Source of the DNA: Bolinopsis microptera
Lineage: Eukaryota; Ctenophora; Tentaculata; Lobata; Bolinopsidae
Length of the DNA stretch: 64,000 nucleotides
Direction: 5' to 3'
Assembly (NCBI RefSeq): GCF_026151205.1
Contig: NC_087077.1
Coordinates: 11,382,983 to 11,446,982, forward strand
A program made the position numbers and the translations under genes. Of the stretch, positions 1 to 64,000 are shown piece by piece (within the stretch, counting starts at the first letter, position 1; every line of letters begins with the position of its first letter). The notes below the pieces were generated by a model that did not search any database, was not told where the DNA came from, and saw nothing but the letters and a program-made list of their open reading frames with translations.

Positions 1-27
1 AATCAATCAATCAATCAATCAATCAAT
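1..27. repeat. (AATC)n microsatellite at window edge
   Basis: About seven perfect AATC units run from the first base. The array may continue outside the window. Confidence 0.9.
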
Positions 28-2289
28 AACAGAAGGAAATCTAAGAGTCAATGTCGAAAATGGCAATGACACCCTACATCTCTATAGAAACATCAAGGAT
101 AAAATCATGTTGTAATAATACTATAAGTATAATATGAGACAAGAGAAACGCCATCTTAGGACGATCAATTCCTTATGTAACGTCCTCAACAAATGTAATA
201 ATATTATATTGTAGTGTTATAATTATATTAAAAATGAAAAATCACAGAAGGAAAATAAAATTGGGATTAAACCTATCGGAAATTTAACAGAGGTAGATAA
301 AAGGTTAATGAAGAGTCAGATTGACAGGTTTGTCAATTGTAAGATTGACAGTAAATAACACCTGGCCGAATGCTAATCGATAAATCAGGCATTGACCGTG
401 CCAAAACCTGGCAATTTCAGCTGTTCGTTATGTACCCTAGCAACCTTACATGAAACCGGAGGGTTGTATTAGATTTAAACTTTAGTAATGATTGTTTGAT
501 CATCAGTGGACCCATCGATCAAATTTTATCATCCAGATAATATTAATATTATATCGCTAGACAGGACCTTTGAATTTACGCAAATGTCCAGATTTTGGGG
601 GGGGGGGGGGGGGGCAACCATATTAATATACTTTAATATGGTTGCCTCCCCCCCCCCCCCCCCCCCCCCCCAGATTTTGTTGACCAGAGCGGAATATCGA
701 GACGAAAGCGATACTATTTATATATTTACCAAGACATCTGTTGCTTTGAGAGGCTCGGTAAATACAATCGGGGAGTTGCAACTGGTTACCCTAACTATAG
801 TAGTTACACTTAACAACGAGAATGTCAGATTTGGCACCAATGCCTGATCCAACCTGTCACAACCAACTGCTGCTTAGTTAAAAGTTGTGATTCGTGAATT
901 ATCGGGAATTTGATGTAAGGTCTCGACCAAATTTAAATAGTCCTTTAGAATTACTAATATATGATATTAATATTAATAAGTTAAAATAACGTAATAGACT
1001 GAACGCGTGCACCGCCCCTAGATTTAGAGGCAAATAATTCATATTAAATCAAACCACAGCTGTAAATTGTAAACCAGGAATGAGTCAAGGATTTAAATAT
1101 CATAGCTCATTAAGGTAAGATTGCTGTACGTTATTATGGAAGGGTGTTCAAACTAGACACGGAGCCAACAAAAGGAGGCCGCGACCACTCAACCATGATT
1201 AACTCTAAAATTATTGAATTCATGTGACGTACACACGTGTGATAATATTAAGGGAAGCAATCAGATGAATAATTATGGCGTCTTGGGAATGACGGCCTAA
1301 AACTTATCTCTATCAGACAGATTTGGTACTACCCAGGTACTGGTACCCAATGACATCAACTTCTATAAACTAGTGGCTTACTATATAAGTATAAGGCATG
1401 AGGTGATCAAAATCAGGTGCATGAAATTAGAAATTACGCCCATCTGTTCCACAACAAATCACATACAGATTGCAACTTGCAAGGCGCAAAACACGCACTG
1501 TGCAGTAGTCAATCCAAGCAAAGCAGCGGCAGTGGAAGTTCAACTTCCACTCTGTTTATCTTAATTCAGTCCTTATCGGAAACGGTAATGTTTATATACA
1601 TAAAACCTGATGGATTACACTGTCGGTGGCGAGAAATGAAATGAGGAGAGTGGTGTGAATGTAATGACATTATGCTTTCCGGAACTGGCACTGGCGTTCT
1701 CACGTGATAAGACAGTCTTCTTCCTAAATCCTAGCCAATAATGACATAATTTGTTTTTTTAATCTGACCTCCTTAAGATTTACTAAAATGTCGTGGGAGT
1801 TATAGACAGAAAATTGATATACTCAGAACTTTTTGATTTATTCATTTTTCTCATTCCTGGACCAAGTTATCTCATTTTGAAGAAAATGTTGATTTTTCAA
1901 GTCTCGATCAATTTTTTGCGCGCGTGCAAGTTTGGTAATATTCCGACCCATTAATTCATCTAGTTAAATGGTCAAAAGGCTGGATTTACTGGACTGAATG
2001 AAATCAAATAAATATAATCTACTGTATTTCATTTTGGAGACTTCATCATCGAGCCTCTCTAAACGTATCGTTAAGATTTTGGCCTCTTCAGAACGGCTCT
2101 AGAATTTCCAGCACCGAGAAATATGGTCTGATAAGTTTTTATTGTGGCTTTTGAGATGACGTGAACCACTCATAACCGTTTAAAACATCTAGAACATCTG
2201 GAACCTTTATTTTCGTGGGAAGGACAAGACAATGAGACAATCACCAGCACACAATATGAGTGATGACGTTTAACTGAAATCACTTTCAG
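28..2289. other. Noncoding upstream/intronic DNA of the MFSD1-like gene
   Basis: No exon was recognised here although the first visible MFSD1-like exon begins at 2290 in mid-protein. Short open frames at 506-847 and 1373-1644 show no family signature; the first simply reads through poly-G and poly-C. Earlier MFSD1 exons are probably to the left of the window, or sit here too diverged or too short to spot by eye. Confidence 0.5.
597..671. repeat. Poly-G / poly-C inverted repeat with short hairpin core
   Basis: An 18-base G run (597-614) is followed by CAACCATATTA, a short loop, TAATATGGTTG and a C run of about 24 bases (648-671). The arms are complementary, so the whole block can fold on itself. 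CAGATTTT lies directly before the G run and again directly after the C run, which looks like a short direct repeat around an insertion. Confidence 0.8.
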
Positions 2290-5200
2290 TACTGAGCGCT
2301 ATCCTGATAACGTCGGGAGCTCACGCGTTACTTGCTTTCACCTTTGTTCACCCCTACGTTGCTATGGTGATGATGGCTCTTGCTTACAGCATGTGTGCGA
2401 GTGCCCTGTGGCCCATGGTAAGCAAACTGCGCCAATAGTTCCCGTCTTAGTTTCTGTGTCAAGTGTTAAAATATAAATAGCCCCCCCCCCCCCCCCCACA
2501 ACAAAAAACTTGTGGTGTGTTAAAGTTGAAAAAAAGTGAAAGTGCACTTAAGTGCATTAAAGTAGAAAATATAAGTTTAGTAAACTATACTTGTGCAGGT
2601 GTCGCTGGTGGTGCCGGAATACCAGCTGGGTACCGCGTACGGCATGATGCAGAGTATACAGAACCTGGGACTGGCTCTCGTCTCCATCGCTTCTGGAACT
2701 ATCGTAGGAAAGGTAACTGCTACTATTTCTTTCAACATAACAATCCTGTATAGCTTGCAGGATATGTGATTAAACAAGAAATGAGGTCACAGTATACAAG
2801 TAGTCACAAGATTCATGGATTCAAAATTTAGTAAAATGGAACGTAAAATTGTGAAGTTTGCATAATATTATAATGCATATTTTTACGCTTATATGATTCC
2901 TTGATAAACATTGCAATTATAAATTCGTAGCAATTCAGGAATGTGCCTAACCCCTCCCCTCCACAGTATGGGTATTTCCTATTGTCACTGCAGTTCATGG
3001 CCTGGCTGGCCCTCTCCGCCGTGTGTATCCTAATGTTATGGGGATGGGATTCTGCTAACGGCGGTTATCTTAACGCGTCCCCTGCCAAACGAAAAGAAAT
3101 GAACGAGTGAGTGGATATGAGTTGTGTCTTTATAATTTTCGTTTGAATATGGATGCTATTTTGGCCGTTAAGGCCACAGGGGGGGGGGGGTCGAGGCTTC
3201 AAAAAATATTATGCTTTGAATCAATATATATTTTTGTGGTGGATACTTAGCCACCACTCATTTGTCTGTAGCTATTTTACTTTTTTTTTATAAATGAGGT
3301 TAACCAATTCTTCCTTAACCTCATTTTTTTGATAAATCGATAATGGAGGGCAGAAATATTGATGCCATTACAACTGAAAACTACGATAAGCTTTGTTTTT
3401 ATTGTTTTTGTGTTATTTCAGCAGTTAAACTTTGAAAAATATACAAATAAAGGCAAAATACTCAAAAATCACATAAAATAAAAAACAGTTTTTTCCTCTC
3501 CTGAAAACCTCGAATTTTTGACTTCAAAATCTATCTTCTCCTAGAGTTTTATCCATTTCACCTCAAATTTGGAACTTATGTTCCTGAAATAAATTTAAAA
3601 GTTTGTTATGTAACGATTGTTGTAATTTTTCTCCTAACTCTTTTTATGAGGTTAACCATTTTAAATTTTGTAACCGGCACTCATGGTTAACCTCATATCT
3701 CAGCTTTTGAGCAAGATATCATAAATCGTTACATAACAAAAACTCAAAATACCTTGAAGAACATTGTTGCCAAGTTACAAGGTTCTAAGTCATAAACTGA
3801 AAAAGAAGATAGATTTGGGGGGGGGGGGGCCAATGGCATAAATGGAGAAAATGGAGAATTACTCATGGGTTTTTCCATTTTCTCCATAGAAATAGTCTCC
3901 ATTTTATGCCATTTTATGCCATTTTATGCCATGGAAAACCTGAAAAATTTAGAATTTCGAGAAAAATTATTTTAAAAAAAGATATTTTCGGCCAATAATG
4001 AACAGAGTATCATGAAACATGGAGAAAAGTGGTTTTCAGAAAAACTTTGAAAAATGTTGACTTAGAAAATGTTCGGTCCGAGTCATTTTCGATACGTACC
4101 TCCCGTATCGAGAGCTCCCGATTCCGAGCTCGTGTTGCAAAGGGGAGGCCTGCCTTCCGAGATCACATTACTTCGAGTCCAAAATTGTGTATCGAGGGGA
4201 AGGTGTGGACTTCGAAAAACCGAAAAAATATTTTTGGCCAATAATGAACAGAGTATCATGAAACATGGAGAAAAGTGGTTTTCAGAAAAACTTTGAAAAA
4301 TGTTGACTTAGAAAATGTTCGGTCCGAGTCATTTTCGATACGTACCTCCCGTATCGAGAGCTCCCGATTCCGAGCTCGTGTTGCAAAGGGGAGGCCTGCC
4401 TTCCGAGATCACATTACTTCGAGTCCAAAATTGTGTATCGAGGGGAAGGTGTGGACTTCGAAAAACCGAAAAAATATTTTTGGCCAATAATGAACAGAGT
4501 ATCATGAAACATGGAGAAAAGTGGTTTTCAGAAAAACTTTGAAAAATGTTGACTTAGAAAATGTTCGGTCCGAGTCATTTTCGATACGTACCTCCCGTAT
4601 CGAGAGCTCCCGATTCCGAGCTCGTGTTGCAAAGGGGAGGCCTGCCTTCCGAGATCACATTACTTCGAGTCCAAAATTGTGTATCGAGGGGAAGGTGTGG
4701 ACTTCGAAAAACCGAAAAAATATTTTTGGCCAATAATGAACAGAGTATCATGAAACATGGAGAAAAGTGGTTTTCAGAAAAACTTTGAAAAATGTTGACT
4801 TAGAAAATGTTCGGTCCGAGTCATTTTCGATACGTACCTCCCGTATCGAGAGCTCCCGATTCCGAGCTCGTGTTGCAAAGGGGAGGCCTGCCTTCCGAGA
4901 TCACATTACTTCGAGTCCAAAATTGTGTATCGAGGGGAAGGTGTGGATTTCGAAAAACCGAAAAAATATTTTTGGCCAATAATGAACAGAGTATCATGAA
5001 ACATGGAGAAAAGTGGTTTTCAGAAAAACTTTGAAAAATGTTGACTTAGAAAATGTTCGGTCCGAGTCATTTTCGATACGTACCTCCCGTATCGAGAGCT
5101 CCCGATTCCGAGCTCGTGTTGCAAAGGGGAGGCCTGCCTTCCGAGATCACATTACTTCGAGTCCAAAATTGTGTATCGAGGGGAAGGTGTGGACTTCGAA

Positions 5201-8200
5201 AAACCGAAAAAATATTTTTGGCCAATAATGAACAGAGTATCATGAAACATGGAGAAAAGTGGTTTTCAGAAAAACTTTGAAAAATGTTGACTTAGAAAAT
5301 GTTCGGTCCGAGTCATTTTCGATACGTACCTCCCGTATCGAGAGCTCCCGATTCCGAGCTCGTGTTGCAAAGGGGAGGCCTGCCTTCCGAGATCACATTA
5401 CTTCGAGTCCAAAATTGTGTATCGAGGGGAAGGTGTGGACTTCGAAAAACCGAAAAAATATTTTTGGCCAATAATGAACAGAGTATCATGAAACATGGAG
5501 AAAAGTGGTTTTCAGAAAAACTTTGAAAAATGTTGACTTAGAAAATGTTCGGTCCGAGTCATTTTCGATACGTACCTCCCGTATCGAGAGCTCCCGATTC
5601 CGAGCTCGTGTTGCAAAGGGGAGGCCTGCCTTCCGAGATCACATTACTTCGAGTCCAAAATTGTGTATCGAGGGGAAGGTGTGGACTTCGAAAAACCGAA
5701 AAAATATTTTTGGCCAATAATGAACAGAGTATCATGAAACATGGAGAAAAGTGGTTTTCAGAAAAACTTTGAAAAATGTTGACTTAGAAAATGTTCGGTC
5801 CGAGTCATTTTCGATACGTACCTCCCGTATCGAGAGCTCCCGATTCCGAGCTCGTGTTGCAAAGGGGAGGCCTGCCTTCCGAGATCACATTACTTCGAGT
5901 CCAAAATTGTGTATCGAGGGGAAGGTGTGGACTTCGAAAAACCGAAAAAATATTTTTGGCCAATAATGAACAGAGTATCATGAAACATGGAGAAAAGTGG
6001 TTTTCAGAAAAACTTTGAAAAATGTTGACTTAGAAAATGTTCGGTCCGAGTCATTTTCGATACGTACCTCCCGTATCGAGAGCTCCCGATTCCGAGCTCG
6101 TGTTGCAAAGGGGAGGCCTGCCTTCCGAGATCACATTACTTCGAGTCCAAAATTGTGTATCGAGGGGAAGGTGTGGACTTCGAAAAACCGAAAAAATATT
6201 TTTGGCCAATAATGAACAGAGTATCATGAAACATGGAGAAAAGTGGTTTTCAGAAAAACTTTGAAAAATGTTGACTTAGAAAATGTTCGGTCCGAGTCAT
6301 TTTCGATACGTACCTCCCGTATCGAGAGCGCCCGATTCCGAGCTCGTGTTGCAAAGGGGAGGCCTGCCTTCCGAGATCGCATTACTTCGAGTCCAAAATT
6401 GTGTATCGAGGGGAAGGTTTGGACTTCGAAAAACCGAAAAAATATTTTCGGCAAATAATGAACAGAGTAGCATGAAACGTGGAGAAAAGCGGTTTTCAGA
6501 AAAAATTTGAAAAATTTTGACCGAAAAAATATTTTCGGCTTATAATGAACAAGGTAGCATGAAACGTGGAGAAAAGTGTTTTTCAGAAAAACTTTGAAAA
6601 ATTTTGACTTAGAAAATTACCCCTCGCTCGGTACACAATTTTGGACTCGAGGTTTCCCCCTGGTAATGCGATCTCGGAAGGCAGGCCTCCCCTTTGCAAC
6701 ACGAGCTCGGAATCGGGAGCTCTCGATACGAGAGGTACGTATCGAGAATGACTCGGGCCGAAAATTTTCTAAGTCAAAATTTTTCAAAGTTTTTCTAAAA
6801 ACCACTTTTCTCCACGTTTCATGCTACCCTCTTCATTATAAGCCGAAAATATTTTTTTGGTTTTTCGGTTTATCGAAGTCTGCACCTACCCCTCGATACA
6901 CAAATTTGGACTCGAGGCTTCCCCCTGGTAATGCGATCTCGGAAGGCAGGGCTCCCCTTTGCAGTGCGAGCTTGTTTCGACTGTCGAGGATGTAGGTCTC
7001 ACTTATTACTCTCCCCTATTACTCACTCCTGCTGTAGCCTGTAGAAATAACTTTACACTAGGCTTGAGTAATTATGAGTTTGCCTGAAGTGTGCCTCTAC
7101 TAACCTAGTATAAGCATCTAGTAGCCTACTATGAGCTTTCATAAGCTTGTTACGCCCCTAGTAAGCGTAAATAAACATGTAAGGATGTCCAATTTAGGTG
7201 TTAAATGGTGTTAAAGATGAAATTTCGAAGACAAAATTCATGGCATAAAATGGAGAAAATGGAGAATTACTCATGGGTTTTTCCATTTTCTCCATAGAAA
7301 AAGTCTCCATTTTATGCCATTTTATGCCATTTTATGCCATTGGCCCCCCCCCCCCCCCCATAGATTTTGAACACGATTTCATTTAAAGTTTTCATTTACA
7401 ATAGAATTACAGGTAAACCTCAAAATTCAACGCGCGACTATATCTTCAAATAGGAAACTTTGTTTTCGGTAAGGACAAAAGCATTTGAAAATTTAGATCG
7501 AGCTCTACAACATATCTCAAAATCTTAAAAAATCGACCTCGGAACCCCCCCCCCCCCCCCCCCTGTGGCCTTAACCTGCAGTTTTTATCATTGACTTTCC
7601 AATCGCGATTTAATTGAATCAAGTCTTAGAAAATGTTTGAAGTTTGATTGTTAAACTTATTTTATTGATTTACTGTAACAACAATATCATAATATTTAAT
7701 TTCAGAGCAGAGATCCGTTCTGTTCTGGAAGGAGAGGATTACAGAGAGCCCCTGATCTCTGATAATTCTGTGCTGGACGTCAGTCAAACCTTTAGATCCT
7801 CCACTGCCAGGGGGCTGAGGAGCAAGTACCTGACTAGGATTGAGGGGGGTAACCAAAATGACTTCACTAGATCCGTGAGTTTTAGAGGCACCAAATGGGT
7901 ACCTTAATTAGTGAATTATCTAATTAAATGGTTCAATCGTTTATTCTATCATTTCACTATAAATGTGTCATTTAATTTATTTCGTAATTCTCTTCTTTTT
8001 AACTATTTTTTGTTTGTATAATTATATCATTATCGTCCTGAGATGTTGGGATTTTTTGTTATGATAATTGATGACACCGTTTTTAAATGTTGCCGCATGA
8101 GCTTCCTTTACACTTCAGTTTTCAATGATAATTTTCTACATATATAATGCTCCTCGATTTGCTAGTGTGTAACAAGCGAATCAAGCTGTCGTACATTTTC

Positions 8201-8603
8201 GTCGTTAGAAGTCCTGCTTTTACACAATTGCATGACGTATTCTGTTTGATTTGATTAATACGATTAATGCGCTTTTTTCTATTGATTTGATTAATTAAAC
8301 GTACCAATTTAACATGAAACATTTGTATTAGCTTCCCCTACAATAAGGTGTGGCCATAATAAACCTACTATACTTTAGAAGAACAATTGCTGCCCCTTTT
8401 TCTTGCAGTTTTATTCTTAAATCGAGATAGTTAAGGTTTGTTCTGGTCATACTGTACCTTTGTTTGCTTCCCTGATTGCTTTCACCTTTAGTTTGACGGG
8501 TTTATTTTAGGCGGAATTCCATCGCAGCCTTGCGGACAGAAGCATAAATCTCGGTCAAAGTTACCAGTTTTCCTCCAACGCCAACAGAGGTCTGCTCAAG
8601 TGA
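2290..8603 (+). CDS. MFSD1: MFSD1-like lysosomal major facilitator transporter, C-terminal five exons
   Basis: Partial gene with coding exons 2290-2417, 2599-2712, 2967-3106, 7706-7867 and 8511-8603, each bounded by AG/GT sites; the reading frame is kept across all junctions and ends at TGA 8601-8603. The encoded segment contains YSMCASALWPM, VVPEYQLGTAYGMMQSIQN and YGYFLLSLQFMAWL followed by GGYLNASPAKRKEM. These match the last transmembrane helices of animal MFSD1, a lysosomal major facilitator protein. After the final helix there is a hydrophilic tail of about 85 residues with a dileucine-like REPLI, longer than the short tail of vertebrate MFSD1. The first 60% of the protein is not in view. 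The third intron (3107-7705) is swollen by a mobile element. Family assignment is by remembered similarity; the last exon is the least certain. Confidence 0.85.
2481..2497. repeat. Poly-C run in an MFSD1 intron
   Basis: An uninterrupted run of about 17 C lies in the intron 2418-2598, one of several long G/C homopolymers in this AT-rich window. Confidence 0.9.
3819..3945. repeat. Inner palindromic repeat with ATGGCATAAAATGG motifs (left)
   Basis: A G run followed by CCAATGGCAT, an ATGGAGAAAATGGAG stem, its complement CCATTTTCTCCAT, and three TTTTATGCCAT repeats. The right partner at 7239-7359 has the same core and ends ATGCCATTGG plus a C run. Together they look like the ends of an inner nested element. 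Confidence 0.7.
3981..6600 (+). repeat. 246-bp tandem satellite, about ten head-to-tail copies
   Basis: The same unit repeats every 246 bases, for example from 4029, 4275, 4521, 4767 and on to 6243. Most copies look identical; one T for C change is visible near 4947 and several changes occur in the last copy (6243 onward) and the degenerate unit after it. Each unit contains GATACGTACCTCCCGTATCG and GAGCTC palindromic blocks. Because 246 is divisible by 3, the same 71- and 75-codon frames recur in every unit, but they all stop within a unit length and show no coding signature, so they are treated as by-products. Confidence 0.93.
6617..6985 (-). repeat. Inverted satellite copies at the end of the 246-bp array
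   Basis: From about 6617 the satellite continues in reverse orientation, roughly one and a half diverged copies: the CTCGGAATCGGGAGCTC block is now on the + strand. The array therefore switches direction within the element. Confidence 0.85.
6986..7238. other. Unassigned sequence inside the TTAA element
   Basis: No open frame or repeat unit was recognised. It contains several TAGTAAG/CTAGTA-type short words only. Confidence 0.4.
7239..7359. repeat. Inner palindromic repeat with ATGGCATAAAATGG motifs (right)
   Basis: Partner of the repeat at 3819-3945: the same ATGGAGAAAATGGAG stem and TTTTATGCCAT triplication, ending in ATGCCATTGG and a C run. Confidence 0.7.
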
Positions 8604-8773
8604 AGACTGTTATCATCAAACTGAGCTGTTTTGTTGATCGCCCTGAAGAGTAGGGGCTGTTTTGTGATGTACTGCTCGACACAATCTGTGTATTGTGCAC
8701 TATACAATACACACTATGTACATTTTACCCTCAATATTGTATTAGCAATGGCATGAAATGGATACGATCGTCC
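8604..8773 (+). other. Putative 3' untranslated region of the MFSD1-like gene
   Basis: About 170 bases lie between the predicted stop codon and the 15-bp target duplication of the Penelope-like element. No AATAAA is evident here, so the mature transcript may end elsewhere, possibly inside the inserted element. Confidence 0.4.
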
Positions 8774-9207
8774 AACTAATACACGATTAATCTGGTGGAT
8801 TCGTGTAGTGTTTTTGAGTCTCATGATTTGATAGTTCTTTTATTCAAATTTCTGATTGTTTCTGAATAGACTCAGTGAAGACAGATTCTAATGGAAATAA
8901 ATAGCTGAATAACGTATCGACATTTCTACGTCATACTCATATTCTGAAATAGTATCAATTCAATTATAACGATCAATATTCACACTACAAATTTGACGAC
9001 GAAATTTATTTCAAACAAAATATATAACTGTAAAATAGTTATCAACCGTAAATAGTTTTTAACGAAATCGGAGCAAATATGAACATAAAACTGACAACAT
9101 TTATCAAATAGGGCTCATCTGAAAATTAACGAATAGCGTGACGTTATACAGGAGATAAAAGATTAAAAGAGATAAAAGAATTAAACGAGAATATTACTAT
9201 TTACACG

Positions 9208-11310
9208 TCACTCAACTAAAAACTGTGTTAGATTGTTCAACTCTGTTTTATCGTTGAGTGTTGGTTTATTTTCAACTAAAAATCGGGCTTCTTTAATCTT
9301 TCTGTTGATGAGTGATGTTCCTCTATCTACGATTTGAAGTTTAAGTTTTGGGGGGCCTTTGTGCTGAGGGTGACTTTCCCTGTAGTGCTTTGCTAGTGGC
9401 TTATCTTCGTAAGATTTTGCTGTTGGATTTGCCGCACTACGGTAATGCTCGTCGAACCTGCACTTGATCGGTCTGTATGTTTCCCCACCATAGTTCTCGG
9501 TACAATTGTCTACTTCGCAAGTGATGTGGTAGACGGTATTAGTTGTGGTGCATTCTCCATCGGTTAAAGCTGCGCATGTTCTGCAGTTTGATGTTGTACA
9601 GGATTTCTTGTCAAGGGGTCTGGAGTCTGTAAGGAGATCCTTCAGTTTCCGTCCAGGTTTCTCGACAATTTTGATGGGGAGTCCACTATGTCTGACAGCA
9701 TCTCTGTATTTGCGACTAGTAGCTTCGTTGACATAGGGTAGTTTGAGAATCGCTCCGTCTTGGTCTTTGTTCTGTACGTTCTGATTAATTCTCTTTCTAC
9801 GTTTTCTCTTGTTCTTTATGGTTTCTAAGACTCTATCAGTGTAGCCGTTGTTGATGAGAAGTTTATCTATCATCTTTTCTGAGTACTTCTCGTTTTCTCT
9901 GTTTTTAGAGACTGCCTTTGCGGTGTTGTACATACTCTCAACAGTAGCATTCTTTGTACGTGTTGTATGATGAGAGTTGTAGTGGAGGGTGAGTGGCTTT
10001 TTCTGTGGTTTTCTGTAGAGTCTAGAATGTACTATTCCATCTGAGTCGATCTTTATTTCCGTGTTGAGGAAGGGAACAAAGTCGTTCTGATTGTCAGGGT
10101 AGTCTACAGTTAGTTTGATAAGTTTGTCAGGATCTTGTTGTTCGATGAGGTTGCACAGTTGCTGAGCTTTTCGTCTGTTGGTGGTGGCTCCGTTTAGATC
10201 GTCGTAAAACCTGCTGTAGGTGGGCAGTGTTATCCTCAGGTCTACGTAGACTGAAAGTTTTTCCAGTTTCCACATTTTGACAGTAGCTAGTATAGGTGCA
10301 GGGTTGGTTCCCATGAACAATCCAAGAAGCTGTAGGTAGACTTGATTGTTGTAGACAAAATATGACTTTCCTAGGGTTGTCTCTAGTAGTTCTTGTAAAT
10401 CAGAGAGATGGAGACCGTATGTACTGATTGACTGTCTATTTTCTTTGGCAAATTCCATGACATCTTCTATTGCTGTTAGTACGTTGATATTGGTGTATAA
10501 AGCTTCGACGTCTGCTGTAAAGAAAGTAAGACTCTTCAGATCATTTGGTGTGATGTTTTTAATCCTTCAAAGAAAATCGTGAGTGTTTTTCAAATGAGAA
10601 GGTACTAGATTCATCAGAGGAGATAGAATGTGACAGACGAACCAAAGGATTTTGTGGAAAGGGGAGTTGCAGCCTGAAACAATAGGTCTAGTTTTCATTG
10701 TGTCAGGGTTAAGAGTCTTGATCTCATCACTTGTGTATTTGTGGGTTTTAAGCATCACTCTTGCAGTAGCGAGGGTGGTGTGATGGCTCATTAACAGGTT
10801 AGTAACATCTTGAGGGAGATTACGACTCTTGGCAATGTTCTTGAATGTTGAGTTAACATCGTCTTCTAGAGTTTTAGTTAACTTGTTTATGTACTTTTGT
10901 TTGCCCAGTTTATCCTGTGGTATGTCGATCTTCTTGTAGACGTTTCCATTGTTGAGGTGAGTTGTAGTTGTCCTGATGTGATCTTCTTTAGGCATTACTA
11001 CAAACTCTGCTGTTTTGTCAGCGACGGAAATTTGAAGGTCTTCATTGTTCTTCAGGTTTCTAAGGGCAGTTCGTTGTTTTGGAGTGAGATTGGGTGTGAC
11101 TTGAGCTGTCTTGGTGATGTTGATCAGATCTCGTCGAAGTGCACCCAATTTGTTCTCGACGGTAGTGTCTGCTAGAGGTGGAGCACGAGTGTAAGTTTGC
11201 TCGAATGGTGCAATGTTCTTCAAATGTTGTTTAAGCGTCTTAGTTGAGTAGGTGTTAGCGAATAACTCTTTCCAACGCACATTAATGGCCATTGCAGCAA
11301 TATTCTCCTG
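9208..11310 (-). pseudogene. Penelope-like reverse transcriptase / GIY-YIG endonuclease, broken by one in-frame TGA
   Basis: Two consecutive open stretches (11361-10567 and onward to 9208) are in the same frame and separated by a single TGA at 10567-10569. Visible motifs in order: an N-terminal domain with VADKTAEFVVMPKEDH, TRPIVSG, reverse transcriptase motif A FFTADVEALYTNI, GLFMGTNPAP, catalytic YSRFYDDLN, then a C-terminal GIY-YIG-type endonuclease with VYHITCEVDNCTENYGGET and RFDEHYRS. This order is diagnostic of Penelope-like elements, whose reverse transcriptase and endonuclease act in copying and insertion. The first codons of the longer open frame come from the inverted arm, so the true 5' end is missing. 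One stop apart, the frame is intact, so inactivation looks recent. Confidence 0.9.
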
Positions 11311-11698
11311 TACATCAAACTGCAGAACATGCGCAGCTTTAACCGATGGAGAATGCACCACAACTAATACCGTCTACCACATCACTTGCGAAGTAGACAA
11401 TTGTACCGAGAACTATGGTGGGGAAACATACAGACCGATCAAGTGCAGGTTCGACGAGCATTACCGTAGTGCGGCAAATCCAACAGCAAAATCTTACGAA
11501 GATAAGCCACTAGCAAAGCACTACAGGGAAAGTCACCCTCAGCACAAAGGCCCCCCAAAACTTAAACTTCAAATCGTAGATAGAGGAACATCACTCATCA
11601 ACAGAAAGATTAAAGAAGCCCGATTTTTAGTTGAAAATAAACCAACACTCAACGATAAAACAGAGTTGAACAATCTAACACAGTTTTTAGTTGAGTGA
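11310..11698 (+). pseudogene. Inverted extra copy of the Penelope GIY-YIG endonuclease end
   Basis: A 129-residue stretch reading CRTCAALTDGECTTTN to the C-terminus NNLTQFLVE is the same as the last part of the minus-strand frame at 9208-9600. It lacks any reverse transcriptase and is part of the right arm of the inverted repeat. Confidence 0.9.
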
Positions 11699-12084
11699 CG
11701 TGTAAATAGTAATATTCTCGTTTAATTCTTTTATCTCTTTTAATCTTTTATCTCCTGTATAACGTCACGCTATTCGTTAATTTTCAGATGAGCCCTATTT
11801 GATAAATGTTGTCAGTTTTATGTTCATATTTGCTCCGATTTCGTTAAAAACTATTTACGGTTGATAACTATTTTACAGTTATATATTTTGTTTGAAATAA
11901 ATTTCGTCGTCAAATTTGTAATGTGAATATTGATCGTTATAATTGAATTGATACTATTTCAGAATATGAGTATGACGTAGAAATGTCGATACGTTATTCA
12001 GCTATTTATTTCCATTAGAATCTGTCTTCACTGAGTCTATTCAGAAACAATCAGAAATTTGAATAAAAGAACTAATACACGATT

Positions 12085-15000
12085 GTATGCGGTTTGTATC
12101 ACTGTGTTTGTTGTGTGCTTTTTGTGTGCGATGATTTGGTGTTTTGGTGGTTTATTTTGAGTGACCACAGATAAGACAACTTTTTGTAGTATTATATTCA
12201 ATAAAACTGTATACTTGTAATACCGTAGTGATTTTTTAGCTAAAAACCGAATAACTGTGAAGAGGATAACCTTTTTTGAAACTTTGTTGATGTTGTAAGC
12301 TTTTTGAGGGTCGGGATTTTGTACTGTATATTTTTGTGCTTTTATTTTAATTTTGTTCAGTTTGGTGTCAAATCAGATTCTTTTAAGACTTCAGGGTTAC
12401 GATTTGTAAGATTTTCTCGATTTTTCTTGAATGGTTTTGGGTTTCAACGTTTTTTCAATTTTCAGCCACTACATATTGAGAGCGATGAGTACAAGTAGTT
12501 TATCACTTAGATTTTCTATTATTCTTAGAAAAAAGAATGCCAAAACAGATGTTTGGAAAGGGGCATAAAACTTATCAAACCTAGTGCCACAAATATTTCA
12601 CTTGTGAGCTGCGGGACACAAGATAATTTTTGTAACTTTATTACTTTATTACTTAAAAGCTTAATCGTATTAGCGCAATTCTTCACTTATTTCCTGCTGT
12701 TTTAGCCTTGGTATTATTCTAGAAATAGTGATGTATGCCTCATATAATAGTAAATTCAGCTGGCATGATAGAGTAACAAAGTGTACTTAATATCAGTATT
12801 ATTTTGGCAGTTTGCCGCCTTTGATTTGAGCTCATTTTACCAACCATGGAAACCATAATATAAATATTGTAGAAATCTTGACACAAAGCAGTGTGGCATT
12901 TCAAATTTAACAATTTGAACGTGTTCAAGGACAGCGTTTTTCTGCTCGCCATTTTCTGTACAAAAACATAAATTCGGCTTGACTTGCAGTATGAGGCCAC
13001 ACGAAGTACTGCAATTTTGCCATCTTACATTAGCGAATGTCACAGTTGTGCTCTGAAATTGGCTGGTAGTGCTCCGTTTTTGAAGACATCTTCACGGTAG
13101 TGTGGCTTTACTTCATTACTCACTAAATTCCAACACGAACTTATCTTGTGCATCGTGTGGTGGCTCTCAGCATGAACTTGAGAATTGCTTGATGATATGT
13201 CAGTTTGTGTGTGCTTTGTGAGGTCTATAAGTTCTAAACGTCTCACAAATAATAGCTTTAATGTTTTAGTGGTTATTTTTGCAAGATAACTAGTGACATG
13301 TGGTTACTGTCTGATAAGCTTGCTTATCCAGACGCGAGCTATATCTCGACTAATAAAATAGGAAACTTTTGTTGATGGATTTTATGTCGTGCATAAGTGT
13401 ATTTATGAACAAGAGCATCATTTAAAAGAATTAACTTCTTCCAATTGCACAATTTTTACCATTCTTAATCTTATTTGACCTGTTTTTTAGTTAAATATAT
13501 AGAACAATTTGTAGTTCAGGTGTATTTGTATTTCATCAGAAGATTATTGTACTTGTTTGATCAAATAACCGATTGTGTTTTATTTTAGTTTTTCCGTGTA
13601 AATGAGGGCAAGGGTTCGAGTTTCGACTGTGAGCAGAAAGCTACATTACTAAAACTCAGATATATTATGTGAACAACTCGCAGACTCACTGTTAAGTGTT
13701 AACCAGTATAATATGACAGTCATGAGGCATCGCATTCAAATTGTCTTGTTTGCTTAAACAAGACAGTCGCAGGTGAGATTAAAGGGGATTAAAGTGAGAT
13801 TAAAGAGGACTTGGCCAGTTCTAATACTGCTCTTCTCCTGTTTATCTGGGCCGGACTTTATAAAACAACGCATTTCACACTGGTATGATCACAGTATAGT
13901 TTATGTGATTCCCAATGTTTTATGTTAAAGCACGTGTACAATAACTTTTACACATAGTTTTGTGTTCACATTACACTAGCATTAGTATTTCCAAACCCCC
14001 TCCCCTTACAGTTACACAGTAATATATGAACGACCCATAACCATCTCGTTTGATAATGGTTGTTTCCATGAACAAGACAAACTTCTTCAAGCACTACCTG
14101 ACTACCTGACTACCTACTATGTACAGGCGCATGTTCTCAACATTTAGACTGTAGCCCATGTTTTGTGAACGTTTATTGTTTAACTACAGTGCAGCCATGT
14201 TAAACTGCAAATAAAAGCTGGAACACAGGCTTCCAACCAGGCACACGTGCCGAGAATGTCGCCCTTTTCCTGGCATTTGGAGGTGTTGATAGTTCGACTC
14301 TAATAGTGCTCTGTCGGACAAGCACAGTGCGCACTTTAATACAATTACCTGCGTTTTTGCCGGTGTTAGCAGAACATACTGCCAGAGTATCATGGCTACT
14401 TGCAGAAAGCTGGAATAGTGTTATGTTGGACTGTGAAGCTCTATCGCTGCATGTTATTGCCTGCGGCTTGGCTTGTTTCTTTCTCTTCGAGTTGACAAGT
14501 TCTGCTGGTGTTTTCTTTTATCGTTTGAATGTCATTGCTCACTGTCAGATTTATCAACAGCACTTTCGAATGAGTTGTGCGAGCAGCTATTATTAATTAT
14601 TTTATTAGCTGATGTTTTACATAACTGTTCGCTCTGTTTGACAAATGTTTTAACTGACAACTGTCTCTGTCAGTTGAACTTGAGGAAGAATTAAAATAAC
14701 TTGTTGTCATTTAAAACAAAGCCGTTCACTTGGTTTCGTTCATACTAAAGAAAACGCATCAGTCTGTTGTTATAGAAAACGTGGACCTCAATTACAATTG
14801 GTACTGCTTAGAAAGTAAACGTGTACTGTTGTTATCAATTGTATTGGTCTGCATGAGGTTTATTTTCGTGTGGTGTGCGACGCGTGCGGTTATTCTTATT
14901 ATGTATTAGTGAGAAGTGGTTTGCGACCTGTTGGTAGGTAATTAGTATCTTAGTATGTATCTGCGTGCTTATTATTAACTCAACTTACCAGTTGTTCATT

Positions 15001-15476
15001 GACACACGTTGTAACCCCTTTTTTATTTTTACAGTACAAATTTAATCCAATAAATTAGTATGACATCCTTTGAAAGTTGCACTCACCGACATTTTACAGC
15101 TATGAACGCTGTGCAAATTGTAGGTTGTTTGTGTGACGATGGATTGTGAAAGAATTTCCATGGCTTCTTTGCGCCTCCGGAAAAAAAGTCACACATTCAG
15201 CAGACACTTTCATTGAGCTTTGTAGGATTAGGAACTATCGATTGACCATGAATTCTGTGTATTTATTCAGCATTTTATTCTGTTCATTTCGCTGATTCCG
15301 AGAAGCGTTCTCTTTATAACGCAGGCATCAAATTATGCATTGAGATATAGTTCATTTAATTAAATTAGGTAATTATAGGTCTGTCATACTCATAGTGTCA
15401 TAGATTATAGTCCCAATTTGAATTAAGAGCCGATCAATTGCACCTAATTAAGTTGTGCCATATAAGGAATAAATAA
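12085..15476. other. Intergenic DNA without recognised genes
   Basis: About 3.4 kb between the Penelope insertion and the kinase gene region. Small open frames (for example at 14184-14694 on both strands) are cysteine- and serine-rich with no family match. No obvious tandem repeat. It may include untranslated first exons of the kinase gene. Confidence 0.5.
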
Positions 15477-15556
15477 GGTCACGTGACCACTATTACTATC
15501 ACGTGACCACTATTACTATCACGTGACCTTGATTCGTAAAACCTCGGTCACGTGAT
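15477..15556. promoter_or_regulatory. Cluster of four CACGTG boxes, three in a 20-bp tandem
   Basis: GGTCACGTGACC is a perfect 12-bp palindrome at 15477-15488, followed by two tandem copies of ACTATTACTATCACGTGACC and a fourth box GGTCACGTGATCAC near 15547. TCACGTGAC is the core bound by MiT/TFE, USF and related bHLH factors (a CLEAR-like site). The cluster lies about 730 bp before the kinase start codon. CACGTG also occurs elsewhere in the window (near 28012, 28415, 36413, 41667), so function is an inference. Confidence 0.5.
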
Positions 15557-16284
15557 CACATTCTTAACATGCCGTATACTGCCTTGGAGCTATGCAGTTG
15601 TTCGAGTGTTGATGCCAAGTTCTCATGAATCCGGATGTGTGCAAATATGTAGACTATGTAATTCAACCTGCTGTTCAAACACAGCTTACATGTTACACTT
15701 TAAATAGCATTTTTATGTTAGCTATTTGTATTGCTTCAATATATGAACGTACTAATATTTCTTGTCAACGTGAAATGAATCTGGCTTCTGCCTTCTGATA
15801 TACCGAGAAGATGAAATTTTCAGCGATTTTTTCATCCGGCAGCGCCAAGCCACAAACGCTTCAAGTTTCATTTATAAAGTTATAAGTGACTCAGTGACTG
15901 CATGCATGTGATATGTGATATGTGTGCCACTGAAGATTCAAAATATTTGTTTCTCTGACTTTTTCACAAAAGTGCATGCTTCATTTTGTACAGAAGCCTG
16001 AACTTCACTAAGAAATTTGATTAGCAGACTGTTCACGTTCTGATTTTGACTCAGTAAACTTCAGCTTCCGTGGATATAACCTGAAAAGTTTTGTGTCTTC
16101 TTGCCAGCCACTAGCTGAGCCACCTTAAGATACTTCTTATTTCTCTGTGCCGCATGTGTATTTTAGCTTATAGTTATAGTTATACTCTACACTAGTTTGT
16201 TCGGATTTTAATTTCCCACAGTATTGATCCTACTCATTTCCTCATTCCATTTCACATTCCCACACTAGGCATCCCAGTAGGATA

Positions 16285-17336
16285 ATGTCAGGCCCAAAGA
16301 TATGTTTCGTTATCGGAGGACCAGGGAGCGGCAAGGGTACCCAGTGTGAAATGTTGGTTCAGAAGTTTGGTGTGGCTCACTTTTCAAGCGGGGATCTTCT
16401 CCGAGCGGAGGTGGCGAGTGGAAGCGAGCGAGGCCAAAACCTCTCTGCTACCATGGCTGAAGGTGGGGCTTTTATTTAAATACATTGTTTCTTGTTGTCG
16501 TGTTCAATGCTAGATTTGGTAAAGTAACTATGGGTCAACTATTTGAAACTAATTTTTAAGTCCTTTATCAAATTAAATTGCACTATTTGTCAGTATTGTT
16601 GTTGCTTATAATATCTTTGTTCAGGAAAGCTGGTGAGCATGGACGTGGTGATACAGTTACTGAGGGAAGCTGTTGATAAGAGCTTCGCTGAACATCCTGA
16701 TAAGATTATACTCCTTGATGGTTTCCCTCGGGAGATCGAGCAGGCCACAAAATTCGAGGAGAAGGTATTTTATTTATTAGTTGGTTAGTAAATGAATTAT
16801 TTGACTAATATTTGAAAGTGTAATATTCCCTCGCTCCATTTTCGGTAATTGGGTACAGTATTCCCCTATATAACGCGGGTTTTGGGCTCAAGATGAATTT
16901 GTCGGGGTTTAAATCGTCAAATATTCCAAATACCAACCAAGCCACTTTCTGCAGATCTGTGCTGCTACATACGTCCTCTCATTCGAGTGCTCCCAAGAAG
17001 AGATGACAAAACGCCTCCTCTCCCGGGCCCTGACATCTGGTCGTGTGGATGATAACATTGAGACGATCAAGAAACGTCTTGTTACTTTTGAGACGGCTAC
17101 AGCACCTGTGCTCGAACATTACAAGGCTGCAGGTATATACTTTCAGTTTGCTTTACTGTGTACCATCTCGACGATTTAATATTAAAAAAGATATTATACT
17201 TTTATTTAGTAAGATGACCGATATGTTACATAGTTAAATTTCAATCTGTATTTCAGGACGGTTGGTCAATGTGTCTGCCGAAGCTGACAAACAAACGATA
17301 TTCGACAATACCTGCAAAGGACTTGGACTTTGTTGA
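16285..17336 (+). CDS. Adenylate kinase, cytosolic AK1-like (UMP-CMP kinase family)
   Basis: Four coding exons, 16285-16462, 16625-16764, 16955-17132 and 17257-17336, join at GT-AG introns to give 191 residues, close to the 194 of human AK1. The P-loop [12 protein letters not shown] (residues 11-22) binds phosphate; [11 protein letters not shown] is the nucleoside-monophosphate site; LLDGFPRE and the short-lid [16 protein letters not shown] carry the conserved arginines and aspartates. The enzyme moves phosphate between adenine nucleotides (2 ADP to ATP plus AMP). The short lid and SSGDLLR favour AK1/AK5 over UMP-CMP kinase, but substrate cannot be proved by eye. A possible 5' acceptor (CACACTAG) lies just before the start codon, so an untranslated first exon is likely. 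The MATE gene is convergent downstream. Confidence 0.93.
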
Positions 17337-17556
17337 TTTCTAGTGGACTTTGAAATTACCCGACTTATAGGAAATAGCACTTGCGACTCTTTGAACATCT
17401 ATAATTAACATCAAGCTTTGGGAAAGTTAATGTTGTCACCGATTATATTATAGTTATTCTTAGTTTATTTGGGAATATCTTAGGATATCAGAGATGAATC
17501 TAAAAATTAAAACAAAAATATGTATCAAATTTTAAAATTGAAAGTTTTGAATTTAA

Positions 17557-17562
17557 AATAAA
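17557..17562 (+). terminator. Candidate polyadenylation signal of the adenylate kinase gene
   Basis: AATAAA lies 220 bases after the stop codon in an AT-rich stretch, a normal distance for a 3' end signal. Confidence 0.5.
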
Positions 17563-18068
17563 AGCTCCACCGGCAACATTAAAAGGAGAGCACCAATATA
17601 CTTTATGCAATTACGATTACAAATGCAACTTAGAAGAAAAAAGAAGAAAAAGAAACGGCCAAATTAAAAAAACCGAAGTTGAAAGTGAGAAACAATTGGT
17701 ATTAAAACTGAATATGTTTAAATGCTTTTTTTGTATTTGAATTTACCAACTTTGCCATTTCATTTTCTAATTATTCATTATACATAATCTAATTATATAT
17801 GTTTTGAGATGTTAATATAATAATATTTGTACGATAGGCTTATGTCATGTTATTTCTTCAAATTCATTAATTGAATTCAGGGAACAAGAAACCTCATTTC
17901 ATTTTAGATACAGATTACAATGAAAATCAGTTCCCTTAAATAACTATGAGGTCCCAACATTTTCATGCCAGCTGATATAGTCTCAGTAACCTTTGTCTTT
18001 AGCAGCATATAATCTTTCCGCTTTTATCCTGGTGCTTCCTCAGTAATATTACCAATTTTCGTCTCGGT
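17563..18068. other. Convergent intergenic spacer
   Basis: AT- and A-rich DNA between the ends of the kinase (+) and MATE (-) genes; it should hold both 3' ends. No other feature seen. Confidence 0.5.
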
Positions 18069-19499
18069 CTAACCTTCAACCAGCAGATCATTTTCATTTT
18101 CCCGGCTTTTATCCCCAGACTCTCGTTCCAATCTATTTGAGCATTCCCTGATCTCCTCGTTATAATCCAATCTCCAAATGCTGATGACAAACACCAAAAT
18201 CTCCATTATCTTCTCCGACAATATTCCGAGGAAAAGACCATTCTCTTTAAGATTTGTGAACAAAGACAGCAAAACCATGATCGGGACTCCAATTAGAGTT
18301 GTGCACAATATAACTGTAATCGAGACAATCTTAGCTTTTCCAAAAGCCATGAGCACACCCCTTCCTAAAAACTCCTGTAAGCTGGTCAAAGTTAGAATTC
18401 CTGCGTAGAGATAGCTAGAGTCCATAGCAGAGGACAAAACATAGGTGTTTTCTGTAACCATTCTGAAAACCCAGTGTCGACTAATTAGCATAAACAATAG
18501 AAACAGTACTCGCTCGGCCATCAGATTAAGTCCATTAAGTCCGATATAGAAACGGATTTCAGAAACTTTTTTCCCGCCTATTGCATTGCCAACTTGGATG
18601 GCTGAAGTGTAAGCAATGGCTACCGAGGCTGCCCACGAGAAGTTCTCGTACTGAAAGGACAGACCAACTACTTCCACTTCCACTCTCCCTCCGATCTGAC
18701 TAAGATAAAGAGCAACTGCATAACTTATGTAAGCAAAGACTTGGTTCATTCCACCTGCAAATCCAATCATGAACATCTCCTTGAAATTGTTAAAGATTCT
18801 TCTGTCCATTAGATTGTTCAGATGCCATTCTGTCCTCTTGCTGAACAAAATGAAAATACAGCACCCCAATGTGGTAATTTGGCTAAGTATTATCGCAAGA
18901 ACAATACCGTGACTTTTCATCTCGATCTGGATTACAAATATGTAGCAGAGAACTAGATATAGAACTGCTTGAAGCGCGGATACTGTGTAAACATACACCA
19001 TTGCTCGGTGATTTGTGAAAAACTTGAGAATAATTTCCATAACATAGTAGATTAAATGAGAAGGAATCATCATCACCATGAAAGTTTTAGCGATCTTTTT
19101 CACGTTCTTTGTGTCGCCAGTTTTGCTTACACTTCCAGTGGGAAATAAATCAATAGAGTAAATTATACCAAAGAAAGGACCCAAACACACCAAAAAAGCA
19201 ACAAGTCCTTGGAAAATTACCTTCACCATTAATCTTCCGAGCTCATTAGGTTCATTCCTTGCACATAACTGAGGTCCATAAACATCAAAAACTGACGAAA
19301 AGCCTATCATAAATATTCCGATCGTAGCTGTTGGTATGATCAAGCCAAGGTTGATTCCAGCCAGCCGATCATCACCCATTTGTCCTGCAAAATATGCAGA
19401 TCCAATTTGGGTGAGCCCATAACCTCCTATTATGAATATCCACATAGGAAAATAGATCTTCACAAAGTTCTTCTCTTCGACGAGGTAATTTCGGGACAT
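18069..19499 (-). CDS. MATE-family multidrug/toxin extrusion transporter, single exon
   Basis: An uninterrupted 476-codon frame with about twelve hydrophobic segments and charged ends, the typical size of MATE proteins. Landmarks are the N-terminal segment FPMWIFIIGGYGLTQIGSAY, the AYTSAIQVGNAIGGKK motif in the second half (the MATE VGNALG-type signature), and a hydrophilic acidic C-terminus. The family exports organic cations and drugs across the plasma or organelle membrane in exchange for protons or sodium; animal members are the SLC47 type. The start at 19499 is the first in-frame ATG before helix one. There is no intron, unlike the neighbouring kinase, so it may be an intronless lineage-specific copy. 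No stops or frameshifts were seen, so it appears functional. Substrate unknown. Confidence 0.9.
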   Translation of the reverse strand: MSRNYLVEEKNFVKIYFPMWIFIIGGYGLTQIGSAYFAGQMGDDRLAGINLGLIIPTATIGIFMIGFSSVFDVYGPQLCARNEPNELGRLMVKVIFQGLVAFLVCLGPFFGIIYSIDLFPTGSVSKTGDTKNVKKIAKTFMVMMIPSHLIYYVMEIILKFFTNHRAMVYVYTVSALQAVLYLVLCYIFVIQIEMKSHGIVLAIILSQITTLGCCIFILFSKRTEWHLNNLMDRRIFNNFKEMFMIGFAGGMNQVFAYISYAVALYLSQIGGRVEVEVVGLSFQYENFSWAASVAIAYTSAIQVGNAIGGKKVSEIRFYIGLNGLNLMAERVLFLLFMLISRHWVFRMVTENTYVLSSAMDSSYLYAGILTLTSLQEFLGRGVLMAFGKAKIVSITVILCTTLIGVPIMVLLSLFTNLKENGLFLGILSEKIMEILVFVISIWRLDYNEEIRECSNRLERESGDKSRENENDLLVEG

Positions 19500-19559
19500 G
19501 TTAACTGTTACTATGTACTAGTACTACCTGAGAATTTTGTTTCGAAGTTATTTGGAAAT

Positions 19560-19632
19560 TTGTTCAATGGGCGGCGCTCAGCCTGCCATTCCGCCGCATC
19601 TTTCGTGTTTGTAAACGCAAAAGCCTGAGTAC
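19560..19632. repeat. Copy of a GC-rich 70-bp repeat beside the MATE start
   Basis: GCGCTCAGCCTG-C-CATTCCGCC followed by GTTTGTAAAC-type sequence and AAAGCCTG matches a stretch at 24291-24360 (GCGCTCAGCCTGTCATTCCG, then TTGTTTACC and AAAGCCTGGGG). The similarity is about 70 bases long. It lies 60 bp upstream of the MATE start codon. Origin unknown. Confidence 0.6.
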
Positions 19633-20904
19633 GTCCTAATAGTAATAGTATTAGTAATATAAATAACTAATATTTAATAACAATTCTGCTATTTTCTCAG
19701 AAAAGGAAGTGAGTACAATTTTTCGACATATGGCAATATTGGTATCAAATTTTCAGTAGAAAATTCTCTACAACATAGAGCTACACATTAATGTATGGAA
19801 ACGTTGTTGCATGCAATTCTTAAGGAATAAGTACCAGTTTAGAAACATTATGTTCGCGGTTTTTCCCAAATAATTTCTGAGAGAAGGACGTAAGTCCGGA
19901 CTTACTTCCTTTTCTGAGAAAATCTTGAAAATTTTTTGAGATAAGGAAGTCTTTGCTACACGTTGTATACCTCTCGTGCACGCGCTCAAAAGGGGTTACA
20001 GCGTGTGTCAAGGAAGTCTGTGGACTTACTTCATTTTCGGAGATAAATGATCTGTGATAGAAAGAAGTAGCTTGACTTACTTCCTAACAAAACATGCTAA
20101 AAACGGAATTTTAGAAGGCAATTTCCCCAAAAAAAAAACTTAACTGCCGATCGATATTTTCGCATGAAATTTTCAGGATCGATGTATAATTACATTTCAA
20201 CCTTATGCTATAAGTGTATGTATGTTATAGTGATCAACATTTTCATTTAGGCCTCGGCCTCAACAAAAATTTGATGATCGATTTCCAAAAAACGCCGGAT
20301 ATATTTTAGTCACAAAACATGAAACATTGAACATAATACTAATAGTAGAAGCTCTTACGGGCATTTTCTGCTCGATACGCTAGTGACTTCAGATATACCT
20401 TTCTAGTCGTACTTTTGACCGTAGAATCGATTAAAAGTGGTTTTGAAATGATAAGTCTGATATTCTCCGGGTAAAATCGCAAACTTATGGTACAATGTCT
20501 GTGAAGAAGGTACAACACAATACAGAAAGCAACAAGACACCGTCATCATGAGAAGGCGATCATGCCGATACAATTAAAAAAACCAGTGAACCTATAGTAG
20601 TACTACACGTACCACACCACGTTACCTCCAATAAACGCCAACTCGCAGTGTTATTGTTAGTGTTATGAATAGAAAAATGTTAATAACTCGTGCGCAATAA
20701 GAAAGTAAAAGCCGTAACGTGTCAACCCCACTTACGTACGGACTGTACATATATAATTACGTGATCACTCTTTAATCAATTTTTAACCATCCCCTCCGTA
20801 TAATCAGTTTTACACATATTAGCATTATAGCATAATAGCATTATTTATTGTGTCAAAATTACGCTAGCGTAGTAATTTGGAAACCCCCTCCTCGCTTGGC
20901 TGAT
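19633..20904. other. Intergenic DNA with short palindromic words
   Basis: No gene found. Words such as AAGGAAGT/ACTTCCTT and GTAAGTCCGGACTTAC (near 19889-19905, a perfect palindrome) recur between 19700 and 20100. Confidence 0.5.
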
Positions 20905-23100
20905 CACAATGCTGACAAGCATTACCGTCGCCCTTATATTCACGATACTATTTACCCCCTATACTATTATATCCCCTTTATTGTTTTCCAGGCATTAAGA
21001 CTTTTTCGAAAGTAATTCAGCAGGTACATTTAAGTTCAAAACATTCTGATTCAATGTTAAAGATGACAGGAATAAGAAATAGTTATATGGAGGTTTGTAA
21101 GAAATTTGCGCAAAATACGCGCCAGCATGTTATACGAAATTAGGTAAAAAACCCAAAATCGCCATATTCAGGTGCCTTAAAAACCATGTTAAAATTGAGT
21201 TAGAGATCTGAAACTTTGCAGGGCGTCTAGACCTTGTCCAAGTCGACAGTAAAAAAAAATTTCATGTTTCAGGAGTATCGGGAAGTGGGTTTTCTGGAAC
21301 CCCTGTTTTACAACAGATTGTCGTGAAGATATATATTAGGGGGTGCACGATAAAAATAAACTTGCTCGGATTTTCAAAATTTTTGTACCATTGTTTTCTA
21401 GAGACTGTGAGAATTTTCACAGTACCAAATTTGTCATACCTTTTTGAAATGATCAGTGAGTTTCGCCTAGGTGCCATATTTGATGGTGCGCGGCTTTAGC
21501 ATTTAGCAAGCAAAATTAGGTGTAAAAGTCGCGTAATTTGGCGAAATTTGTTGATTTTTGTCGTATTATTCTGTCATATCTTCGGTTCCTGAACATGAAT
21601 CATGCTGAAAATTTGTCAGATTCTTCTAATCATACTTAACTACCGAACCTAATTTAGTTTGGAGAGATTGGCCTTAATTAAGAGGTCTAAAAATGATAAA
21701 ATAGGTATAAATTCGTTGATAACTCAAATTCTGACCATCGAAATTTCTCAAACTAATTTAGGTTCAGTAGAACATAAGTGTTTACGTAAGCTGACCAAAT
21801 TTCAACAAAATTGTTATATGGGAAGTATTATAACTTTTTGATTGTTTCCGAAATAATGTGCTGGCCGAAATACGAGCTAAGAAACCATTCAATGGTCAGC
21901 GCGCGCGTCTTACGGTCGATGGCGCACTGCCTATATATATAGACGCTTTTTGCAGTAAATTGTAGCCTACATTTAAGTGTCCGTAGATATTTCAAAAGTA
22001 TAAAAGATACAGTCATTTCGAACCACAGGTTTTAAAGATAATCGTTTATACTTTAGTTTACTTTATATTGAAAAATAATTTATCATCATCATCATCACTT
22101 GATGACGTCATCAATTTAAGTGTTTTTTAAACTTGATTTTTGACAAAACAACAACTTTTCAAATCGATTTTACACCATTAAAGAGTAATTTTATTCAAAA
22201 TCTGAGGACATTTTACCTTCGATAATTGTTCAAGCATTCTAAAAATCTACCGGAAAAGTTTCCTACCTTACTCCTTCATAAAGATATTTGCTATTGAAGT
22301 TAGTGCTTTTTTGAAGAATAATTTTATAAAAACACAAAAGTTGTGAATTAGTATTCTCTGGTGTTGGGCTATCCCTTGGGTTGTGGAGCTCAATTTTGCT
22401 TCTTAAAGGTGTAAATTGTGTTATAGGCTAGTTTTAAAGTTAAAAATCGAAAAGTTGCACACGTGGGGACACGCCCAAATTGATTTAAAATAGCTAAAAT
22501 CACTAAAAATTTTGATTTTCACGATTTTTATCAACTTTGGAGTCCCGTTGTGATCCAAGTTCTTTTTGAAATCTTCTGAAACTTTGCATGCTTATCAAAC
22601 TATATATTAAATACCACTACGCAAAAATTTACGGTGATTCAATATTGTATGCGCACGTAACGTCCGCTCAAAGTTTGCACGTGCGAAAGGTGAGAATTTT
22701 GCTCATTCGTGATTTCGAATATATTCTGCTTTCCACGATATTTAAATAGCATTATATATGAATTTAATGCCAACTTGAATGAGTAAAAAGTGCCATATTC
22801 AGTCGGTTATCGACAGATATACCTAACTAAACACAGGGAAACGTTTTCAAAGGCAGAATTTCGAAATCGTCGAAATTACCTCCTTGTTAATGAAGTTTCG
22901 ACTAGCTGTGTAAATTATCCTGACATTATAATCAAAAAGAGATGATATTTGACCAAAACCCATAATCATGGGTAGAGTGTACCGCTGCCAGTGTCTCTCT
23001 TTTCCAAACAAAAGGAAATGATATTAATTTGAGGAACAGTCCGCTAATGCAAATTGATACCGAGAATGAAATCGGTCGCTCGCTTTTTCCATTCGATCAC
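20905..23100. mobile_element. Family Y element, copy 1 (right terminal inverted repeat only)
   Basis: The interior matches the copy at 34364-35815 over most of its length, for example CCCCCTATACTATTATATCC at both sites; this copy has about 590 extra bases (about 21340-21930) absent from the other. It ends with the terminal repeat around 22948-23092 (containing GACACTGGCAG in inverted form and GAATGAAATCGGTCGCTCGC). The left terminal repeat is missing. No transposase frame is visible, so it is non-autonomous. Confidence 0.75.
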
Positions 23101-24290
23101 GGCTCACGAATTGTAATAAAGCTTCGTCCGGTTTGTGTGTTTGTCGCCTGTCTGGACTCTCGTAGTCATGTAATTTTTAATTTTTAATTTCTAATTTGTT
23201 ATTTTAATTTTAATTTTTCAATTTTCTAAATGTGTGTTCTGCTCCGGGACTCGATTACCGTTTCGGCTTTCTTGAGACTGTAAATTTTGAAAGCCAACTA
23301 TGCGGGGCGCCTGCCCACCGGCACTGAAGAGTGATCAAAGAATTAACTAAAATTTCCTAATATAACGATTGAATATAGAGTTGTTTAACCGGCGCGGCCA
23401 TGGGTGTGTGGCCTAGCTTTGGCTGCACACCTATGACTGCGCTGTTGCTGGTGGACAGGCGCAGTTTTTGTTGTGCAGTAGTGTTGCAAGAGAATAAAAC
23501 CAACTTATTATGTACTAAATGGAATCAAGAATATTATTGACTATATTTGATAACGATGAATTGTAAATTTCGATCAATTTATATTTTTCGGTCTCCAATT
23601 ATTGAACTGCGGAAGCTGGTTGCCTCAACAATGTTGACTATGCATGGTATGACTGAATTGTAAACACGTGATAATTGAACGAAAAATAAATGATGAACAT
23701 GATTCAAAAACTGTAAACCACCAAATGAATTATCGCTTAAATTTAAATAAGTATTTAAACAAAAACCATCATGTGCCGTTAAGCAGCAGGGCGCGGCTCA
23801 TCTGGGCCACAGCAAATCGGCGAAAATGGGTTCGAAAAAGCCACTATTGGCACTCGAGTCCTTGATCTTTCCGATAGTTCACTGGGGCTTTTGAGCTGCC
23901 GTCCTTCACCCACCGCGAGCTGATTACTCGTGAGGTCGAAATGAGCGCTGGGTGCGATATTTTTGAAATTTTGCCTGTTGGTTCGGTGGATGATTTTAGC
24001 CACAGCGCCTTAAAATTAGCAAGATCGCAGATAATCACACAAAGTTACAGCTAATTTAGTGATGTAGACACTCGTAGTATTATTTTGGAATTGAATCGAG
24101 CGCGTTTCCATGGTTACTAAGCGCGTGCCCAAATATAATCATGATTATAGTCCGCTCATTTGAAATTTGAGCGCTTGTCGCATTATTATCATTCTATGAT
24201 ATCGTCTATATTAGATTTAGTTTTTCATTCCTTGGCGGTCCTCATTTATGTGGGATATGTGAGTGTCCCAGTTTATGTACCTTACTTACT
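23101..24290. other. Unassigned region with a fragment shared with 34 kb
   Basis: The word GAGTAATCAGCTCGCGGTGGG-like (minus strand, near 23910-23935) also occurs on the plus strand near 34055-34075, so part of this region is a dispersed repeat. No gene was recognised. Confidence 0.4.
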
Positions 24291-24360
24291 GGGCCGCGCT
24301 CAGCCTGTCATTCCGCCTAATCTCTATTGTTTACCAACATTAAAGCCTGGGGTCCTCAGG
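24291..24360. repeat. Second copy of the GC-rich 70-bp repeat
   Basis: Partner of 19560-19632 (GCGCTCAGCCTGTCATTCCG, AAAGCCTGGGG). Confidence 0.6.
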
Positions 24361-24621
24361 TAAGTACCTTACATGATTTTGAAATATAGTATCAAGGAGA
24401 AATAAAACATAAAATTCAGTCATCCGATCAACACTAGAGGTCCTTATGAAATGAAATCAAGACTTCAAACACGTACAATTATTGGCACTAAAGAAGTATT
24501 GTCAAGTGTGATTCGTGGTCAGAAACGTATGCCATTCTGTATGTAAGCTACAATTAGGAGGAAACATCAAGATAGTACAATATTAGTATTACAGCTTTAC
24601 AGATGACAGATAACAAATGTA

Positions 24622-24716
24622 ACTGTCACCAAGATGCAGTTAAGCCTAACGCCTACTTTAGGCCTAACTCTGCGTTGGGCCTTACTGGTTAGGTCTAACT
24701 GCATCTTGGTGACAGT
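24622..24716. repeat. Hairpin-forming MITE-like inverted repeat
   Basis: ACTGTCACCAAGATGCAGTT at the left is mirrored by AACTGCATCTTGGTGACAGT at the right, with GCCTAAC/GTTAGG-type pairing continuing inward. About 30 base pairs of stem surround a short centre, the form of a very small miniature inverted-repeat element. Confidence 0.85.
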
Positions 24717-26251
24717 AAGCAGTAAGTATAACATCAAAATTTAACTAACCAAATATTTTAAAATTTAACTAACAATGACAGTTAAGACTAGCTTTGCAAA
24801 TTTAAACTTGGCAATGTTGATACTAATTCGCGGCTTTGTTTTTAATGCCTTATAAACATTGGACAAACATCAAACACAGATGGAATCTTTAAAAGAGATC
24901 TCGCACTTTTAGTCATGACATATTATTATTATAAATACCAAACAAGATCTTAAAATTCAAAAGCTAGATTAGCACAAGTGACTAATTTAAAAATACCCGA
25001 TGGGTAAGGTGCACGGTTCAATACCGGCAGTCATCTTTCTTTCAAATTTTTGAAAAAGTTCGTCCATCTTCTCCCCCACATAGCATGTATTGACTGTTGA
25101 GTCTTAACTAGATCTACCGTATTTTCCAGGCTTCAAAGAGTGTAGTTGTTCCATGCTCCAATTAATTCTAATTAATAATAAATTGAATTATAAACACAGA
25201 ACACTGCTCTCAAGTTTTGAAACTTTTACTCAGCTGTGTGAGAACAACTACAAAAGAACAAGCTGAGATAAGTGCCACAAAAACTCTATCCTAAATTAAC
25301 AGCCTTCCCGGCAATACAGGAAATAATAATATAACTCAGTAACTTAGAGTCTCGAGTTCATGAATTAAGTTTTTCCAAATCATGATTTGATAAACCGGTG
25401 AACAGATAAGTCTTGTAGAACTTGTAACTCTTCACTTTATATATCATCGATCGGGCCCTGAAATATTAAACTCTGTTAATTTATGATCACAATTATATAT
25501 CTATGGGGCCATCTAATGAGTACGTCTTGCATATATGATATAGGGAGGGGTTGGATTTGGAATTTCGGACAGGGGGATGCCGAGGGGGGAGGGGTGGTTT
25601 CTGAAAATCCGGACGTCCGTGGGGCGGGGTACACCTTTTCACACCAGCCAAACAAAGGCCTAAGTTCTCAAATAATTACATGATAAAATTTTATAATGAA
25701 TAATACGTGGTGATGTGCGCGCGCGACGGCGGACGCGCGAAATATTAATTTGATTTTTGGTTGTTGAAAATGTGTCTTTTTAGCACGATAACTGCCGAAA
25801 ATTTGCTAGTTGAAACAGATGTTAACTCACCCTGGTTATTTTGTGAAATTTGATTTAGTACATTGCAAACTAGGGCCTCTGACCGAACTTTTGAGGGGCT
25901 TCCGGACTTGAGGGGCTTAGGCCCCAAGTTGGCGCTAGCACCCCGCGTTGATGAACGTTTTAGTAGAAGTTCAACTACAAATCGATTGTTTACATTTTAC
26001 AACTAAGTCAAGTAACGACCACTTTGAGATCTTGCAGATCTTAGCACCATAGCTGTTCATTGTAATAGCCCTCGACTATTGCAGGAGACAAGCCTTAAGC
26101 AAGCACCCTGAAATAGGATTTACCATAAAGCCTTATAGGAGTGGGAGAGTCAAGGCGGAGAATGTATATCGGACACAGTTTTTTATCAGCTGTTTATATA
26201 CAACCACACTTCTGGTATATATACTGAAACGTGAATTATCGGTTTTAATTC
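24717..26251. other. Intergenic DNA, nothing recognised
   Basis: Low-complexity AT-rich DNA with a GC-rich patch at about 25540-25640. No coding or repeat family was identified. A T-arm-like word near 25013 was examined and not accepted. Confidence 0.4.
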
Positions 26252-26914
26252 ATGTCTGCTTTTTTTAAACCATCGAAGGACAGAGAGGATCTCAACAGCT
26301 GGTGGACACAGACGGCAACTCCGATCCTAATGAAAATAAACAGATGGATATCGACGCAGATGAACTATCTAAGAAACTGGATGCATCATGCAGCAACAAG
26401 CAACAGATGTGTTGACTACACAATGGGGATATGCCCTCATGGAATAAGTGGACGGACTCTCCACCAGGGTAAAACTACATACAGCTACAGCAAGCTTCAT
26501 CCTAAGCCGCTGTAAAAAGTTTACACGTTTCAGCACTGATTCTAATGAGGGCTGTACTTTAGGTTCAGGATGTCAGCTCTACCACCCAAAGCAAAAACTC
26601 GGTTCAACACAAGCAGTGTTTTTAAGAACAATGCACTCTTGTTCATCTGGTGGGAACTAAGCGTGTAAAACCCTCCAAAGATAAAGATACTCGGAAGAAG
26701 GACGGCAAATATCCAGGTGGTGAGAGCCGTCCAGATCGGGGATCTTACAGGCGCACTGAGGGTACTTCTGCTGCCAACGAGCCTTCGGAAAAAACGACCG
26801 ACATGGCAACTCTCAACATTCAACCTCTTTAAATTTAGAGATACATTACAGAACCTACTCAAAGTGATGCAGGCAAACTTTCAGTCGGAAATGATTTCCC
26901 TAAAAAATCAAATA
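26252..26914 (+). pseudogene. LINE first-ORF remnant with CCCH-type zinc fingers
   Basis: Three overlapping frames carry pieces of one decayed protein: CVDYTMGICPHGISGRTLHQ, then CTLGSGCQLYHPK, then VHLVGTKRVKPSKDK. The order C-x-x-x-x-x-x-C-x-x-x-x-x-G, GC-x-L-G-x-x-C-x-x-x-HP and a HxxGTKR tail is the pattern of the nucleic-acid-binding first protein of many invertebrate LINEs. Two frameshifts and a lost cysteine show it is dead. The reverse transcriptase part is not attached. Confidence 0.65.
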
Positions 26915-27120
26915 AAATAGCAGGTCAAGAGTCGAAATTCAGCAGCTTCTTCCCAACTGCGAACCAGATGCCTCATGCTCAAATGTTCCCGCCAAAATTT
27001 TACATACCTAACTTCCTGTTCCATTTGTCTTTGTATCTTTCAACCGGATATTATCCAACTACCAGTATACAATTTACACTATACATTGCACAGTGCAGTG
27101 TACACTGTACACCTAAACTC

Positions 27121-27694
27121 ACGAACATGCAGTAGATGAATCCATAAATTTGGAACATGGGGACATCGAAGTATTGGCTGTATTTGAGTGCTGGGAAGCC
27201 TCAATTCGGTTTTCTACGATGGAAAAAGTAGTCAGAACGGTCCAAAATTGGTCGAGTGACATATTGGGTACTTGTGGAGATATGAGAGCAGCAAACCCCA
27301 GATAAGTTCGCACCAAAGTGTCACTGTTATAGAGAAATGTAGCATAATATTTTGTGCTCCTCTTGATTGCAGTATAATGTCCAACTTCTCAGTGGTATGG
27401 GTAACACTATTGTGGCCCTAATATATTCATCACTAAATGTTAAGATCGTAAACAGGGAGACAATTTGGACTCACCCTATGTGTAACCCCATCGTTGATGC
27501 TGCCCTCCATGCCAACTCCATAGGTTTACCTCGCATATAGTGATTAGTGATAGACAGTTACCTGAAAGATGAAGTGGTTGGAAAAGTGAACAGACTATAT
27601 TCAGGGACAAACCGTCCTTTTAATAGGAAAGATGATGTTAGTAGCAAGCATTTAATGTTTAATGCGGTTTTCAGCGAACCTTTTCGTCGTTGAA
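27121..27694 (+). other. Unidentified exon-like open stretches
   Basis: Three open stretches in + orientation follow one another: one with HGDIEVLAVFECWEASIRFS (about 27126-27302), one with VQLLSGMGNTIVALIYSSLN after a TTGATTGCAG acceptor-like site (about 27370-27539), and one with SYLKDEVVGKVNRLYSGTNR in the same frame ending at about 27693. Stops (TAA, TAG TGA) separate them. They read like real protein but no family was recognised; a decayed gene or mobile-element protein is likely. Confidence 0.3.
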
Positions 27695-28860
27695 CTTGAG
27701 AAGAATTTTCTTTTCGTTAGCACTACGGGACGAAAAACAGGACACCGGAGTTGGAGATTGTTGACACGGAGAAGTCCAGCACGAACCTGGGTAACTTAAA
27801 TCAGTCTTATGAGGTGGATTAATTTCGTTACTGAACAAATTTCGATATTTTAAAGTCAGTAGTCGGTACCATCTTTTGCGGTTCGATTTTATAGTAGAAT
27901 TCATAAGATTTGATATCAGAATCTTGCCATAATTCTGTTATACAGTGGACTGAATGACAGTTAATTAACAAGCACGCATATTAGACGACCTGCATTAGTG
28001 CAAGATATCACGTGGACCGGTCACGTGCAAAGCATCTTAACTCCTGCACTATCTGGGTAGTTTGTACATGAGAACCCTCGTTACCATGGTTTCTACGCAA
28101 CTTGTATTCGTTTACATAATTTGCACGTGGGCGGTCGTACATTATACATTATACAGCAGAAATAATTCTTTGAATTATAGTATTGAGAGGTTCAGTTGGT
28201 CCTTACTGCTTCAAAGTCAAACACAATATAATCTACAGGCTTTAGTACTTTATAATTATTACTCATGTACGAGTTCTAAATATCATGTAGCTTTATGGAC
28301 ACGTTCATTGAAGTTTGAGGATATTGGTAAATTTCTAAAATAGCGTTTTCGACGATAGTGGCTTAATTTTAGAATCTATTAATCTAGCATGTTCATAAGT
28401 TCTGAACATTAGCCACGTGACCCATACTCCCATATGCACCGCTCAGAAATAAAGTGTATTGCTTTTAGGCACTATAATGTAAAAAATGTCACATTTTTGT
28501 GACATTGTTTACCATAGTTGCCCGATTAGCATTTTTTGGTCTAAAATATAGTAGATTAGGTCAATATAACAATTATGATTCAACATTGGTTAAAGGGCAG
28601 TGATCGAACGGCTTTAAGGCAATATTTCGTAAACTTTGTCACACTCAGAATACGAGACCTCTTTTCTACTGTGAGGTGTCCTCAAAACCCTTTCAACTCA
28701 TTATTTGATGGTTCTTCTGCCAATCATAGCCCTAAAATATGTTGTTTTGAAAAGTTAGCAAATACATACACTTGGTTATTGGGAAATGATGTAAATTCTG
28801 TCACATAATATGGAATTTGATATATAATCTGAATTTATATCTGATTTTGGTTCGGAAGGC

Positions 28861-29310
28861 GGGAAAACTCTATATAAGGACGATACACGGATACAGTAGA
28901 TTCAAGTATAGGGCAGTTGTTGTAAACATCGTCACAAAATGATACGACATCGTAAATAGGTTACATTTTGCAGGAAAACTCTATATAAGGACCATACACG
29001 GATACAGTTGATTCAAGTATAGGGCAGTTGATGTAAACATCGTCACAAAATGATACAACATCGTAAATAGGTTAAATTTTGCGGGAAAACTCTATATTTA
29101 AAGGACGATACACGGATACAGTTGATTCAAGTATAGGGCAGTTGATGTAAACATCGTCACAAAATGATACAACATCGTAAATAGGTTAAATTTTGCGGGA
29201 AAACTCTATATAAGGACGATACACGGATACAGTTGATTCAAGTATAGGGCAGTTGATGTAAACATCGTCACAAAATGATATACGACATCGTACATAGGTT
29301 AAATTTGGAA
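28861..29310. repeat. Tandem repeat of about 113 bp, four copies, inside element X
   Basis: GGAAAACTCTATATAAGGAC begins copies at about 28861, 28972, 29082 and 29197. Each includes GGATACAG-TTGATTCAAG and TGTAAACATCGTCACAAAAT. Copies differ by single bases and one TTTAA insertion. Confidence 0.9.
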
Positions 29311-29469
29311 ACAATGATTATAGAATGAAATAGTCTGTGATTAACATAATATTACGTACATTATAAAATGGGCAGTGGTTTTTATATTTCCTCTGTATCA
29401 ATCATTTCAGACTGTAATTAGGACTGTTCACGTGAAAGAAATTGTATCTAAATTTTACAATGACGTACG

Positions 29470-30160
29470 CGTAAGTGACGAAATTTACATTTCTTGACCC
29501 TGTTTTGAAGAACCATACCTCGGTTAGAATTCAATGTTCTTCCAGGAATTATTGGTTGATTATTGTTCAGCAAATTAGAACTCAAGTTTAACAATGCTGA
29601 GTTTAATTTTACTAAGTTACTGAAATGTGACAGAATTCACCTTTTCTGCCCCAACAGTACAATAATTTCAATGTGATGAAAAATTGGCATGGGTTTCTAC
29701 ATTTCTTGTATAAATGCATTCCAACTATAATAAGGACTATTGATATGAAAGAAAATCTATCTAAATTTTAAAATGACGTATGTGACGAAATTTACATTTC
29801 TTGCCCCTATTTTGAAGAACCATACCTCAGTTAAAATTCAATTTTCTTCCAGGAATTATTGGTTGATTATTGTTCAGCAAATTAGAACTCAAGTTTAACA
29901 ATGCTGAGTTTAATTTTACTAAGTTACTGAAATGTGACGAAATTCACTTTTCCTGCCCCAACAGTATAATTTCGATGTGATGAAAAATTGGCATGGGTTT
30001 CTACATTTCTTGTATAAATCCATTCCAACTATAATAAGGACTATTGATATGTAAGAAAATGTATCTAAATTTTAAAATGACGTATGTGACGAAATTTACA
30101 TTTTTTGCCCCCTATTTTGAAGAATCATACCTCGATTATGATATAATGTTACTTTATCAC
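29470..30160. repeat. Tandem repeat of about 310 bp in element X
   Basis: GTGACGAAATTTACATTTCT followed by TTTGAAGAACCATACCTC recurs at about 29477, 29788 and 30085, giving two full units and a partial third. The related copy at 61.7-62.9 kb has four such starts. Confidence 0.85.
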
Positions 30161-31501
30161 CATATTACCTATGTCGATAAACTAGTTATTTTGCCAACAA
30201 ATAGCAAATAAAGTTATCATATTTTTTTTTGTGACGAAATTTACAAATTTTTACCCTGTTCAGGTGTTGAAATTTATCCAATGTTAACATATCACTGCCA
30301 TATAATAATTTATATGACCGGCGTATGGTTGAAATATTGTTAATTGATCCATAGTACGTAATATAGGGTGTTTAAGTTGGTATACTAATATTTACTCAAT
30401 TTCACACATGTGTTGAGATATCATACAAATTTATGTGACTAAATTTACCTATTTCTGCCTTCTGTATTTGTATTTGCCTATAACAATGAAATATGTGAAC
30501 AATTCCAAACACATTCAGCTCACAAAATAATGCTACATTTTTCGGCATTTCTTGTCAGGATGTCATAAACATCCCTCATATAAATTTCTTAAATGTGTGA
30601 CGGAGTTTACATGATGCTACCATTTAACGAAAAAAGTCGCTAAATATGTAGATAATAGTCATATGCAACTATCCTATAAATTGGAAATTCAAAAATTTGG
30701 TCAAACACGGCAACAAGGGGTCCATATAAACTCTGTCACGTTTTTATAGTGTGACAAAGTTTACAACTCACTGCCGGCCGCATTTAAACGATATCTTATC
30801 GTCTGATAAAGATATCGTTATGCGACAAAGTTTATCTAGAGGATGAAACGATTATCCTAACCATGGAGGGTTTATATAGTGTCATAGTGTGACACATTTT
30901 ACATCATCGTGCCATTCAGTAGGGTCACTAATATTTACCAATATCCTCAAACTTCAATGAACCTGTCCTTATATATTATAGAATATTCGGTGCAACCATA
31001 TTTTACTTTGAGCAAACAATTGTACCTATATATTCTCATCGTTGAGAGTAGTAGAATATTCTATATAACGTGCTCCGGAACTCCGTTATTATCCAACTTT
31101 TAACATAATATACATTTTAGAGGCAGCTTCTAATTTTAGCATGTTTGGAACATCATAAGAAGGGAAGCTTTGTTAGTAAGGGGTATTGTTTACTTTTACG
31201 CGATCGTGATATATATGACCAACAAATTAAGATTTAAAATATTTCTCACGGTAGCAAATATTTTGTAATGCAATGTAACTTCGCTTCCTTTTCATAACAT
31301 AAAACCGCAGTACTAAACACAGCACTTATATCGACTCAGCCCTGCTCATTAATTATTAACACTAGCTGCAGGTATAGCTTATAATTACAAGAATGTTAGT
31401 TCACATGTCCATGTCCATCTACACTTTAATGAAAAGGATTATTGCTAAATAAATGGCCCGCTTGTAACTGATTTTAAACAGACCTGGTATATAACTTTCC
31501 A

Positions 31502-31931
31502 TTAAGTTCCTTTGATAGTAAGTCTAGCCAATCTTCGAGCAGTATCCGTGGCATCCGTACTAACGTCAACACACTCTTTCATAAAGTACAGTACTGGAAC
31601 CAAATTTACGATCTGAAGAGTAAATATCACAATAATTTACAGAAATTAGCTGAAACCTACTTGTCAGTTATATCAATTTACAATATATAGTAATCTGCTA
31701 GGGCTTTCCTAATATTGATTATACGGTCCGGTTGAGTACACATTCTAGAACAATACCAGTTTAACGATATTTTAATTCAAATTCTACTCTATTCTTCTAT
31801 TTCAGTCTGTTTCTAATATGAGCATTGCTCCTCGACCATCTCAAGTTTAATTGTTACCAATTTAAAACGAAAAGTGCTGCAGTCTTCAATCTAAAACTGA
31901 CCTGAACACTGAAGGCGGCAATGCTTGACAT
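31502..31931 (-). CDS. Putative two-exon microprotein, 46 residues
   Basis: On the minus strand an ATG at 31931 opens a 10-codon coding exon to 31902, then a GTCAGT donor; a TTTACTCTTCAG acceptor leads into 31612-31502, ending TAA. The phase matches and gives a 46-residue protein beginning MSSIAAFSVQIVNLVPVLYF. The N-terminal half is one hydrophobic helix of membrane type; the second half has ECVDVSTDATDTARRLARL, an amphipathic charged stretch. In-frame stops lie upstream in the same exon, so the ATG choice is supported. ATTAAA lies about 130 bases after the stop. No family was recognised. It could also be the last exon of a longer gene, or chance; the well-formed splice sites argue for a real gene. 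Confidence 0.45.
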
Positions 31932-32300
31932 CTTGTTAGTATGAAGTATCCCTTCATCAGGTTCAGGAGAGGTGTGCGGGGATCTTTATTAGCAGGCTTT
32001 CCTGCTTGTCGATAATTTCAACACTAGGGCAACCTAGAAACAAACACAATTAACTCATAATAGTAAGAGGACATAAATTAGACCATGCAGTACGATGTTA
32101 ACACTGCGATGTTAACACTGGACGGTTACATAGCGAATGTAGTTGATTAGAATTCCTGCAATTCAAGCAGTTATTCGCATACAAAATCTTTGAAAAGCGA
32201 AGCGGGATATGTACAGGAATCTTAACTTACTTTTTGTTTGGTTGCCACCTCTTGGCAAAGAATGCAGTTATCTAGCGTAAAGTTGACCCGAGAAACGTTA
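31932..32300 (-). other. Possible 5' untranslated exons of the microprotein gene
   Basis: Minus-strand signals: an acceptor TTTGTTTCTAG at about 32031 for the exon holding the ATG, and an upstream donor-like AAAAAGTAAGTT near 32230. These would make a spliced leader exon at about 32231-32290. Prediction only. Confidence 0.3.
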
Positions 32301-34225
32301 TTATTTAGACAAGATTATAGTAATCTGAAAGTGAGGACGGTTAGATTAAATTAACAGATTACGAAAGTAAAAAGTAAGTTAGATTGAAATCGAATTTCTA
32401 ACAATTTTTATGCACAAATATTCATGGCATGCGAGTATAAAAGTTGTACAAAAAGAGCACACGTACCTTTCGATTGCAGTTCACGAATGAACAATGTGAG
32501 AAATCTTTATCTATCGGGCATCCCTGGGGAACGCAGGGCGGGCCTACACCCCACACACTTCGAGTTCAAGTCTTCCTCCACAGCATTCCAATAATATGGT
32601 ACAGTAGAATGATCCCAGGGGCGAAGCAAAATAGGGAGTGGCAGCGCGACAAAGTTGGCAACAATATGATCGTAAGGGTCTTAGCTAGTACTACCATATT
32701 CCGTTGCGAAATCGTTGTGAACAAACAAACCGATCCGATTCCAACCACAAACGGAACTCTACAAGCAATATAGATTTAGAGTTCCTACAATTACCCATAG
32801 AAACGTAACGCTTGCGGAGATATTCAAATATTAAAAATGTACAGCATTTAGTGTTTTGAGCCGCGCATTTTTTGAACTTTTGTCGCGCGTGTTTATTTAC
32901 ACAACTATTTAGCGAATGTAATCACAAATCTAAATATCGAAAATATGAGATTCCAGATTCTTAATTTCAAAATTTATGTTTCTTCATACTTAAATAGGTG
33001 GCACTAATATTTGTCATTTATTTTGCACGATACGTGCTTTTAAATTTTAATAAGTGTAATGAAACTATAAATTTACTTTATCATTTATATATTACTAGCA
33101 GGAACCCGTCTAACCCTAAAGTGGTGTCAAGACTCAAGAGACTAAAATAATTATTACCTATTTAATTCGCGTTTTTGACACCACTTGGGGGTCCAAATTT
33201 TGGGCTCTAAAACTCCTATTTCTTGGCCAATTTTTTATTTTTTCATGCTGATTTGAAGGCCATTAAAGCATTTGATCCGTCAAAAAAGTTTCAGTTGTAT
33301 ATCTTTTACGGTTTTTGCGGAAAGTCGTGTTAAAGTTGATGCCGTGGTGTCAGTAAAATGGCACGGATAAATAAATATATATATATATATATATATATAT
33401 CGTCTCGCTTTATATATAGTAAGATGATTTTGGCCTAATAACTTGGTGAATTAAAACTTTGTGATCGCAATGGATTTTTGAAATTTACTTGTGATATCAT
33501 TATTTCTGCCGCAACATTGTGATTTTCAATAAAAATTATCGATAACTAGAACTTACAACATATAAGGACGCGCGCGATAAAATTACAAAGTTATAATGAA
33601 TAATTCATATATAAACAGTTTTTTCAATTAGTAATTTACAATGGAAAAGGTTGTTATATATTAAAATAAAAATAAAAGCGACCAAATGAATCAACTTCAA
33701 CACGGGACAAAAAGTGATGTACATACAATTAGCATTGCAATGTGCATGTTTAATTTTACAATGTGTTTTAAATACAAGTAATCATATTACTTATATTATG
33801 TATTATATAACGGCATAGTCATACTAATTCATATAAAAAACAGCAATTGCACATCAAAATTCCCATCAAATGTCAAAAATTAGAAATTTAATGCAGTATA
33901 AATATTAACAATAGTTATATGCATGGTTGATGTTGAACTAAACTGTGCAAAAGCTGCGCGCGCAATGCAAACTACAAGCGTTTAGTTGCAAATCAAGGTC
34001 TACCGAACTTTGTAGGGCGCGAAACGTTTTTATCTTGACGTGTTTGCGCGTCCTGAGTAATCAGCTCGCGGTGGGCAGCTTCTGTAAACTGAAATTACTA
34101 CCAATCCAAGTTGAGGCAATCAGCCGACGCGCGGCTTTTATGGTTATATATGATATGTTTAATCTGTAATAAAGATCAAAATTCAAATTTGTTTCTCTTA
34201 AAAAAATTTGTTTCTCTATTGATTT
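32301..34225. other. Intergenic DNA with small inverted and simple repeats
   Basis: A 109-codon open frame at 32444-32773 shows no family signature. AAAGTGGTGTCAA at about 33118 pairs with TTGACACCACTT near 33176, a stem of 12-13 bp with a wide loop. A (TA)n run lies at about 33376-33401. A stretch near 34055 is shared with 23.9 kb. Confidence 0.45.
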
Positions 34226-35961
34226 GAAAAAGCGAGCGACCGATTTCATTCTCGGTATCAATTTGCATTAGCGGACTGTTCCTCAAATTAATATCATTTC
34301 CTTTTGTTTGGAAAAGAGAGACACTGGCAGCGGTACACTCTACCCATGATTATGGGTTTTGGTCAAATCACAATGTTGGCAAGCATAACCGTTGCCCTTA
34401 TATTCACAACACTATGTACCCCCTATACTATTATATCCCCTTTATTGTTTTCCAGGCATTAAGACTCATCGAAAGTAGTTCAGCAGGTATATTTAAGTTC
34501 AAAACATTCTAATTCAATGTTAAAGATGACAGGAATAAGAAATAGTTATGTGGAGGTTTTTAAGAAATTTGCGCAAAATACGCGCCAGCATGTTATACGA
34601 AATTAGGTAAAAAACCCAAAATCGCCATATTCAGGTGCCTTAAAAACCATGTTAAAATTGAGTTAGAGATCTGAAACTTTGCAGAGCGTCTAGACCTTGT
34701 CCAAATCGACTGTAAAAAAAATTTCATGTTGCAGGAGTATCGGGAAGTGGGTTTTCTGGAACCCCTGTTTTACAACAGATTGTCGTGAAGCTATATATGT
34801 ATATATATATGTATATATGTATAGACGCTTTTGCAGTAAATTGTAGCCTACATTTAAGTGTCCGTAGATTCAAAAGTATAAAAGATACAGTCATTTCGAA
34901 CCACAGGTTTTAAAGATAATTGTTTATACTTTAGTTTAAATTATATCGAAAAATAATTTATCGTCATCATCATCACTTGATGACGTCATCAATTTAAGTG
35001 TTTTTAAAACTTGATTTTTGACAAAATAACAACTTTTCAAATCGATTTTAAAGCATTAAGGAGTAATTTTATTCAAAATCTGAGGACATTTTCACCTTAG
35101 ATAATTGTTCAAGCATTCTGAAAATCTACCGGAAAGTTTTCCTACCTTGCTCCTTCATAAAGATATTCGCTATTGAAGTTTGTGCTTTTTTGAAGAATAA
35201 TTTTATAAAAACACAAAAGTTGTGAATTAGTATTCTCTGGTGTTGGGCCATCCCTTGGGTTGTGGAGCTCAATTTTGCTTCCTAAAGGTCTAAATTGTGT
35301 TATAGGCTAGTTTTAAAGTTGAAAATCGAAAAGTTGCACACGTGGGGACACGCCCAAATTCATTTAAAATAGCTAAAATCACTAAAAATTGTTATTTTCA
35401 CGATTTTTACCAACTTTGGAGTCCCGTTGTGATCCAAGTTCTTTTTGAAATCTTCTGAAACTTTTCATGCTTATCAAACTATATATTAAATAACACTATG
35501 CAAAAATTTATGGTGATTCAATATTTTATGCGCACGCAACGTCCGCTCAAAGTTTGCACGTGCGAAAGGTGAGAATTTTGCTCATTCGTGATTTCGAATA
35601 TATTCTGCTTTCCCACGATATTAAAATGGCATTATATATGAATTTAATGCCAACTTGAATGAGTAAAAAGTGCTATATTCAGTCTGTTATTGACAGATAT
35701 GCCTACCTAAACACAAGGAAACGTTTTCAAAGGTAAAATTTCGAAATAGTTGAAATTACCTCCTTATTAAGTTTCGACTGTGTAAATTATCCTGACATTA
35801 TAATCAAAAAGAGATGATATTTGACCAAAACCCATGATCATGGGTAGAGTGAACCGCTGCCAGTGTCTCTCTTTTCCAAACAAAAGAAAATGATATTAAT
35901 TTGAGGAACCGTCCGCAAATGCAAATTGATACCGAGAATGAAATCGGTCGCTCGCTTTTCC
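34226..35961. mobile_element. Family Y element, copy 2, with terminal inverted repeats of about 145 bp
   Basis: The left terminal repeat (34226-34369) begins near AAAGCGAGCGACCGATTTCA and includes GACACTGGCAGCGG and CCCATGATTATGGG. Its inverted partner is at about 35818-35961. The interior matches 20905-22945, minus about 590 bases. CCCATGATCATGGG within the repeat is itself palindromic. No coding capacity was seen. Confidence 0.8.
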
Positions 35962-35998
35962 CATTCATTCACGGCTTACGTATTGTAATAAAGCTTAT

Positions 35999-36147
35999 TG
36001 AATGGGAAAAGCGAGCGACCGATTTCATTCTCGGTATCAATTTGCATTTGCGGACGGTTCCTCAAATTAATATCATTTTCTTTTGTTTGGAAAAGAGAGA
36101 CACTGGCAGCGGTACACTCTACCCATGATCATGGGTTTTGGTCAAAT
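35999..36147. repeat. Additional inverted copy of the Y terminal repeat
   Basis: The same 145-bp terminal sequence starts again in opposite orientation about 37 bases after the end of copy 2, making a large imperfect palindrome (35818-36147). It may be the start of a second Y copy that was truncated. Confidence 0.8.
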
Positions 36148-36554
36148 AACGTAATATATATATGTGAACGACGGACGACCCAAAGCAAAGCAACGATCCT
36201 ATACGAGCTTGAAATATATTTCTTTGTTTGTTTTCCACTTTGCTCTTGTCTCATGCTGTTCAACTACAAAATATGTGTGAATGTTATAATGATATATTCA
36301 TATTAATATTATGTATTGAACTCATGGACTCACTTGTTAAGTAAGTTAGTAAAATTGTAGACTTAGCGGAGAGATAAAAGGGATGATGATTAATCACTCT
36401 ACACTCGACTGTCACGTGACTCTTTAAACACGTTCTCTTGGTGGCCCTGAATGACTTTTCGAAATCCTATTATAGCCCTCTAATCTGATCTGATCTCAAC
36501 TTTAACATCTAACCTTAACCCGATCTCTAACAAAAGCATATGCTGATGTTATAT
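36148..36554. repeat. Dispersed repeat shared (inverted) with 39.1-39.4 kb
   Basis: CAACGATCC...GAGCTTGAAAT and TCTCATGCTGTTCAA (36187-36260) are the reverse complement of 39290-39352 and, in the duplicate, of 41940-42002. AGCGGAGAGATAAAAG (36366) likewise matches the inverse of 39176-39200. Family unknown. Confidence 0.6.
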
Positions 36555-36690
36555 GGACACGTTCATTGAAGTTTGAGGAAATTGGTAAATTTCTAAAACA
36601 GCGTTTTTGACGATAGTGGTTTAATTTTAACATATATTAATCTAGCGTGTTCATAAGTTCTGAACATTAGCCACGTGACCCATACTCCCA
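36555..36690. mobile_element. Left end of a family X element, cut off at 36690
   Basis: GGACACGTTCATTGAAGTTT starts here, flanked on the left by ATAT, and the next 136 bases match 28297-28430, including GAACATTAGCCACGTGACCC. The match stops at CATACTCCCA, where a small TIR element begins. Confidence 0.8.
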
Positions 36691-36803
36691 TTGTCATACG
36701 TTGTATGACCCGCCGCGCACGAAGTGCGCGGCTCCCCCTGTAGCGTCGCTACAGGGGGACGCCACTATAGTGAAGCGACCGTGGGGGTCACCACGTGATA
36801 CAA
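36691..36803. mobile_element. 113-bp TIR mini-element made of stacked palindromes
   Basis: The ends are TTGTCATACGTTGTATGACC and, inverted, TTGTATCACGTGGTGACCCC, imperfect terminal repeats. Between them lie hairpins GCGCAC-GAA-GTGCGC, CCCCCTGTAGC-GTC-GCTACAGGGGG and CACTATAGTG. Right after its end is GCGCCGGAG (36804-36812), which also flanks the related end at 60262, so a 9-bp target duplication is inferred; 8-11 bp is typical of Mutator-like elements. Confidence 0.7.
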
Positions 36804-37216
36804 GCGCCGGAGTATATCATCAAATGTATTGACATCAAAAGTCAACCTGTACGTGTACTAAGAACTGAAGAAGACTATTTCCTCCTAAATGTTCCTCCTA
36901 TTTCAAACTATAGTAAAACCGAGAGAAGTTTCAGCTACTGCGGACCCTCTGTTTGGAATAAGCTTCCTTATCAATTGAGAACACTAACCGATATCGTCTT
37001 ATTTAAAAAGAAACTAAAAACTCATCTCTTTGAAAACGTATTTGTATAAGTATCATGTATTACCTTTCTCATAAAATCCATACTTCATAAAAATAAGTTC
37101 TTATGTACATGTTACTCATGAGTCGCTTTAGATGGTTTGAACTGAATCTTTGGGTTTTGAGTTCTTTATGGCTATAAAGCGATGTATAAATTCCTACTTA
37201 TTATTATTATTATTAT
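36804..37216 (+). pseudogene. 3' end of an L2/CR1-type LINE (reverse transcriptase C-terminus and tail)
   Basis: In frame from APEYIIKCIDIKSQPVRVLR to FSYCGPSVWNKLPYQLRTLT and KKKLKTHLFENVFV, the standard C-terminus of L2/CR1-group LINE proteins, stop at 37047-37049. The 3' tail ends AAAGCGATGTATAAATTCC and a (TTA)n run, as in that group. The fragment begins exactly where the LINE at 60263-61648 stops, and both share GCGCCGGAG. Confidence 0.85.
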
Positions 37217-37329
37217 ATCAACTGCCCTTATTATTATTCAATGAAACAAGAAATTTTCAATGAAACAAGAAATTTAATTTTAGCACATTTTACAGAATAA
37301 AAGATGTAAAACAATTCATAAAATATAAT
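37217..37329. repeat. Short flank with an element X match
   Basis: On the minus strand the bases next to the LINE tail read ATAAGGGCAGTTGATAT, the same word as element X at about 62774-62791. The match is only about 20 bases. The rest is AT-rich with a direct repeat TCAATGAAACAAGAAATTT. Confidence 0.5.
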
Positions 37330-38297
37330 GCCCATTTGGTGTATGACTTTTTGTCCTTGACTGCTAGTTTGGTTTTGGAAGGACAGGTAACTAACGGGGC
37401 AAGGAATGCGCGTGCCTGAAAGCTTTTGCACACACCGAAACGCTAGTTCAGTTAGGTTTTTAGAGACAGGGCTCATTTTAGGACTAGAAGAAATTTGTTA
37501 GTAGACATTAGGGGTTCTGTTTATAGATGTTACTATAGGTTGCAGTCTTGTTGTGACAAAAAGTCTACATTAAAACATGCTTTAGATTATATTGTGTGGT
37601 TCAAGGATATAAAATGTGGCTTCAAGGTGTATATTAAAGAGCTTGCGAAAGATTATGGCCTTTGTATCAATGGTTATAATAAGCTATAAATATCTTAAAC
37701 TATACAGTGCTAATTAAAAATTTCTTTATACTTCATTCTCAGATTAGATTTAAGAATTCAAAAAATATACATTTATTTTATTAATACCTTCTCACACATT
37801 CTTTACTCACAGGACAAGACTTGGAAAACAGTAGCCTAGAGGAATTTAATTGAGATGTGTGTGAACAGCCAGTTATAATGTTTGGAAAATAATATTTGTG
37901 CAGTCAAAATCTTTCACGGTCCAATCAAGCAGGGCGTGGTTATGCTGATTGGCTAATAGCGCACTTTTAAGTTTTCCTCGCAAGCACATTACACTAGTAG
38001 TAAAGTCAGTCATTCTGAACTTTGGGGTTAAAATGTTAAAAATTTTGGTTGACCTAGTGTTGTGGTTGTCAGGTGGGTCTACCTGACAGATAAGAAGGCA
38101 GGGTTTCCTCGACGAACATGTGTAACCCTCATATAGGGATATTGGAGCACGGAATTTCATTATCTTGTAGAGCTCGAGGTAACTGTGGTATGTATAGAGA
38201 TTTTGTATAGCTAGAATATTATTATGCTTGAATATCGGTTTGGTGTGTTCTTTTATGAAAAATTTTTGGTCAAGTTTCTGGTGTCCTATAGGCCTAG
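37330..38297 (-). pseudogene. LINE remnant: C-terminal part of a reverse transcriptase protein plus 3' region
   Basis: The minus-strand frame from 38296 to 37873 reads KLDQKFFIKEHTKPIFKHNN, ILAIQNLYTYHSYLELYKIM, FRAPISLYEGYTCSSRKPCL and NTRSTKIFNI, a pattern seen at the C-terminus of many invertebrate LINE proteins. It is cut at 38298 by the end of a small TIR element. The non-coding part (GGGGCAAGGAATG, AACGCTAGT) resembles 45417-45475 and 48759-48820, and the coding part resembles 55195-55390. Confidence 0.6.
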
Positions 38298-38420
38298 TTG
38301 TATCACGTGGTGACCCCCACGGTCGCTTCACTATAGTGGGTGTCATCCGAATTGCGAGATTCACGAGAAATCTCAGGTGCAACTGGACGAGAAGAACTCG
38401 CGTGCGCGGGGCAGTAGACT
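38298..38420. mobile_element. End of another copy of the small TIR element
   Basis: TTGTATCACGTGGTGACCCC, then CACGGTCGCTTCACTATAGTGG, is the exact inverse of the right end of the 113-bp element (36764-36803). Beyond about 38340 the sequence differs and the other end was not found; the right limit given is arbitrary. Confidence 0.6.
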
Positions 38421-39030
38421 CAGTACTAAATTGTTACCGCGTGTACGGGAGAGTCATCTCAGAAGGTTCTAGACTATTTGATTTTGAAGTTACATGTTAA
38501 ATTCTTTGATGACGTGATCGTTGACTGGAAAGCTAAACCCTTACTTTTTACAATTTTCTAACTAGCAACACTTTCTCCTTCTTATTCTTATTTTAGTATG
38601 AACACTGAAGTCTCGGTAGATTGATTATTTTTGAAATGTCGATACTTGGATAAGACGAGAAAGCATCTTTCAAATTAAATAAGTTAATCCGGCATTTTAA
38701 TCAGAAAAAATATTCCAAATTCAATCAGTAAAGCCAGAATTTTAGTCACGATATTTACGATTTACAAAACTCACCTCATATAACTCAAAATTGTATTATT
38801 GGTATCCTTATATTAATGTATAACACAACTAAAATTCATCTGCAATATAAATTAACATAGATCAGTGCTTCAAAGAAAAAAGATTGATATCAGACGGTTT
38901 CCGGTTCAGCAGCCAAATCTCTGGACTGGTCTCCGGTACTCGCTTACTACTACTAGTCATTTGTGACAATACATAAAGTGTGGTATGTGTTAGATATTTA
39001 TACGAGGGTCTTTGATAAAAAACAGAGGCA
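38421..39030. other. Unassigned AT-rich DNA
   Basis: No gene or repeat recognised. Confidence 0.4.
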
Positions 39031-39384
39031 AACCGAGGAATTGTCCTCCTGACCAAGGCCGAGGAAAAATCGCTATTCCTCGGTAAAACAGAGGCCAAGG
39101 TCGACCCTTGTATTTACATAGCATACTCTAGAGTCTAGATCTATAAAACGAAGTAAGAGTTACCACGTTACTCTTTTATCTCTCCGTTAAGCCTACAACT
39201 CCGCTAACTAACAATTGAGTATGAGGTCAATTAATTAATGTCCACAGGTGTGGATTATAGAAATTACATTCAAACATAATTGAACAGCATGAGACAAGCG
39301 GAGAACAAACAAACGAATAGATTTCAAGCTCATAACGGATCGTTGCTTGATATTGGAGATTTCAAAACCTTAGTCCGACAGTCT

Positions 39385-39535
39385 AAGTTCTCTTGTCGAA
39401 CTTAAGTGAGTGTCGAACTTGAGTCCAGATACAAGATAGAGCACTTTGGTTCGAGTTCGACAGAGTCGAATCTTAGGGTTTGTCGAACTACAGTATAAGT
39501 GACGAACTACAGTGCGTGTCGAACTTGAGTACGTG
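39385..39535. repeat. Cluster of GTCGAACT words
   Basis: GTCGAACT(T/A) or its near form occurs about six times in 150 bases, plus the inverse AGTTCGAC once. The same cluster recurs at 42035-42185. Spacing is irregular, so it is not a simple tandem repeat. Confidence 0.6.
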
Positions 39536-39953
39536 TACCTAATTTACCATGGTTAAAACATCTTCAAACCGTAAAATGTGCAAAAAAAACTACATTTAAA
39601 GGATCCTCCAACATTGTCTACAGCGGGCAATATCCTTTATTTCATAATCACTCAATTCTTCGGAAGTATTCATAACCAAATTACGATCTTTAACATCGTC
39701 CATCAATAATTTAAGGGAACTTTTGCCGAAACAACCTATACGCCCTTTTAATTTTGACAGGGCAGCTCAGAAGTAAATGGTTCTTTAAGACAAAACATAG
39801 ATAAATCTAATCCCTTTAAAATATGCGGCTCAGTTACTGGCACGTTCTTACCAAGACAATTTAAATATACCATCTAGCTTATTCATAGAACACATTTCGG
39901 AATACTTAGTGGTCTTAACATTCACCCTAGGCAGAACATCTGGGTGATCATGA

Positions 39954-40216
39954 CTATTGTTGAGAATTTTTGAATCTGAGAATTGACCATTTTCGTCGGG
40001 AATACTTAAAATTGTCTTTCTCTGCTGGAGGTTGAGGTTCTGCTGTATGTTGAGGATCTGTTGAGGATGGGGATACTTTTATGAAGTAGGGATTAGGAAA
40101 CGAGCTGCGGAGCAATATCTGTTCATCCAGCTCGGCCTTCTTCTTGTTAAGGTTAATCAAATTGGTCCTCTGACTGTCTTTTTTGGCTCTATCTTTGGAT
40201 TTCTTCAGTCTCCTGA
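39954..40216 (-). pseudogene. bZIP-like exon (first copy)
   Basis: On the minus strand an acceptor TATATTTCAG (about 40217) opens a frame of 86 residues to TAG at 39954: RLKKSKDRAKKDSQRTNLIN followed by LNKKKAELDEQILLRSSFP and a proline-rich tail with EPQPPAEKD. The basic stretch followed by leucine-type heptads resembles the end of a C/EBP-like bZIP domain, which binds DNA as a dimer. No upstream exon with the rest of the basic region was found in phase, so this may be a dead or retro-derived fragment. Identification is tentative. Confidence 0.3.
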
Positions 40217-40754
40217 AATATATTATGTCACATTAGATTATTCATGATACGTAAAGATTTGTTTAAGCATACCCAAAAGGATTTATTTTATATTAATAGC
40301 TCATTAATATAATCCAGCATTGGATCTATTTGAAAAGTAACTTAAAACAACATGCAGAGCGACCAATATCGACTGAATCAATGCTTGGTAGCACAAACCG
40401 GAGGTTAGAAATGAATACTTGACCACATGGTCACTTGCAACATATATCACATACCTTGGTTTTACATTTCCTTTTCAATAACTAAATCAGAGTGACCTCC
40501 AATCTCCATAGATGATCAAACGCATGGCCCAACATATAATCGACGAGAATTTTCAAATGATTTTCGGCATTTCAATTCTTGCAGCGGTTGCTGAGTTTCT
40601 GAAAAATAAATCATTATAAAACATTATTGGGATTTAATATTGTCTGAAATATTCGAATTTTCGAATGTTGACGACAGACTTCTCGAATGAATAGTTATAA
40701 ATATTAAACACGTGTGTAACGGGACTTTTGGCCCCCTCTATTATTCCTAGTATA

Positions 40755-40990
40755 TCTATAATATTAGAGCTATTCTGGTGTATCTGAACAACATTAGAGC
40801 TACTAAAGTCTGGTGTATCGTAACAATATAAATACTAGTGAAGTATGGTGTATATTAACAATATAAGAACTAGTGACGTCTACGTCTGGTATAACTCCAC
40901 AATTATAATAGTAGAGCTAATAAAGTCTGGTGTATCTGAACAATATTAGAGCTAGTAAAATGTGGTGTATCTGGTGTATATTATAGAATA
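40755..40990. repeat. Degenerate minisatellite of about 40-45 bp
   Basis: Variants of AGAGCTA-TAAAGTCTGGTGTATCTGAACAATATT recur five to six times. The same block occurs at 43405-43640 and 46753-46988. Confidence 0.75.
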
Positions 40991-41654
40991 GCCATTCTTT
41001 ATTAGTTAATATAAATTAATTATGAAACTCTAATACCCTGTGGTTAACGTTTTTCAGTTTCAGCCCTTTCGACTTAGTAATTCCTGATAACTAAAAACTA
41101 CTTTTATCCGTGTTTTAAGCTATTCCAATCATTTTGAGCCTATAAAAAGTTTTTAAATTTTTGCTCATTAGCTTATTGCTTATTATCCAATTAACTGATT
41201 ATCTTACGTAAAATTGTCTTCCTGATTATATGAACACCCTCGATAAATCTGCAACCTTTAACGATGTTCACAACTAAAGTTATTTGACAAACAAGAAAAG
41301 CGGTTAAGTGGCAAAAAGTGGCCTTATATATATACAAGGTGGCCTTAATAGCTCAATCACTGAGTGCCCAATTGAAATAATTCTTTCTGGTATGACTTAC
41401 TACCACCACTAGTTCGAGGAATTTGTCAAATCGATAAATATTAGAGTTCATTTTTTTCAAATGAAGGTTCATTTTTGCATTAATTTGATATAGTTTTTAT
41501 ATAATAGTTTTGATAGTCGAATCGAGCTAAATTTTATTGAATTGTGTTTGGCCATTCGAATTACGTTTGTCCTGAAAAAATTAGAACTGTAACTTCTTAG
41601 ATGACAGAGATATGAAGCATAACGAGTTTATTCATTACGTGTGATCAGGAGATT

Positions 41655-41684
41655 GGTTTACCTAATCACGTGATTAGGTAAACC
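41655..41684. repeat. Perfect 30-bp palindrome at the A/B junction
   Basis: GGTTTACCTAATCAC followed directly by its reverse complement GTGATTAGGTAAACC. It spans the join between the two tandem units. At the end of unit B (44305-44333) the right half reads GTGATTAGGTGACC, so the symmetry is perfect only at the duplication junction. Confidence 0.9.
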
Positions 41685-44600
41685 GAGGAATTGTCCTCCT
41701 GACCAAGGCCGAGGAAAAATCGCTATTCCTCGGTAAAACAGAGGCCAAGGTCGACCCTTGTATTTACATAGCATACTCTAGAGTCTAGATCTATAAAACG
41801 AAGTAAGAGTTACCACGTTACTCTTTTATCTCTCCGTTAAGCCTACAACTCCGCTAACTAACAATTGAGTATGAGGTCAATTAATTAATGTCCACAGGTG
41901 TGGATTATAGAAATTACATTCAAACATAATTGAACAGCATGAGACAAGCGGAGAACAAACAAACGAATAGATTTCAAGCTCATAACGGATCGTTGCTTGA
42001 TATTGGAGATTTCAAAACCTTAGTCCGACAGTCTAAGTTCTCTTGTCGAACTTAAGTGAGTGTCGAACTTGAGTCCAGATACAAGATAGAGCACTTTGGT
42101 TCGAGTTCGACAGAGTCGAATCTTAGGGTTTGTCGAACTACAGTATAAGTGACGAACTACAGTGCGTGTCGAACTTGAGTACGTGTACCTAATTTACCAT
42201 GGTTAAAACATCTTCAAACCGTAAAATGTGCAAAAAAAACTACATTTAAAGGATCCTCCAACATTGTCTACAGCGGGCAATATCCTTTATTTCATAATCA
42301 CTCAATTCTTCGGAAGTATTCATAACCAAATTACGATCTTTAACATCGTCCATCAATAATTTAAGGGAACTTTTGCCGAAACAACCTATACGCCCTTTTA
42401 ATTTTGACAGGGCAGCTCAGAAGTAAATGGTTCTTTAAGACAAAACATAGATAAATCTAATCCCTTTAAAATATGCGGCTCAGTTACTGGCACGTTCTTA
42501 CCAAGACAATTTAAATATACCATCTAGCTTATTCATAGAACACATTTCGGAATACTTAGTGGTCTTAACATTCACCCTAGGCAGAACATCTGGGTGATCA
42601 TGACTATTGTTGAGAATTTTTGAATCTGAGAATTGACCATTTTCGTCGGGAATACTTAAAATTGTCTTTCTCTGCTGGAGGTTGAGGTTCTGCTGTATGT
42701 TGAGGATCTGTTGAGGATGGGGATACTTTTATGAAGTAGGGTCTAGGAAACGAGCTGCGGAGCAATATCTGTTCATCCAGCTCGGCCTTCTTCTTGTTAA
42801 GGTTAATCAAATTGGTCCTCTGACTGTCTTTTTTGGCTCTATCTTTGGATTTCTTCAGTCTCCTGAAATATATTATGTCACATTAGATTATTCATGATAC
42901 GTAAAGATTTGTTTAAGCATACCCAAAAGGATTTATTTTATATTAATAGCTCATTAATATAATCCAGCATTGGATCTATTTGAAAAGTAACTTAAAACAA
43001 CATGCAGAGCGACCAATATCGACTGAATCAATGCTTGGTAGCACAAACCGGAGGTTAGAAATGAATACTTGACCACATGGTCACTTGCAACATATATCAC
43101 ATACCTTGGTTTTACATTTCCTTTTCAATAACTAAATCAGAGTGACCTCCAATCTCCATAGATGATCAAACGCATGGCCCAACATATAATCGAAGAGAAT
43201 TTTCAAATGATTTTCGGCATTTCAATTCTTGCAGCGGTTGCTGAGTTTCTGAAAAATAAATCATTATAAAACATTATTGGGATTTAATATTGTCTGAAAT
43301 ATTCGAATTTTCGAATGTTGACGACAGACTTCTCGAATGAATAGTTATAAATATTAAACACGTGTGTAACGGGACTTTTGGCCCCCTCTATTATTCCTAG
43401 TATATCTATAATATTAGAGCTATTCTGGTGTATCTGAACAACATTAGAGCTACTAAAGTCTGGTGTATCGTAACAATATAAATACTAGTGAAGTATGGTG
43501 TATATTAACAATATAAGAACTAGTGACGTCTACGTCTGGTATAACTCCACAATTATAATAGTAGAGCTAATAAAGTCTGGTGTATCTGAACAATATTAGA
43601 GCTAGTAAAATGTGGTGTATCTGGTGTATATTATAGAATAGCCATTCTTTATTAGTTAATATAAATTAATTATGAAACTCTAATACCCTGTGGTTAACGT
43701 TTTTCAGTTTCAGCCCTTTCGACTTAGTAATTCCTGATAACTAAAAACTACTTTTATCCGTGTTTTAAGCTATTCCAATCATTTTGAGCCTATAAAAAGT
43801 TTTTAAATTTTTGCTCATTAGCTTATTGCTTATTATCCAATTAACTGATTATCTTACGTAAAATTGTCTTCCTGATTATATGAACACCCTCGATAAATCT
43901 GCAACCTTTAACGATGTTCACAACTAAAGTTATTTGACAAACAAGAAAAGCGGTTAAGTGGCAAAAAGTGGCCTTATATATATACAGGGTGGCCTTAATA
44001 GCTCAATCACTGAGTGCCCAATTGAAATAATTCTTTCTGGTATGACTTACTACCACCACTAGTTCGAGGAATTTGTCAAATCGATAAATATTAGAGTTCA
44101 TTTTTTTCAAATGAAGGTTCATTTTTGCATTAATTTGATATAGTTTTTATATAATAGTTTTGATAGTCGAATCGAGCTAAATTTTATTGAATTGTGTTTG
44201 GCCATTCGAATTACGTTTGTCCTGAAAAAATTAGAACTGTAACTTCTTAGATGACAGAGATATGAAGCATAACGAGTTTATTCATTACGTGTGATCAGGA
44301 GATTGGTTTACCTAATCACGTGATTAGGTGACCCCGTTAACCACCCCGTTAAACATTATGGGAATTGTTAAGGGTGCCCAATTAAGGTGTCGTGTCACGG
44401 TGTCACATAATCACCCAGTCAATATTGTTAACAAGATACAGAAAATGCTTGATAACTTGGTCATTTCTAATCCGTTTTGCCTCATGTTTTCGGATCATAT
44501 GCAACATTTAATAATCTACCGTCTCTGAAAAAATAGGCGTTCAGCATGTTCAGAGAAAACAATATAGGTGTTTTAATATTGAATGGGCGTGGTCTAAAAT

Positions 44601-46482
44601 ATTCGAATTTTCAAATTTTGACGACGAAATCCTCGAACCAGTAAGTACAGTATGCCATCTGCAAAGCAACAGCTCTAAAATATAAAACACAGCGGAGCTA
44701 TTAAGGCCAACGTATGCCCACTGACTTTTGGCCCACCCTATATATTAAGACACAAATCTTTTGTAAGCTTTGTGTGTCGGCAGATCGATTTTATCAGACG
44801 GATCTGTCTGTACAACTCGACAATTCACGCAAATCTCGAAGTTCCGGTGATGCACACTCAAATTTTGGCAGAAATGCTGAAGCAAGTGTGGTTTACATAA
44901 AACTCTTAGACACATTTTGGTCTATAATTCGGTGTGTCTCTAATATGATTATTTGCCAATTAATTGTGGGCTGTGGCGTGATCAGAGCCGCGCACACGTG
45001 CGAATATACTATCAATGGAAATTGGAATGTACAAATGTGTATGGTGCTGTGCGAAGCAAATTAGAAGGTGTAGCCGCTGTAATCTATAAAAATATTATAA
45101 GCTATGATTCCGTTTTATTACAGGATCTGGCATCTGCCGTAAATATCCACTGATTTTATCTGTGACACACACTATAACTATGCAATGTTACCTGTTTCTC
45201 TAATAAACTGCCTCTAACAAGGTACACGGCCTTAGGGACTGCGAGTACCTCCTCTAACGGAATTAAATAATTAAAGTAGAAAGTGATCGATGGAGCGGTT
45301 TTTTAGAAGTACAGGAGAGTAAACAGCATAAATGTAAACAAATGAAAACATATAATGCTCTTAGTAGTAAATGGCCATTTGTTCTGAGCTGTATGGTTTT
45401 TTGACAATCAACTAGCGGGGCAAGGAATTACTGGCTGGTAGCTTTTGTACACACCAGAACGCTAGTCTGGTTGATAGGAAGGCATTATAATTGTGGCCGT
45501 AGAAGAGGACTATTTGGCATTTATATTTTACAGGCTAGCTCTAGAATTAAATTAGGAATTAGAATCAAATACACAGATACAATAATCGATAAAAATAATT
45601 AAGAAGGCTTCATTGCTGGCAGCATTAAGCATCGAAGAAATTTAGCAGAACACCTTCTAGGACATAAGCTTATTTTGTAAAATGCTTACATTATTAAGAC
45701 GGAAGTATTTGGGTGTTAAATCAGCTAAATGTCTTATGGCCGGGTTAAATTAGGGAGAAAAAAGATGTTGGGTTATAATTAATCTAAATTGTTTTTTGAA
45801 AATTTTAAATTATAATTTGGACACATTTATCAGTACGTTATTAATCTCAAAAAAAAAAGTATTTTCAAGCTTGAGGTTTTCTATGATTTGGGTGTATAGT
45901 GTTTTGATTGCTATTTATTGGGTGATGGGAGTGGAGATGATGGGAGTGCCAGCCAACTGTCATATGAACAGCCCACTGTGAGGATGGGTGAGTCGCAGCG
46001 CTTAGAACGGTAGGGGTGGCATAAAACGGAACACGGCCACGGACAAAACACGAAACTAAACCTGCGCGTAGCTCGGCCGTGTCTGAAGCTATGTTCCAGA
46101 GGTTATCCAAAAGGTGCCTCGTGGAACTGTCTAGGCTACATTCGAATTGCAAGGTCCGAAGCAAATAAACTGATGATTAAGAGGTATGACATGAACGGAA
46201 AGTGAAGAAAAAAGGATTAAAAAGGATCCACTGAGTATAGGCATGTCAGGAAGTGATGAAAAGCTCACAGACAATAATCTATTCGTGAAATGTTACCCGT
46301 AGTAGACAGGTCATTTCAGGGCATCCAGGATACACTGAACATGCAAGCTGTTACGACCAGGTCCACGCGATACCCGCCTCGGAGGTTGAGAAATGCCCTG
46401 ACTTCGACCACTTATGGTCTACTGTGGACCTTCATATTATCCTACTTAGAGTACTGTAACATTCACTCAGGCCTCACATACT
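41681..46482. repeat. Tandem duplication, unit B
   Basis: 41681-44330 is nearly identical to unit A. The segment 43135-46482 is repeated again at 46483 onward with an offset of 3,348. From about 44940 the two copies differ by many single-base insertions and deletions. Its end (about 45830-46480) resembles the stretch just upstream of and into the first ORF of the LINE at 49849. Confidence 0.9.
42604..42866 (-). pseudogene. bZIP-like exon (second copy)
   Basis: The duplicate of 39954-40216 with one visible residue change (SFPNPYF to SFPRPYF). The same acceptor TATATTTCAG and stop are retained. See the first copy for the reasoning; tentative. Confidence 0.3.
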
Positions 46483-49400
46483 AATCAGAGTGACCTCCAA
46501 TCTCCATAGATGATCAAACGCATGGCCCAACATATAATCGAAGAGAATTTTCAAATGATTTTCGGCATTTCAATTCTTGCAGCGGTTGCTGAGTTTCTGA
46601 AAAATAAATCATTATAAAACATTATTGGGATTTAATATTGTCTGAAATATTCGAATTTTCGTATGTTGACGACAGACTTCTCGAATGAATAGTTATAAAT
46701 ATTAAACACGTGTGTAACGGGACTTTTGGCCCCCTCTATTATTCCTAGTATATCTATAATATTAGAGCTATTCTGGTGTATCTGAACAACATTAGAGCTA
46801 CTAAAGTCTGCTGTATAGTAACAATATAAATACTAGTGAAGTATGGTGTATATTAACAATATAAGAACTAGTGACGTCTACGTCTGGTATAACTCCACAA
46901 TTATAATAGTAGAGCTAATAAAGTCTGGTGTATCTGAACAATATTAGAGCTAGTAAAATGTGGTGTATCTGGTGTATATTATAGAATAGCCATTCTTTAT
47001 TAGTTAATATAAATTAATTATGAAACTCTAATACCCTGTGGTTAACGTTTTTCAGTTTCAGCCCTTTCGACTTAGTAATTCCTGATAACTAAAAACTACT
47101 TTTATCCGTGTTTTAAGCTATTCCAATCATTTTGAGCCTATAAAAAGTTTTTAAATTTTTGCTCATTAGCTTATTGCTTATTATCCAATTAACTGATTAT
47201 CTTACGTAAAATTGTCTTCCTGATTATATGAACACCCTCGATAAATCTGCAACCTTTAACGATGTTCACAACTAAAGTTATTTGACAAACAAGAAAAGCG
47301 GTTAAGTGGCAAAAAGTGGCCTTATATATATACAGGGTGGCCTTAATAGCTCAATCACTGAGTGCCCAATTGAAATAATTCTTTCTGGTATGACTTACTA
47401 CCACCACTAGTTCGAGGAATTTGTCAAATCGATAAATATTAGAGTTCATTTTTTTCAAATGAAGGTTCATTTTTGCATTAATTTGATATAGTTTTTATAT
47501 AATAGTTTTGATAGTCGAATCGAGCTAAATTTTATTGAATTGTGTTTGGCCATTCGAATTACGTTTGTCCTGAAAAAATTAGAACTGTAACTTCTTAGAT
47601 GACAGAGATATGAAGCATAACGAGTTTATTCATTACGTGTGATCAGGAGATTGGTTTACCTAATCACGTGATTAGGTGACCCCGTTAACCACCCCGTTAA
47701 ACATTATGGGAATTGTTAAGGGTGCCCAATTAAGGTGTCGTGTCACGGTGTCACATAATCACCCAGTCAATATTGTTAACAAGATACAGAAAATGCTTGA
47801 TAACTTGGTCATTTCTAATCCGTTTTGCCTCATGTTTTCGGATCATATGCAACATTTAATAATCTACCGTCTCTGAAAAAATAGGCGTTCAGCATGTTCA
47901 GAGAAAACAATATAGGTGTTTTAATATTGAATGGGCGTGGTCTAAAATATTCGAATTTTCAAATTTTGACGACGAAATCCTCGAACCAGTAAGTACAGTA
48001 TGCCATCTGCAAAGCAACAGCTCTAAAATATAAAACACAGCGGAGCTATTAAGGCCAACGTATGCCCACTGACTTTTGGCCCACCCTATATATTAAGACA
48101 CAAATCTTTTGTAAGCTTTGTGTGTCGGCAGATCGATTTTATCAGACGGATCTGTCTGTACAACTCGACAATTCACGCAAATCTCGAAGTTCCGGTGATG
48201 CACACTCAAATTTTGGCAGAAATGCTGAAGCAAGTGTGGTTTACATAAAACTCTTAGACACATTTTGGTCTATAATTCGGTGTGTCTCTAATATGATATT
48301 TGCCAATTAATTGTGGGCTGTGGCGTGATCAGAGCCGCGCACACGTGCGAATATATCTATCAATGGAAATTGGAATGTACAAATGTGTATGGTGTGTGCG
48401 AAGCAAATTTAGAAGTGTAGCCGCTGTAATCTATAAAAAATATTATAAGCTATGATTCCGTTTTATTACAGGATCTGGCATCTGCCGTAAATATCACTGA
48501 TTTTATCTGTGACACACACTATAAACTATGCAATGTTACCTGTTTCTCTAATAAACTGCTCTAACAAGTACACGGCTAGGGACTGCGAGTACTCCTCTAA
48601 CGGAATTAAATAATTAAAGTAGAAAGTGATCGATGGAGCGGTTTTTTAGAAGTACAGGAGAGTAAACAGCATAAAATGTAAACAAATGAAAACATATAAT
48701 GCTCTTAGTAGTAAATGGCCATTTGTTCTGAGCTGTATGGTTTTTTGACAATCAACTAGCGGGGCAAGGAATGTACTGGCTGGTAGCTTTTGTACACACC
48801 AGAACGCTAGTCTGGTTGATAGGAAGGCATTATAATTTGTGGGTGTAAGAGGGAATATTTGGCATGTACTATTCTAGCAGCTATTAGAATTAGAATTAGA
48901 ATTAGAATCAAATTTACACAGCAATACAATAAGAATAAAAAATAATTTAAGAAGCTTCAATCTGCTGTGCAGGACATTCAAGTCAGTCGAAAACTGTTAG
49001 CAGAACACCCTTCTAGGGACATAAGCTATTTTGTAACAAATGGTCTTTACAATTATTAAGGACGGTAAGTATTTTGGGTGTTAAATCATGGCTAAATGTC
49101 TTAAGTGGGGGCCGGGGGTTTAAATTTAGGGGAGAAAAAAATGAATGTTGGGTTATAATATTAATCATAGAACATTTTTTTTTTTGAACATTTAAAATAT
49201 AATTTGGAACATTACAGTAACGTTATTCAAATCTCAAACAAAAAAAGTATATTTCAAAGCTTTGTGTTTTGATCATATGATTATGGGTGTATAGTGATTT
49301 TGATTGCATAAATTTGATTGGGCAGTGATGGTGAGTGAGAAGATGATGGGAGTGCCAGCCAGTAACTCTGTCAAATGAACAGCCCACTGAGGAGTGGGTG

Positions 49401-49848
49401 AGCGCAGGCGCGAGAACGGCAGAGAGGGTGGCATAAAACGGAATACACGGCCACAGAAAAGACACAGAAACTAAACCGTGCGCGGTAAGTTAGCCAGTGT
49501 CTGAGAGCTAGTGTTCCCCGGCAGGAGGCATCCAAAAGAGGTGCCGTGGTGAACTGTCGAGGCTAAGTTCGAATGCAAGGCGAAGCAACTCAAACTGATG
49601 ATGAAGAGGTAGACTGAACGGGAAGTGAAGAAAAAGGAAAAGGAAGGATCCAGCTGAGGTCTGGCTCATGTCAGGAAGTGATGAAAAGCTCACAGACAAA
49701 ATCATCCGTGGCTGTCTACCCCGTACGTAGGCAGTGTCCGAGATTTCAGGCATCAGGATACACTGAAACAGTGCAGAGCTGATTACGACCAGGGTCCTCG
49801 CGGATACCCCGCCTCGGAGGTCGAGCCAATGCCCTGCTTTCGATACTT
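46483..49848. repeat. Duplication unit C, running into the LINE
   Basis: Starts AATCAGAGTGACCTCCAATC like 43135 and follows unit B with offset 3,348, then slightly more as indels accumulate. It leads without a break into the first ORF of the LINE. Short open frames within (47676-47876, 48062-48310) repeat those in unit B and have no family signature. Confidence 0.85.
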
Positions 49849-51243
49849 ATGTCTACTGGTGGAACCTTCATATTTTCTCTACTAGCAGTCACTGTAACCC
49901 TATCACTCGGAAGGCCCCACAGCTCCTACATGGACGCACGGCCGGGAGCCCATGTAGGGATAAAAGTGAACGCAAGCCTTCCATCACATCCGTCACAGAT
50001 TCAAAGCTGGGAGGAAAAATGGGAGCTGGAGGAGAGGAAAAAAGAAAAAAGAATACAAAAAAAGAAAACAAAAATGGAAAGGTCTAATGTGTCAATCAGC
50101 TCTATTCTTACCGAAATAAAAACCGAGATTAAAGAGCTAAAACTCACGATAACTGAGATGACCCCTGCAACCAAATCAACCGGGAGCTGCCAGGTAGCAA
50201 CAAAATGCTCAAGTGGCGCAGATCTACTGAAAAATCTGTCAAAAGCTACCCAAGACACCAGCATGCTCCTGGAGAAATCTGAAATAGGTCTGAAAGGGCT
50301 CACACAAACCCTCAAAGATACTATGTCTGTAAAGAAAGATCTGGAAGTTTGGAGTCAGAGTGTCTTCAAAAGGGAAGAAAATGAAAAAATCAATGAAATC
50401 CATGAAATCATCTCTGCCTCAAATTTCAGAAACAACCAGGCAGACCCAGCTCCAAATGTTAGCCAAAGCTATGTGAGACATATCCCCAGGTCACCAGCTG
50501 ACACACGGACTAACAGTGACATCCCCGGGCTGTCACCTAATCAGGGACGGTCTTCCTACAGGAGAGAAGACCTAGAACCCAGACAAAAAGGCAAGATAAT
50601 CACAAAAGAAAGTGCAACAACTCCTCGCAGCACAGGGAGATCCAAAAGAGCGAGTAACCCAGTACAGCGCCAACAGAAAATTGTTCTCCTCTGTGACTCG
50701 ACCATGCGAAGCTTTAAACCTGACGAGTTTCCAAAGAGGTACAATGTCTCTGTAATATACAGGCCAAGTTTGAAAGAACTTGACTCGTGCCTCGAACGAA
50801 CAGTAGAAGAGATTTCAAACCTCAATCCAGATGCAGTGTACATTCACCTTGGTACTCGGGACATCCTGGAAGGCAACAAGGCTGATATTGTGGTGGGATC
50901 ATTAATCAAGTCTACTGAAAAGATCCTTAGACAGACCTCACAACACTGCCAAATATTCATCTCTCACCCCTTTCTGCGCGACCATCCTGGAGAGGAATGG
51001 GGTAAAAATAGTCGACTCATCACAGAGGCAATCAGAAATCTTAAAGATGACAGTGAAAAGGCTGATTTCTGGATGAGATCAAGAGAAAACAGAAACAACA
51101 ATTTCTACCCGGGGGGATCGGATATCCCACACGACTATCTGTTTGTCCCAGATCAACCTCATCTAAATGACAGAGGTATCAGAGTAATCATGGGAAACTT
51201 CAAGACAAGTCTCAATAGTACATTTAGCAGGGACCGTACTTGA
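49849..51243 (+). CDS. LINE ORF1 protein with coiled coil and SGNH-esterase-like domain
   Basis: 464 residues. A hydrophobic stretch lies near residues 5-21 (FIFSLLAVTVTLSLG), so the natural start may be a later Met. A lysine/glutamate-rich coiled coil follows (about 54-105, WEEKWELEERKKEKRIQKKK), then a polar linker. Residues about 275-455 look like an SGNH/GDSL esterase fold: VLLCDSTMRSF (block I, serine), VYIHLGTRDIL (block III-like) and DQPHLNDRG (block V, Asp and His). Such esterase domains are known in ORF1 proteins of CR1 and related LINEs, where they are thought to aid nucleoprotein formation or membrane association. The protein would bind the element RNA. The first 20 or so codons lie in the duplicated 5' region, whose other copy is frame-broken. 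Confidence 0.85.
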   Translation: MSTGGTFIFSLLAVTVTLSLGRPHSSYMDARPGAHVGIKVNASLPSHPSQIQSWEEKWELEERKKEKRIQKKKTKMERSNVSISSILTEIKTEIKELKLTITEMTPATKSTGSCQVATKCSSGADLLKNLSKATQDTSMLLEKSEIGLKGLTQTLKDTMSVKKDLEVWSQSVFKREENEKINEIHEIISASNFRNNQADPAPNVSQSYVRHIPRSPADTRTNSDIPGLSPNQGRSSYRREDLEPRQKGKIITKESATTPRSTGRSKRASNPVQRQQKIVLLCDSTMRSFKPDEFPKRYNVSVIYRPSLKELDSCLERTVEEISNLNPDAVYIHLGTRDILEGNKADIVVGSLIKSTEKILRQTSQHCQIFISHPFLRDHPGEEWGKNSRLITEAIRNLKDDSEKADFWMRSRENRNNNFYPGGSDIPHDYLFVPDQPHLNDRGIRVIMGNFKTSLNSTFSRDRT

Positions 51244-51338
51244 ATTCTAGTCTCTCATTCTCAGCTCCTCCAAGTCTTCCGAGTTCTCTTCTTCTTTCCT
51301 CCTCTCCTCTTGCCTCTCTCATCTTCTATACCTGACTG
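51244..51338 (+). promoter_or_regulatory. Pyrimidine-rich inter-ORF leader
   Basis: Ninety-five bases between the two LINE frames are almost pure C and T with few purines (TCTTCTTTCCTCCTCTCCTC). ORF2 is in a different frame from ORF1, so its translation needs reinitiation or internal entry; the tract could take part. Inference only. Confidence 0.4.
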
Positions 51339-54300
51339 ATGAACATCGTCAACGGTATAATTTCCTGGAATGTTGCAAACATTCATGGCTTGCTCGGAAA
51401 CAAAGTTGAGGATCCCGAATTTGTCAAAATCATCAGTCCAAATGATATAATCTGCCTCCAAGAAACCGGATGCGAAGTTTCCCTGAAAGGATACAAATCC
51501 TATAGTGACATCCGCAAATCAGGTAAAGGAGGAGGAGTAACCACTTTGGTTAGGAACACAATTGTGGAATATTGCTCTCTGGATAAATGCACACTCACTG
51601 CGGACCATACAATGAATATTGTCATTGTTAAAATCACTGATCCCGACAGCAATCTCAACAACTTTGTTGTCAATAGCTACATCCCACCTACAAATAGCAA
51701 ACAGAAAAACCGCACTAACTGCTCCGAGGCAAACTTTGATGCCCTTCAGGAAAAAATAGCCAGCATCAAGAATAACCCCAGTGATGAGCTATTACTTCTT
51801 GGTGACCTTAATGCCAGGATAGGAGTAGCTCCAGATTTTCATATGTATGACAGAGCGGACGAATTCGAGCTCTTTCCAGAAACTGGCAGGTCTTCCGACT
51901 TCATGGTTATACCTGACGTGGCACCTATATCTCAAAATAGGAACAGCCAGGACAAAATTACCAATAGACACAAAAACCTTTTGCTTGACCTCTGTGGATC
52001 GCAAAACCTCCTGATCCTTAATGGACGTACCATCGGTGACTCTGCTGGAAAATACACATGCTACAAGTGGAACGGAAACAGCGTAGTGGACTACTTCATT
52101 GCATCAACATCCTTTCTTCACCGTGTCAAGAGCCTCTCAGTGGGTGAGCACACTCTGTTCTCCGATCACAATCCAATCTTACTCAGCCTTTGGCATAGAC
52201 GAAGGGCCCCTCAAAGGAATAGTCAAGCTCCCACTAGTATCTACGAGGAAGCTCCCTTTCGATACAAGATCACAGAAGAGGGTTTAGCCAACTTCACAAA
52301 ATCATTTGAACAGCCTGAGTTCATTCAAAGAATCTCCCAACTGACCAAAGATGTCGAATCCACTCCAAAAACCCATGAGGCAGTTGAAGCACTGAATAGG
52401 CAGATTACAGAACTCATAAACGATGTCGCTAAAAAAGAGTTCGATATCTCTAAACAAACTAAGAATCCAAAGCCTAAGTTCGCCTCATGGTTTGACGGCA
52501 AGTGTCACACTGCACGACGCCTTTTCAAACGGTCAATAAAAATTGTCGACAATAATCCTGATAACCAGAGAATCAAAACACGGCATCGTGCCAACTCTAA
52601 AGGATATCGAAAGATTGTCAATAAGAAAAGGGATGACTTCTTCAATAGTCTTAACAAGAAGATTAAAAACGGTAAAACTATATCCTGGAGAGATTTCAAG
52701 AAGCTTAAGAACTACAAGAAGGAAGAAGTCCAAACTGAAACGGAGCAACTCAACTCTTTCCATCAGTTCTACTCTGAGCTATATTCTGACAATCATCCAA
52801 CCGTAGACACTCTCACTAAAAGAGCTCTCCTCGAAGAAGCCAACGCCCTATCCGAGGGATCTGCCCCTAATGAGTCACTGAACAGCCCATTTACATCGGA
52901 TGAGCTGAACGCTGCGCTAGGCGAACTCAAATCGGGCAAAGCATCTTCTTTTGACCACATCAGCAACGAAATGCTCCGGGGTCTGAGCATGAATATGAAG
53001 TCGCTCCTCCTCAAACTCTTCAATTTGTGCCTGGAGACAGGAGTCTACCTCTGGAGCAAAAGTGTGATCACACCAATTCACAAAAAAGGGTGCATCAGGA
53101 ACCCTGACAACTATAGAGCAATAGCAGTCTGTAGCTGTATCGGAAAACTGCTCTCTACGATGCTGCTATCTCGGCTCGTTAATCACCGCCAAATCTCACA
53201 TCCTGATCCACCCAACCAAGCAGGCTTTACCAAAGGAAGCCAATGCAATGACCATATATTTACGCTGATGTCCACCATAGAAAAATACAAAAAAGTCAAA
53301 AGTAAAATATATGCAGTGTTCATTGATCTTCGCAAAGCTTTCGATCTAGTCTGCAGACAAGCTCTCATGTTCAAACTAGCCTGCTATGGTGTCAATGGTG
53401 GCTACTACGACATCATCAAAGACATGTACAGCAAATCAGAGGGTCATATCAAGATGAATGGTAAAATAAGTGAAGCATTCAAGATCCTTAAAGGAACTGA
53501 ACAAGGACACCCACTTAGCCCTGAGTTTTTCAAAGTTTACTTTAAAAAGCTTTCTGACCTCCTTAACGAAGCTACTGCGAACTGTCCGACACTCGCTGGA
53601 CTTTCAGTGACTCACCTAGCGTGGGCTGATGATCTAGTAATCCTCGGCCTAGATCCTGAGTCTCTCCAAAAGTTGCTTACGATTATTGGGGACTACTGTA
53701 ACGAATGGGGTCTGGAAATCAATATCTCCAAAACCAAATTCATGGTCTTCAATGGCAAAGGACCAGACATTCCAAATTGGCGTCCTTCCATTCACGAAAG
53801 AGATATCGAGATGGTCTCCAGCTACTGCTATCTTGGGATTATTATAAGCAGCACAGGGAAATTTCGGCAAGCAACTGACTCTCTATACCGTAAAGGACTT
53901 GGAGCTTACTTCAGCTTGAGAAGCACTATAGACCGGAGATTTGTTGATGCATCCTGCCTTAACAAATTATTTAACACCCTTGTTAAGCCAATTCTACTTT
54001 ACGGCTGTCAAGTTTGGGCCCCGGTTCTACCCACCGTCAATAAGGTCCTCTCTAGCTTCAGCAAGTTTCACAATCTTGATCATGCGGTCTCTCACATCGC
54101 TAAACAGCAACTTGAGCAAGTGCATCTACGACACCTAAAATACCTTCTTGGTATAAACAGAAGGGCAGTCAATGCTACAGCCTGGGGAGAAACTGGCTCA
54201 TACCCAATCATTATTGAAATGTTGAAACTGAGTACTAAATATTTCAAAAGAGTTATGAGCCTCCCCTCTACACAACTAGTCAAAGCTGCAATGACTGAGC

Positions 54301-54965
54301 AGATTAACCTCAAATTGTCATGGTTTGTAGGCATCGAATCAATCATCAAATCATTCAACAACATCGACCTTCTTGAAAGGAATTCATCGTCGCTGTTGAA
54401 CGCAACCTCACTCGCAGACTCCTGCAGCCCTGATTTAATCACAGAGAACCTGAAAAAACAGTTCCGCGATTCCTGGGGTTCTCTTGTGAAAGATTCTAGA
54501 AAGCTATCATTCTACAGTGAAGTCAAAACAGAATTTGTATGGGAGCCATATCTAACCTATGCTAGGTCTTTTCAGGACAGAAGGGCAACCACACAGATTC
54601 GGTCCAGTTCGCATCACCTTAGAATTGAAAGGGGGAGATATGACCAAACTCCAATTGATGAAAGGACCTGCAACTATTGCGAGCTTAACAACAACCAGCT
54701 ATTCATCGAGGACGAGAATCATATGCTCCATTTCTGCCCCCTAGGGAAGGGTCCTAGGGACAATTTTCAAAATCTCAGTGGAAACCTACTCAACAATGTT
54801 GGTAATGGTAGCTTCAATCTTGCCTCCACGTTCATGTCGCAGTCTGATTGCAAGGATACTACCAGTGATGAGGACGTAAGTTTGATCAAACTCTCAACCA
54901 GCACCATTAACAAGATCTACAGACTAACCCTCAACTTCAAAGACAGTCTGAAAGCAGATAATTAG
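51339..54965 (+). CDS. LINE ORF2: endonuclease-reverse transcriptase
   Basis: 1208 residues, uninterrupted. The N-terminal endonuclease/exonuclease/phosphatase domain shows IISWNVANIHG, IICLQETG (catalytic Glu), LLLGDLNARIG, VVDYFIAS and SDHNPILLSL (Asp-His). The reverse transcriptase follows with TPIHKKG, DNYRAIAV, AVFIDLRKAFD (motif A, near residue 662), GTEQGHPLSPEFF (motif B; Glu-Gln-Gly-His replaces the usual Arg/Lys-Gln-Gly-Cys) and LAWADDLVIL (catalytic Asp-Asp near 762). The C-terminus has RIERGRY, then CNYCELNN and HMLHFCP, a Cys-Cys-His-Cys knuckle. The enzyme nicks the target and copies element RNA there. LINE clade not resolved (CR1/Jockey/I-like range). Confidence 0.96.
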   Translation: MNIVNGIISWNVANIHGLLGNKVEDPEFVKIISPNDIICLQETGCEVSLKGYKSYSDIRKSGKGGGVTTLVRNTIVEYCSLDKCTLTADHTMNIVIVKITDPDSNLNNFVVNSYIPPTNSKQKNRTNCSEANFDALQEKIASIKNNPSDELLLLGDLNARIGVAPDFHMYDRADEFELFPETGRSSDFMVIPDVAPISQNRNSQDKITNRHKNLLLDLCGSQNLLILNGRTIGDSAGKYTCYKWNGNSVVDYFIASTSFLHRVKSLSVGEHTLFSDHNPILLSLWHRRRAPQRNSQAPTSIYEEAPFRYKITEEGLANFTKSFEQPEFIQRISQLTKDVESTPKTHEAVEALNRQITELINDVAKKEFDISKQTKNPKPKFASWFDGKCHTARRLFKRSIKIVDNNPDNQRIKTRHRANSKGYRKIVNKKRDDFFNSLNKKIKNGKTISWRDFKKLKNYKKEEVQTETEQLNSFHQFYSELYSDNHPTVDTLTKRALLEEANALSEGSAPNESLNSPFTSDELNAALGELKSGKASSFDHISNEMLRGLSMNMKSLLLKLFNLCLETGVYLWSKSVITPIHKKGCIRNPDNYRAIAVCSCIGKLLSTMLLSRLVNHRQISHPDPPNQAGFTKGSQCNDHIFTLMSTIEKYKKVKSKIYAVFIDLRKAFDLVCRQALMFKLACYGVNGGYYDIIKDMYSKSEGHIKMNGKISEAFKILKGTEQGHPLSPEFFKVYFKKLSDLLNEATANCPTLAGLSVTHLAWADDLVILGLDPESLQKLLTIIGDYCNEWGLEINISKTKFMVFNGKGPDIPNWRPSIHERDIEMVSSYCYLGIIISSTGKFRQATDSLYRKGLGAYFSLRSTIDRRFVDASCLNKLFNTLVKPILLYGCQVWAPVLPTVNKVLSSFSKFHNLDHAVSHIAKQQLEQVHLRHLKYLLGINRRAVNATAWGETGSYPIIIEMLKLSTKYFKRVMSLPSTQLVKAAMTEQINLKLSWFVGIESIIKSFNNIDLLERNSSSLLNATSLADSCSPDLITENLKKQFRDSWGSLVKDSRKLSFYSEVKTEFVWEPYLTYARSFQDRRATTQIRSSSHHLRIERGRYDQTPIDERTCNYCELNNNQLFIEDENHMLHFCPLGKGPRDNFQNLSGNLLNNVGNGSFNLASTFMSQSDCKDTTSDEDVSLIKLSTSTINKIYRLTLNFKDSLKADN

Positions 54966-55194
54966 TTTCCTTTCTCAGTTTTCAACCCTGATATAACTAT
55001 TGTACTAAAAATTTGATCATAATGCTTAGGGTCTTTATTAGAATTCAAATTGGATACAAAAATAGGATCTCTTTACACTACACTTACTCACTCACACATC
55101 ACATTCAACTGGAATACGCTTAGCTGGCAGAGTAAGTCGATTTGGTCATGAAATTTTGGAGGTCAGGTGGAATCCCTACAGGAGCCTACGAAAT
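54966..55194 (+). other. Probable 3' untranslated region of the intact LINE
   Basis: AT-rich with no open frame. The end of the element could not be placed. Confidence 0.4.
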
Positions 55195-55395
55195 TTTAAG
55201 GTTAATAATATCAAAATCTGTATTTGTCCAGTCATACACGGCATGACAATGCTGGTTGGCACGGCATGACAATGCTGGTTGGCAAGTGGATTTCAGGCAA
55301 GAAATACTAACAGAATAATCAAATATTTTTAAGTTAGGGGTTATTATATTCCATATTTTCGTTAACCTCGTGTTATGGTTGTCTGGGGGATCCGC
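55195..55395 (-). pseudogene. Short LINE remnant related to 37330-38297
   Basis: TTTGTCCAGTCATACACGGC...GTTAACCTCGTGTTATGGTTGTC parallels 37900-38070 (CAGTCAAAATCTTTCACGG, GACCTAGTGTTGTGGTTGTC). Only the last part of the coding region remains. A 25-base segment with GGCACGGCATGACAATGCTG is repeated twice in tandem. Confidence 0.5.
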
Positions 55396-55850
55396 ATAAT
55401 TTGACCGGGACCAGGACCGGGATGAAAAATGTGACTTGACCGGGACCGGGACCGGGACTGGGATAGCTCAAAATTGCCAATCTCGGTACCGGGATTCCCG
55501 GTACCGGGAATTCCGGCCGATTACTGGTTAATTCATGATCATAATTTATTACTCAAACTTGTTTAGCAATTTTAAACATTGTTTTATTTGGCTCAGAGGA
55601 TGTTTAAAGATGAAATTCAAAATGAATGAAAGGAAAAACTTAAAATCACAGTGAATGAAATTATGTAAAAGATCCAGGCCAAAATCCCGGCAAATTTGAG
55701 TGATTGACCGGGACCAAGAATCCTGAATTAACCGGGACCGGGACCGAGATCATAAATCAGCATTTGACCGGGACCGGGATAGCTCATAATTGCCAATCCC
55801 GGTACCGGGATTCCCGGTACTGGGAATCCCGGTCGATTACTGGGCACAGA
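55396..55850. repeat. GGGACC-rich repeat block, two similar halves
   Basis: Runs of (GACCGG)n and GGGACCGGGACC alternate with CCGGTACCGGGATTCCCGGT. The arrangement in 55400-55530 is repeated at 55700-55850, each ending CCGGNCGATTACTGG. Sharp GC contrast with the AT-rich surroundings. Confidence 0.8.
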
Positions 55851-56165
55851 TCAGCTGGATGCTGGAGAACAGAACCATCAAGTGATCAAGAGATACCGGA
55901 ACCAGAACCACGATATGGGTTGAGGAACAGAGCAAGTTTGCGACCTCCAGACTATTACAGTGATAACCATCATCTACAATTAGACGGGTGATTAACAATC
56001 ACGAGCAATATTTTAGTAATGTCAGATAATCTGGCACGGTTTCAAGACTGGGATTGAGTGTTACCCAGGCCCAACCGAGCACAGTTCACCTATCAATTAT
56101 TGTTGGCATAGTTCTAGCCACGCTGCTAGATTACATCAGTATATGAGTCAGGATGTTTATCAGTA
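55845..56165 (+). pseudogene. 3' end of an LTR-type retroelement polyprotein (first copy)
   Basis: The frame PSSDQEIPEPEPRYGLRNRA, SLRPPDYYSDN then stop resembles the basic/aromatic C-terminal end of Ty3/gypsy-type integrases (R-x-R-N-R-x-x-P-x-Y). About 305-320 bases including following noncoding DNA recur at 57679-57983. No protease, reverse transcriptase or LTR pair could be tied to it. Tentative. Confidence 0.4.
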
Positions 56166-56199
56166 GTATTTGTCTTTAAACATCTAATAAAAGGTAAAA

Positions 56200-57141
56200 A
56201 TGCACACGATACAAAATTCAACCAATTCTCCCACGAGTTTGTACGCTGGGTTGACTGTGATGGACTTTCACTTAATCTAAAAAAGACCTGCTATATGCTT
56301 TTCGGTGTTAGAAATACTGACAATACTCCAAATATTCATATTGCAGACACACAATTAGATCGTAAAAGGGAAGCACGGTTTCTTGGCGTTATAATGGATG
56401 ATAAATTAACATGGTCTAAGCATATCGCAGCTGTTAGAAAAAATGATGGAATTATGTCACCTACTGTAGGAATTATATCACCTACCGATTCAAATAAGGC
56501 TACAGTTATAAATCAAGAGGCTTGCATATAATGAACATATTGACATTTATATCAAAGTTTTGTTCAATCGCATTTAAACTTCTGTTCAATTATATGGGGG
56601 TTTGCAGCAAAAAATCATACTGAATCACTCTTCTCACGACAAAAACAGGGTATCAGGCTGCAATCTGCATCTGCAGTAATGCCAGGTTACATTAATTACT
56701 TTTACAAAGACGGTCGACTGCCAGAGCACACTAAACAATTTTTCAATGACAATGGTATGCTCACCGTGCACAGTGTTATTGTAAAAAACACACTAATTCT
56801 CATGCACCGAAACAAACACTTCCGTAGCTCAGTCACTCAACAAATCCGTATGACCATCCCAGAAAATGCACCCTCTGCAAACTCAGATCACGTGACTGCA
56901 GCTTCCTGGTTAGCCGAGTGCAACACCACATATTTCAGATTTTCGCTTGTTCTTTAAAGAACCTTTACTCTCAATTTATGCTGTAAATGCAAATGTAAGC
57001 ACCCGGCCCTACCCAAACGTTTTTTCCATAAACCTTTTTAAATCGGCTACAAAACGCATGCTCTTGAACCTGCAGAGTGAAAATGACAATGACACGTGGC
57101 CCAGTTTCCTATTACATAATATTCCAGGACTAAGAAGATAA
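56200..57141 (+). pseudogene. 3' part of a CR1/Jockey-type LINE, frame-broken
   Basis: Successive frames carry LNLKKTCYMLFGVRNTDN, ARFLGVIMDDKLTWSKHI, then SHLNFCSIIWGFAAKN, GYINYFYKDGRLPEHTKQF and NGMLTVHSVIVKNTLILMHR. These are the thumb and C-terminal segments of LINE reverse transcriptases after the catalytic domain. At least three frame breaks show it is dead. It ends at ...LHNIPGLRR and is followed by a TTAATTAG microsatellite that may be its tail. Confidence 0.8.
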
Positions 57142-57195
57142 CAACGGGTTTGACAGTTACTGGATATAACGGTCATATTACTGCCCCCCTATTAG

Positions 57196-57272
57196 TTTAG
57201 TGAATTAGTTAATTAGTTAATTATTTAATTAGTTAATTAGTTAATTAGTTAATTAGTTAATTAGTTATTAGT
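57196..57272. repeat. (TTAATTAG)n microsatellite
   Basis: About nine near-perfect 8-bp units directly downstream of the LINE fragment, the form of a 3' tail repeat. Confidence 0.9.
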
Positions 57273-57509
57273 GATATGGTTATTATTACGTACTATATAT
57301 TATATGATATTACAAAAATAAACTATGATATGTATATAATACTTGTACACAAAAAAGCCAGAACAAACTGGGCACAGACTAGCGGCAACTAATAATAATA
57401 TTAATGGATGAGCCACACATCCTAAATTCCAGGTTCATATTTACACTGCCACATTCCCCACTATCATTATTCTCCTATCAGCACAAGCCCTAATTGATTT
57501 TAATTGCTC

Positions 57510-57660
57510 GGACAAGTACACGGCTAGGGACTGCGAGTCTATCAGCTACTGCATATCAATAAGGAGTACTCCTCTAACGGAATTAAATAATTAAAGTAGA
57601 AAGTGATCGATGGAGCGGATTTTTAGAAGAACAGGAAAGTAAAAACTCAACGTTTGCATC
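57510..57660. repeat. Fragment shared with duplication units B and C
   Basis: ACAAGTACACGGCTAGGGAC, ...CTCCTCTAACGGAATTAAAT and AGTGATCGATGGAGCGG match 48563-48645 and 45218-45300, with a 35-base insertion (TCTATCAGCTACTGCATATC...) in this copy. Confidence 0.85.
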
Positions 57661-57678
57661 GTGAGACTATAGTGATAA

Positions 57679-57985
57679 AGGCACAGATCAGCTGGATGCT
57701 GGAGAACAGAACCATCAAGTGATCAAGAGATACCGGAACCAGAACCACGATATGGGTTGAGGAACAGAGCAAGTTTGCGACCTTCGGACTATTACAGTGA
57801 TAACCATCATCTACAATTAGACGGGTGACTGATTAACAATCACAAGCAATATTTTAGTAATGCCAGATAATCTGGCACGGTTTCAGCACAGTTCACCTAT
57901 CAATTATTGTTGGCATAGTTCTAGCCAAACTGCTAGATTACATCAGTATATGAGTCAGGATGTTTATCAGTAGTATTTGTCTGTG
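57679..57985 (+). pseudogene. 3' end of the LTR-type retroelement (second copy)
   Basis: Near-identical to 55845-56165 in the same orientation but lacking an internal 30-40 bases. Together the two copies bracket the LINE fragment at 56200-57272. Confidence 0.4.
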
Positions 57986-57988
57986 CGA

Positions 57989-58015
57989 GGGGGGGGGGGG
58001 GGGGGGGGGGGGGGG
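57989..58015. repeat. 27-base poly-G run
   Basis: Unbroken run of G, following GTATTTGTCTGTGCGA. Confidence 0.95.
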
Positions 58016-58900
58016 TCATGAAACTTGATTCTGACAGCAGTTGACCGACAAACTAGGACAAATCTGATATATTATATAGATCCGATCAACTCAAGCAGGA
58101 CTGGTACATTGTCTGATTGGAAAATCTTTGTGGCCGTGTAACTTGACTTGTTCTGATATGTTGACTTGTGTGGGCATGATAGTATCATTCCGAACCCATT
58201 ATATGATGCATAATAGGACCTCATAATAAAATTAAACCCTACAAAATCGATATATTTAAAATTAATTCTCACCTCTTATTCAAAGATCAACTGATGTATC
58301 GGTCCATATCCCAAGATATGACTTTTTCTCTGTTCGTCAACTGCAAAGTGGGCGTAATGTGTTAAGGGTTAGAAGAATTGTTATCATAAACTTAATATTG
58401 TAATCATGGTATTCACCAGGCAAACCATGTACAGTAACACCACGATTTACTGCTCAGTTTGCAGTTTGAGGGAAAGACAACTTGTGCGATTAATCGTGGT
58501 GTATGATAAATCAGGGTTTTGATGTGGTTCACAAGCACTCAAGTTAGGGGTAAGTAGGGAAGCAGTTAGATATTATGAGAATATTAGAATTTAGAATAAG
58601 TCCATAACTCACCTTCGGGTTTCATCCTTCATGAATGCACAAATAGGTTCCCAGAGAGGTATTATACGTGTTGACCGTTATGGAGCTTCAGCAGAAAAGT
58701 ATAAGGTCGAACAAAAATCCAGTATTATCTTTGACTTCAACACATCTAATAGAGAAATCAGATTCTGGTAAGTATAAAATAAAATAGCAATAAATATAAT
58801 CCTTCGTGGACGGTAGTTGTTTCAAATATAAAAGCAAAATCTCTAGAGTCGATTAATTTATTAATATAATAGTCACGTCAACAGTGTTGACTTGACACTA
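58016..58900. other. Unassigned intergenic DNA
   Basis: No gene or clear repeat family was recognised. One 66-codon minus-strand frame (58272-58072) has no signature. Confidence 0.4.
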
Positions 58901-58904
58901 TAAT

Positions 58905-58940
58905 AATTTTATTTGGAACAGAAGTTCCAAATAAAATTGG
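58905..58940. repeat. Perfect hairpin, 15-bp stem
   Basis: AATTTTATTTGGAAC, loop AGAA, GTTCCAAATAAAATT. The right arm, but not the left, recurs in the third tandem unit at about 59605. Confidence 0.85.
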
Positions 58941-59800
58941 GGCGAAAGAGTCGGAAACTTGACAAATAAGACCAATTCGTTTATAGAGGAGTGTAAGTGT
59001 AAAACAACAGCTTACACTGCAGCCAGTAAAGATGAGGACAAATAACTGAAGTACAGACATAGTGGACACTGGACGACATGCCCATATTTGGATTAATCGT
59101 TAATTGTACGGGTAGATGACAGCAAAACTAAGTGTAAACAAAAAATATTACATAGAGTTATATTTATAGTAATAGAGTTACAGGTCCAGTCGGAACGGTG
59201 CCTTTAAATTAATTGCTGAAATCACGAACGTATGTTCTACTTAAGGCTGTCTCCATGATGGTAACCAGAGTTTAAAATGCGGGAGAAGTTTAAGACAAAT
59301 AAGGGGTGTATAGAGGAGTGTAAGTGTAATACAACAGCTGACACTGCACTCTGCAGCCAGTAAAGATGAGGACAAAATAACTGAAGTACAGACATAGTGG
59401 ACATTGTACGGGTAGATGACAGCAAAACCAAGTGTAAACAAAAAATATTTCATAGAGTTACATTTATAGTAATAAAAACAGGTCCAGTCGGAACGGTGCC
59501 TTTAAATTAATTCCTGAAATCACGAACGTATGTTCTACTTAAGGCTGTCTCCAGGATATGGTAACCAGAGTTTAAAATGCGGGAGAAGTTTTAAGAAGAA
59601 CGAAGTTCCAAATAAAATTGGGGCGAAAGAGTCGGAAACTTGACAAATAAGACCAATTCGTTTATAGAGGAGTGTAAGTGTAATACAACAGCTTACACTG
59701 CAGCCAGTAAAGATGAGGACAAAATAACTGAAGTACAGACATAGTGGACACTGGACGACATGCCCATATTTGGATTAATCGTTAATTGTACGGGTAGAAG
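58920..59800. repeat. Tandem repeat of about 340 bp, two and a half copies
   Basis: GAGGAGTGTAAGTGTAA marks units at about 58986, 59312 and 59667. Units share CAGCCAGTAAAGATGAGGAC, GTCCAGTCGGAACGGTGCC and GTTTAAAATGCGGGAGAAGT, with internal deletions in the second. Open frames in it are short and differ by frameshifts. Confidence 0.85.
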
Positions 59801-60191
59801 TTATTGAATGAAATGATGAAGAGGGTCACGAGTTACGACGCAAAACTTAATGACAACTGACAAGGCAGACACATAATGGTCATCACACATGAGTGCAGAC
59901 GAATTAACTGTTATTGTTAACTTAAAAAGCAATGTGACATTCATTCCGTTTACACCGCAAGCATTTTAAAATAGATCTTTATGTGGCCAAATAATTTCAT
60001 ATCTTAAAAGCTTAGCAACACTACACAAATAAAATAGACCTATAAATGGCCACATACTTTCATAGTTAAAAAGGTTATAGCAACCCTCCGCAAACAATTC
60101 ATATTAGCAGCACACAAATATTCAGTACAATCACGTATGGCGCGGCGCTTTATTATGGAGGGAACTGACTGAGTTCCCTTTTGGTTTGTTA
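59801..60191. other. Intergenic DNA with an 80-85 bp diverged duplication
   Basis: AGATCTTTATGTGGCCAAAT...TTAGCAACACTACACAAA (about 59971-60029) is echoed by AGACCTATAAATGGCCACAT...TATAGCAACCCTCCGCAAA (60036-60103). No gene. Confidence 0.5.
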
Positions 60192-60262
60192 TTGTTTGCA
60201 AAACGGCTATGACCCCCTGTAGCGTCTTCGACGCTACAGGCGGGTCATACAACGTATGACAA
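60192..60262 (-). mobile_element. Copy or end of the small TIR element next to the split LINE
   Basis: Read on the minus strand from 60262 it starts TTGTCATACGTTGTATGACC and is identical to 36691-36714 for 24 bases, then has the hairpin CCTGTAGCGTC-GAA-GACGCTACAGG. The other limit (TTGTTTGC at 60192) is only a guess from its resemblance to the family ends. Confidence 0.6.
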
Positions 60263-61648
60263 CTCCGGCGCTATGTTGTTAACGCATTTGAACACGGTTA
60301 GAGCAATCTTATACTCTATTCGTTGTCGTATCGGAAGAAAATGGGCTTTTTTCAGGAATGGAGTGACACTGTCCCATTTTTTGATAGCTTTCCAACCAAA
60401 CAAGAATCGAACACAGGAATTTTGTACCTTCTGGAGTTTCTTTATTAGAAGATCAGGTAAACCGTATAAGAGTCCATTGCAGTAGTCTAGTTTTGAAAAG
60501 ATCAAGCAGTGAATGAGCTGTCTTTTTAGATCATAGTTAAGCTTTGAGCCTATAACTCGAAGGTTTCTCAGATGGATGTTGCAGCAACTGATAATTGAAT
60601 TTATTTGGTCTTCAAATGTTAGGAATTGATCAAATAGGACACCTAAACTTTTCACTGTGCGGGATGCATCCACAGGGTCAGCTGCATTGTCAAGTTGTAT
60701 TGAATCGACTGGACATGAAGAGTAACTGTTCTTGGTCTGTACTACAAGAGCTTCTGTTTTGTTTTGGTTCAGTTTGAGTTTATTTTGGGTCATCCAGGTC
60801 TTAATATCTTCAAAACAATTTGTTATTCTCTCTTCGATTGTTGAGAGATCTCGAAATAGTGGGTTAAACTCAATGTACAGTTGAGTGTCATCTGCGTACA
60901 TGTGGATGTTAAATCCATGTCTCTTTGCGATCTGATTGAGCTCCTTTGTGTAAAGTATAGAATTGAACCTTGCGGGACTCCAATTCTAAGGAAGCATCTC
61001 TTTGATCTTGATTTATCAATAGTTACCTTGAAGGATCTGTTATTAAGGTATGATGTAAACCATTCGAGAACAGTACCTTCAAAACCAAAGTCCTTTTTTA
61101 GTTTTTTTAGGAGCAAGTGATGATTTACAGTATCAAAAGCAGCACTGAGGTCCAAAAGGAGGAGGATAACCTTACTTTTCATGTCACTGATACAAAGAAG
61201 ATCATTGTAGATGGTAAGGGTCGCAGTTTCGCAGCTATGATTTGACCTATAACCACTTTGATGCTCAGCATGAAGATTGTGATAGTCAAGATGTTTGGTC
61301 ATCTGTTTCTGGACGCTCTTTTCAATGAGTTTCGAGAGGAAAGGTAAGTTACTAATCGGTCTATAGTTGTTGAAGCTATTGACATCTCCTTTATCATCTT
61401 TGATGGCTGGTCTGACAAGAGCACTCTTTAGGACTGACGGAAATTTTCCAGTGACAAGTGAGTCATTGATAATAAATGACACAATTGGTTTAACTTCATT
61501 AAAACACTGCATTAGAAGTTTTAGAGGGATGGGATCCTCTTCACATTCTTTTTTGTTAAGGTCAGAAAGAATCTTTTTGAGATCATTGTCGCTTATGGTT
61601 TCAAATTGGCTCCAGGCTTCACCTTGAAATGGTTCAGAGTGGTCAAGA
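60263..61648 (-). pseudogene. 5'-truncated L2-type LINE reverse transcriptase, missing its 3' end
   Basis: Minus-strand frames carry EEDPIPLKLLMQCFNEVKPI, NNYRPISNLPFLSKLIEKSV, LLLLDLSAAFDTVNHHLLLK (motif A), GVPQGSIL (motif B), a frame shift near 60960, MYADDTQLYIEF (catalytic Asp-Asp), and LDYCNGLLYGLPDLLIKKLQ. This is the L2/CR1 group. The endonuclease is absent (5' truncation at about 61648, usual for LINEs). The frame stops abruptly at VNNIAPEL where the small TIR element begins; the continuation PEYIIKC is at 36804-37216. Confidence 0.9.
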
Positions 61649-61649
61649 A

Positions 61650-63701
61650 GAATGAATATGAAAAAAAATCTATCTAACTAATGCAATGGCTGATGTGACG
61701 AAATTTACATTTCTTGACCCTATTTTGAAGAAACATGCCTCGATTAGAATTCAATATTCTTCCAGGAATTATTAGTAGGTTATTATTCAACAAATCAGAA
61801 CACAGCTATAATTTTAATCATTGGATCAGTATTTTTATCTGTGCTCTGCGAATGCATCACATGAATCAGTTTTTTAATCTATTAACTTATTACACATTTG
61901 TGCTCTGCTTTAGCATCACTTGACTATTTAAAAAAAAATTGTTTGTTCAGGCCGTGACCTTATAGTCAGCCAATTGGCCATTGCTATATTATGTGTATAT
62001 TGTAGTTTAACAATTCTGAGTTTAATTTTACTAAGTTACCGAGATGTGACGAAATTTACTTTTCCTGCCCCAACAGTATAATTTCAATGTGATGAAAAAT
62101 GGGCATGGGTTTCTATATTTCCTTATTTCTGAATTAATCATTTCAAACTATAATTAGGACTGTTGATGTGAAAGAAAGTGTATCTAAATTTTACATTAAT
62201 GACGTATGTGACAAAATTTACATTTCTTGACCCTATTTTGAAGAACCATACCCCGATTAGAATTCAATATTCTTCCATGAATTATTAGTAGGTTATTATT
62301 AAGCAGATCATCAGAACTCAAGTTTGACAATTCTGAGTTTAATTATACTAAGTTACCGAAATGTGACGAAATTCACTTTTACTGCCCCAAAAGTATAATT
62401 TCAATGTGATGAAAAATGGGCATGGGTTTCTATATTTCCTTCATCTCTGAATTGTTCATTTCAAACTATAGTTAGGACTGTTGATGTGAAAGAAAATGTA
62501 TCTAAATTTTACAATGACGTATGTGACGAAATTTACATTTCTTGACCCTATTTTGAAGAACCATACCCCGATTAGAATTCAATATTCTTCCAGGAATTAT
62601 TGGTAGGTTATTTTTCAGCAAATCAGAACTCGAGTTGAACAATGCTGAGTTTAATATCACTAATTTACCGAAATGTGACGAAATTTACTTTTCCTGCCCC
62701 AACAGTATAATTTCAATGTGATGAAAAATGGGCATGGGTTTCTATATTTCCTGTATAAATCCATTCCAACTATAATAAGGGCAGTTGATATGAAAGAAAA
62801 TCTATCTAACTAATGCAATGGCTGATGTGACGAAATTTACATTTCTTGCCCCTATTTTGAAGAATCATACCTCAATTAGTATATAATGTCACTTTATCAC
62901 CATCACTATGTCGATAAATTAGTTATTTTGCCAACACGGAGCAAATAAAGTTGTAATATTTTTTTGTGACGAAAATTACAAATTTTTACCCTGTTCAGGT
63001 GTTGAAATTTATCCAATGTTAACATATCACTGCCATATAATAATTTATATGACCGGCGTATGGTTGAAATATTGTTAATTGATTCATAGTACGTAATATA
63101 GGGTGTTTAAGTTGGTATACTAATATTTACTCAATTTCACACATGTTGAGATATCATACAAATTTATGTGACTAAATTTACCTATTTCTGCCTTCTGTAT
63201 TTGTATTTGCCTATAACAATGAAATATGTGAACAATTCCAAACACATTCAGCTCACAAAATAATGCTAGACTATTCGGCATTTCTTGTCAGGATGTCATA
63301 AACATCCCTCATATAAATTTCTTAAATGTGTGACGGAGTTTACATGGTACTACCATTTAAGGAAAAAAGTCGCTAAATATGTAGATAATAGTCATATACA
63401 GCTATTCTATGAATTGGAAATTCGAAAATTTGGTCAAACACGGCAACAAGGGGTCCATATAAACTCCGTCACGTTTTTATAGTGTGACAAAGTTTACAAC
63501 TCACTGCCGGCCGCATTTAAGCGATATCTTATCGTCTGATAAAGATATCGTTATGCGACAAAGTTTATCTAGAGGATGAAACGATTATCTTAGGGTTAGA
63601 GGGTTTATATAGTTTCATAGTGTGACACATTTTACATCATCGTGCCATTCAGTAAGGTCACTAATATTTACCAATATCCTCAAACTTCAATGAACGTGTC
63701 C
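61650..63701. mobile_element. Right part of a family X element
   Basis: Matches 29736-30968: four starts of the 310-bp repeat (GTGACGAAATTTACATTTCT at about 61694, 62210, 62524, 62826), then the single-copy end. The terminal repeat ends GAACGTGTCC at 63701, followed by ATAT. One repeat unit (about 61790-61990) carries an extra insertion. The LINE at 60263-61648 was inserted into it at the word GATATGAAA. Confidence 0.85.
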
Positions 63702-63888
63702 ATATACTCGTTTTAGCAGTTTTAGTACTATATAAAATGGTCTTTTCCTTACAATTGTAAGTTGTACAACTGTAATTACATTCTGCTAGCTGTATTCAAA
63801 CCAAAAAGTGTGTCCTGCCATCCATGAGGCCCACTCTTAAATATCCCCATATATAATATTAATAAACAATCTCCCACTCGTTCTAGTA
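63702..63888. other. Unassigned spacer
   Basis: AT-rich DNA with no feature recognised. Confidence 0.3.
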
Positions 63889-64000
63889 CTAAGAGGTCTA
63901 AAAATGACAAAATTCGTTGATAACTCAAATTCTGACCATCGAAATTGCTGAAACTAATTTAGGTTCAGTAATTAAACATAAGTGTTTACGTAAGCTGACC
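63889..64000. mobile_element. Start of a third family Y segment, running off the window
   Basis: AGAGGTCTAAAAATGA and AACATAAGTGTTTACGTAAG match 21680-21791, a part of Y that is missing from copy 2. It begins inside the element, so the copy is truncated on the left. Confidence 0.8.

Follow-up and report, generated by a model that had tools for sequence, protein, structure and literature searches.

Inversions generated by reversed-ends transposition carry a characteristic set of signs. As listed in PMC8225341, these are matching target duplications at both breakpoints, loss of the DNA between the two participating elements and the placement of one element inside and the other just outside the inversion. 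The maize Ac/fAc p1-p2 inversions described there involve two elements of the same family with facing ends, and further examples named in that source are the P elements of Drosophila, impala in Fusarium and Sleeping Beauty in mice. Hybrid element insertion, known from the same P elements (as cited in PMC2775673 and PMC8225341), is a process in which ends of different copies located on sister or homologous chromosomes rearrange the flanking DNA, and a combined inversion and deletion is possible. PMC2775673 associates aberrant transposition at separate sites with additional deletions or duplications, and ectopic recombination with exchanged duplications. The natural Galileo inversions of Drosophila buzzatii, covered in the same paper, have inverted copies of one DNA transposon family at both breakpoints, two exchanged duplication pairs and no loss of DNA. 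The mechanism of reversed-ends transposition is known, mainly from maize and from Ac/Ds in plants, and the locus of the ctenophore Bolinopsis microptera described here looks like a recent natural case. It shares with the maize inversions (PMC8225341) the two same-family elements with facing ends, the matching breakpoint duplications, the lost inter-element DNA and the positions of the elements inside and just outside the inversion. Unlike them, it combines a 22-kb element with a 113-bp MITE, occurs in a ctenophore, carries a 9-bp repeat and has a parental state that must be reconstructed from sequence.

The inversion interrupts a LINE whose two parts lie in opposite orientation within the analyzed stretch of 64,000 nt (the window), which contains no N. 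The 5' part encoding the reverse transcriptase (60263..61655, minus strand; RVT_1 in both frames there) is located outside the inversion; over 609 bp, 4 of the 10 genomic copies that were fetched are 100% identical to it. The 3' part (36804..37214, plus strand) lies within the inverted segment and is 99.5-100% identical to the 10 copies. The reading frame runs to ...NNIAPE and then enters the transposon. The letters are as an earlier sequence-only reading had given them: the frame stops beside GCGCCGGAG on the minus strand (60263-60271) and continues from the same word on the plus strand at 36804, with no other occurrence in the window. The 10 copies were taken from 13 other places scoring like the window's own tail (40 of 195 candidates scored), and every one of them is unbroken through a single GCGCCGGAG. 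Head and tail, when joined, are identical to 4 of these copies at 1000/1000 bases with 0 mismatches. As all fetched copies are continuous and the joined bases match four of them perfectly, head and tail are halves of one copy. This strongly supports the inversion of the segment proposed in that reading, an inversion that is real in the sequence as assembled. The absence of mismatches further suggests that the event is probably young, and the inversion may still vary between individuals. Neither of the two observations that had been named as arguing against an inversion, an intact LINE ending naturally at APE or repeated insertion at this position, was seen: 10/10 fetched copies continue past APE, and the genome contains a single instance of GCGCCGGAG running directly into TTGTCATACG, which rejects both a natural end of the LINE and a site of repeated insertion.

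The breakpoints are bordered by two DNA transposons of one family with the termini TTGTCATACG.../...GTGATACAA, and each of the four joints between element and host coincides precisely with the end of an element. The 113-bp MITE (36691..36803, plus strand) has its left end at 36691 and its right end at 36803. Of 1386 candidate places, 40 were scored, and 39 of these are full-length copies elsewhere. An exact 8-bp target duplication flanks 25/30 fetched MITE loci and a duplication of exactly 9 bp flanks 0/29 other loci, while the window copy has no duplication of its own, its outer flank TACTCCCA lacking a second copy. Target duplications of 8 bp are typical of hAT, P and KDZ type DNA transposons. 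The second element, a 22-kb DNA transposon here called BIG (38298..60262, minus strand; right end 38298, left end 60262), is without a recognized transposase. Its 24-bp left terminus (60239..60262, minus strand) is identical in inverted orientation to 36691-36714, a pair that had been noticed before and is found nowhere else within the window. The small element had been placed at both breakpoints, which is correct for 36803; position 60262 belongs to the left end of the 22-kb element, ruling out a second 113-bp copy.

BIG aligns to an 11-kb copy on contig C7 except for 45785-46482 and another LINE nested within it (49172..54981, plus strand; 1209-aa frame 51336-54965 with RVT_1 and endonuclease domains). 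Among matches to this nested frame that carry a species name, the best comes from another lobate ctenophore, Mnemiopsis leidyi (49% over 44% of the frame). Among 17 pairs of BIG-type right and left ends, a set that leaves out a 360-bp pair on contig C13 and unpaired right-end matches, 16 are spaced 7-14 kb and one 26 kb. An 8-bp duplication is found in 12/17 pairs, one of exactly 9 bp in 1/17 and no matching duplication in 3/17; given these three, unlike flanks arise at other sites of this family as well. The left end of BIG lacks a 24-bp palindromic stretch, and the hairpin present in the MITE is also carried by the 14 BIG relatives listed. Among the seven window frames scanned, the three frames of BIG outside the nested LINE gave no Pfam hit, and no autonomous copy of the family was found; in a C2 copy considered as a possible autonomous member, long frames resemble LINE pieces by eye. 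For an unmatched end at C1:8028799, a possible second case, a loose pattern (100 of 146 matches listed, contig C1 included) returned no partner nearby.

Only one pairing of element ends shares a duplication. In a comparison of the flanks of all four left/right pairings, the MITE right end and the BIG left end are both bordered by GCGCCGGAG, in inverted orientation and matching at 9/9 positions (36804..36812, plus strand; 60263..60271, minus strand). The other three pairings match at 2/8 positions each, and the outer flanks TACTCCCA of the MITE and CTAGGCCT of BIG are accordingly unlike (2/8). The perfect 9-bp duplication claimed from the letters is therefore present; its partner is the BIG left end and it is one base longer than the family norm of 8 bp.

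The host repeats independently show that DNA has been lost. X, an element with inverted ends, is represented by a left part (36550..36690, plus strand; 98.6% and 99.3% identical to genomic copies L006 and L007) that ends in ...CATACTCCCA at the MITE, by a 24-bp piece AATAATAATAAGGGCAGTTGATAT between LINE tail and Z (37215..37238, minus strand; exact match to L006/L007 1494-1517) and by a right part reaching the inverted end (61656..63706, plus strand; about 97% identical to L006-L008), which matches the X left end over 41 bp in inverted orientation. In L007, the left part continues with TATGCACTG..., and the TATGCAC... expected from the genomic X copy is absent from the joint. Z, a second LINE, is present as its 3' part only (37239..38297, minus strand), broken off at CTAGGCC; the GTGCACGTA that precedes this motif in genomic Z copies is likewise absent. 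Some 1.1 kb is consequently missing from the middle of X and the 5' part from Z, both exactly at the element ends, and these would represent the DNA lost between MITE and BIG. Within the window, the X middle (L007 about 356-1493) finds a counterpart solely in a separate X copy at 28-29 kb, and the 600 bp upstream in fetched Z copies have no match there at all. The stretch 37239-38297 was considered as the missing X middle and ruled out: 37180-38320 matches none of 8 X loci, and the stretch turned out to be the separate repeat Z. The distance from the X left part to the word at which X is interrupted is at least 1007 bp in 24/40 X-left places, those pairable with the word. The other 16 comprise 9 on contigs outside the listed word matches, the window's own and 6 around which the exact word is absent within 6 kb; because these places are unpaired, some X copies may natively lack the middle. 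Re-inversion had been expected to bring the LINE tail beside this word, where it already lies on the minus strand (37214/37215). What re-inversion yields instead is an X that continues across the LINE as far as 61656, and the LINE ends then bear a 4-bp ATAT repeat. The inversion holds, but beside the three joins said to be repaired at once a fourth is left, in which the continuations of X and Z are still missing. Overall, LINE, X and Z act as built-in multi-copy rulers, each revealing its uninterrupted sequence, so that inversion and loss can be separated without a second individual.

Once the inversion is undone, MITE and BIG are directly oriented and the MITE right end and BIG left end face each other. 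Because only these two ends share a duplication and the intervening DNA is missing, the locus bears the footprint of reversed-ends transposition, and we assign a probability of about 0.75 to the rearrangement being the product of one such (alternative) transposition. From the elements seen here, the positions of their borders and the sequence that is missing, a parental order can be proposed in which the X left part with TACTCCCA was followed by the MITE (left to right end), the X middle with the Z 5' part and BIG, which would have sat in Z at CTAGGCCT in the same orientation as the MITE. Beyond BIG, the remaining Z, the remaining X and an unbroken antisense LINE would have followed, with MITE, BIG, Z and LINE all held within one X element. 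Transposase would then have cleaved the facing MITE right and BIG left ends, the DNA between them would have been discarded, and both free ends, each tethered to its own chromosome side, would have inserted at CTCCGGCGC in the LINE, a third and recently arrived mobile element. Crosswise joining would invert 36804..60262 (23,459 bp), leaving the MITE outside, and a staggered cut would yield the identical 9 bp, inverted, at both breakpoints. A single transposase reaction could thereby underlie both inversion and loss. A route within one chromatid and a hybrid-element insertion involving sister or homologous chromosomes would fit equally well, and the sequence alone does not separate them.

Recombination between inverted copies of the small element had been suggested as the cause. 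An ectopic version with the MITE in the LINE, flanked by a 9-bp duplication, and BIG in X, in which a crossover between the left ends inverts the segment and a separate event removes the X middle and Z 5' part, would draw on the 24 bp of inverted identity; the hairpin shared by the MITE and the listed BIG relatives would allow an originally longer identity, and BIG pairs without matching duplications indicate that deletion or recombination beside such elements may happen. A crossover within the outer 24 bp, the same in both elements, would be traceless. However, the partner is a 22-kb relative sharing only 24 bp, which is short for homologous recombination, and two exchanged duplication pairs would be expected where one matches (9/9) and the other does not (2/8). 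The simple form, which also predicts no loss, is rejected as a sufficient cause, and the extended form requires a second event ending exactly at the BIG right end; we regard it as unlikely.

A wrong-orientation assembly join at the inverted terminal repeats is conceivable at such a site, yet inversion alone would not remove the X middle or the Z 5' part and the window is free of N, making this explanation highly improbable. We give similarly little credence to two transposase-induced breaks joined in swapped order without target insertion. Breaks exactly at element ends agree with it, but footprints usually remain where ends are joined after an excision, and the precise 9-bp repeat at both breakpoints would be unaccounted for if the LINE had not contained the MITE beforehand. 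Reversed-ends transposition, the preferred reading, has its own difficulties: the repeat exceeds the 8-bp norm of MITE loci and BIG pairs, three BIG pairs also lack matching duplications, and the lost DNA was not found in ancestral form, with 0 matches in the assembly to patterns for two ancestral joints and a re-inserted circle.

The locus resembles Galileo (PMC2775673) in being a natural inversion with inverted same-family copies at both breakpoints, and differs from it in having one duplication pair and missing DNA. The case also shows that re-inverting from one target duplication alone can point to the wrong mechanism. Among the papers listed by our literature searches there was no natural reversed-ends case in ctenophores or other non-bilaterians and no paper on ctenophore transposable-element inversions with target site duplication. 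On balance, we favor a recent natural reversed-ends event in a ctenophore that used one end of a 113-bp MITE and one of its 22-kb relative. If true, tiny scattered MITEs could be handles by which a transposase rearranges large stretches of DNA in one step.

The window, C6:11382983-11446982 in a 264.65 Mb genome of 232 contigs, 13 of them chromosome-size, contains a LINE split into a tail beginning at 36804 (plus strand) and a head at 60263-61655 (minus strand). The sequence-only reading had placed an inverted 24-bp pair at 36691-36714 and 60262-60239, and the 9-mer GCGCCGGAG at 36804 (plus) and 60263-60271 (minus); both are present as described, and no further copies of either occur elsewhere within the window. 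Among 40 scored genomic places for the tail, including the window's own (of 195 candidates), 13 others equal the window's score, and 10 of these 13 were fetched for comparison. All 10 are uninterrupted across GCGCCGGAG, each with a single copy of the 9-mer. When window head and tail were fused, one 9-mer taken out and 1000 bases compared, the result showed no mismatches to four copies, two mismatches to three, and 4, 9 and 170 mismatches to the remaining three in ungapped comparison. The 170 mismatches of copy L072 likely reflect a shift from an indel, because its gapped head match is 99.7% over 369 bp. Agreement of two given 9-mers by chance is expected at ca. 4e-6. Unbroken copies, near-perfect fused match and this low chance together indicate, at the sequence level, that head and tail come from a single recent LINE whose two halves now point in opposite directions.

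The LINE tail adjoins a 113-bp small element (MITE, 36691-36803, plus strand). Of 1386 genomic candidates for it, 40 were scored, and 39 of these are full-length copies outside this locus. An exact 8-bp duplication flanks 25 of 30 fetched loci and a 9-bp duplication none of the 30; four loci (L026, L027, L030, L031), which have a flanking repeat in common, do not count as independent cases. Among the five loci that lack the exact 8-bp duplication is the window's own, where TACTCCCA borders the element's left side and GCGCCGGAG its right.

A second copy of the small element had been proposed at 60262, but the sequence inward belongs to a longer family, with the outer 24 bp alone agreeing. This large element (BIG, 38298-60262, minus strand) has its other terminus, TTGTATCACGTGG, at 38298. 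Genomic end matches yielded 17 Lt/Rt pairs of the family, spaced 7-14 kb apart in 16 and 26 kb in one; target duplications are exact 8-bp in 12, 9 bp in one and 7 bp in one, while the flanks of three differ. The window copy is alignable to, and twice the length of, an 11-kb copy on contig C7, the extra length being accounted for by internal repeats, by 0.7 kb that did not align and by a nested LINE. Within 38298-49171, C7-copy positions 768-3415 and 2220-4910 recur at 97-99.5%. The nested LINE has an uninterrupted 1209-aa frame (51336-54965) with endonuclease and reverse transcriptase (best species-named match Mnemiopsis leidyi, 49%); no family domains were found in BIG's own three frames outside it among the seven window frames scanned. 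At 60238-60239, the Lt end lacks a 24-nt palindromic stretch carried by the MITE and 14 compared BIG relatives; short relatives such as L055-L061 likewise lack it and match across the gap. One BIG copy, L103-L104 (C101:3304 / 14569), has its right end adjoining a seemingly cut-down left end and no matching target duplication, and is possibly another rearranged copy.

The surrounding host repeat, X, has 41-bp inverted ends. X-left (36550-36690) and X-right (61656-63706) match the same copies, L006 and L007, at ca. 97-99%; about 200 bp of X-right (61805-62003) are missing from L007. Copy L007 continues past the left part for ca. 1.14 kb before reaching AATAATAATAAGGGCAGTTGATAT. Of that interior the window keeps just this 24-mer, at 37215-37238 (minus strand), adjoining the LINE tail. 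The LINE's ends in X carry a 4-bp ATAT repeat. In 24 of 40 scored places X-left could be paired with the 24-mer on its own strand and no more than 6 kb away, and the distance is never less than 1007 bp. Of the other 16, nine are on contigs outside the word matches listed, one is the window's own, and six show no exact word at up to 6 kb, so X copies that differ in this region may exist. A second X copy in the window (28292-30973) retains the middle and is ca. 90-92% identical to L007 across left part and middle. Beyond the 24-mer lies Z (37239-38297, minus strand), which looks like the 3' part of another LINE because its tail is repeated and its 3' flanks differ from copy to copy. Of 960 candidates for Z, 40 were scored, window included; all six fetched copies have GTGCACGTA upstream, where the window has BIG's Rt end.

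Re-inversion, proposed earlier to repair three joins at once, mends the LINE and the run of X through it, but leaves X-left adjoining BIG, and BIG adjoining Z with BIG's two flanks unlike. Among the four Lt/Rt pairings of the two elements, MITE Rt with BIG Lt is the sole match (9/9 bases); MITE Lt and BIG Rt flanks agree at 2/8 bases (5/9 in a 9-base frame) and the two remaining pairings at 2/8. Recombination, according to PMC8225341, creates no new duplication and leaves old ones exchanged, and the window departs from that description on two features. Reversed-ends transposition, according to the same paper, yields matching duplications at the breakpoints and loss of the inter-element fragment. 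No X middle lies between the two elements in the window. Patterns for two ancestral joints and a re-inserted circle gave no matches in this assembly, and one trial for a second reversed-ends case found none. The breakpoint repeat, at 9 bp, is one base above the usual length. On every other testable sequence feature the window agrees with the published description of reversed-ends transposition, our preferred model, which would have inverted 36804-60262 from a parental arrangement that we infer.
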